Part shown: piece by piece, positions 1 to 34,323 of the stretch
Position numbering within the stretch: position 1 is the stretch's first letter
How the letters are laid out: each line of letters opens with the position of its first letter
NCBI GenBank assembly: GCA_017439965.1
Contig: JAFSID010000044.1
Location: 1-34,323 of the forward strand
DNA length: 34,323 nt
Reading direction: 5' to 3'
Source: Clostridia bacterium
GTDB taxonomy: Bacteria > Bacillota > Clostridia > Oscillospirales > SIG627
Notes under the pieces: model-generated
What the model saw: only the letters and a program-made list of their open reading frames with translations
Database searches by the model: none
Told to the model about the DNA's origin: nothing
Translations under genes and position numbers: made by a program

Positions 1-17
1 TCCCGTACGGGTCACCA
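1..17 (+). tRNA. 3' end of a tRNA gene (probably tRNA-Glu), cut by the window edge
   Basis: The first 17 bases read as the end of a tRNA: a T-stem 3' strand (CCCGT, 2-6), a seven-base acceptor 3' strand (ACGGGTC, 7-13), discriminator A (14) and an encoded CCA (15-17). A terminator hairpin begins at once. The acceptor strand would pair with a 5' strand of the GGCCCGT type, as in Firmicutes tRNA-Glu; that identity rests on memory of the family and the anticodon is outside the window. A degraded second copy of this 3' end lies at about 339-364. Confidence 0.6.
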
Positions 18-55
18 AAACAAAAGAGACACCATTTCGGTGTCTCTTTTGTTTT
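17..55 (+). terminator. Rho-independent terminator after the tRNA
   Basis: A perfect 17-bp stem (17-33 with 39-55, starting AAAACAAAAGAGACACC) closes a five-base loop ATTTC. The right arm is T-rich and runs into further T residues. It starts at the last base of the CCA, as expected for a terminator directly behind a tRNA. Confidence 0.85.
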
Positions 56-60
56 TTATG

Positions 61-338
61 ATTTTTCGGGAATCGAGCCCGAGAGGGCTTCCACCGTTAA
101 GAAAACCATTCGGGGAATAGTAAATTGAATATGGCATCATAATCGCCATCGACAAGGGCTTCTTTTCGGCTATAATTGCGCTTTGTCGTTTGGAATACCT
201 GTGTATTCCTGCACTTCGCATCGCAATTCTATCTCGAAAATAATCTCCTTGCGATAACGACTCTGAGCCACATTCAATTTATTTAGGTGGAAGGGGTGAG
301 ACCTTCAGGTCGAGCCGTGCAGATTGCCGTGAGGCAAT
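61..338. other. Non-coding, hairpin-rich spacer
   Basis: No convincing gene is seen; a 69-codon minus-strand frame here has no ribosome site and partly reads through the terminator palindrome. Several short perfect hairpins are present: AGCCC-GAGA-GGGCT (76-89, GNRA loop), GGAATAC-CTGT-GTATTCC (192-209), GACCT-TC-AGGTC (300-311) and ATTGCC-GTGA-GGCAAT (323-338, GNRA loop). The block lies between the two copies of the tRNA-end/terminator sequence, so it may be the residue of an integrated element or a degraded tRNA/RNA gene. I recognise no RNA family. Confidence 0.4.
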
Positions 339-364
339 ATGCGTCGATTCCCATACGTTCACCA
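339..364 (+). repeat. Degraded copy of a tRNA T-arm and CCA end
   Basis: Positions 339-354 resemble a T-arm (ATGCG, TCGATT, CCCAT) with one mismatch in the stem and a loop one base short. They are followed by a six-base acceptor-like strand and ACCA (361-364). The stretch 349-380 matches 1-33 as an imperfect direct repeat with one indel and a few substitutions. It is too damaged to be a working tRNA. It is best explained as a tRNA 3'-end duplication left by site-specific integration, or as a decayed tandem tRNA. Confidence 0.5.
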
Positions 365-380
365 AAACAAAAGAGATACC
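364..380. terminator. Left arm of a split terminator
   Basis: AAAACAAAAGAGATACC repeats the left arm of the terminator at 17-33 with one change, but its partner arm is missing here. A matching right arm, GGTGTCTCTTTTTTT, lies at 6730-6744, beyond the mobile island. Joined, the two would form a 12-bp stem (one T-G wobble) with a loop of about five bases. The island therefore seems to have inserted into the loop. Confidence 0.55.
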
Positions 381-395
381 GAAAAGGCTACTTCT

Positions 396-409
396 CATAA
401 GGATATTAA
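396..409 (+). repeat. Left terminal inverted repeat of the island
   Basis: CATAAGGATATTAA is matched exactly, in inverse orientation, at 6701-6714 near the right end. Its position 12-16 bases inside both proposed boundaries suggests a recombinase-binding site rather than chance. Confidence 0.5.
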
Positions 410-452
410 GTTAAATCCAAGAGAAAATGTCGATTGAGAGTGGCTAAACAAG

Positions 453-490
453 AAAATGCAACATGGACGATAGGTCTGTGTTGCATTTTT
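453..490 (+). terminator. Terminator near the left end of the island
   Basis: AAAATGCAACA (453-463) pairs perfectly with 479-489, with weaker inner pairing (465-468 with 474-477). A T-run occupies 486-490. No gene precedes it inside the island, so it may block read-through from the tRNA side or be the remnant of a deleted gene's 3' end. Confidence 0.7.
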
Positions 491-567
491 CGTTATGTGT
501 CCGTACCTCAAAATATGCGCCGCAATAAATAAAGAATAAAATCTGACGAAATATTTACATTTTTGCG

Positions 568-596
568 TTGAAGCATCTGAGATTTTATGTTATAAT
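568..596 (+). promoter_or_regulatory. Promoter of the first nuclease gene
   Basis: TTGAAG (568-573), a 17-bp spacer, then TATAAT (591-596) preceded by TGT, an extended -10 element. The start codon at 628 lies about 30 bases downstream with GAGGAG at 612-617. Confidence 0.7.
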
Positions 597-627
597 AATT
601 AAAATACAGTCGAGGAGCGATTTGATA

Positions 628-1770
628 ATGACACATGTTTTTATTGTTGACGAGCATACTTTCAAGATACATTTACAATATATGTTTGCTGGAACAGGAA
701 GAAAAGATCTTATTCCGGACTTCATTGGACGTGCAAAAACTATTACTACTGCTGATTCAGAAGAAAAAACATTTGTATCGATGATATCTGATATATCAAA
801 AATTAGAAAAGATGATTTGATTGCTTTCTATGTTACGGGATGTCAAAAAATCTTTGGCTTTTTTAAAGCTGTAAGTGATCCGTTTTTTAACGATAATCCG
901 CCGGACTACTTAGGCTCAAATTTGGGTAGATATTTACCATTTAGAGTCTTAATTGAACCTCATGAGGTTTTTGCGGATGGCGTTACAGAGCACGAGGCAT
1001 TGGACTGTATCCAAAATGTAACTCATCCGTATGAAATGTGTTGGAGCTTAATATACAGGAAGTTAACTGGACTAAGAGGTTGTTCATTCATAACAGATTT
1101 TGAGTCTAATAGACTCTATCAACAAATCTACACTAAAAATAATGGGATTTGTTTAGGCAACAACAACCAGTTTGATTATGATGCTCAAAATAAATTAATC
1201 AAAACCACAACAAATGTTAATGCTTATGTGGGAACAACAGCAACACCTCTTGATATCTCAGCGAGACTTCAACAAATAACAAGAGCTTATGAAACACATT
1301 TGCAGGCATATGTATCACAATATTATGACAAAGCTCCTTTGCGTGCATTTTTGTGTCCTCAAGCAAATGTAAATTCAATATGGTTTGGTAATGAAGTGGT
1401 GTGCAGTGTTGGAGAACAAAGAATAGATTGCCTACTTATAACTGAAACAACCTCCACTTTTTATATTAGGGTTATTGAATTAAAAGATGAACCCCCAAAG
1501 GCATCATTGATAAATGAACAACTTGATTGGTATTTACAATGGGTAATGCAATATATAACCCCTTTAATGTGCATCAAGCAAGTTGAAATAATTCCTACGA
1601 TTATTGCACCAGAAAACAAAAGAAGCTGTCCTAATAAAACTAATTTTATGAACGCAGCTGCAAACTTTAACAATACAAAGCCGAGTACTACAAACAATAT
1701 TTCTATTGCCAAATTGGAATTCATATCTTTTGACAAGACATCAGGCATTTCTTTCAAAAAAGTTTTCTGA
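628..1770 (+). CDS. PUA/EVE-like + PD-(D/E)XK putative restriction endonuclease
   Basis: A 380-residue protein. The ATG at 628 is preferred over an upstream start at 568 because GAGGAG (612-617) precedes it and the upstream start overlaps the promoter. Around residues 58-90 the segment with KDDLIAFYVTG and IFGFFKAVSDPFF resembles the PUA/EVE-type fold that in other nucleases senses base modification. The C-terminal part (about 255-290) has a PD-(D/E)XK pattern: E263, D267 in RIDCLLI, then E284-L-K286 in VIELKDE. There are no membrane segments. With the methylase 57 bases downstream it probably forms a type II-like restriction-modification pair. The fold assignments come from motif reading; the target and any modification dependence are unknown. 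Confidence 0.6.
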   Translation: MTHVFIVDEHTFKIHLQYMFAGTGRKDLIPDFIGRAKTITTADSEEKTFVSMISDISKIRKDDLIAFYVTGCQKIFGFFKAVSDPFFNDNPPDYLGSNLGRYLPFRVLIEPHEVFADGVTEHEALDCIQNVTHPYEMCWSLIYRKLTGLRGCSFITDFESNRLYQQIYTKNNGICLGNNNQFDYDAQNKLIKTTTNVNAYVGTTATPLDISARLQQITRAYETHLQAYVSQYYDKAPLRAFLCPQANVNSIWFGNEVVCSVGEQRIDCLLITETTSTFYIRVIELKDEPPKASLINEQLDWYLQWVMQYITPLMCIKQVEIIPTIIAPENKRSCPNKTNFMNAAANFNNTKPSTTNNISIAKLEFISFDKTSGISFKKVF

Positions 1771-1774
1771 TTTG

Positions 1775-1803
1775 CTGGACTTAGGCGTTTTTTGTGATAT
1801 AAT
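1775..1803 (+). promoter_or_regulatory. Extended -10 promoter of the D12 methylase
   Basis: TATAAT at 1798-1803 is preceded by TGA (1795-1797), an extended -10. The -35 region (CTGGAC, 1775-1780, spacing 17) is weak. The methylase GTG start lies 25 bases downstream. A promoter of its own would let the methylase be made independently of the upstream nuclease. Confidence 0.6.
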
Positions 1804-1827
1804 CATAATCAAGAAAGGAGTGATGAA

Positions 1828-2826
1828 GTGAATTACATAGGTTCAAAGTATTCCTTGATGGATTTCTTAACCGAAACCATTGTAACCGTAGCAGGTACAG
1901 ATACTGACAAGATATTCGCAGACTTGTTCGCAGGAACAGGCGTGGTCGGAAAAACATTCAAGCAGAATGGCTATCAGGTTATTGCAAATGACATACAACA
2001 TTACAGTTATGTGACTAACAAACACTTTATCGAGAATGTTCCTCCTCTTGATGCATCAATCGTTGAGTACCTGAATGCACTCAAAGGTACTGAAGGATTC
2101 ATATACAAAAACTACTGTGCAGGATCAGGAAGCGGAAGAAATTACTTCACAGATCAAAATGGAATGAAATGTGACTCGATTAGAATTGAGCTTGAGCTAC
2201 TCAAAAACTCCGGCGAGATCAACGAAGCGCAGTATTACTACTTGCTTGCAAGTTTAATCAACTCGATTGATAAGTACGCAAACACGGCATCGGTATATGG
2301 GGCATTCCTCAAGCATGTAAAAAAATCGGCTCAAAGAGAGTTTGAGTTGGAGCTACTTCCTATCATAGATGGAGATAGACGAAGCAGAGTGTATAACGAG
2401 GACATCGCAGAGTTAATCAAACGAATTCACGGTGATATACTCTATCTCGATCCTCCTTACAATGAAAGACAGTACTGTGCAAATTACCACGTGCTTGAAA
2501 CAATATCAAGATATGATTTCCCTGAACTGAAAGGAAAAACAGGCCTTAGAGATTACAGTTCGCAAAAGAGCGACTTCTGTTCATCCAAAACTGTGGTTGA
2601 TGCATTCGAGCATGTAATCAGAAATTCAGATTTCCAATACATATTCCTAAGCTATAACAATGAAGGATTGATGCCGTTCGATGTAATCAAGGGAGTAATG
2701 GAAAAGTACGGAGAGTACGAGATGTTCTGCAAGGATTACAGAAGATTCAAAGCGGACACCGACGAGAATAGAAATCACAAGTCAGACAAAACGGTAGAGT
2801 ACTTACACTGTCTTGTGAAGAAATAA
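1828..2826 (+). CDS. D12-class adenine-N6 DNA methyltransferase
   Basis: A 332-residue enzyme predicted to methylate adenine N6 in a specific DNA site using S-adenosylmethionine, probably protecting the host from the nuclease encoded just upstream. The N-terminal NYIGSK (2-7) is the D12-class motif X. Motif I is DLFAGTGVVG (32-41) and the catalytic motif IV is DPPY (208-211, in LYLDPPYNERQY). The order X-I-specificity region-IV is that of the alpha class to which Dam belongs. The start is GTG at 1828, chosen because AGAAAGGAG (1812-1820) is well spaced; no upstream ATG fits. A strong terminator follows, making this a self-contained unit. Confidence 0.88.
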   Translation: MNYIGSKYSLMDFLTETIVTVAGTDTDKIFADLFAGTGVVGKTFKQNGYQVIANDIQHYSYVTNKHFIENVPPLDASIVEYLNALKGTEGFIYKNYCAGSGSGRNYFTDQNGMKCDSIRIELELLKNSGEINEAQYYYLLASLINSIDKYANTASVYGAFLKHVKKSAQREFELELLPIIDGDRRSRVYNEDIAELIKRIHGDILYLDPPYNERQYCANYHVLETISRYDFPELKGKTGLRDYSSQKSDFCSSKTVVDAFEHVIRNSDFQYIFLSYNNEGLMPFDVIKGVMEKYGEYEMFCKDYRRFKADTDENRNHKSDKTVEYLHCLVKK

Positions 2827-2855
2827 AATACAAACAAATTGAAAATATCATCGAC

Positions 2856-2890
2856 AAACGGCGACTTTTTATTGCAAAGTCGCCGTTTTT
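2856..2890 (+). terminator. Terminator of the D12 methylase
   Basis: A perfect 13-bp stem (2856-2868 with 2876-2888, AAACGGCGACTTT on the left) closes a seven-base loop and ends in TTTTT. Confidence 0.88.
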
Positions 2891-2900
2891 GTGGTATAAT
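2872..2900 (+). promoter_or_regulatory. Promoter of the HNH-methylase-nuclease operon
   Basis: TTGCAA (2872-2877), exactly 17 bases, then TATAAT (2895-2900) preceded by TGG, an extended -10. The -35 box begins in the loop of the preceding terminator, so terminator and promoter overlap and the two restriction modules are transcribed separately. Confidence 0.75.
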
Positions 2901-2932
2901 TATTTATCTCTCTTTATAAAGGTAGAATAATT

Positions 2933-3583
2933 ATGAATCCATTCACAGAAGGAAGCACCCAATATAAAGATTTCGAGGTAATGTCGGATTGCAAATGGCA
3001 TTGCTCAAAGTGTGAATTGTTAAGCGGTCAAGCAAAGACTTGGCAGGTGTGGCGTCAGGAAAAAGGAATACAACTTGATCAGGACGAAGAAGGTCATTGG
3101 TATAAAAAGATTCTATGCCCTAAATGTGGAGTGAAAACAATCCATAGAAAACTTAAATCTACTGAGATTGTAGATATAGACTTGAAAGCTCGCACGGGCA
3201 TTCCTGCTGAAATTGCCAAACGAGCTAAAGCTCTTTACGGATGTGTTGATGAATATACTCTGCGTGTAGAGCCAGCAAATCAGTTGGAGATAGATCATAG
3301 AGTTCCGCAGGTCAGATGGACAACAAATGAAGATGATAACACAAATCTTACGGATGCTCAAATTAGAGAAAAGTTTATGCTTTTGACAAGAGCGAATAAT
3401 CTTTTGAAATCCCGTTTTTGCGAGGATTGCGCAAGAACAGGAAAACGAGCAAAGGGATATAAGGTTATTGAGTTTTGGTACAAGGGCGATGAAAACTACG
3501 ATTGCTCCATCGGTTGTGAGGGATGTTTTTGGTATAATCCAACCAAGTGGAGAGAAGAATTAAATAAAAAGATAAAGAAATAG
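2933..3583 (+). CDS. HNH-type zinc-binding putative restriction endonuclease
   Basis: A 216-residue protein. The nuclease core is of the HNH (beta-beta-alpha-metal) type: LEIDHRVPQVR (118-128) supplies the Asp-His pair (D121, H122), and LLTRANNLLKSRFC (150-163) supplies the Asn and the helix. It is rich in CxxC pairs (C24/C27, C62/C65, C163/C166, C195/C198), indicating structural zinc sites as in several type II HNH restriction enzymes. AAAGG at 2918-2922 precedes the ATG. The next gene starts four bases after the stop, so it is co-transcribed with the methylase. The recognition site cannot be inferred. A homing or mobile-element HNH is possible, but the methylase partner argues for restriction. 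Confidence 0.75.
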   Translation: MNPFTEGSTQYKDFEVMSDCKWHCSKCELLSGQAKTWQVWRQEKGIQLDQDEEGHWYKKILCPKCGVKTIHRKLKSTEIVDIDLKARTGIPAEIAKRAKALYGCVDEYTLRVEPANQLEIDHRVPQVRWTTNEDDNTNLTDAQIREKFMLLTRANNLLKSRFCEDCARTGKRAKGYKVIEFWYKGDENYDCSIGCEGCFWYNPTKWREELNKKIKK

Positions 3584-3587
3584 TGCT

Positions 3588-4376
3588 ATGGCTAAATATA
3601 ACGATTTAGATATGGAGAATTGGAAAGAATACGATGATATTCTAACCGACTCTCTTTGGATTATAGATAAGCGTGATAGTTCAGGCGTGCATAATGCAAG
3701 CTATCACGGAAACTTTGTGCCTCAGATACCGAATCAGTTATTTAGAAGATACACAAAAAAAGGCGACTGGATACTTGATCCTTTTTCTGGTGGTGGAACA
3801 TCGTTGATTGAAGCACAGCGACTTGGTCGAAACGCAATCGGTGTAGAGCTTCAAGAAGAAGTTGCGAGAGCTTCTGTTGAACTCCTAAAACAAGAAAAGA
3901 ATCCCGACACGAGAGGGACGATATTAATCGGAGATAGCCGCACTGCAGACATCGGAGAAAAACTTCAAGCATTTGGTGTCAATAAGGTGCAGTTCGTGAT
4001 ATTTCACCCACCCTATTGGGATATTATCAAGTTCAGCGAAAACGAACAAGACCTATCTAACTGTGCGACAATTAATGAGTTCAACGAATCGTTTGGGCAA
4101 GTAATAGATAACACTTTGCAGCATCTCGAAAAGAACAGATACTGTGCTTGTGTTATAGGTGATAAGTATGCCAATAGTGAAATTGTTCCGCTTGGCTTTT
4201 ATTGCTTGAATCTCTTTATGATGCGTGGGCTGAAATTGAAGGCAATCTTGGTTAAAAACTTTGAAGAAACCAAGGGAAAAGCTAATCAAAAAGCGATTTG
4301 GAGATATCGCGCTTTAGCAAGTGATTTTTATCTATTCAAGCACGAGTATATATTTGTGTTTAAGAAGGTTAAATAG
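3588..4376 (+). CDS. N4/N6 DNA methyltransferase (motif order X-I-IV)
   Basis: A 262-residue amino-methyltransferase for DNA. Motif I is DPFSGGGT (64-71), followed by the acidic end of strand 2 in GVEL. The segment before it (HGNFVPQIPNQLFRRYT, 40-56) looks like motif X. The catalytic motif IV is HPPYW (140-144), with His where Asp, Ser or Asn is usual. The order X-I-IV differs from beta-class enzymes (IV-X-I), so this is a circular variant. Whether it modifies adenine or cytosine is not decidable here. It sits between two nuclease genes, four bases from the first and directly abutting the second, and presumably protects against one or both. Confidence 0.8.
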   Translation: MAKYNDLDMENWKEYDDILTDSLWIIDKRDSSGVHNASYHGNFVPQIPNQLFRRYTKKGDWILDPFSGGGTSLIEAQRLGRNAIGVELQEEVARASVELLKQEKNPDTRGTILIGDSRTADIGEKLQAFGVNKVQFVIFHPPYWDIIKFSENEQDLSNCATINEFNESFGQVIDNTLQHLEKNRYCACVIGDKYANSEIVPLGFYCLNLFMMRGLKLKAILVKNFEETKGKANQKAIWRYRALASDFYLFKHEYIFVFKKVK

Positions 4377-5123
4377 GTGAAATGTATGAATAATGAAGTG
4401 GTCGGAATTTCTGCTGAGTTGGCAATAGCAGATGTTTTTAATTTGTATGTTAACCCAAGATATAGAGAACGCGGAGATGAATACATCAAAGACAGTCTTA
4501 TGAATTGTGTCGCATATGCGTTTAAAGAAGAAAACTTGCCAACTCCGATTAGGCATGTAGCCGAAAATAAAAGTTTGATTGATTTCGAATTGGAGGATGG
4601 AAAGACACTATCCGTAAAAACAAACAAGAGAAAATTAGATAAAGTAGCACCGCAAAGAATCGGGCAGCCAACAAGCGATACATACTTTGAATACCTATCC
4701 GAAGCAATGGATTTTGATTTACAGAAAGAACTTGAACTTCTTGGATTGCCGGATGCCTATGAAACACGCCGTAGTCTCTTCAAATATTTTTCGCGTACTC
4801 ATATAGCTGATTTATTGCCTTTGTATTGGGAACATCTGTTTGAATGTGATTATTATATTCACTTTTATAATGTCGTTGATGGATTTGATAACCCAACTGG
4901 CAGAGCAAGATATTTGGTGTTGAAAGATATCCCAACCTCACCGAGATGGGATGTAACCCAAATTACATTTACAAAAACATTGGAAGGTTGGAGAGAAAGC
5001 TGTACCGTTAAGTATATGGGAACTTCTATTGGAGAATTTCAAGTACACAACAATAGGGATTGCCTGAAATTTCGATTCAATATTAGAGGGATCTTATATT
5101 TGCTGAATAATCATTTAATTTGA
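4377..5123 (+). CDS. Putative PD-(D/E)XK-like restriction endonuclease
   Basis: A 248-residue protein whose family I do not recognise with certainty. An N-terminal helix ISAELAIADVF (11-21) carries a conserved-looking Glu (E14). Then LIDFELEDGKTLSVKTNK (67-84) gives an Asp (D69) followed by a strand with S79-x-K81, a plausible variant of the D...(D/E/S)xK active site. KVAPQRIGQPT (89-99) would suit DNA contact. The start may be GTG at 4377 (AGAAGG upstream) or ATG at 4386. It begins right after the methylase stop, so it belongs to the same operon. Restriction is the best guess from motif and context. Confidence 0.55.
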   Translation: MKCMNNEVVGISAELAIADVFNLYVNPRYRERGDEYIKDSLMNCVAYAFKEENLPTPIRHVAENKSLIDFELEDGKTLSVKTNKRKLDKVAPQRIGQPTSDTYFEYLSEAMDFDLQKELELLGLPDAYETRRSLFKYFSRTHIADLLPLYWEHLFECDYYIHFYNVVDGFDNPTGRARYLVLKDIPTSPRWDVTQITFTKTLEGWRESCTVKYMGTSIGEFQVHNNRDCLKFRFNIRGILYLLNNHLI

Positions 5124-5191
5124 GAAACCCTCTGGACTTATGCTCTCTTCTGTGGTATTGTTGGTGTTACCAAAGGACAGGAGGTAACAAA

Positions 5192-5451
5192 ATGGTACTA
5201 CAAGCGTTGAAAAACATGTATCCAGAGCAAGTGAAAAGGTACTTAATTCGGTTATGAAAGATCTCGAAAAATGCCGTGGCAAGAATATGAGTGCAGAAGG
5301 ACTTGCTGATTTGATAGGCAAACTCATAACAGCAAATACAATTGAAGAAGCATTAAAGCAAAATACTGAGGACGATTCAGAGCCGAGCAAATTCGGTAAT
5401 GAGTCGTCCTTTGCTACGCAAGAGATACGAGTAAGAAGATCAGAGCCTTAG
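5192..5451 (+). pseudogene. Small frameshifted reading frame in front of the recombinase remnant
   Basis: A textbook ribosome site (AGGAGGTAA, 5179-5187) precedes ATG 5192, but that frame stops after 21 codons at 5257. The neighbouring frame is open from 5188 to 5451 and reads as a natural-looking soluble protein (TSVEKHVSRASEKVLNSV, then LADLIGKLITANTIEEAL). One lost base just after the ATG would explain this. The last 15 or so residues of the open frame overlap recombinase sequence out of frame, so the 3' end is also artificial. It is probably a decayed small accessory gene of the element; its function is unknown. Confidence 0.4.
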
Positions 5452-6632
5452 TGAAAGCGAAAGCAGAGCGTGGCGAGAGAGTTGGAACGATTGTTCCTTA
5501 CGGTTACAAGCGCGATCCCGAACACAAAGGTCATCTCCTTGTCAACGAGGAACCCGCACCAATCGTCCGAATGATATTCTCGCTGTGTGCCAAAGGTACT
5601 GGACCGAGAAATATTGCAAATATCCTGCGTGACAAGAAAATACTGAAGCCTACCGCCTATCGTTATCAAACGGAAGGTGTATACGGAACACGCACGGATA
5701 CCGAAACGCCATACGGTTGGAACGATAGAACGGTTGCAGGTATCCTTGATAATGAAATCTATCTTGGTCATACTGTTAACTGTCGCACCACGGTGGTATC
5801 CTACAAGGACAAACGCAAGAAGGATCGTCCAGAAAGTGAATGGTATCGTGTTGAAAATACTCACGAAGCTATCATTGACAAAACAACTTGGGAGCTTGCC
5901 CAAGTAGTTCGTCAAGGCAAACGCAGACGGACAGCGATGGGTGGAATCGATAAGTATAGCGGTCTATTATACTGCGCGGATTGCAATTCAAAGCTGTACT
6001 TTATTCGAGGAACAACACTCAAAACAGATGCCTACGGATTTATTTGTAGCCGATACAGAAAGCACATGGGCGAGGAACAATGCACGCCTCACTCCATCAG
6101 GGCAAAGGTGCTTGATGAGATCATCCTTGAAGAAATCCGCAAGGTAACCTACTACGCACGCGCTCAAACCCGTGAGCTCGTCAGCTTTATTAATCAAAAA
6201 AGCTCTGCGGAAAACCGCAGAGAGTTAAATGCGAGGATGGTGGAGCTTGCGAGTCTTGAAAAGTGCAACAACGAGCTGCACGCTATGTTCAGGCGACTCT
6301 ATGAGGACAATGTTCTCGGCAAGGTCACCAATGAACAGTTCCGTATGCTCTCCGACGGTTACAACACCGAGCAAAGAGAAATCACCGAGCGGCTTCCAAT
6401 AGTAAAGCAAGAGATTGAAGATCTGAAAGTGGCGGCAACCAATGTCGAGAGATTTGTGGATATTGCAAACAAGTACACAGATTTAAGGGAGCTGACTCCC
6501 GAAGTGCTTCGCACATTCATAGAGCGAATTATTATCCACGAAAGAACGGCAAAGCACAGCAAAACCGCAACGCAGCAGATCGACATCTACTTCCGCTATA
6601 TCGGAAAACTTGCACCCGAACAAGTTGCCTAA
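5403..6632 (+). pseudogene. Large serine recombinase lacking its catalytic domain
   Basis: The readable part begins near YARDTSKKIRALVKAKAERG, a segment that in intact large serine recombinases directly follows the roughly 140-residue catalytic domain. The frame is blocked by a TGA at 5400-5402, and the resolvase domain with its nucleophilic Ser is absent. What remains (about 393 codons from GTG 5451) includes the recombinase domain (GTGPRNIANILR), the zinc ribbon (GLLYCADC, with partner cysteines about 20 and 35 residues on) and a C-terminal coiled-coil region. It may still be translated from 5451 but cannot cut DNA. A deletion around 5400-5412 fused it to the small gene upstream. Confidence 0.8.
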
Positions 6633-6647
6633 ACCAACAAAACGGAA

Positions 6648-6677
6648 TAGGACGGACAGCCGAAACTGTCCGTCCTA
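6648..6677 (+). terminator. Hairpin after the recombinase remnant
   Basis: A perfect 12-bp stem (6648-6659 with 6666-6677, TAGGACGGACAG on the left) with loop CCGAAA. No T-run follows, so it may be an inefficient terminator or part of the element end. Confidence 0.5.
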
Positions 6678-6695
6678 CAACCGAGTACCGCCTTA

Positions 6696-6724
6696 CGCAG
6701 TTAATATCCTTATGGGAAACTGCG
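6696..6724. repeat. Dyad and right inverted repeat at the island's right end
   Basis: CGCAGTT (6696-6702) and AACTGCG (6718-6724) form a 7-bp dyad around the 14-bp sequence at 6701-6714 that is the exact complement of 396-409 at the other end. Immediately outside is AAAGG and the orphan terminator arm. The arrangement suits a serine-recombinase attachment site. Confidence 0.5.
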
Positions 6725-6729
6725 CAAAG

Positions 6730-6744
6730 GGTGTCTCTTTTTTT
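6730..6744 (-). terminator. Right arm of the split terminator, at the end of the seven-gene array
   Basis: GGTGTCTCTTTTTTT is the complement (one wobble) of the arm at 364-380. It lies eight bases beyond the stop of P1. Before the island arrived, the intact hairpin probably separated the tRNA from the convergent array; the array now lacks a full terminator here. Confidence 0.5.
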
Positions 6745-6752
6745 ATATGCAA

Positions 6753-9383
6753 TTAATTTTTAATCGTTTTGCCCGTAGTACCGAAGGTAAGATGAACGTT
6801 TACGGGACAAGCGTTAAGAGACGCCTGACAGCCGACGGACGCCTTGAATTTGCCCTTGGGTACGGTAAGAGTGCCCTGATGCCAGATATTCTTTTCGTTG
6901 CCGTAGCGGTCGATGACCTTAGCGCTCTTGCCGTCCCACTCGATAAAGTCGGTTGACATAAGCTCGCACTCGAACATTACGGTCTCCTTTCCGACGGTGA
7001 CGGTGGGATTCTTAACGACGTTGTAAACCTGACGGCAAGCGGTGATGCTCGACGCATAAACGCCCTCAACGTCACCCGATACCATAAGCTCAATGCTGGT
7101 AAGTCTGTCCATATTATGACCCGAGCGTCCGATTGAATAGAAGCCCTGATTGTCCTCAAAGCCAAGCTCGAGTCTCTCGCCGTTGTCAGCCTCTAGAAGA
7201 ACGAAGTCACGCCAGCCCTCAAAGTCGGTATCAACGACGAAAAGTCCGTAGCCGTGCTCACTCTGTGATGCGCTGAGGGTCTTGATGCCGATAGCACCCT
7301 TCTTGCCGTTGCCCTTGACTCTTATCTTATACGCAAGATTATTGACGGTATTAAGCTCAGCACCGAAGGTAAACTTCTTTACCTGGTCTGCAACGGGCTT
7401 ATTTTCGTCAAGAGGAAGGAGAACGAGAGGCTCGTCACCGAGAGTGGACATACAGTTTTCAATGCGGATAAAGGGAGTCTGCTTCTTGAAGGGATTTTCA
7501 AACTCAACGGTATTACGCTTTTCGTCCTGAATATCGAAAAGTCTCTTGGTCTTGTAATTCTTCTCCTCAAATACGTACTTGTTGCCCTTCTTGACAACCG
7601 CAACCTCGTGTCCGCAGTTCTTTGCCATTTCAATGGTTTCGGGCTTGAAGTAGTCGGACTTGCGGAGGTCGGAGTAAACCTTATAGCGTGCAACATTTCT
7701 GCGGTAGCCTGCGTAACGCTCAAGCACAGCCCGAGAGGTGCCGTTGAAAACGTTGGAGTAGTTATAAAGGACGGCAAGCATACCGAGGTGGTCAATGGAA
7801 TCCCAGTGATGATAACGGGTATGCTGGTTTCCAGGGTACTTGTCGGTGGTCGGGAAGAAGTTGTACCAGCCGAGAGTTGCGGTGTGGTGATTGCGGGTAG
7901 CAATCGCCTGATGCTTATGATGAAGTCCGTTCCAGTATCTGTAAGCACGGAAGGGAGTATCCCAAGCGCCCATTCTCGCACGTGAAGCCCAGATTGACGG
8001 ATACATCGTCGAATACTCAATAATGGGATAGGTTTCGCAGTTCTTCATAATTTCGTGTACGAAGATTGCGGCATAGTACCAGCCCTCGTGCTTGGTGCAA
8101 TGACGTCCGATTCCGTCAAGTGCATCAAGATATATCATACCGAAGCCGCCCTTATTATAAGCCTCGGCGGTATTTCTGGCAATCTGCTTGAAGAGGTCGC
8201 TCGTAACTGCAGGAGCAAAGAGGTTGAAGCAGCCTCTTAAGTGATACATAGGCTCGCCCTTCTTGTGAGATACAGCCTTAGTACCTGCAAAGCCACGCTG
8301 AAGCACCTTAAAGCCGTCGGGAGCGTTGGTATAGTATATAATCTCCTCGCCTACGAGAATATAGGGAAGGTTTGAGGTAAAGAAGCCGTAATAATCCGAA
8401 AGCTCGGCGGTAGACTCAACAGACGGAACGAAGTCCGCATCTGCCGAAATATCCTCGGCAAGAGTGAAGGTCTCGTTGCGGTCGAGCTGACTCTGCCACT
8501 TGGGGTCGGAAAGAATTTCGTGACAGCCGGGATTGATATAATATGCATAGGTGTGAAGACCCGCCTTCATACCGTTTTCGGCAAGAGGCTCTGCAACGTG
8601 CTTTTTAAAGCCCTCGTGGTTTTCGTAATGAGCCTGCTTGAAGTCGCCCTGACGGTAGGTTGCACCGCCCTGATGGATATCGACCTGGTCAACGCCAATC
8701 TGCTTGAAGAACTCGATATTGTTCTTGATATAATCGGGAGCGGCGCTGTAAATAATCGTATAGTCACCGAAATTGTCCTTACAATCACGTCCCCAAGGAC
8801 CTGCGGTCTTGGAAACGATACCCTTTTCGGAGTCAATCTTCTCGCAGAGGGTCTTGAGAGACTCGCGGAGAATGATTTCGGGAGCGGTGGTAACGCCAAC
8901 CTTAGCACCCAAAACGCCTCCGAGGTGAGGATAAGCGCAAGCCTTGAAGTCTCCGCTTATTCCGCTGGGATAATTGACAGTACGGGTGTTGACGGTCATG
9001 GGCACCTCGGCAATGCGAAGAGCGTTGATATCCTCCTTGTCGCACTCAAACTTGAAGCCTGCAAAACGGATATAGAACGCCTCGGGCTTGAGAGCCTCAC
9101 CTACCACCTCACAGATGAAGTGGTCGTCAAACGCCTCAAGCTTAACATACGCCGAGCCAAGCTCGGTCTCAAAGCCTGCAATACCTCCATTAAAGGACAT
9201 ACTTTTTGCGGGAAATTCAACCTCGTCCTTGTCGTAGGCAGAAAAGAAGCTCTGCTTTTCAGCGGTTATCTCCTTGTCTGCAACAAGGTCGAACACCTTA
9301 ACGGTTGCATCCTTCTTGGAGATTTCGATTTTGAGACAGTTGGTTGACAGAATAAGAGCGGTCTTGTTATCCTTGATACTCAT
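6753..9383 (-). CDS. P1: putative cytoplasmic TIM-barrel glycoside hydrolase, divergent member
   Basis: An 876-residue protein, the last gene of the array. Layout follows the family: N-terminal beta-sandwich (about 1-190), barrel (about 190-560), C-terminal jelly-roll (about 665-876). Shared motifs are YRQGDF (243-248), GLHTYA, RGFAGTKAVSHKKG (363-376), MIYLDALDG (417-424; D420 and D423 are candidate catalytic or metal residues) and RARMGAWD (468-475). It is the odd member: position 459 is Thr (EYSTM) where all other copies have Asp, and the DGT..H motif is DGIGRH. There is no signal peptide. GGAGG precedes the start, 12 bases after the P2 stop, so it is co-transcribed with P2. The glycosidase role is inferred from fold-like motifs and neighbours. 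Confidence 0.65.
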   Translation of the reverse strand: MSIKDNKTALILSTNCLKIEISKKDATVKVFDLVADKEITAEKQSFFSAYDKDEVEFPAKSMSFNGGIAGFETELGSAYVKLEAFDDHFICEVVGEALKPEAFYIRFAGFKFECDKEDINALRIAEVPMTVNTRTVNYPSGISGDFKACAYPHLGGVLGAKVGVTTAPEIILRESLKTLCEKIDSEKGIVSKTAGPWGRDCKDNFGDYTIIYSAAPDYIKNNIEFFKQIGVDQVDIHQGGATYRQGDFKQAHYENHEGFKKHVAEPLAENGMKAGLHTYAYYINPGCHEILSDPKWQSQLDRNETFTLAEDISADADFVPSVESTAELSDYYGFFTSNLPYILVGEEIIYYTNAPDGFKVLQRGFAGTKAVSHKKGEPMYHLRGCFNLFAPAVTSDLFKQIARNTAEAYNKGGFGMIYLDALDGIGRHCTKHEGWYYAAIFVHEIMKNCETYPIIEYSTMYPSIWASRARMGAWDTPFRAYRYWNGLHHKHQAIATRNHHTATLGWYNFFPTTDKYPGNQHTRYHHWDSIDHLGMLAVLYNYSNVFNGTSRAVLERYAGYRRNVARYKVYSDLRKSDYFKPETIEMAKNCGHEVAVVKKGNKYVFEEKNYKTKRLFDIQDEKRNTVEFENPFKKQTPFIRIENCMSTLGDEPLVLLPLDENKPVADQVKKFTFGAELNTVNNLAYKIRVKGNGKKGAIGIKTLSASQSEHGYGLFVVDTDFEGWRDFVLLEADNGERLELGFEDNQGFYSIGRSGHNMDRLTSIELMVSGDVEGVYASSITACRQVYNVVKNPTVTVGKETVMFECELMSTDFIEWDGKSAKVIDRYGNEKNIWHQGTLTVPKGKFKASVGCQASLNACPVNVHLTFGTTGKTIKN

Positions 9384-9395
9384 AATAAGCCTCCG

Positions 9396-12011
9396 TTATT
9401 TTATTTCCTTACCCGTCGTACCCATCGTGAGATAGAGGTTGACGGGACAGTTGTTAAGTGATGACTGATAACCGACGGTCACACGGTACTTACCCTTGGG
9501 CACGGTAAGGCTACCCTGGAACCATATCGGCTTTTCGTTAGCGTAGCGGTCAATGACCTTGGCGGTCTTGCCGTCCCACTCGATAAAGTCGGTAGACATA
9601 AGCTCGCACTCGAACATTACGGTCTCTTTTCCGACGGTGACGGTGGGATTCTTGAGAACGTTATATACCTGACGGCAGGCGTTGACGCTTGACATACGCA
9701 CGCCCTCAACGTCTCCCGTTGCAAGAAGCTCAATTGAGCTGATGCGGTCCATATTGAGACCCGAGCGGTAGACGGGGTACATATGAAGTCCTTCCTCGAA
9801 AAGCTCGGGACGGTCGCCGTTGTCTGCCTCAAGAAGCACGAAGTCACGCCAGCCCTCAAAGTCGGTGTCTATAAGATAAAGTCCGTAGCCATTTTCACTG
9901 TTCGTTCCGCCCTTGAGTCGAAGCGCGACGGTACCCTTTTTGCCGTTGCCCTTGACTCTGACGGTCATGGCAAGATTGTTGATAAGATTTATTTCCGAGC
10001 CAAGCTCGTGTAAACGGAGCTGTTCGGTTACCTCCTGCTCCTCGTTCATGGGAAGAAGGAGCATCGGGTCACGTCCGAGGGTTGACATACAGTGCTCTAT
10101 TCTCACGAAGGGAGTCTGCTTTTTAAAGGGGTTTTCATAGGTGAGAGTGTTACGGCTCTCCTCGTTGATGCCGTAATATCTCTTGATATCGTAGTTCTTT
10201 TCAACGAGTGCGTATTTGCCGTGTCCCTTATCGGCAACCGCAAGCTCGTGCGGATTCTGCCTTGCCTTTTCAAGTATTTCCTCCGAGAAGTAACGGTCAC
10301 GGCGGAGCTTGTCGTAAAACTTGTAAATATCGAGATTACGCTTCCAGCCGGGAATCTTCAAATTGTAGTTGGAGTAAGCGTTGGAATAATTATAAAGGAT
10401 TGCAAGAGTACCCATAAACTCGATTGCATCGGTATGGAAATACTTGGTGTGCTGATTTCCCGGGTACTTATCCGTGATAGGATAGAGGGATACCCATCCA
10501 AGCGTTGAGTTGTAAAGGTGACGGGTTGCAGCCTTGTTATACTTATGGTGAATACGGCAGAAGTTCTTGAGTCCTCTGAAGGGAATATCCCAAGCGCCCA
10601 TTCTCGAACGGCTTGCCCATACTGACGGAGGCATATCCGCAAACTCAATAATTGGGTCGTCGTGGCAGTTCTTTATAACCTCGTGGGTAAACTTTGCAAT
10701 ATAGTAGGGGCGTTCCTCAATGCGACAGTGACGGCGCGTACCGTCTACCGCATCGAGATATATCATAGTGTAACCGCCTCTGTTGTAGTTCTCGGCGGTC
10801 TGACGCGCTATCTTTAAGAAAAGCTCGCTTCCGTGCTTGGGAGCAAAGAAATAGAAGCAGCCGTCAATGTGATAGATCACGGCGTCCTTCTTATGCTCTG
10901 CGGGAGTCGTACCGCAAGCACCTCGCTCGGTGACCGTAAAGCCGTTTGGCGCATTCTTATACTTTATAATCTCCTCGTCAATGAGAACGTAGGGCATATT
11001 GGTTGAGAAGAAGCCGTAATAATCCGAAAGCTCGGCGGTGGACTCAACCGTCGGCACGAAATCAGCCTCTGCCGAAATATTCTCGGAAAGGGTAAACTCC
11101 TCAAGGGTGGATAACTGCTTCTGCCACTTGGGGTCTGAAAGAAGCCCGTGACACTTGGGGTCAATATACTGACCGTAGGTATGGAAGCCCGTCTGTATTC
11201 CGTGCTTCGCAAGGCGGTCGGTAACCCTCGCCTTGAAATCCTCGTGTCCGTCGTACAGCATATATTCAAAATCGCCCTGACGGAAGGTGTTTATGTTATT
11301 CTGCACTATATCAAGGTGGTCGATTCCGAGATATTCAAGAGCGTCTATCTGGTCGTCGAGATACTCCTGAGAGGCAAACCAGGAGAGCATATAACTTCCC
11401 TGAACTCTCTCGTTTTCAAAAGCCCAAGGACCTGCGCTTTTCATAACGATTCCCTTTTCGGGGTCTATCTCCGAGCATATCTCCTGAAGCACTGCGCGAC
11501 GGCTCTTTTCGGAAATTACCGCATAGCCGTAGCGTGCACCCTTTGCACCCTCAAGGTGCTCGTAGGTTTTGGACAAAGTTCTCTTATCATATCCGTCGGG
11601 GAACAAAACGGGGTCAACGGAAACCGTCATTGCAACGCCCACCGCTCTCGGTCCGTCCTCGTCGTCGGGGTCGTATTCGTAGGAGGCATTACCCATATAA
11701 ATACAGTAAACACCCTCGGGAAGAGCGGTCAGCACCTCGAAGATAAAGAAATTATCTCTTACCGTAACGCCGATTTTAACCTCTCCCTTCTCGGTTTTGA
11801 GAAAGAACGTGTCATTCTCAAAATCAAGAGAGAGGATTTTAAATTCCTGCCAGCTTTCATCGGTCAGAGCAAAAAAGCTCTTCCTCTCACCCGTGATATC
11901 AACGCCGTCCGCCGTCACGACCGACAGAAGAGTCGCATCACTGCGGGAAAGCTCAAGCTTCACTGTTTTGTTTTCAAGTGTTATTGCTTTCTTCGTAACC
12001 TTAACAGCCAT
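9396..12011 (-). CDS. P2: putative cytoplasmic TIM-barrel glycoside hydrolase
   Basis: An 871-residue protein. The N-terminal domain and barrel are closest by eye to P3 and P4 (TLLSVVTADGVDITGE, 27-42). Barrel motifs are FRQGDF (243-248), MIYLDAVDGTRRH (416-428), IIEFADM (454-460, E456 and D459) and RSRMGAWD (468-475). The C-terminal half is a mosaic: GLHMYPVYRSGLNMDR, IWFQG and SSLNNCPVN match P6, whereas ISSIELLATGDVEGVRMSSV matches P4. There is no signal peptide. It has its own promoter (12073-12101) and a GGAGAAGG-like ribosome site, and reads on into P1. The substrate is unknown. Confidence 0.68.
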   Translation of the reverse strand: MAVKVTKKAITLENKTVKLELSRSDATLLSVVTADGVDITGERKSFFALTDESWQEFKILSLDFENDTFFLKTEKGEVKIGVTVRDNFFIFEVLTALPEGVYCIYMGNASYEYDPDDEDGPRAVGVAMTVSVDPVLFPDGYDKRTLSKTYEHLEGAKGARYGYAVISEKSRRAVLQEICSEIDPEKGIVMKSAGPWAFENERVQGSYMLSWFASQEYLDDQIDALEYLGIDHLDIVQNNINTFRQGDFEYMLYDGHEDFKARVTDRLAKHGIQTGFHTYGQYIDPKCHGLLSDPKWQKQLSTLEEFTLSENISAEADFVPTVESTAELSDYYGFFSTNMPYVLIDEEIIKYKNAPNGFTVTERGACGTTPAEHKKDAVIYHIDGCFYFFAPKHGSELFLKIARQTAENYNRGGYTMIYLDAVDGTRRHCRIEERPYYIAKFTHEVIKNCHDDPIIEFADMPPSVWASRSRMGAWDIPFRGLKNFCRIHHKYNKAATRHLYNSTLGWVSLYPITDKYPGNQHTKYFHTDAIEFMGTLAILYNYSNAYSNYNLKIPGWKRNLDIYKFYDKLRRDRYFSEEILEKARQNPHELAVADKGHGKYALVEKNYDIKRYYGINEESRNTLTYENPFKKQTPFVRIEHCMSTLGRDPMLLLPMNEEQEVTEQLRLHELGSEINLINNLAMTVRVKGNGKKGTVALRLKGGTNSENGYGLYLIDTDFEGWRDFVLLEADNGDRPELFEEGLHMYPVYRSGLNMDRISSIELLATGDVEGVRMSSVNACRQVYNVLKNPTVTVGKETVMFECELMSTDFIEWDGKTAKVIDRYANEKPIWFQGSLTVPKGKYRVTVGYQSSLNNCPVNLYLTMGTTGKEIK

Positions 12012-12072
12012 AAATCCTTCTCCATTTGTATCGTTTTACATCTTATTTTAAGGTATTTTTCACCTCACGGTT

Positions 12073-12101
12073 AGTCTACCATAAAACAAAGCCGAGGTCA
12101 A
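12073..12101 (-). promoter_or_regulatory. Promoter of P2-P1
   Basis: On the minus strand: TTGACC (12101-12096), a 17-bp spacer, then TAGACT (12078-12073) preceded by TGG (extended -10). Just downstream is CCGTGAGGTG (12061-12070). The promoter is almost identical to that in front of P4. Confidence 0.7.
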
Positions 12102-12168
12102 CAAATTATAAAAATTTTGCTTTTTTCAGCAGATTACACAATTTAAACGGCACTCCTTTGTCAAAAAA

Positions 12169-12194
12169 AGAAAAACCGCCGAAGCGGTTTTTCT
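12169..12194 (-). terminator. Terminator of P3 with UUCG loop
   Basis: On the minus strand an 11-bp stem ending in ACCGC closes a TTCG tetraloop (12180-12183), and the right arm runs into TTTTTCTTTTTTT. A near copy stands behind P5. Confidence 0.88.
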
Positions 12195-12215
12195 GAAAAC
12201 ACAAAAAATACTGTT

Positions 12216-14828
12216 TTATTTTATGATTTTTCCGTCAGTTCCCATCGTCACGATTGCGTTAACGGGACAGCCGTTAAGAGACACAGCCGAAAGGCTTGCC
12301 TTGTATTTACCCTTGGGTACGGTGAGAGTGCCCGAGAAGTAAATCTCCTTTTCGTTAGCGTAGCGGTCGATGACCAGAGCACGCTTGCCGTCCCACTCGA
12401 TAAAGTCGGTGGACTGAAGCTCACACTCAAACATAACCGACTCACCGCCTACCGTGAGGGTAGGATTCTTGATGACGTTATATATCTGAGGGCACGCCTT
12501 TATATCGGACATACGGACTCCCTCAACGTCACCCGTTGCAAGCACCTCGATAAAGCCGAAGCGGAACATATTGGGAAGGAAGTGATGTATCTGATACATA
12601 TGAACGCCCTGCTCAAAAAGCTCGACACGGTCACCGTTGTCAACCTCACAAAGCACGAAGTCACGCCAGCCCTCAAAATCGGTATCAACGGTCAAAAGCC
12701 CGTATCCGCTCTCGTTACCCTTACCCGACTTAAGACGAATTCCGACGGCACCCTTACGGCCGTTACCCTTGATACGTACGGTAACGGTAAGTCTTTTGGT
12801 AATGTCAAAATCTGCGCCGAGATAATGAGAGCGGAGCTGCTCGGAAACGTCACGGTTCTCGTCCATAGGCAATAGGATAAGCGGGTCGTGTCCGAGGGTG
12901 GAGAGACAATGCTCTATTCTTACGAAGGGAGTCTGCTTCTTGAAGGGGTTTTCAAAGGACTGCTCCCGACGGTCCTCCTCCTCAATACCGTAAAGTCTCT
13001 TTCTGTCGTAATTCTTTTCAACAAAGGCATACTTGCCCTTGCCTTTATCAACTACTGCAAGCTCGTGGGGATTCTCTCTTGCCTTTTCAATAATTTCCTC
13101 GGAGAAATATTTTTCACGGCGAAGTCTTTCATAAAAATGGTAACGGTCAATATTACGTCTCCAGCCTCTGACCTTAAAGTTAAAAAGACCGTAGGCGATG
13201 GAATAATTGTAAAGAATGGAGAGTGCGCCGAGATGGTCTATCGCGTCACGGTGGAAATAGTGAATGAAGTGGTTACCTGGATAGTAATCTGCGGTGGGAT
13301 AGAGAGCCATCCATCCGAGAGTCGCATTGTAAAGGTGGCGGAGTGCCCCCTTGTTTGAAGCGTGATGGATATTGATAAATCTCTTGTAGGCTCTGAGCGG
13401 CATATCCCAAGCGCCCATTCTCGAACGGCTTGCCCAGATGGATGCGGGCATATCCGCAAACTCTAAAATAGGCTCGTCGTGACAGTGCTTTATTATCTCG
13501 TGAGTGAATTTTGCAATATAATAGGGACGCTCCTCAAGTCTGCAATGTTGCTTCGTGCCGTCTACCGCATCGAGATATATCATCGTATATCCGCCCTTGT
13601 TGTAGTTCTCGGCAGTCTTGCGGGCAACCTCAAGGAAAAGCTCACTACCGTGTCTTGGCACTAAATAATAGAAATATCCGTCGAGAAGATAAACCGTTGA
13701 GCCCTTCTTATGCTCGGCGGGAGTCGTACCGCAGGCACCGCGCTCGGCAACCTTAAAGCCGTCGGGAGCATTCTTATACATAATTATTTCCCCGTCAATC
13801 AAAACGTAAGGAATATTCTTTGTAAAGAGGCCGTAGTAATCCGAAAGGTCGGCGGTGGATTCAACGGTCGGGATAAAGTCGGACTCGGCTGAAACGTCCT
13901 GCAAAAGCTCATACTCTCCGCGAACGGCAAGCTGCTTCTGCCATTTGGGGTCCGAAAGAAGCCCGTGGCACAGGGGGTCGATATACTGTCCGTAGGTATG
14001 AAGGCTCGCCTGTATTCCGCGCTCTGTAAGGCGGTCGGTGACCCTCGCCTTGAAATCCTCGTGTCCGTCGTAATGGACGTATTCAAAGTCACCCTGACGG
14101 AAGGACTTTTTGTTATTCTGGGTTATGTCAAGGTGGTCTACCTTAAGGTAGGCGATATCGTCAAGCGTTCTGTCAAGATACTCCTGCGAGCAATCGGTGG
14201 TAACTATATAGCTTCCCTGAACTCGCTCGTTTTCATCCGACCAGGGACCTGCCGTTTTCATAACGATGCCCTTTTCGGAGTCAATCTCCGAGCAAAGCTT
14301 ACGAAGCTCCGCACGTCTGCTCTTTTCGGGAATTACCGCATAGCCGTAGCGTGCTCCCTTTGCTCCCTCAAGATGCTCAAAGGTTCTGGAAATGGTTTTC
14401 TTATCGTAGCCGTCGGGAAAATACTCGGGGTCAACGGTAACCGTCATTGCAACGCCTACCGCTCTCGGTCCGTTCATATCCTCAATATCGTATTCGTAGG
14501 AGGCGTTACCCATATAGAGACAGTAAGCGCCCTTGGGAAGAGAGGTCAGCACCTCGAAAATAAAGTAGGTGTCTCTTACGGTAACGGCAATTTTAACCTC
14601 ACCAAGCTCGGTCTTGAGAATAAGCGTGTCACCCTCCGAATCAAGCCCCTCGTTTTTAAACTCCTGCCAGCTCTCGTCGGTCAGGGCAAAAAAGCTTTTC
14701 TTCTCGCCCGTGATATCAACGCCGTCCGCCGTCACAACCGACAAAAGACTCGCATCCTTGCGCGAAAGCTCAAGCGTTACCGTTTCGTTTTTCAGTAATA
14801 TAGCTTTATTCGTAGCAGTAATACCCAT
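12216..14828 (-). CDS. P3: putative cytoplasmic TIM-barrel glycoside hydrolase
   Basis: An 870-residue protein, visibly the close relative of P2 and P4. Its numbering is collinear with P2: FRQGDF (243-248), MIYLDAVDGTKQH (416-428), FADM (457-460) and RSRMGAWD (468-475). Differences include SLHTYG in the barrel and QDVSAESDFIP where others have EDISADADF. The C-terminal SLSAVSLNGCPVN type is shared with P4 and P5 rather than with P2. There is no signal peptide or membrane segment. It has its own promoter (14877-14905) and terminator (12169-12194), so it can be a single-gene unit. The function is inferred from the family layout. Confidence 0.68.
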   Translation of the reverse strand: MGITATNKAILLKNETVTLELSRKDASLLSVVTADGVDITGEKKSFFALTDESWQEFKNEGLDSEGDTLILKTELGEVKIAVTVRDTYFIFEVLTSLPKGAYCLYMGNASYEYDIEDMNGPRAVGVAMTVTVDPEYFPDGYDKKTISRTFEHLEGAKGARYGYAVIPEKSRRAELRKLCSEIDSEKGIVMKTAGPWSDENERVQGSYIVTTDCSQEYLDRTLDDIAYLKVDHLDITQNNKKSFRQGDFEYVHYDGHEDFKARVTDRLTERGIQASLHTYGQYIDPLCHGLLSDPKWQKQLAVRGEYELLQDVSAESDFIPTVESTADLSDYYGLFTKNIPYVLIDGEIIMYKNAPDGFKVAERGACGTTPAEHKKGSTVYLLDGYFYYLVPRHGSELFLEVARKTAENYNKGGYTMIYLDAVDGTKQHCRLEERPYYIAKFTHEIIKHCHDEPILEFADMPASIWASRSRMGAWDMPLRAYKRFINIHHASNKGALRHLYNATLGWMALYPTADYYPGNHFIHYFHRDAIDHLGALSILYNYSIAYGLFNFKVRGWRRNIDRYHFYERLRREKYFSEEIIEKARENPHELAVVDKGKGKYAFVEKNYDRKRLYGIEEEDRREQSFENPFKKQTPFVRIEHCLSTLGHDPLILLPMDENRDVSEQLRSHYLGADFDITKRLTVTVRIKGNGRKGAVGIRLKSGKGNESGYGLLTVDTDFEGWRDFVLCEVDNGDRVELFEQGVHMYQIHHFLPNMFRFGFIEVLATGDVEGVRMSDIKACPQIYNVIKNPTLTVGGESVMFECELQSTDFIEWDGKRALVIDRYANEKEIYFSGTLTVPKGKYKASLSAVSLNGCPVNAIVTMGTDGKIIK

Positions 14829-14876
14829 AGTGTGTTCCTCGTTTTTGTGATATTAGGCTCTTTGCACCTCACGGTC

Positions 14877-14905
14877 ATTCTAACACACAAAATTTCAAAA
14901 AGCAA
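14877..14905 (-). promoter_or_regulatory. Promoter of P3
   Basis: On the minus strand: TTGCTT (14905-14900), 17 bases, TAGAAT (14882-14877). Downstream lies CCGTGAGGTG (14865-14874), the same ten bases found at the P2 promoter. The -35 box is weaker than those of P2 and P4. Confidence 0.55.
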
Positions 14906-14962
14906 TCAGTTTAAGGCGGTGAGTCACTAATGTACAAAAAGAAGTCTCTATTGTACAAAAAC

Positions 14963-17575
14963 TCACTTTATCTCCTTGCCCTCCGTACCGACAGTCAGAA
15001 TTGCGTTAACGGTACAGCCGTTGAGAGAGACAGCCGAAAGGCTTGCCTTGTATTTTCCCTTGGGTACGGTGAGAGAGCCTGAGAAGTAAATCTCCTTTTC
15101 GTTAGCGTAGCGGTCAATGACTACGGCGCGCTTTCCGTCCCACTCTATAAGGTCTGTGGATTGAAGCTCGCACTCAAACATAACCGACTCACCGCCTACC
15201 GTGAGGGTAGGATTCTTTATGACGTTATATACCTGACGGCAGGCATTGACGCTTGACATACGGACTCCCTCAACGTCACCCGCTGCAAGAAGCTCAATCG
15301 AGCTGATGCGGTCCATTGCAGGCATAAAGCGGTGTATCAGGAACGGATGAAGCCCTTTCTCGAAAAGCTCGGGACGGTCGCCGTCATCAGCCTCAAGAAG
15401 CACGAAGTCGCGCCAGCCCTCAAAGTCTGTATCAATGGTATAAAGGCCGTAATTCTCGGTATTACCCTTATCGCATCCGAGACGGAGCGCAAGCGTTCCG
15501 TTTTTTCCGTTGCCCTTGACCCTGACGGTCATAGCAAGGTTATTCATCAGGCTTAAGGTGTCCCCGAGCTGATGTACTCTGAGCTGCTCGGAGACCTCCT
15601 GCTCCTCGTTCATCGGAAGAAGAAGCATAGGGTCACGGCGAAGGGTTGACATACAGTTTTCAATTCTCACGAAGGGAGTCTGCTTTTTAAAGGGGTTTTC
15701 GAGAAGAACGGTGTGACGGGCATCCTCTTCAATGCCGTAAAGCCTCTTTCTGTCGTAATTCTTTTCAACAATCGAATATTTGCCGTTTCCGTTATCGGCA
15801 ACTGCAAGCTCGTGAGGATTTGCTCTTGCCCATTCGAGAAGCTTCTCCGAGAAGTAATGCTCTCGGCGGAGCTTATCGTAAAGCTTATATATTGCGAGAT
15901 TGCGAAGGACTCCCGCATATCTCATTTCATAATTCACATACGCCATTGAATAGTTATAGAGGATGGCAAGCATACCCATATGCTCAACCGAATCTCTGTG
16001 AAAATACTGAACGTACTGATTGCCCGGATAATAGTCGGCGTTGGGATAGAGAGACATCCATCCGAGCGTGGAATTATAAAACTGGCGCGTATACTTTGCG
16101 TTATATTCGTGGTGTATTTGATTGAAGCGTTTATAGCCTCTCATCGGTAAATCCCAAGCACCCATTCGCGCACGGCTTGCCCAGATTGACGCAGGCATAT
16201 CCGCAAACTCTAAAATGGGCTCGTCGTGACAGTTCTTTATAATCTCGTGTGTAAACTTTGCAATATAGTAGAATGTCTCCTCGGGGCGACAGTGCTGACG
16301 GGTACCGTCTATCGCATCGATATATATCATAGTATAACCGCCCTTGTTATATGCCTCGGCGGTATTGTGAGCCACCCTTAAAAACAGCTCACTGCCCAGC
16401 TTGGGTACGAGATAATAGAAAAAGCCGTCAAGGTGGTAAATTTTCTCTCCGCTCTTATGCTCAGCGGGAGTCGTACCGCAAGCGCCACGCTCGGCAACCT
16501 TAAAGCCGTTGGGAGCGTTAGTATACTTAATAATTTCATTACCCACAAGAATATACGGCATATTCGTTGAGAAGAAGCCGTAAAAGCTTGAAAGCTCGGC
16601 GGTAGACTCGGCAGTGGGAACAAAGTCTCCGTCCGCTGAAATATCCTCGGAAAGCGTAAACTCCTCACGGGTGGATAACTGCTTCTGATACTCGGGGTCG
16701 GAAAGAAGTCCGAAGCATTGAGGATGTATATACTCAGCATAGGTATGAAGTGCAGTCTGTATTCCGTGCTCTGCAAGGCGGTCGGAGACCCTCTTCTTGA
16801 AATCCTCATCCGAGTCGTAGCAGGCATACTCAAAGTCGCCCTGACGGAAGGTGTTAACGTTATTCTGATGGAAATCAACGTGGTCGATTCCAAAGGCTTT
16901 GAAGGTCTCAAGATTTTTGTCCAGAAACTCAGGCTCGGCGTAATGCACTATCATATAGCCTCCCTGCACCTTCTCGTTATCCCACGACCAAGGACCTGCG
17001 CTTTTCATAACGATGCCCTTTTCGGAGTCTATCTCTAAGCATATATCCTGAAGCACCGTCTTTCTGCTCTTTTCGGGAATTACCGCATAGCCGTAGCGCG
17101 CACCGAGAGCTCCCTCAAGATGCTCATAAATTTTGGCAACCGTCTTTTTTTCATAGCCGTCGGGGAAGTATTTGGGGTCAACGGCAACCGTCATTGCGAC
17201 ACCTACCGCTCTCGGTCCGTTTTCACTGTCGAGGTCGTATTCGTAGGAGGCGTTTGCCATATAAAGACAGTAAGCTCCCTCGGGAAGAGAGGTCAGCACC
17301 TCGAAAATAAAGAAGGCGTCCTTTACCGTAACGGCAATTTTAACCTCGCCGAGCTCGGTCTTGAGGATAAGCGTGTCCCCCTCCAGATCGAGTCCCTCGT
17401 TTTTAAACTCCTGCCAGCTCTCGTCGGTCAGGGCAAAAAAGTTTTTCTGCTCGCCCGTGATATCAACGCCGTCCGCCGTCACGACAGACAGAAGAGTCGC
17501 ATCCTTGCGTGAAAGCTCAAGCCTCACCGTTTTGTTTTCAAGCGTTATTGCTTTTTTCGTAGCTGTAATAGCCAT
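14963..17575 (-). CDS. P4: putative cytoplasmic TIM-barrel glycoside hydrolase
   Basis: An 870-residue protein from the ATG at 17575. A frame open to 17608 would add 11 residues, but the alignment with P2 and P3 (MAITATKKAITLEN) and GAGGAAAAG just upstream support 17575. Motifs: FRQGDF, LHTYAEYIHP, MIYIDAIDGTRQH (about 416-428), FADM, RARMGAWD. The substrate-side loop after the barrel is slightly different (FYGFF without the usual SDY). The C-terminal jelly-roll is of the SLSAVSLNGC type. There is no signal peptide. It has its own promoter (17629-17657). No terminator is obvious behind it, so it may read through into P3. Confidence 0.68.
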   Translation of the reverse strand: MAITATKKAITLENKTVRLELSRKDATLLSVVTADGVDITGEQKNFFALTDESWQEFKNEGLDLEGDTLILKTELGEVKIAVTVKDAFFIFEVLTSLPEGAYCLYMANASYEYDLDSENGPRAVGVAMTVAVDPKYFPDGYEKKTVAKIYEHLEGALGARYGYAVIPEKSRKTVLQDICLEIDSEKGIVMKSAGPWSWDNEKVQGGYMIVHYAEPEFLDKNLETFKAFGIDHVDFHQNNVNTFRQGDFEYACYDSDEDFKKRVSDRLAEHGIQTALHTYAEYIHPQCFGLLSDPEYQKQLSTREEFTLSEDISADGDFVPTAESTAELSSFYGFFSTNMPYILVGNEIIKYTNAPNGFKVAERGACGTTPAEHKSGEKIYHLDGFFYYLVPKLGSELFLRVAHNTAEAYNKGGYTMIYIDAIDGTRQHCRPEETFYYIAKFTHEIIKNCHDEPILEFADMPASIWASRARMGAWDLPMRGYKRFNQIHHEYNAKYTRQFYNSTLGWMSLYPNADYYPGNQYVQYFHRDSVEHMGMLAILYNYSMAYVNYEMRYAGVLRNLAIYKLYDKLRREHYFSEKLLEWARANPHELAVADNGNGKYSIVEKNYDRKRLYGIEEDARHTVLLENPFKKQTPFVRIENCMSTLRRDPMLLLPMNEEQEVSEQLRVHQLGDTLSLMNNLAMTVRVKGNGKNGTLALRLGCDKGNTENYGLYTIDTDFEGWRDFVLLEADDGDRPELFEKGLHPFLIHRFMPAMDRISSIELLAAGDVEGVRMSSVNACRQVYNVIKNPTLTVGGESVMFECELQSTDLIEWDGKRAVVIDRYANEKEIYFSGSLTVPKGKYKASLSAVSLNGCTVNAILTVGTEGKEIK

Positions 17576-17628
17576 AGTCTTTTCCTCATTCATATCATAA
17601 TTTATCATAATTTAAAGTGTTTAAGATA

Positions 17629-17657
17629 AGTCTATCATAAAACAATGCCAAGGTCAA
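17629..17657 (-). promoter_or_regulatory. Promoter of P4
   Basis: On the minus strand: TTGACC (17657-17652), 17 bases, TAGACT (17634-17629), preceded by TGA. Box sequences and spacer match the P2 promoter nearly base for base, but the CCGTGAGGTG downstream element is absent. Confidence 0.7.
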
Positions 17658-17724
17658 CAAATTATTATTTTTTTGTTTTTTTCGGCAGATTACACATTTT
17701 AAAACGCGTTTTTTGTGAAAGAAA

Positions 17725-17746
17725 GAAAACCGCCGAAGCGGTTTTC
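17725..17746 (-). terminator. Terminator of P5 with UUCG loop
   Basis: On the minus strand a 9-bp stem ending in ACCGC closes a TTCG loop (17734-17737) and is followed by a T-rich stretch (CTTTCTTTC). The core is the same as in the terminator behind P3. Confidence 0.8.
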
Positions 17747-17760
17747 CTTGATTCACAGCA

Positions 17761-20382
17761 TTATTTTACCTCTTTTCCCGTTGTTCCGACGGTCAATACT
17801 GCGTTTATCGGACAGCCGTTGAGAGAGACTGCCGAAAGGCTTGACTTGTATTTTCCGTGTGGCACGGTAAGGCTACCCGAGAAGTAAATTTTATTTTCGT
17901 TTGCGTAGCGGTCGATAACCTTAGCGCTCTTGCCGTCCCACTCGATAAGGTCGGTGGATTTCAGCTCACACTCAAAGGTAACGCTCTCGTCACCGACGGT
18001 GACGGTGGGATTCTTAAGAACGTCGTAAACCTGACGGCAGGCTGTAACACCCGTCATATAAACCTCCCCGACGTCTCCCGAGGTCATAAGCTCAACCGAG
18101 GTTACTCCCGCAAGATTAAAGAAATGACGGTGAAGCTGATATGCGTGACAGCCCTTTTCAAACCCAAGCTCAACGCGTGAGCCGTTGTCGGTCTCAACGA
18201 GAGTGAAGTCCCTCCAGCCCTCAAAATCGGTGTCGATAATATAAAGACCGTAGCCGCTGCCCGTACTCATTCCGGCGTGAAGCTTGATGCCGACGTGTCC
18301 CTTTTTACCGTTGCCCTTGACACGCACCTTGATTGCCATTTTATCTCTTAAGTCTAACGCTCCTGCAAAATCAAGCCTCTTTACCTGAGAGGACACGGGA
18401 ATCGTCTCGTTTAAGGGCAAAAGGAGAAGAGAGTCGTCACCGAGGCTTGACATACCTGCCTCGATTCTCACAAACGGAGTCTGCTTTTTGAAGGGGTTTT
18501 CCAAAAGGGTCTCACGGCGGTTTTCCCCGTCAATGCCGTAAAGTCTGTTTTTCGAATACGCCCTTTCGACGATTTTATATCTGCCGTCCTTTTCAACTAC
18601 TGCAAGCTCACTATTGCACTCTCTTGCACGCTCAAGAGTCTTATCGGAGAAATATTTCTCACGGCGGAGACGGATATAAAGATTATAGTGATTTATATTG
18701 CGATAGCATCCGTAATAGCGGTCGATATCGTAGCCTCCGTTGAAAACCGTGGAATAGCCGTAAAGGAGAGAGAGCATACCCATATGGTCGATATCGTCGG
18801 TGTGCTGATAACGTGTATGCTGATTTGCGGGATACGCCTCGTCAATCGGGAAATAGTTATACCAGCCGAGCGTTGAATGATAGCAACGGCGCGCGTTGTT
18901 GAGGTTATCCTTATGGTGAAGCTCATTAAAGATTTTATAGTTGCGGTAGGGCATATCCCAAGCACCCATTCGGGCTCGGCAAGCCCATACCGACGCAGGC
19001 ATATCCGACAGCTCAAGAAGAGGCTCACGCTCGCAGTTTTTGATAATCTCGTGTACGAAGCGCGCAATATAGTAGGGGCGCTCCTCCTTTCTGACGTGCT
19101 TCTGAGTGCCGTCGATAGCGTCGAGATATATCATTGAATAACCGCCCTTGTTAAAGGCGTTTGCGGTGTTTCTTGCAATCATTAAAAACAGCTCGGAATT
19201 ATGAAGAGGCACGAGCTTTCCGAAGCATCCGAGTGCATGACGAATCTTTTCGCCTTTTTTATGCGCAACAGCCTTTGTACCGCAGAAGCCTCTCTGACAG
19301 GTGGCAAAGCCGTGGTCGTGGTTGGTGTATTTTACAAACTCGTTGCCGATGAGAGCAAAGGGCAGATTCTTTTCAAAGAAGCCGTATACACGGGAAACGC
19401 CTGCGGTTGACTCAACCGTCGGTATAAAATCCGCATCCGCCGAAATGTCCTCGGCAAGAGTAAACTCCTCGCCATACTCAAGCATCTCCTGATATTTCGG
19501 CTGAGAGAGGATATCGTGACATTCGTTATTTATGTACTGAGCGTAGGTGTGAAGTCCCACCTCGATGCCCTTTGAATTGAGGTAGTCGGTGACCTGAGCC
19601 TTGAAGTCGGCGTCGTCTGCGTAGCGGACGTACTTGAAGTTACCCTGATGGAAGGTGTTAAGCTGATTTTGTTGAAAAAAGACCTGGTCAACGCCTATAC
19701 GACGGTATATCTCGCTCGTTTTCTCGATGGTTGAGCGGCGGCAATCGTTTGCCTTGGCGTAGCTTCCCCGAGCAAGAGCGTTTGAATCAGACCAAGGACC
19801 TGCGCTCTTTAAAACGATGCCCCTTTCGGAATCTATCTCCGAGCATATTTCCCGAAGGGTCTCAACTCTTATATTCTCGGGGAGCACCGCAAGTGCATAG
19901 CGTCCGCCCTTAGCGCCCTCTCCGAGATGCTCGTAAAGCTTGGCGTAGGTTTCACGCCTTATACCGTCGGGAAAATAACGTGGGTCAACCGAAACGGTCA
20001 TAGCAACGCCCACACCTCTCGGCGCAGTATCATCGTCAAGGTCGTAATCGTACCTGATATAACCGAAATTCATACAGTACGCCTTTTCGGGCAATGGAGT
20101 CTTACACTCAAGGATGAAATATCCGTCACGGGTCAAGACCTCCACCTCTACCCTGCCCACCTCGGTGGTAAGGATAAGAGTATCTCCCACAGCCTTGAGC
20201 GAAAGGTTTTCAAAAACGTTCCATTCGCTGTCGGTGAGATTTATAAAAAGCGTGCTCTCACGCATTACCTCAACGCCGTTTGCAGTCCTTACCGAGATAA
20301 CGCTTGCATCCTTTTTGGATAGAATTATTTTCACCTGCTTGTTTTCAAGCGTTACGGTGCTTTTATCGTCCCTTACAGCCAT
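17761..20382 (-). CDS. P5: putative cytoplasmic TIM-barrel glycoside hydrolase with altered RQGDF motif
   Basis: An 873-residue protein. The barrel has MIYLDAIDGTQKH (417-429), LLELSDM (455-461), ACRARMGAWD and a long HH..N stretch as in the family. It is the only copy in which the otherwise invariant RQGDF reads HQGNF (245-249), losing both charged residues, so substrate contact may differ. The region before the RG..GT loop is also changed (GVSRVYGFFEKN). The C-terminus is of the SLSAVSLNGCPIN type. GGAGGAG precedes the ATG closely. No clear promoter is seen in 20383-20519, although an A+T-rich TATTATATTAAT lies there. There is no signal peptide. Confidence 0.67.
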   Translation of the reverse strand: MAVRDDKSTVTLENKQVKIILSKKDASVISVRTANGVEVMRESTLFINLTDSEWNVFENLSLKAVGDTLILTTEVGRVEVEVLTRDGYFILECKTPLPEKAYCMNFGYIRYDYDLDDDTAPRGVGVAMTVSVDPRYFPDGIRRETYAKLYEHLGEGAKGGRYALAVLPENIRVETLREICSEIDSERGIVLKSAGPWSDSNALARGSYAKANDCRRSTIEKTSEIYRRIGVDQVFFQQNQLNTFHQGNFKYVRYADDADFKAQVTDYLNSKGIEVGLHTYAQYINNECHDILSQPKYQEMLEYGEEFTLAEDISADADFIPTVESTAGVSRVYGFFEKNLPFALIGNEFVKYTNHDHGFATCQRGFCGTKAVAHKKGEKIRHALGCFGKLVPLHNSELFLMIARNTANAFNKGGYSMIYLDAIDGTQKHVRKEERPYYIARFVHEIIKNCEREPLLELSDMPASVWACRARMGAWDMPYRNYKIFNELHHKDNLNNARRCYHSTLGWYNYFPIDEAYPANQHTRYQHTDDIDHMGMLSLLYGYSTVFNGGYDIDRYYGCYRNINHYNLYIRLRREKYFSDKTLERARECNSELAVVEKDGRYKIVERAYSKNRLYGIDGENRRETLLENPFKKQTPFVRIEAGMSSLGDDSLLLLPLNETIPVSSQVKRLDFAGALDLRDKMAIKVRVKGNGKKGHVGIKLHAGMSTGSGYGLYIIDTDFEGWRDFTLVETDNGSRVELGFEKGCHAYQLHRHFFNLAGVTSVELMTSGDVGEVYMTGVTACRQVYDVLKNPTVTVGDESVTFECELKSTDLIEWDGKSAKVIDRYANENKIYFSGSLTVPHGKYKSSLSAVSLNGCPINAVLTVGTTGKEVK

Positions 20383-20475
20383 ATGCTCCTCCGATTCGGT
20401 CGTATTCCATTAATATAATACACATATTTGCAGGCTTTTTATATAATTCTTTATTCTAAAAATATCACAAATCTA

Positions 20476-20509
20476 TTAAAGAGGCTTGTCTTACGATAAG
20501 CCTCTTTAA
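20476..20509 (-). terminator. Probable terminator of P6
   Basis: A perfect 12-bp stem (20476-20487 with 20498-20509, TTAAAGAGGCTT on the left) is extended by three further pairs to a TTAC loop. The following U-run is short, so efficiency is uncertain. It lies 11 bases past the P6 stop. Confidence 0.65.
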
Positions 20510-20519
20510 AACAAAATGG

Positions 20520-23141
20520 TTATTTAATATCCTTTCCCGTCGTTCCAACGGTAAGATAAACGTTGACGGGACAATTATTGAGAGAGGACTGGAAGCCAAC
20601 CTTTGCCTGATACTTGCCCTTGGGAACGGTGACGGTGCCCTGGAACCATATCTGCTTTTCGTTGAAGTAACGGTCAAGCACTACGGCACGCTCGCCGTCC
20701 CACTCGATAAAGTCGGTGGACATAAGCTCGCACTCGAACATTACGGTCTCGTTGCCAATCGTGACGGTGGGGTTCTTAACCACGTTATAAACCTGCTGGC
20801 AAGCGGTGAGAGAGGAAACGTAAACGTCCTCAACGTCACCGTCGGTAAGAAGCTCAACCGAGGACACGCGGTCCATATTAAGTCCCGAGCGGTAGACGGG
20901 ATACATATGGAGTCCCTTTTCAAAGGGAAGGTCGGGACGGTCGCCGTTGTCTGCCTCAAGGAGAATGAACTCACGCCAGCCGTCGAAATTCGTGTCGATG
21001 AGATAGAGTCCGTAGCCGTGCTCACTCTGTGAGCCTGCCTTAAGACGAAACGCTACGACACCCTGACGCTTGTTGCCCTTGACACGCACCTTCATTGCAA
21101 GATTCTGAGTGAGGTTAAATTCTGCGCCGAGGTGATGAAGTCTCTTCTGCTCGGAAACGGGAGCATTCTCGTTCAAGGGAAGAAGAATCATAGGATTCTT
21201 GCCGAGAGTGGACATACAGTTTTCAATACGGATAAAGGGGGTCTGACGCTTGAAGGGGTTGGTGAATTTCTCGGTATTGCGCTTTTCGTCCGCTACGTCG
21301 TAAAGTCTCTTTATCTCGTAATTCTTTTCAACGAACACGTGCTTGCCGTTTCTTTCAACCACTGCAAGCTCGTGGGGATTTGCTCTTGCCTTTTCAAGCG
21401 TTTCCTCGCTGAAGTAATGAGCCTTGCGGAGATCGTCGTATTTCTTGTAACGGGAGATGTTACGGCGGTAGCCCTCAACGACAAGATTACAGCCGTTATA
21501 AACGGTGGAATGATTGTACATTATCGCAAGAGCGCCGAGGTGGTCAACGGAATCCCAGTGGTGATACTTTGAGTGCTGGTTGCCGGGATACTTATCGGTT
21601 GCGGGGAAGAAATTGTACCAGCCCATCGTGGTATTATAGAAGTGACGGTGATGCTCAAGGTTTGCGCTGTGGTGGATCATATTGAACTTCTTGAAGTTAC
21701 GGTAGGGAGTATCCCACGCGCCCATTCTTGCACGGGCAGCCCAAACGGTTGCAGGCATATCCGACAGCTCAAGAAGAGGCTCGCGCTCACATCTCTTGAG
21801 GATTTCGTGAACGAAGAGCGCGATATAGTAGGGACGCTCGTCGCCCGAAACGTGCTTGTTGGTACCGTCGATAGCGTCGAGATATATCATACCGAAGCCA
21901 CCCTTATTGAAGGTGTCGGCGGTATTCCAGGCAATCTGCTTGAAGAGGTCGGTATTGTGAAGCGGTACGAAAAGATTGAAGTAACCGCAAAGATGGTATA
22001 TCTTCTCGCCCTTCTTATGAGATACGGCGGTCGTACCGCTGAAGCCTCTCTCACACTTAGCAAAGCCGTGAGGGTCGTTTACAAACTTGATAATCTCGTT
22101 GCCGATGCGGACGTAGGGCATATTTTTCGTAAAGAAGCCGTAATAGTCCGAAAGCTCGGCGGTGGATTCCTCGGTGGGAATAAACGCGGTATCTGGCCCG
22201 ATATCCTCGGCAAGCGTGAACACCTCGTTGGTCTCAAGCATATCCTGATTTTTCGGGTCGGAAAGAATACCGTGACAGTTGGGGTGGATATACTGAGCGT
22301 AGGTATGGAGCGCGGTTTCAACGCCTATGGAATTAAAGCGGTCGGAAACGCATTTTTTGAATTCGTGGATATCCTTATACGCCTTAACCTCAAAGTCGCC
22401 CTGACGGTAAGCGTAAAAATCGTTCTGATGTATATCGAGCTGGTCGATTCCGAGAAATTCCGACTCCTCCATAAGCTTGTCAAGTGCTTCGGGACGAACG
22501 TCGGAAACTATTCTGTAATTTCCGTTAGCGGCAGGATTTTCGTTTGCCCAAGGACCTGCGGTTTTCAAAACGATACCTTTTTGGGGGTCTATCTCAGAGC
22601 AAATAGCCTTGAGGGTATCCTGAAGCACGGGCTCGGGCACTACTGCAAGCGCATACTTAGCCCCCTTTGCGCCCTCTCCGAGATGCTCGTATACCTTGGC
22701 AACGGTTTTCTTATAGCATCCGCTGGGGAAATACGCAGGGTCGGTGGCAATAGTCATTGCGACGCCGACACCTCGGTAGGAGGTGCGGTCCTCAAGGTCG
22801 TAATCGTAATTTATATTGGCAAAGGCGAGACAGTAAGCATTCTTCGGGAGCGCGTTCTTTACCTCAAGAGTAAAGTAAGCGTCAAAGGTCTTGACGGCAA
22901 TCTTCACCTTGCCAAGCTCGGTTTCAAGAATAAGCGTTGATCCGTCAAGAGTGAGAGCCTTGTTTTCGTAAGCATTGTGCTCCTTGTCCATAAGATAGGC
23001 AAAGAGTGACTTTTCACCTGCGACACTTGTGCCGTCGGTGGTCTTTACCGAAAGGACGGCGGCATCCTTCTTGGAAAGCTCTATTCTGATATATTCGTTT
23101 TCGAGAACTATGCTGTTTTTAAGCTCTTTTACAGTATTCAT
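20520..23141 (-). CDS. P6: putative cytoplasmic TIM-barrel glycoside hydrolase
   Basis: An 873-residue protein. Motifs: YRQGDF (about 245-250), LHTYAQYIHPNCH, a variant GPDTAFIPTEESTAEL loop, RGFSGTTAVSHKKG, MIYLDAIDGTNKH (about 417-429), LELSDM and RARMGAWD. Among the P proteins its N-terminal part is nearest P5 (NYDYDLED, EHLGEGAKG), while its C-terminal part is nearest P1 and P2 (ETVMFECELMSTDFIEWDG, SSLNNCPVN). There is no signal peptide. GGAGGG sits four bases before the ATG. The gene starts 11 bases after the P7 stop, so P7 and P6 form a two-gene transcript ending at 20476. Confidence 0.68.
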   Translation of the reverse strand: MNTVKELKNSIVLENEYIRIELSKKDAAVLSVKTTDGTSVAGEKSLFAYLMDKEHNAYENKALTLDGSTLILETELGKVKIAVKTFDAYFTLEVKNALPKNAYCLAFANINYDYDLEDRTSYRGVGVAMTIATDPAYFPSGCYKKTVAKVYEHLGEGAKGAKYALAVVPEPVLQDTLKAICSEIDPQKGIVLKTAGPWANENPAANGNYRIVSDVRPEALDKLMEESEFLGIDQLDIHQNDFYAYRQGDFEVKAYKDIHEFKKCVSDRFNSIGVETALHTYAQYIHPNCHGILSDPKNQDMLETNEVFTLAEDIGPDTAFIPTEESTAELSDYYGFFTKNMPYVRIGNEIIKFVNDPHGFAKCERGFSGTTAVSHKKGEKIYHLCGYFNLFVPLHNTDLFKQIAWNTADTFNKGGFGMIYLDAIDGTNKHVSGDERPYYIALFVHEILKRCEREPLLELSDMPATVWAARARMGAWDTPYRNFKKFNMIHHSANLEHHRHFYNTTMGWYNFFPATDKYPGNQHSKYHHWDSVDHLGALAIMYNHSTVYNGCNLVVEGYRRNISRYKKYDDLRKAHYFSEETLEKARANPHELAVVERNGKHVFVEKNYEIKRLYDVADEKRNTEKFTNPFKRQTPFIRIENCMSTLGKNPMILLPLNENAPVSEQKRLHHLGAEFNLTQNLAMKVRVKGNKRQGVVAFRLKAGSQSEHGYGLYLIDTNFDGWREFILLEADNGDRPDLPFEKGLHMYPVYRSGLNMDRVSSVELLTDGDVEDVYVSSLTACQQVYNVVKNPTVTIGNETVMFECELMSTDFIEWDGERAVVLDRYFNEKQIWFQGTVTVPKGKYQAKVGFQSSLNNCPVNVYLTVGTTGKDIK

Positions 23142-23152
23142 ATAACCCTCCG

Positions 23153-25777
23153 TTATTTAATTTCTTTTCCTGTAAAGCCAAAAGTCAGATGTATATTTAC
23201 GGGGCATCCGTTGAGGGATACGCCGTAGCCTGCGCTTGCCTTGAAGCGTCCCTTGGGAGCGGTGATACCTCCCGTGAAATAAACGGTCTTTTCGTTGCCG
23301 TAGCGGTCGATAACCTTGGCGGTCTTGCCGTCCCACTCGATGAAATCGGAGGATTTAAGCTCGCACTCAACCATAAGGGTTTCGTCTCCTACGGTGACGG
23401 TGGGATTCTTAACTACGTTATATACCTGACGGCAAGCCGTAACGCTTGACATCTGCACGCCCTCGACGTCTCCGTCAACCTCAACTCCGCAGGAGGACAT
23501 ACGCTCGCACTTAAGTCCTACGCGGAACACGGGATAATCGTGAGAATCCTTTTCAAAGACGAGGTCGGGACGGTCTCCGTTATCAGCCTCAAGGAGCACG
23601 AAGTCACGCCAGCCCTCAAAGTCGGTATCAATGGTATAAAGCCCGTAGCCCTTTGAGGAAACGCTTCCTGCACGAAGCCTTATGCCGATAACGCCCTTTT
23701 TGCCGTTACCCTTGACACGCACCTTCATTGCAAGCTTCTCTCTCATATCTATCTCACCGCCGAAGTCGTGTACCTTAAGCTGGCTTGTGAGAGGCGCGTT
23801 TTCGTCGAGAGGAAGGATTACGAGAGGCTCGTCACCGAGGGTGGAAAGACCTGCCTCGATTCTTACGAAGGGAGTCTGACGCTTGAAGGGATTTGTGTAT
23901 TCCGCAGTATTTCTCGCGCTGTCTCCGATATCGTAAAGTCTCTTTATCTGATAATTCTTTTCATAGAAAACGAACTTGCCCTTGGTCTTTTCTCGGATTG
24001 CCATTTCGCAGTCGCACGCTCTTGCCCTTTCAAGAGTCTCCTCGCTGAAATAGTGGCTCTTACGGAGTCTTGAATACATATTGTAAAGCTCCATATTGCG
24101 ACGGCTTCCCGCAAAGCGTTTCATATCGGGAGTATTGGGAACGGTGGAATAGCGATACATTACCGCAAGGCTTCCCATATGGTCGATAGAGTCCCAGTGG
24201 TGATACTTGGTGTGCTGATTACCGGGGTACTCGTCGGTCATGGGATAATAGTTATACCAGCCGAGCGTACAGTTATAAAAGCGACGGACGAAGTCCTGAT
24301 TTCTCACGTGGTGACGGCGGTTGAACTCCTTATAGTTACGGAAGGGAGTATCCCACGCGCCCATTCTCGCACGGCTTGCCCATACCGACGCAGGCATATC
24401 GGATAGCTCCATCATAGGCTCTCGCTCGCATCTCTTGAGGATTTCGTGAACGAAGAGCGCAATATAGTAGGCTGTCTCACCCTTTGCACAGTGACGGTTC
24501 GTGCCGTCGATAGCGTCGATGTAAATCATATCAAAGCCACCGCGGTTATACGCCTCGGCGGTATTTTTTGCCACCTCGATAAAGAGGTCACTGCCAAGTC
24601 GCGGACAGAAGCGGTCGAAGAGACCCGTCATACGCTTGACGGTTTCCCCCTTCTTATGTGCCACAGCCTTGGTACCGCAAGCGCCTCTTACACAATTTTT
24701 GAAGCCCTTTGAATTATAATCAAACCTGATTATCTCCTCCCCTATCATAATATAGGGAAGCTCGCGACGGAAGAAGCCGTATTCGTGAGGAAGCTCGGCA
24801 AGGGACTCGTTAACCGTGATAAAATCGGCGGTCTCATCTATATTCTCGGAAAGCGTGAAGGTCTCGCAGTATTCAAGGTCTGCCTGACGCTTAGGGTCGG
24901 AAAGCATTTCGTGGCAGGTTGGCTGAACGTAAAAGGCGTAGGTATGAAGCGCCGTCCCGATGCCGTTCTCCTTGAGAAAGTCGGAAACCTTCTCCTTGAA
25001 CTCCTCGTGAGATTCGTATCTCATAGGCTTGAAGTCGCCCTGACGGTGATTGTATATTCCCTGATGGAAGTCGAGCTGGTCAACGCCTCTTGCCTTATAG
25101 ACGGGAAGCATTCTTTCAAGGTACTCACGGGAGGATTCGTACACGATTATATAGTCGCCCTGAGCCGCCTGATTTTCCCATGACCAAGGACCTGAATGAC
25201 GGAGTAAAATACCCTTCTGTGAGTCAATCTTAAGACAAAGCTCCTGAAGTGCCTCACGCAGACAGGTGTTGGGGACTATAACGAGACCGAGTCTTGCGCC
25301 CTTACCGCCTCCGAGATGCTCACGCACACGTCCCGTCGTCTTTTTGGCAAAGCCGTCGGGAAAATGCTTAGGGTCAACGTTGACGGTCATTGCAACCGCG
25401 CCCGCTCTGAAGGTATCCTCGGCTGAGGTATCGTACTCATACTCGGCGTTGGCAATATAGAGCGAGTGTGCCCCCTCGGGTACTGAGGTCTGTACCTCAA
25501 AGATAAAGTGACGCTCAAAAGCCTCAGCGGAAATTTTTACGCTACCCTTTTCGGTATCAAGCGTAAATACTCCGTCCTCATAGTCAAGGGACAGATTTTT
25601 GAATATATTCCCCTCCTCATCCGTTAAATGAAAGAAGGGCACGCTCTCTCCCATTATGCTCTCGCCGTTTACCGTTTCGGTAATAGATAAAACGTCGGCA
25701 GTCTTGGTTGAAAGCTCAATTCTTACGTAGTCGTTTTCAAGAGTGACTGCACTCTTTCCATTCTTGATAAAAGCCAT
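23153..25777 (-). CDS. P7: putative cytoplasmic TIM-barrel glycoside hydrolase, first gene of the array
   Basis: An 874-residue protein from ATG 25777. The frame is open to 25807, but the extra ten codons contain the AGGAGG ribosome site, so 25777 is the start. Motifs: HRQGDF, LHTYAFYVQPTCH, RGACGTKAVAHKKG, MIYIDAIDGTNRH (about 418-430), MELSDM and SRARMGAWD. The loop usually reading VESTAELS is VNESLAELP. Near the C-terminus, ECELKSSDFIEWDGK and GYGVSLNGCPVN make it distinct from the others. There is no signal peptide. It has its own promoter (25821-25850) and shares a transcript with P6. The function is inferred as for the other copies. Confidence 0.68.
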   Translation of the reverse strand: MAFIKNGKSAVTLENDYVRIELSTKTADVLSITETVNGESIMGESVPFFHLTDEEGNIFKNLSLDYEDGVFTLDTEKGSVKISAEAFERHFIFEVQTSVPEGAHSLYIANAEYEYDTSAEDTFRAGAVAMTVNVDPKHFPDGFAKKTTGRVREHLGGGKGARLGLVIVPNTCLREALQELCLKIDSQKGILLRHSGPWSWENQAAQGDYIIVYESSREYLERMLPVYKARGVDQLDFHQGIYNHRQGDFKPMRYESHEEFKEKVSDFLKENGIGTALHTYAFYVQPTCHEMLSDPKRQADLEYCETFTLSENIDETADFITVNESLAELPHEYGFFRRELPYIMIGEEIIRFDYNSKGFKNCVRGACGTKAVAHKKGETVKRMTGLFDRFCPRLGSDLFIEVAKNTAEAYNRGGFDMIYIDAIDGTNRHCAKGETAYYIALFVHEILKRCEREPMMELSDMPASVWASRARMGAWDTPFRNYKEFNRRHHVRNQDFVRRFYNCTLGWYNYYPMTDEYPGNQHTKYHHWDSIDHMGSLAVMYRYSTVPNTPDMKRFAGSRRNMELYNMYSRLRKSHYFSEETLERARACDCEMAIREKTKGKFVFYEKNYQIKRLYDIGDSARNTAEYTNPFKRQTPFVRIEAGLSTLGDEPLVILPLDENAPLTSQLKVHDFGGEIDMREKLAMKVRVKGNGKKGVIGIRLRAGSVSSKGYGLYTIDTDFEGWRDFVLLEADNGDRPDLVFEKDSHDYPVFRVGLKCERMSSCGVEVDGDVEGVQMSSVTACRQVYNVVKNPTVTVGDETLMVECELKSSDFIEWDGKTAKVIDRYGNEKTVYFTGGITAPKGRFKASAGYGVSLNGCPVNIHLTFGFTGKEIK

Positions 25778-25820
25778 ATTACGCCTCCTGCAAGGTTGTG
25801 GTTTCACTTATTACAAGGCT

Positions 25821-25850
25821 ACCTTATCATACTTCAAAGCTATTTGTCAA
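25821..25850 (-). promoter_or_regulatory. Promoter of P7-P6
   Basis: On the minus strand: a perfect TTGACA (25850-25845), 18 bases, then TAAGGT (25826-25821) preceded by TGA. The -35 is ideal and the -10 weak, a combination often seen in activated or catabolite-controlled promoters (inference). Confidence 0.55.
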
Positions 25851-25912
25851 GTCATTTGAAAAACTTTTGCAATTTCGTTACTTTACACAAATTCAATTGT
25901 TAAATTTGACGA

Positions 25913-25940
25913 AAAAATTCGCCCCAAAGGGACGGATTTT
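25913..25940 (-). terminator. Probable terminator of the DUF4838 pair
   Basis: On the minus strand AAAATCCGTCCC can pair with GGGGCCGAATTTT across a short TTT(G) loop with two mismatches, followed by TTTTTT. It lies just behind the stop at 25953. Confidence 0.55.
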
Positions 25941-25952
25941 CAAGGGAATATT

Positions 25953-27884
25953 TTACTGTAATACGACGTTCGCTCCGTGGTCGGTGATTTCGTCGCAATA
26001 ATATTTTACGGAGAACTTTGAGAAATATATGCTGAAGTACTTGTGATATTTTTCGTGTATTCTGTCGCATACGGCGTTGAAGGCTTCAAGGTACTTCTCC
26101 GCCTTCTCTGCGTCTCCCTGATACTTGACACAGTAAGCACGGGCGTACTCAACGATATACTCGGTGTGGAGTAAGAGAAGCTCCCAGGAGATATGCTGAG
26201 CATTCGGGAGAGCCTTTGCAAGATTCTCCTTTATAACGGGAGTAAATTCCGAAACGAGTCTCTCGATACGGGGAGCAAGTGCCTTCTGGTCCTCAACGGT
26301 GCCCTTGGCATCGTCGTAATAGCGGTAGACGATAGAGAAGGTCTTGGTTACGGCGTCAAGGTAATTAAACGCCTTTTCGTAGTCCTCGCCGTAGGTCTCC
26401 TTCATACACTCAAGCTCCTCGGCGTAATAGTCAACCTCTCTGTTCCAGAGAGTACGCGCCATAATTCTGTGAGGAAAATCGTTGGGTATCTGACAGTTGT
26501 ACACCTCACAGGAAACGCTTCCGCCGAGACCGAGATTCTTAAGGTTATACATATCCTCGTAGATTACACGGGAGAGGTTGCGGTAGCCGGGCTCCTTGTA
26601 CTGATTCCACATAAGGTGGTAGTCGAAGAGGAAGGAGTCACCCTTGAGCTGTTTCTCCTGCCAATCGCGGAGGTATACCGCATTCTCGGCTGCCGAGCGG
26701 GGCCAGATAAGCTTATTTCTGACGTAGGGAGTTTTTTCGGCAGGCTTGTCGAAGTCGGAGTAGCTCGTATCGTAGGTACGGGTGATGGGCGCAAACATAA
26801 GTATAAAGCGGTCGGGATTCTCCACCGTAAATTCCATAGGCTCCCAGAGTAAGTCAACGTAGATGAGACATACGATTCGGGAGGTAATACCTGCCTCCTT
26901 GAGTCTTCTGTCAAGGTCGTTGAGTATCATAACGTACCAGTCGGACGGACGGTGCTTCTGACAGCCCTCGCACTCGCAGTGGTTGTTACAGCCGTCTGCA
27001 AGCCAGTAGTGGAGATAGTCGATATCGGGATTCTCCTTGAGGTATTCAACGATGCGCTCGTTCATTGCATCACGGAGAGCCTTCTGAGAATAGCAAAGCT
27101 GAGTGCCGAAGAGATTCTGTCCGAGATAGAGTCCTCTCTTACCGTTAAGCATTGCCATCTTAGAGCGCTGTTCCTCGGTAAAATCGTCATCGGTGAGTCC
27201 TGCAACGTGGGTATGGTCGGTGTGACCGAGAGCCTCAATGTGCCAGCCGTGACCGACGGCGTGACGCTTGAGTCCGCGCTTCTTGGCTTCAAGGGCAACC
27301 ATACGGAAGGCTGCCTTGTAGTCGTCCTCCTCAAGTCCGTTGTAATAGCAGAAGCCCTTGAAATACTTTTCGGGCGCAAGGGATTCAACGAAGTAGTTAT
27401 TCATTCCCTCCTTAGCCATCCAGTCAAGCATATCAATTGCGGTCTGAGTGGATGCCTTACAGTCAAGGTTGATACCTCTGAAGCGGTAATCAGCCTTTTC
27501 CTCGTATTCAAAATTCAACGGCTCAAGTATCCTTTCCTCGATTATTTCGCCGTCACGACCGGGTCTTATCCACTTGCATCCAAGCCTTTTGAGAAGGCTG
27601 TAAACCGCAATAAGCACCGAGGTGGGATTTGTACCTGCAATGATACCTGCGTTATTCTTGATGGAAATCTTAAACGCGTCGTCGATATCGGGGTCGGCAA
27701 CCGCAGGTGCGAGAGAGGGGTCGGCAACAAGCCATATACCGCTCTTGTGAGTGGGAGTATAAGAGCCGTAGTAAAAGGGCTCAACGTCAATCGTCTTATC
27801 AATTTTATAAAGGTAACGGCGAAGCTCGTCAAGAGCAAAGCCGACGGTCTCGTTCATTCCTACGAGGCAAAGCTCAATTCTCAT
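25953..27884 (-). CDS. DUF4838 protein 1, putative glycoside hydrolase
   Basis: A 643-residue protein. The first 130 residues resemble the small N-terminal domain found before GH20- and GH67-type barrels: IAGTNPTSVLIAVYSLLKRLGC (82-103) is the usual G-x-x-G...Y..LL...G pattern. The central DUF4838-type domain carries HYWLADGCNNHCECEGCQ (292-309), where D297 and the C-x-C-x-x-C cluster (303, 305, 308) stand out, then RPSDWYV. The C-terminal part is helical. There is no signal peptide, unlike many DUF4838 relatives in Bacteroidetes. AAGGAG precedes the ATG. It is co-transcribed with the paralogue, 15 bases apart. The enzymatic activity of the family is not established, so the role is inferred. 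Confidence 0.72.
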   Translation of the reverse strand: MRIELCLVGMNETVGFALDELRRYLYKIDKTIDVEPFYYGSYTPTHKSGIWLVADPSLAPAVADPDIDDAFKISIKNNAGIIAGTNPTSVLIAVYSLLKRLGCKWIRPGRDGEIIEERILEPLNFEYEEKADYRFRGINLDCKASTQTAIDMLDWMAKEGMNNYFVESLAPEKYFKGFCYYNGLEEDDYKAAFRMVALEAKKRGLKRHAVGHGWHIEALGHTDHTHVAGLTDDDFTEEQRSKMAMLNGKRGLYLGQNLFGTQLCYSQKALRDAMNERIVEYLKENPDIDYLHYWLADGCNNHCECEGCQKHRPSDWYVMILNDLDRRLKEAGITSRIVCLIYVDLLWEPMEFTVENPDRFILMFAPITRTYDTSYSDFDKPAEKTPYVRNKLIWPRSAAENAVYLRDWQEKQLKGDSFLFDYHLMWNQYKEPGYRNLSRVIYEDMYNLKNLGLGGSVSCEVYNCQIPNDFPHRIMARTLWNREVDYYAEELECMKETYGEDYEKAFNYLDAVTKTFSIVYRYYDDAKGTVEDQKALAPRIERLVSEFTPVIKENLAKALPNAQHISWELLLLHTEYIVEYARAYCVKYQGDAEKAEKYLEAFNAVCDRIHEKYHKYFSIYFSKFSVKYYCDEITDHGANVVLQ

Positions 27885-27899
27885 ATTTTTTCTCCTTTT

Positions 27900-29822
27900 T
27901 TATATAAGCACGACGTACGCACCGTTCTCGGTTATTTCATTGCAATAGAATTTTACCGAGGAGGTAGCGTAGTTATAGTTGAAGTAAGTGGGGAACTGCT
28001 TGAATATCTTATCGCATACCGCGTAAAATTCCTCAAGGTGCTTCTCCGCCTTTTCAACGTTGCCCTGATACTTTTCGGTATACGCACGGGCGTAAGGAAT
28101 AACGAAATCGGTGTGTGCAAGAAGCATTTCCCAGGACAGCCTCTGTGCCAACGGAAGATCACCTGCGATATTTCTTTCAATTTTCGGCAGAAATTCCGCA
28201 ACGGCTTTTTCGGTAGCCGACGCGAGAGCCTTCTGCTCAGCCTCGCAAGCGTTCTTATCGTTATAATAATCGTAAACGACCTTGAAGGCGTTGGTTATTC
28301 GGTCAAGATAGTCAAACGCCGTCCTCCAATCCTCTCCGTAGCTCTCCTTGAATAACTGCTCCTCCTCGGCGTAATAGTCAACGTTACGGTTCCAGAGGGT
28401 ACGTGCCATAATTCTGTGAGGAAAGTCGTGAGGTATCTGACAAGCAACGATCTCGCAGGAGATATTTCCGCCGAGTCCTATATTCTTGAGGTTATACATA
28501 TCCTCGTAAATGACTCTCGAAAGGTTGCGGTAGCCGGGAGCCTTGTACTGATTCCACATAAGGTGATAGTCAAAGAGGAAGGAGTCGCCCTTGAGCTGAT
28601 GCTCCTGCCAATCGCGGAGATAGGCAACGTTATCGGCGGCGTTACGGGGCCATTCAAGCTTATTTCTGACGTAGGGAGTCTTATTTGCAGGCTTGTCAAA
28701 GTCCGAATAGCTCGTGTCGTAGGTACGGGTGATGGGCGCAAACATAAGAATAAAGCGGTCGGGATTTTCAAGCTTGAAATCCACGGGCTCCCAGAGAAGA
28801 TCAACGTAGATAAGGAATACTACTCTTGCGGTGATGCCCTCCTCGGTAAGACGCTTATCAAGGTCGTTGAGCATCATAACGTACCAGTCGGACGGACGGT
28901 GCTTCTGACAGTCCTCACACTCGCAGTGGTTGTTAACGCCGTCTGCAAGCCAGAAATGAAGGTAATCAACCTCTCTGTGCTCCTTGAGGTAATCGGTTAT
29001 ATCCTCCACCATTCTGTCTCTCAAGTGCTTTTGAGAATAGCAGAGCTGAGTTCCCGAGATCATACCGTCCTCACGGTAGAGACATCTCTTTCCGTCTCTC
29101 ATTGCAAGGCAGGATATCTGCTCCTCGGTAAGCTCGTCCATGGATATACCCGAAAGCTTATCCATATTGGTATAATTGATCGCCTGCATATGCCAGCCGT
29201 GACCTGCGGTGTGATATTTTATACCGCGCTTCTTCATCTCCTTCATAAAGCGCTTATGTCCCGCAGCCCAATCCTCCTCGGTAAGATCGGGATGTTTTTT
29301 CTTTATATGACTCACGGGATTTATGTATTCCTTGAAGAAGTTGTTCATTCCCTCCTTGGGAAGCCAGTCGAGAATATCGTAGCCCGTCTCTGCATTATAG
29401 CCGCAGTCAATACCTCTGAAGCGGTACTCGGATGCCTCCTCGTAGTCAAAATTAAGCTCGGTGAGGATAGATTTCGTAATCAGCTCACCTTGGATTCCGG
29501 GTCTTATCCAAGCACAGCCAAGCTTCTTCAAAAGGCTGTACACTCCGATAAGCACGGAAATGGGGTTAGTACCTGCAATATATCCCTCGTTATCCTTGAC
29601 GGATATCTTGAACGCATCGTCAAGCGTCACGTCGGGTACCGTCGGTGCAAGCTCGGGATTTTCCATTATCCACAAGCCGCCCTTACGGCACTCGTTATAT
29701 TTGTCGTAGTAAAAGACCTCAATGCGAACGGTCTCGTCAATCATATGAAGGTAACGGCGAAGCTCCTCGACTGCAAAAGCAACAGTCTCGTTATCACCGA
29801 CACGGCAAAGCTTTAAAATCAT
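27900..29822 (-). CDS. DUF4838 protein 2, putative glycoside hydrolase
   Basis: A 640-residue paralogue of the following gene, similar along the whole length. It shares FWLADGVNNHCECEDCQK, RPSDWYVM, PDRFILMFAPITRTYD and DFPHRIMARTLWNR. The differences concentrate in residues about 160-260 (the barrel loops) and at the C-terminus, which suggests related but not identical substrates. There is no signal peptide. The ATG at 29822 has AAGGAG seven bases upstream and a strong promoter at 29851-29880. It is the first gene of a two-gene unit, divergent from the GH39-galK-galT operon. Confidence 0.72.
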   Translation of the reverse strand: MILKLCRVGDNETVAFAVEELRRYLHMIDETVRIEVFYYDKYNECRKGGLWIMENPELAPTVPDVTLDDAFKISVKDNEGYIAGTNPISVLIGVYSLLKKLGCAWIRPGIQGELITKSILTELNFDYEEASEYRFRGIDCGYNAETGYDILDWLPKEGMNNFFKEYINPVSHIKKKHPDLTEEDWAAGHKRFMKEMKKRGIKYHTAGHGWHMQAINYTNMDKLSGISMDELTEEQISCLAMRDGKRCLYREDGMISGTQLCYSQKHLRDRMVEDITDYLKEHREVDYLHFWLADGVNNHCECEDCQKHRPSDWYVMMLNDLDKRLTEEGITARVVFLIYVDLLWEPVDFKLENPDRFILMFAPITRTYDTSYSDFDKPANKTPYVRNKLEWPRNAADNVAYLRDWQEHQLKGDSFLFDYHLMWNQYKAPGYRNLSRVIYEDMYNLKNIGLGGNISCEIVACQIPHDFPHRIMARTLWNRNVDYYAEEEQLFKESYGEDWRTAFDYLDRITNAFKVVYDYYNDKNACEAEQKALASATEKAVAEFLPKIERNIAGDLPLAQRLSWEMLLAHTDFVIPYARAYTEKYQGNVEKAEKHLEEFYAVCDKIFKQFPTYFNYNYATSSVKFYCNEITENGAYVVLI

Positions 29823-29850
29823 AATATTTCTCCTTACGGCATTTTTCTTT

Positions 29851-29880
29851 ATTCTATCAAAAGCGAATGGTAATTGTCAA
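29851..29880 (-). promoter_or_regulatory. Promoter of the DUF4838 pair
   Basis: On the minus strand: TTGACA (29880-29875), 18 bases, TAGAAT (29856-29851) preceded by TGA. It is the best-matching promoter on the minus strand. Confidence 0.78.
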
Positions 29881-29919
29881 GAGATTGGACATTTTTTGTT
29901 TTGCTTTAAGATTAAAAAA

Positions 29920-29949
29920 CTCACAAAACAACTGTTTTTTCTCACATAA
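29920..29949. promoter_or_regulatory. Candidate operator between the divergent operons
   Basis: CTCACA followed by A+T occurs at 29920-29928 and again exactly 21 bases later at 29941-29949, two helical turns apart. The pair lies between the two divergent promoters and flanks a short AAAAAAC/GTTTTTT dyad (29914-29920 with 29934-29940). A regulator bound here could control both directions. The assignment is from position and repeat only. Confidence 0.3.
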
Positions 29950-29954
29950 GGGTA

Positions 29955-29982
29955 TTGAATTGACTTGAATTTATGCTATAAT
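29955..29982 (+). promoter_or_regulatory. Promoter of the GH39-galK-galT operon
   Basis: TTGAAT (29955-29960), 16 bases, TATAAT (29977-29982) preceded by TGC, an extended -10. The start codon is 42 bases downstream. Confidence 0.78.
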
Positions 29983-30024
29983 ATAGCTGTAATATACGTA
30001 AGAATTTTTCTTGAGAGGTATTTT

Positions 30025-31338
30025 ATGGAGAATTTAATTTTTGACCTGAGCCAAAGCTTTGGAAAATTCAAGATACTTAACGCAACGAACGGAGGTCCTT
30101 GGCACAAGAGACACGCCAACGACCAGTACAGGAGTAATTTCAAGGAATACAAGGCGGCACGTATTCCCTATTCGAGAAACCACGATTCAGCGGCAATCGG
30201 AATTTACGGAGGGCCATACAGCCACGATATAACAAGAATATTCCCCGACTTTTCGGCAGACGAGAATGACCCCGCATCCTACGATTTTGCCTGCACCGAC
30301 GAGTCGATACTTACCGCCCTTGATGCAGGCACCGAGACCTTCTTCCGACTCGGACAGACCATTGAGCATCAGATAAAAAAGCACGGAACTCTTCCCCCTG
30401 CGGATTTTCACAAGTGGGCGAGAATCTGTGAGCACATCATCCGCCACTACAACGAGGGATGGGCAGACGGATATCACCTCAATATAGAATACTGGGAGAT
30501 ATGGAACGAGCCCGACCTTGACACCGACGACAGTAAAAATAAGAGAACGTGGGGAGGCGTCAGAGCGGAATTCTTCGACCTTTACGAGATTGCCGCAAAG
30601 CACTTAAAGTCCTGCTTCCCTCACCTGAAGATAGGCGGTCCCGCGCTTGCAGGCTGGCTTGAATGGGCGGAAGCATTCCTCTGCGAGATGCAGAAAAGAT
30701 GCGTTCCCATTGACTTCTTCTCTTGGCACATCTACTGTACCGAGCCTAAAAAAATGCTTAACCTTGCCGACAAGGTTAACGAGCTTCTTGTAAAATACGG
30801 CTACGGTGACGTCGAGAGCATACTCAACGAATGGAACTACGTTAAGGGCTGGACTGATGAATTCGTATACACCATCGAGTCAATACACGGGCTCAAGGGT
30901 GCCGCCTTCGTAATGTCCTGCATCTGTGAGGCGCAGAAGAGCGACCACATTGATATGCTGATGTATTACGACACAAGACCGAGCGCCTTCTGCGGAGCAT
31001 TTGACTTCTACACCTACCGTACGCTCAAGGGCTACTATCCGCTTATGTGGTACGGAAAATTCTACGATATGGAGTATGAGGTAAGATGTAAAAATCAGCC
31101 CGAGGGAATTTACACGCTATGCGGTGTCGACAAGGATGGCAAGGTGCTCTGCATCGTCGTAAACTACTCAGACAATGACGATTCCCCATCAAGAGAGCTG
31201 AGCCTCGATTTCGGAAAATCGGGAAGCTTTGAGCTGTATCTTGTAGATGATAACCATGACGGTGAGCTCATCGACACCACCGAAGAACTTGCCATAACCC
31301 TTCCCCGTCAATCCTTTATGCTTATAAAAGAGGTATGA
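30025..31338 (+). CDS. GH39-like clan-A retaining glycosidase
   Basis: A 437-residue (beta/alpha)8 glycosidase. The start is ATG 30025 with GAGAGG at 30013-30018; an upstream TTG in frame overlaps the promoter. YWEIWNEPDL (157-166) holds the acid/base Glu (E162) after Asn, and SILNEWNYV (265-273) holds the nucleophile Glu (E269), the two-Glu pattern of clan GH-A. FFSWHIYC (231-238) supplies the usual His/Tyr strand. The last 90 residues form a beta-sandwich. Family 39 includes beta-xylosidases and alpha-L-iduronidases, so the sugar is open. There is no signal peptide, so it acts on imported oligosaccharides. One base separates it from galK, implying a common transcript. Confidence 0.8.
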   Translation: MENLIFDLSQSFGKFKILNATNGGPWHKRHANDQYRSNFKEYKAARIPYSRNHDSAAIGIYGGPYSHDITRIFPDFSADENDPASYDFACTDESILTALDAGTETFFRLGQTIEHQIKKHGTLPPADFHKWARICEHIIRHYNEGWADGYHLNIEYWEIWNEPDLDTDDSKNKRTWGGVRAEFFDLYEIAAKHLKSCFPHLKIGGPALAGWLEWAEAFLCEMQKRCVPIDFFSWHIYCTEPKKMLNLADKVNELLVKYGYGDVESILNEWNYVKGWTDEFVYTIESIHGLKGAAFVMSCICEAQKSDHIDMLMYYDTRPSAFCGAFDFYTYRTLKGYYPLMWYGKFYDMEYEVRCKNQPEGIYTLCGVDKDGKVLCIVVNYSDNDDSPSRELSLDFGKSGSFELYLVDDNHDGELIDTTEELAITLPRQSFMLIKEV

Positions 31339-31339
31339 T

Positions 31340-32596
31340 ATGAATACTAAGGCAATTATTGAAAAAATCAAAAACGGAGGCTTTGACAGTGAGCTGACTC
31401 TCCTTGCCTATCCCGATATCGACAAGGCAAGAGAGCGTCTCCTTAAAGCCGTTCAAAAATTTGTGACTCTCTTCGGTGACAGAGAGTGCGTATATATCAT
31501 TTCGGCACCCGGACGTACCGAGCTTTCGGGCAATCACACCGACCATCAGGGCGGATGCGTGCTTGCAGGAAGCGTAAACCTCGACACGCTCGCCGTCGTT
31601 TCTCCGAGAGAGGATAAGGCGGTGACGGTAGCCTCCGAGGGCTATGAGCCATTCACCGTCACCCTTGACACTCTTGAGCCTATCGAGGCTGAAAAGGGAC
31701 ACTCCGAGGCGATAGTCAGAGGCGTGGCGGCTGTTATAGGCTGTGTCAAGGGCTTTGACGCCTACACCACCTCCAACGTACCCAAGGGAAGCGGACTTTC
31801 CTCAAGCGCCGCCTTTGAGGTGCTCATCGGTAAAATACTCACCTTCCTTTCGGGCAAGGAGGCGTCTCCTATGCTTCTTGCCGAAACGGGTCATATTGCA
31901 GAGGTGAAATATTTCGGAAAGCCCTGCGGAAAAATGGACCAGTACGCTTGTGCAACGGGAGGCGTCGTGTTCCTCGACTTCAAGACCGAGGACACCTATT
32001 CAAAGGCAATAAGCGTTGATTTTGAAGCTCTCGGCTACACTCTCGTTATCACCAACGCGGGCGGAAGCCACGCACATCTCACGCCCGAATACGCATCCGT
32101 GCCCGAGGAAATGCGCGAGGTCGCAAGAGCGCTTGGCAAGTCAAGACTTTCTGAAATTCCCACGACCGAGTTTTTCAGAAAATTCTCCACTCTCCGAGGA
32201 AGAGTATCCGACAGAGCACTCTCGCGCGCACTTCATTATTACACGGAAATCGACAGAGTTGAAAAGCAGGCAGAGGCGCTTGAAAAGGGCGATATTGACA
32301 CCTACCTTGAAAATATGCAGGGCTCGGGTGACTCCTCCCTTCTCAATCTCCAGAACATCTATCCCACGGTGGATATAAACGAGCGCTCACTCTCTCTCGC
32401 ACTCGGCGTATCAAAGCTTCTCAGTGCGGTAAGCCGTGTACACGGAGGAGGCTTCGCAGGTACGATTCAGGCACTTGTCAAGAACGGGGAAGCCGATTCC
32501 TACATTGAGGAAATGGACAAGGTATTCGGCAAGGGCAGTGCCGTTGCGGTGAAGATACGTCCCGTAGGCGCATACGTTTTAGGAGAGGAAAACTGA
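31340..32596 (+). CDS. galK: Galactokinase
   Basis: A 418-residue GHMP kinase that phosphorylates galactose at C1 with ATP, the first step of the Leloir pathway in the cytoplasm. The galactokinase signature is PGRTELSGNHTDHQGG (57-72), the ATP loop PKGSGLSSSAAFE (148-160), the catalytic Asp lies in KPCGKMDQYA (D200), and the third motif is RVHGGGFAGT (366-375). In the signature, Asn replaces the Glu of the textbook GEHTD; from memory this variant is common in Clostridia galactokinases, but that Glu contacts the sugar in characterised enzymes. The gene starts one base after the GH39 stop and ends one base before galT. Confidence 0.85.
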   Translation: MNTKAIIEKIKNGGFDSELTLLAYPDIDKARERLLKAVQKFVTLFGDRECVYIISAPGRTELSGNHTDHQGGCVLAGSVNLDTLAVVSPREDKAVTVASEGYEPFTVTLDTLEPIEAEKGHSEAIVRGVAAVIGCVKGFDAYTTSNVPKGSGLSSSAAFEVLIGKILTFLSGKEASPMLLAETGHIAEVKYFGKPCGKMDQYACATGGVVFLDFKTEDTYSKAISVDFEALGYTLVITNAGGSHAHLTPEYASVPEEMREVARALGKSRLSEIPTTEFFRKFSTLRGRVSDRALSRALHYYTEIDRVEKQAEALEKGDIDTYLENMQGSGDSSLLNLQNIYPTVDINERSLSLALGVSKLLSAVSRVHGGGFAGTIQALVKNGEADSYIEEMDKVFGKGSAVAVKIRPVGAYVLGEEN

Positions 32597-32597
32597 T

Positions 32598-34079
32598 ATG
32601 AACAAGGCTTTTTATTCCTTTATCGAGCGCTCGGTCAACTCAGGGCTTATTTCCGAGGAAGACAGAAGCTATTTTGCAAATACGCTTATGGCAAGGCTTG
32701 GGCTTGACTCACCTCCCGAGGAAGAGGAGGCTACCCTTTCCTTCACCGAGGCGTTAAGAGGTCTTTCGGAGTACGCCTCAAGCGTCGGTATCATTGAGGA
32801 TACCGCAGGAGAGCGTGATATTTTCGAGACCGAGCTTGCAGGACTCGTGACGGCGCGCCCGTCCGAGATAAACGCAAAATTTTATAAACTTCACGCCGAG
32901 TCACCCGAAAAGGCGACAGACTGGTTTTTCTCCCTTTGTAAAAGCAACAATTACATAAGGTGCGAGGATATTGCCAAAAACGTCGAATACACGGCTGAAA
33001 CCGATTTCGGTGAGCTTGAGATAACGATAAACCTTTCCAAGCCCGAAAAGGACCCGAAGGATATCGCAAGGGCGGCAAAGGCTGCTTCGTCAAACTATCC
33101 GAAATGCGCTCTCTGTCCCGAAAACGAGGGATACAAGGGTCGTGTCAATCATCCGCCAAGGGCAAATCTGCGAGTAATTCCCATCACGCTTCAAGGTGAT
33201 GAATGGGGCTTTCAGTACAGCCCGTACGCCTACTTCAACGAGCATTCGATAGCGCTTTCCAAGGAGCACAGACCTATGGCAATCCACCGTCGCGCGTTTG
33301 CCAATCTTCTTGACTTCGTTGACCTTTTCCCAAGCTACTTTGCAGGCTCTAACGCCGACCTTCCAATCGTCGGCGGAAGTATTCTTTCGCACGAGCATTA
33401 TCAGTGCGGAAGGCATACCTTCCCGATGATGAAGGCAGAGGCTCAGCTTCCTCTCACCTTCAAGGGCTTTGAGGAGCTTGATTGCTGTAAGATTGCGTGG
33501 CCTATGCCCTGCATCAGAATAAAGGGCGAGGACAGAGAAAAAATTCTCGACCTTGCAGAAAAAATACTCAACCGTTGGCGTGGCTACACCGATGCGGAGG
33601 CATACGTTTTTGCCGAGACCGACGGCACGCCTCACAATACGGTAACTCCCATCGCATACAAGATAGACGGCAATTACGCGCTCGACCTTGTGCTTCGTAA
33701 CAACATTACCACCGAGGAGTGTCCTCTCGGTCTTTATCATCCTCACGCCGACAAGCATAACATAAAAAAGGAAAACATCGGTCTTATCGAGGTTATGGGT
33801 ATGGCTATACTTCCCGCAAGGCTCAAGAGTGAGCTTGAGGAGGTTGAACGGGTGATTATGAGCGGTGAGAATCCGCTTGACAATCCCAAGACGGCACATC
33901 ACGCCGAATGGATAAGGGAATACGCTCTTGTGCCGTGTGACGACCTTTCCGAAAAGATACGCGAGGCGGTGGGTATGACCTTTGCCAATGTTTTACTTGA
34001 TGCAGGCGTTTACAAGCCCGATGAGACGGACGCGTTTATGAGATTTATAGACTATGTGAATGAAGCAAAGAACGTTTGA
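32598..34079 (+). CDS. galT: Class II UDP-glucose-hexose-1-phosphate uridylyltransferase
   Basis: A 493-residue enzyme that exchanges UMP between UDP-glucose and galactose-1-phosphate, taking the GalK product into central metabolism. Length and sequence are those of the Firmicutes class II GalT rather than the shorter E. coli type. SHEHYQCGRHTFPM (264-277) is the active-site segment, with H267 the likely uridylylated His by analogy with HPHGQ. KCALCPENEGYKGR (169-182) precedes the substrate region. GGAGAGG lies upstream of the ATG inside the end of galK, so translation is probably coupled. No galE or galM follows within the window. Confidence 0.9.
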   Translation: MNKAFYSFIERSVNSGLISEEDRSYFANTLMARLGLDSPPEEEEATLSFTEALRGLSEYASSVGIIEDTAGERDIFETELAGLVTARPSEINAKFYKLHAESPEKATDWFFSLCKSNNYIRCEDIAKNVEYTAETDFGELEITINLSKPEKDPKDIARAAKAASSNYPKCALCPENEGYKGRVNHPPRANLRVIPITLQGDEWGFQYSPYAYFNEHSIALSKEHRPMAIHRRAFANLLDFVDLFPSYFAGSNADLPIVGGSILSHEHYQCGRHTFPMMKAEAQLPLTFKGFEELDCCKIAWPMPCIRIKGEDREKILDLAEKILNRWRGYTDAEAYVFAETDGTPHNTVTPIAYKIDGNYALDLVLRNNITTEECPLGLYHPHADKHNIKKENIGLIEVMGMAILPARLKSELEEVERVIMSGENPLDNPKTAHHAEWIREYALVPCDDLSEKIREAVGMTFANVLLDAGVYKPDETDAFMRFIDYVNEAKNV

Positions 34080-34166
34080 TTTAGTTATAAAACGCAATAA
34101 TCAAAACGGTCTCAAGCACCTGCCCGTCAACGCTTGTAGCAAGACTTTACAAAAACAACAAAAATG

Positions 34167-34208
34167 GGCTGTAAAAAAACTTGGTTAGAGTTTTTTTACA
34201 GCCTCTTT
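34167..34208 (+). terminator. Terminator of the GH39-galK-galT operon
   Basis: A perfect 15-bp stem (34167-34181 with 34189-34203, GGCTGTAAAAAAACT on the left) with a seven-base loop, followed by TCTTTT. The 87 bases between galT and the hairpin hold no gene. Confidence 0.88.
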
Positions 34209-34323
34209 TCAGGAGATAGGAAAAAATGCTCCAGAATGGACAAACCGAAGCCCGTCAGCGTACGAGTGTACGGTAGTGGCGAGGTTTGTTCAGAGCCAAA
34301 AACATATGATTTATTCGAGAAAA
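34209..34323 (+). other. Unassigned end of window with nested hairpin
   Basis: No gene can be called. ACAAACC (34240-34246) pairs with GGTTTGT (34283-34289) around an inner hairpin CGTAC-GAGT-GTACG (34259-34272). An ATG at 34228 has AGGAGAT upstream but stops after 16 codons. It could be the leader of the next gene or a short structured RNA, cut by the window edge. Confidence 0.3.

Follow-up and report, generated by a model that had tools for sequence, protein, structure and literature searches.

An EVE domain joined to a NucS-like nuclease and accompanied by DNA methylases: a candidate CATG restriction enzyme

Introduction

The gene at positions 628 to 1770 (forward strand) of the window, the 34,323-nucleotide stretch of Clostridia DNA analysed here, encodes a 380-residue protein which, on family alignment and a predicted structure, is an N-terminal EVE (PUA-superfamily) domain joined to a C-terminal NucS/EndoMS-like PD-(D/E)XK nuclease (EVE-NucS). 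EVE–nuclease fusions are by default annotated as type IV enzymes, which attack modified DNA. EVE-NucS travels with host methylases across distant bacteria and thus probably cuts unmarked foreign DNA, not only modified DNA, which would be an uncommon role for such a reader. We judge it slightly better than an even chance that the genes form a type II-like CATG restriction–modification system in which EVE-NucS is the restriction enzyme, blocked by the host mark. The more specific proposal, that the EVE domain is a target reader for unmodified CATG which the host methyl mark shuts out, is tentative and in our view falls somewhat short of an even chance; it would reverse the logic of a modified-base sensor, with the reader joined to a mismatch-repair-type nuclease fold and found in six phyla, including recoded Gracilibacteria in which TGA encodes glycine.

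Results and discussion

The gene is contained in an open frame spanning 568 to 1770 (+). We take the ATG at 628 as the likely start: it follows a GAGGAG ribosome site, the relatives begin there too, and the upstream TTG (568) falls within a −35/−10-like pair. This promoter-like pair (568 to 596, +; TTGAAG-17-TATAAT, with TG before the −10) is assigned by its position 5′ of the gene. The EVE, D12 and HNH genes are each directly preceded by a pair of this kind, the total of such pairs in the region being no commoner than in shuffled sequences.

Searched by itself, the window protein had no Pfam or PADLOC match at E ≤ 1, and NCBIfam offered nothing of note. The alignment of the protein with 27 relatives (28 rows) placed it: Pfam EVE matches 22 of the 28 members (best 3.9e-5) and NucS_C matches three, with no ICEA match among the family matches of the 28. 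Searched as a profile against the PDB, the alignment matched the EVE proteins PH1033 (1.5e-4) and MJECL36 (5.7e-4); NucS and EndoMS were below significance in the same search. Folding of the single sequence gave pLDDT 36 and was set aside, while modelling from all 28 aligned rows reached pLDDT 89.6 and pTM 0.89. Residues 1 to 168 of this model match PH1033 (Z 13.5, 126 aligned, 2.1 Å) and residues 1 to 175 the EVE domain of VcaM4I (Z 11.0); residues 221 to 374 match NucS (Z 10.5) and residues 216 to 372 EndoMS (Z 10.2). By this comparison the EVE domain (residues 1 to about 172) stands where NucS has its own N-terminal domain, which is missing, and the NucS-like PD-(D/E)XK domain covers residues 216 to 374 or thereabouts. 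Glu-222, Glu-256, Asp-267, the E284xK286 motif and Q298xxxY302 are invariant in all 28 proteins; the D...ExK...QxxxY pattern is typical of NucS. A preliminary description of this gene, made from the sequence, had proposed a PUA/EVE-type reader followed by a PD-(D/E)XK nuclease and had offered structure prediction as the check, with the idea to be abandoned if no such fold appeared. The predicted structure has this fold, and the family profiles agree with both assignments. A viral fold search returned weak matches only, and families missing from the fold search were not counted as evidence. Conservation is higher in the EVE half than in the nuclease half in all 27 relatives, pointing to a ligand that stays the same.

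Few genomes carry the window protein: a search of 391 from the class found it in G000 and G622, with a broken copy in G253. A pattern scan of genome contigs yielded nothing with the window protein alone and worked once a relative was aligned. The alignment search of contigs located 32 EVE-NucS loci, which by their record titles come from Clostridia, Bacilli, Mucispirillum, Melainabacteria, Elusimicrobia, Bacteroidales and Gracilibacteria and span six phyla. No relatives were present in the plasmid records, phage records or viral contigs searched. A match in G716 (E 7e-4) was dropped because it is antisense to a solute-binding protein gene. Two loci (L018 and L039) run off contig ends, leaving 30 usable; there are close kin among the loci (L012 to L014; L016, L019 and L023), and G830 (locus L036) is taken to be G622 again on the basis of identical EVE sequences. 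In the Gracilibacteria locus L040 (7995 to 10976, +) the EVE-NucS, HNH, D12 and N6_N4 genes are present only with TGA read as glycine (code 25), and the locus counts given here include it read in that code. A candidate DUF262-like gene, judged from its start, sits between members of the set in L040.

In the window, four further genes of the set follow EVE-NucS on the same strand. The first encodes a D12-class N6-adenine DNA methylase (1828 to 2826; MNYIGSK...DPPYN; Pfam D12, 6.7e-48), which the CATG depletion in carriers makes the candidate CATG methylase. It is followed by an HNH nuclease of subtype A (2933 to 3583) whose C-terminal half matches ICEA, of the NlaIII/IceA family (Pfam, 1.4e-11), and by a second methylase, of the N6_N4 family (3588 to 4376; motif HPPYWD; Pfam, 2.2e-20; PADLOC MTase_II, 5.4e-114); alignment agrees with all three assignments. 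The last (4377 to 5123) is a small restriction-endonuclease-like protein (PADLOC REase_II, 1.5e-18), a rare member of the set which also occurs in L004, where it occupies the usual place of the HNH gene. All 18 relatives of the window HNH match ICEA, and alignment separates two HNH subtypes with different N-termini. The adjoining adenine methylase noted in the preliminary description is real, but the picture of a nuclease paired with its own methylase was too narrow, the HNH, second methylase and endonuclease-like genes having gone unlisted.

Beyond the set, a serine recombinase gene (5451 to 6632, +; Recombinase, zinc-ribbon and DUF4368, without a catalytic resolvase domain in the same frame) is a mobile-element remnant adjoining the restriction genes. 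Seven tandem paralogs of 870 to 884 residues, with mutual identity of 49–73%, occupy 6753 to 25807 (−), and the two that were scanned have no Pfam match. After them come two paralogs of about 640 residues (63% identical, one with DUF4838) and then GH39, galactokinase and galT-like genes; together these make up a sugar-use cluster in which an unknown family has been strongly amplified. The window has no tRNA gene according to ARAGORN.

Across the 30 usable loci, a D12 and/or N6_N4 methylase adjoins EVE-NucS in 28, an ICEA-type HNH gene is present in 24, and all four genes occur together in 21. L024 and L031 have no methylases in the locus and both elsewhere in the genome. Ten EVE-NucS genomes were checked, among which G830 appears to duplicate G622; D12 is present in nine and N6_N4 in eight, with at least one of the two in every genome. 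No EVE-NucS gene lacking a relative of either methylase was found among the loci and genomes examined (L018 and L039 not being judged). A type IV enzyme has no linked or needed cognate methylase, which does not describe EVE-NucS (28 of 30 in the locus, two in the genome); linkage of the restriction gene to methylases, as in type II systems, does describe these loci. EVE-NucS is also the sole nuclease seen in three loci: the L034 operon (N4-EVE-D12, with ATGA overlaps), the L038 operon (N4-EVE), and L028, where the EVE gene is followed by a terminator-like hairpin and D12, with no HNH remnant in the gap. The HNH partner was not found in five of the ten EVE-NucS genomes searched, which are drafts, nor was any ICEA family member found in those five (eight draft genomes searched).

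These results bear on the strongest alternative, in which EVE-NucS is a type IV addition: the methylases would serve the HNH (and other nucleases), EVE-NucS would cut modified phage DNA that the HNH cannot, and the host marks would not be ligands of its pocket. EVE domains of nucleases have been described as modified-cytosine readers (PMC7641849 and work on VcaM4I), and HNH and methylases occur without EVE-NucS in loci L083, L084 and L085. In G828 an intact EVE gene accompanies an N4 methylase gene with a stop and a D12 gene with a frameshift; this is odd for an active CATG nuclease and is the most awkward case for the reading we favour, though an assembly fault may be the cause. We nevertheless consider the type IV addition unlikely, at perhaps one chance in four. 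EVE-NucS is joined to methylases in the HNH-less operons L034, L038 and L028 and keeps them in genomes with no detected HNH or ICEA; its reader half is the better conserved, unlike an arms-race sensor; and a relative of a methylase was always found with it in the material examined. The preliminary description had offered two options, a reader blocked by the host mark or one that senses another modification. The former fits better than the latter, since the association of the gene with the methylases holds even in some cases where no HNH partner was found. Also in favour of a blocked restriction enzyme, the broken EVE genes in L004, L025 and L037 adjoin open methylase frames.

Pairwise distances of D12 and N6_N4 correlate closely (r 0.89, n = 21); the two methylases co-evolve. 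The correlation of the EVE and nuclease halves with N6_N4 is moderate (r 0.41 and 0.47, n = 19), and HNH distances track nothing (r 0.06–0.18). These Mantel tests were made without L013 and L019 (near-duplicates), L018, L039 and L040 (incomplete), and the split genes of L023 (HNH), L015 and L030 (both N4); the EVE comparisons, and these only, also leave out the broken EVE genes of L004, L025 and L037. They tell against a joint complex of HNH and EVE-NucS in which each nuclease would cut its own strand or its own kind of substrate. The two genes are adjacent or overlap in many loci (L010, L011, L016 and L036), which would suit a subunit or helper. HNH distance, however, follows neither the EVE half (r 0.06) nor the nuclease half (r 0.13; n = 20), both HNH subtypes accompany similar EVE proteins, and HNH and EVE-NucS each occur without the other; we regard such a complex as improbable. 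It looks as if one methylase pair guards against a changing set of nucleases.

A protein of about 208 residues with a D...DVKLT pattern lies beside the HNH or EVE gene in L029 (7361 to 7987), L033 (295 to 912), L030 (2647 to 3288) and L084 (8131 to 8820); it has no PADLOC match in the two scanned and is possibly a further nuclease of the set. In the HNH and N6_N4 locus L083, a helix-turn-helix protein with C5-cytosine-methylase matches (9581 to 10855, −) replaces D12. Relatives of the N6_N4 methylase in L087, L088, L089, L090, L091 and L041 adjoin a Dam-like methylase and a DpnII-like gene, as judged from their sequences. Contig 63 of G000 carries such a set, and GATC is depleted in G000. Matches of the methylases in Fusobacterium, Haloferax and other plasmids were dropped, as they are parts of different restriction systems or lie on their own.

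Words of four to six nucleotides were compared, observed against maximal-order Markov expectation, between 25 carriers of EVE-NucS and D12 and 30 non-carrier samples. Of 1,921 words, CATG shows the strongest depletion (p 7e-7; the next word has p 1.5e-4), with a median ratio of 0.47 in carriers and 0.83 in controls, where the controls come from one class and the carriers from several phyla. When only the 17 controls with GC below 0.46 are used, CATG is still first of 1,896 words, but its p of 4.7e-4 loses significance on correction, and the test is weakened accordingly. The carriers leave out L013, L014, L018, L019, L023 and L039 (duplicates or contig ends), L036 (the same as G622), L038 (no D12), L040 (recoded) and G253/L004 (broken EVE); L025 and L037 were retained despite their broken EVE genes, and one control stretch was omitted, G717 (1.4 kb, read as N). 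The test was limited to EVE carriers because the G530 and G725 loci are without EVE-NucS and G530 has a C5 methylase in place of D12.

Among carriers with D12 only, the observed and expected CATG counts are 9/177 in G622, 1/124 in G627 and 2/176 in G827, where no HNH or ICEA was found. G627 has HNH and no detected EVE-NucS, so depletion can come from the HNH. The CATG ratio of G000 is 0.21, and those of five genus-mates are 0.30–0.69. Depletion is weak or absent in G829 (0.83; no D12 found), G253 and L025 (0.83 and 0.87; EVE broken in both) and L040 (31 against 38 expected), and these four count against the CATG reading. As other candidate sites, CCTTC, GGATG, GAAGA and GTAC were rejected, none being strongly depleted in G000; an asymmetric site, which two methylases might imply, is not needed given the CATG result. 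ICEA membership of the HNH fits the same site, since titles cited in PMC3261200 and PMC2749054 identify IceA1 as a CATG enzyme and hpyIM as a CATG methylase. We note that one passage of PMC3261200 gives the NlaIII site as CTAG, although a reference in the same paper has CATG.

In the favoured reading, a CATG system with a methylation-blocked EVE-NucS, the D12 methylase would mark the adenine of CATG as self and the N6_N4 methylase would act as a helper. The EVE domain would dock on the target, probably with a base flipped out into the pocket in the manner of EVE and SRA domains, a step we infer from VcaM4I, and the NucS-like domain would cut DNA that lacks the self mark. In the presence of an ICEA-type HNH, one protection would serve both nucleases; without the HNH, EVE-NucS would restrict alone. 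An EVE domain that instead recognises the host mark itself (m6A or m4C), with cutting licensed by incomplete or strand-asymmetric marking, is very improbable: the domain does resemble YTH m6A readers (Z up to 10.0) and a second methylase is usually present, but the EVE and YTH folds are alike in general, a nuclease that cut at the host mark would kill the cell unless some further switch held it back, and D12-only systems exist.

If EVE-NucS is a methylation-blocked CATG enzyme, the default type IV rule is unsafe and EVE can be an ordinary target reader. It would also be a new enzyme for cutting CATG, with no relation to NlaIII, and its loci a natural set in which one methylase pair stands against interchangeable nucleases (HNH, EVE-NucS and small PD-(D/E)XK-like types).

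Comparison with known systems

Our literature search, in which most subscription papers were outside scope, found no published description of the EVE-NucS, D12, N6_N4 and ICEA set. Bell, Wolf and Koonin (2020; PMC7641849) named EVE-PD(D/E)XK fusions, of the same core architecture as EVE-NucS, as putative type IV enzymes; the available part of that paper treats them as such and does not mention the set. VcaM4I likewise joins an N-terminal EVE domain to a nuclease, and Trp-82, Tyr-130, Pro-24 and Glu-15 are given as residues of its base-binding pocket. Its nuclease is however HNH and it reportedly prefers 5mC/5hmC DNA, whereas EVE-NucS is NucS-like and travels with methylases; this preference counts against a CATG reading of EVE-NucS. 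The mismatch endonuclease NucS/EndoMS shares the C-terminal nuclease fold and catalytic pattern, but EVE-NucS has EVE in place of the NucS N-terminal domain and shows no sign of a repair role. The NlaIII and HpyI (IceA1 with M.HpyI) CATG systems resemble these loci in the ICEA-family HNH (18/18) and in CATG depletion; EVE-NucS differs in not being an ICEA protein and in that it can be the only nuclease seen. LlaJI, a McrB-related NTPase with a B3 domain, is unlike EVE-NucS in being NTPase-driven, in its B3 domain and in its asymmetric site, yet according to PMC12707154 it offers a precedent in which relatives of modification-dependent parts act on an unmodified site, together with two methylases.

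Follow-up and report, generated by a model that had tools for sequence, protein, structure and literature searches.

A tandem array of seven genes from a genus-amplified family of probable alpha-retaining glycoside hydrolases

The stretch of DNA analysed here, the window, comprises 34,323 nucleotides and contains seven similar genes that stand head to tail. This raises the question of what their products do, and why so many diverged copies are kept. The explanation that we favour, with moderate confidence, is that the seven genes are one cluster of a glycoside hydrolase family that has been amplified in the genus, is most likely alpha-retaining and is used in two cellular compartments.

The open reading frame list of the window gives seven intact frames on the minus strand, running from 25807 to 6753 and encoding, in array order, 876, 871, 870, 881, 873, 873 and 884 aa. 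Counted from the likeliest ATG codons the genes have 870–876 codons. They are copy 1 (6753..9383, a cytoplasmic form), copy 2 (9396..12011), copy 3 (12216..14828), copy 4 (14963..17608, 881 aa as a frame and about 870 from an internal ATG), copy 5 (17761..20382), copy 6 (20520..23141) and copy 7 (23153..25807, 884 aa from a GTG and 874 aa from the ATG at 25777, where this last gene then starts). An earlier note on this DNA had described seven collinear, intact paralogues, and this is confirmed by pairwise identities of 50–73% for the proteins over their whole length and 58–75% for the nucleotides. A search of the genome with one copy recovered the other six with E = 0. The motifs M(I)YxDAxDG and RxRMGAWD (R-S/A-R-M-G-A-W-D) are present in all seven copies, as had been claimed, whereas the third motif named with them, E-x-x-D-M, is found in six, copy 1 having E-Y-S-T-M instead.

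Reading the array as a single operon was rejected, since terminator- and promoter-like sites inside it divide it into about five units. An intergenic block on the minus strand with a promoter-like TTGACC-17-TAGACT element (12073..12147) is 87% identical to a second minus-strand block at 17629..17703, so that gene and promoter were probably duplicated together. A terminator-like stem-loop (12194–12169) sits just upstream of the first block, and a strong terminator-like hairpin of 14 pairs (6647..6678, minus strand) follows the last array gene. An Rfam scan of the window gave no match. Beyond this hairpin lies a serine-recombinase-like frame (5451–6632) with Recombinase, zinc-ribbon and DUF4368 domains, in which the resolvase catalytic domain is unmatched. 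D12 and N4/N6 methyltransferases are found upstream of it, and the GC content is 37–41%; the region may be a degenerate mobile element that borders the array.

No Pfam family matched six of the copies at E<=10, and the seventh had no match to any glycosidase model. NCBIfam gave nothing relevant for the array copies, single sequences had no match among PDB sequences, and our searches of open-access papers found no description of the family. Relative to these four sources the family is unassigned, as far as sequence comparison can tell, and the earlier statement that it has no named family was borne out by the Pfam, NCBIfam and PDB-sequence searches. Some CAZy families have neither Pfam models nor structures, and the family could be one of the existing CAZy families outside these sets, with a profile in dbCAN. 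We regard this as unlikely, though the least unlikely of the alternatives discussed here: NCBIfam and PDB did not match single sequences, profiles gave only a weak hint of GH36, and no paper on the family was found.

Copy 6 was modelled with AlphaFold using an alignment of 71 sequences, with a pLDDT of 95.4 for the full model and 94.2 for the barrel alone. The model shows the strand and helix alternation of a (beta/alpha)8 barrel, in which a beta insert separates strand 3 from strand 4, and supports the earlier assignment to a TIM-barrel family. Each protein would consist of a beta-rich N-terminal domain, the barrel with its conserved insert, and a beta-rich C-terminal part. The best PDB matches of the full model in Foldseek were GH101, GH36, GH31 and GH129 enzymes (prob 1.00, best E about 1e-10), and those of the barrel alone GH13, GH36 and GH31 enzymes (best E about 1e-6, TM 0.4–0.49). 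GH101, GH36, GH31, GH129 and GH13 are all alpha-retaining. The nearest folds of the barrel are thus those of the alpha-retaining (beta/alpha)8 superfamily (clan GH-D, GH101/GH129, GH13). TM-scores to known barrels are low overall (0.3–0.5) and several alpha-retaining families match about equally well, so the fold does not fix the mechanism. The structure prediction and fold search proposed in the earlier note have given a predicted barrel with remote matches, all to alpha-retaining glycosidases.

The beta insert covers residues about 321–387 of the copy 6 product (roughly 21981–22181) and has the motif ELI...GF..C.RGA.GT.A..H..G..V, of which E349, R365 and H375 are invariant in 71 sequences. 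It gave a weak HMMER match to the phage tail-tip proteins 8rk3 and 8vjh (E 0.13–0.25), hinting at a shared small beta subdomain.

Residues invariant in all 36 aligned copies of the genome include D422, D425, E458, D477, H279, Y281, E325, E349, R365, H375, H490 and W508, in copy 6 numbering and with positions taken from the sequence and the secondary structure of the model. The acids D420, D423 and E456, singled out earlier as candidate pocket residues, are D422, D425 and E458 in this copy and are located where barrel strands 4 and 5 end. The end of strand 4 is the nucleophile position in the alpha-retaining families matched, and the end of strand 5 is the acid/base position in GH101 and GH13. 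D422 (codon 21876..21878, minus strand), at the end of strand 4 in M-I-Y-L-D-A-I-D-G, is invariant in 71 of 71 sequences. E458 (codon 21768..21770, minus strand), at the end of strand 5, is a glutamate in 69 and an aspartate in two of the 71, and D477 (codon 21711..21713, minus strand), in the R-A-R-M-G-A-W-D that follows strand 5, is again invariant in all 71. We propose D422 as the nucleophile; the acid/base would be E458, by analogy with GH101/GH129, or else D477, which would correspond to the clan GH-D type. The enzymes would then most likely cleave alpha-linked sugars with retention of configuration.

GH36 alpha-galactosidases and alpha-galactosaminidases (clan GH-D) resemble the family in barrel fold and in the aspartate at the end of strand beta4, and gave the only sequence-level signal. 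This weak signal covers barrel strands 1–2 (GD..., G..aGL...), with E 0.011 to PDB 8x1b/9ayu and a hhalign E of 1e-4; the profile alignment spans only beta1–beta2, there is no full-length sequence relation, and the conserved insert between strands 3 and 4 falls outside the match. The GH36 and Melibiase (PF02065) models of Pfam and NCBIfam did not match any of the seven copies. The GH36 motifs K-x-D-x-N (beta4) and S-D-x-x-D (beta6) are present in our GH36 comparison set and absent from the family, which has M-I-Y-L-D-A-x-D-G and R-x-R-M-G-A-W-D at these sites; over beta5–beta6, E...RxRMGAWD stands against CSGGGRFD...SDxxD in GH36.

GH101 endo-alpha-N-acetylgalactosaminidases were the top fold matches of the full model, and as in GH101/GH129 beta domains flank the barrel. 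In these two families an Asp nucleophile on beta4 and a Glu acid/base on beta5 are spaced by some 30–45 residues; in the model, D422 closes strand 4 and E458 closes strand 5, and as nearly invariant residues they are candidates for these roles. A sequence relation to the two families was not detected: the GH101 model PF12905 found nothing in the genome, and hhalign was not significant against GH101-like proteins, a weak test with a set of two remote proteins from the phylum. GH31 is likewise an alpha-retaining barrel with a fold match, but PF01055 did not match the copies, the hhalign hit (E 0.006) is limited to 66 columns, and the family lacks the W-x-GD acid/base motif. GH13, the alpha-amylase/phosphorylase superfamily, has D on beta4 and E on beta5; it matches in the barrel only (SusG, sucrose phosphorylase), and no sequence relation to it was found.

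A search of the genome with one copy revealed about 37 family members, an approximate number because the assembly is fragmented (2.44 Mb, 106 contigs, 90.6% complete). Together, the coding regions of the copies analysed, whether intact or partial, account for 5.4% of the assembly bases. Further tandem groups include five copies on contig C16 and three each on C77, C46, C94 and C62. Two classes can be told apart. Seventeen short copies (860–900 aa, one broken by a TAG) have no hydrophobic N-terminus where this was checked, and 18 long copies, mostly of about 1,480 aa (one of 1,223 aa), carry a hydrophobic N-terminus and SLH domains before the same core. Two copies fall outside these classes, one with Big_3 and dockerin domains and another truncated where its contig ends. 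Signal peptides were judged from hydrophobicity and not with SignalP; over 12 residues the Kyte-Doolittle values were 2.5–3.5 in the SLH copies versus at most 1.5 in the short ones. None of the seven array copies has a signal-peptide-like N-terminus. In the maximum-likelihood tree there are at least three switches between the classes, and two short copies on C62 fall within the long clade.

Two single copies may be mentioned here. The Big_3 and dockerin copy (L027:2813-7162, contig C63 of the genome) is one of only two dockerin proteins found in the genome, both on C63. The copy with the in-frame TAG (L017:413-3088) lies beside two intact copies and is either a broken copy or an assembly error.

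The earlier note had described the family as intracellular and its seven copies as all lacking signal peptides. For the seven copies of the window the second statement stands, but the 18 long copies, all located outside the window, have a signal-like N-terminus and SLH repeats. Half of the copies in the genome thus bear SLH domains, most homologues from other phyla also begin with a signal-like segment, and the description as intracellular is not supported for the family. Judged from these domains, the SLH-bearing copies are apparently anchored at the surface, and the cytoplasmic set is one of two predicted compartments. SLH-anchored surface glycosidases of Bacillota have the same signal-like N-terminus and SLH repeats for wall anchoring; what differs here is that one family supplies 18 such proteins together with about 17 cytoplasmic paralogues in one genome. 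A scan for SLH domains found about 30 proteins in the genome, and a family share of 18 among them would fit a coat protein. We nevertheless consider it very unlikely that several or the majority of the copies serve to bind carbohydrates or to build an S-layer-like coat: none of the aligned copies of the genome departs from the putative catalytic acids, about 17 copies are cytoplasmic, and copies in other phyla lie in glycan-degradation neighbourhoods.

Two DUF4838-like genes precede the array on its strand, the first at 25953..27884 (PF16126, E 1.8e-8) and the second, 63% identical to it, at 27900..29822. They are followed on the plus strand, divergent from the array, by a GH39-like glycosidase (29965..31338; PF01229, E 9e-17), a galactokinase-like GHMP kinase (31340..32596; PF10509 and PF00288) and a UDP-glucose--hexose-1-phosphate uridylyltransferase (32598..34079; GalT, PRK05270 type). 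DUF4838 genes occur near family genes in five loci, copies on C62 have a DUF4838 neighbour, and GH39 also adjoins copies in loci L039 and L080. The DUF4838-like pair (25953–29822) has at least four more near-full-length relatives in the genome, two of them adjacent on C88. A search with the DUF4838 neighbour against PDB gave no match, and the literature searched for DUF4838 with "glycoside hydrolase" contained one passing mention. Copies elsewhere in the genome have GH29, GH28-like, L-rhamnose isomerase (RhaA), aldose epimerase and ABC permease genes as neighbours. In a locus from the Bacteroidales, two family copies are accompanied by SusD and a TonB plug protein, and sulfatase and GHL6/GH42M genes lie near copies elsewhere. 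An M24/creatinase-like neighbour is common to relatives in L071, L079 and L102 (Clostridiaceae, Bacteroidales and Hydrogenedentota MAGs), and URO-D-like genes recur in L071, L099, L101 and L102.

The neighbouring enzymes for fucose, rhamnose, galactose and polygalacturonate suggest pectic or hemicellulosic heteroglycans of plant cell walls as substrates, with neighbours that vary between loci; host mucin may be an alternative source. At the cell surface, the secreted, SLH-anchored copies would attack complex heteroglycans, probably those of plant cell walls, and the cytoplasmic copies, including the seven of the array, would complete the breakdown of oligosaccharides after import, with GH39, DUF4838-type proteins and Leloir enzymes as partners. 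Alternatively, the cytoplasmic copies could be phosphorylases or transglycosylases on an alpha-retaining barrel, which would save the bond energy of imported oligosaccharides. The intracellular location of the array copies beside sugar-1-phosphate metabolism (GalK/GalT) is consistent with this, and the Foldseek matches to the barrel alone include alpha-retaining phosphorylases that act on sucrose and glucosylglycerol. We find it improbable, as the secreted SLH copies have the same predicted catalytic residues and phosphorolysis would be of little use outside the cell, and GH36, GH31 and GH101 hydrolases match equally well or better.

All six genomes available for the genus contain the family, both as short and as long frames and in 5 to about 39 candidate copies, numbers that are lower bounds in the relatives because not all candidates were scored. 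Besides this genome, seven of a sample of 291 genomes of the class have matches: three with one good full-length match each, one with a partial match, and three with matches only to a remote sister family. The latter can be aligned with the family over the full length (hhalign E 1.7e-56) and has retained the aspartate of D422; used as a bridge to PDB, its proteins gave no match. A scan of GTDB species genomes revealed long, near-full-length relatives in herbivore-gut Clostridia as well as in Planctomycetota, Verrucomicrobiota, Lentisphaerota, Kiritimatiellota, Hydrogenedentota, Omnitrophota, Armatimonadota and Bacteroidota MAGs, mostly with hydrophobic N-termini.

Orthologues of the array genes, in the same order and with 90–95% protein identity, are found on two contigs of RGIG7401, a MAG from water-buffalo caecum. 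Copies 1 and 2 correspond to L037:2667-5288 and L037:36-2648 (both 95%), and copies 5, 6 and 7 have orthologues in L036 (90%, 95% and 95%, the last cut by the contig end). The exception is in mid-array, where the nearest counterpart of copy 3 is only 78% identical. The dN/dS values are 0.08–0.15 for orthologues, and 0.19–0.32 with high dS for paralogues. Conserved order, closely similar orthologues and low dN/dS show that the array is old: it predates this species and that of RGIG7401, and most copies have a lineage of their own. Copies 2, 3 and 4 (9396/12216/14963), which form a tandem subclade, are the youngest in the array, and copy turnover continues. The selection on the copies that had been deduced earlier is seen as purifying selection.

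The copies could also be kept for gene dosage of one activity, their divergence being drift. In favour of this, the active-site motifs are nearly constant between copies, and copies 2–4 form a recent subclade with duplicated promoter blocks and turnover of copies. Against this, most copies are only 50–58% identical, five have their own 90–95% orthologue in the same order in another species, orthologue dN/dS is low, and variation within the barrel, compared across every copy of the genome, is greatest in the beta8 and beta7 loops, as would be expected if specificity differs while the chemistry stays. We therefore judge dosage to be rather unlikely, and recent amplification for dose only is weakened by the old orthologues. 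The earlier choice between dose and several activities is narrowed without being decided, since old, diverged orthologues in conserved order argue for distinct roles over dose alone. In the preferred explanation, an amplified glycoside hydrolase family, the paralogues would keep one chemistry and the loops at the barrel mouth would set which linkage or branch is accepted. A bolder version, which we put forward tentatively, is that this is a new glycoside hydrolase family with some 37 copies in a single gut genus, forming an enzymatic cell surface, where paralogues of this one enzyme would be the majority of SLH-anchored proteins, with a matching cytoplasmic set; every paralogue would be adapted to its own linkage in a complex glycan.

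Many of the genes with which Clostridia of herbivore guts break down plant polysaccharides are unnamed in databases. Here, annotation with Pfam and NCBIfam misses what seems to be the main foraging machinery, one family that accounts for 5% of the assembly and for the majority of the SLH proteins detected. Should its members prove active, a glycosidase family present in many phyla would be gained, and the set of about 37 paralogues, which share a conserved active site and are divided between two compartments, would provide a test bed for how glycosidase specificity evolves after duplication.
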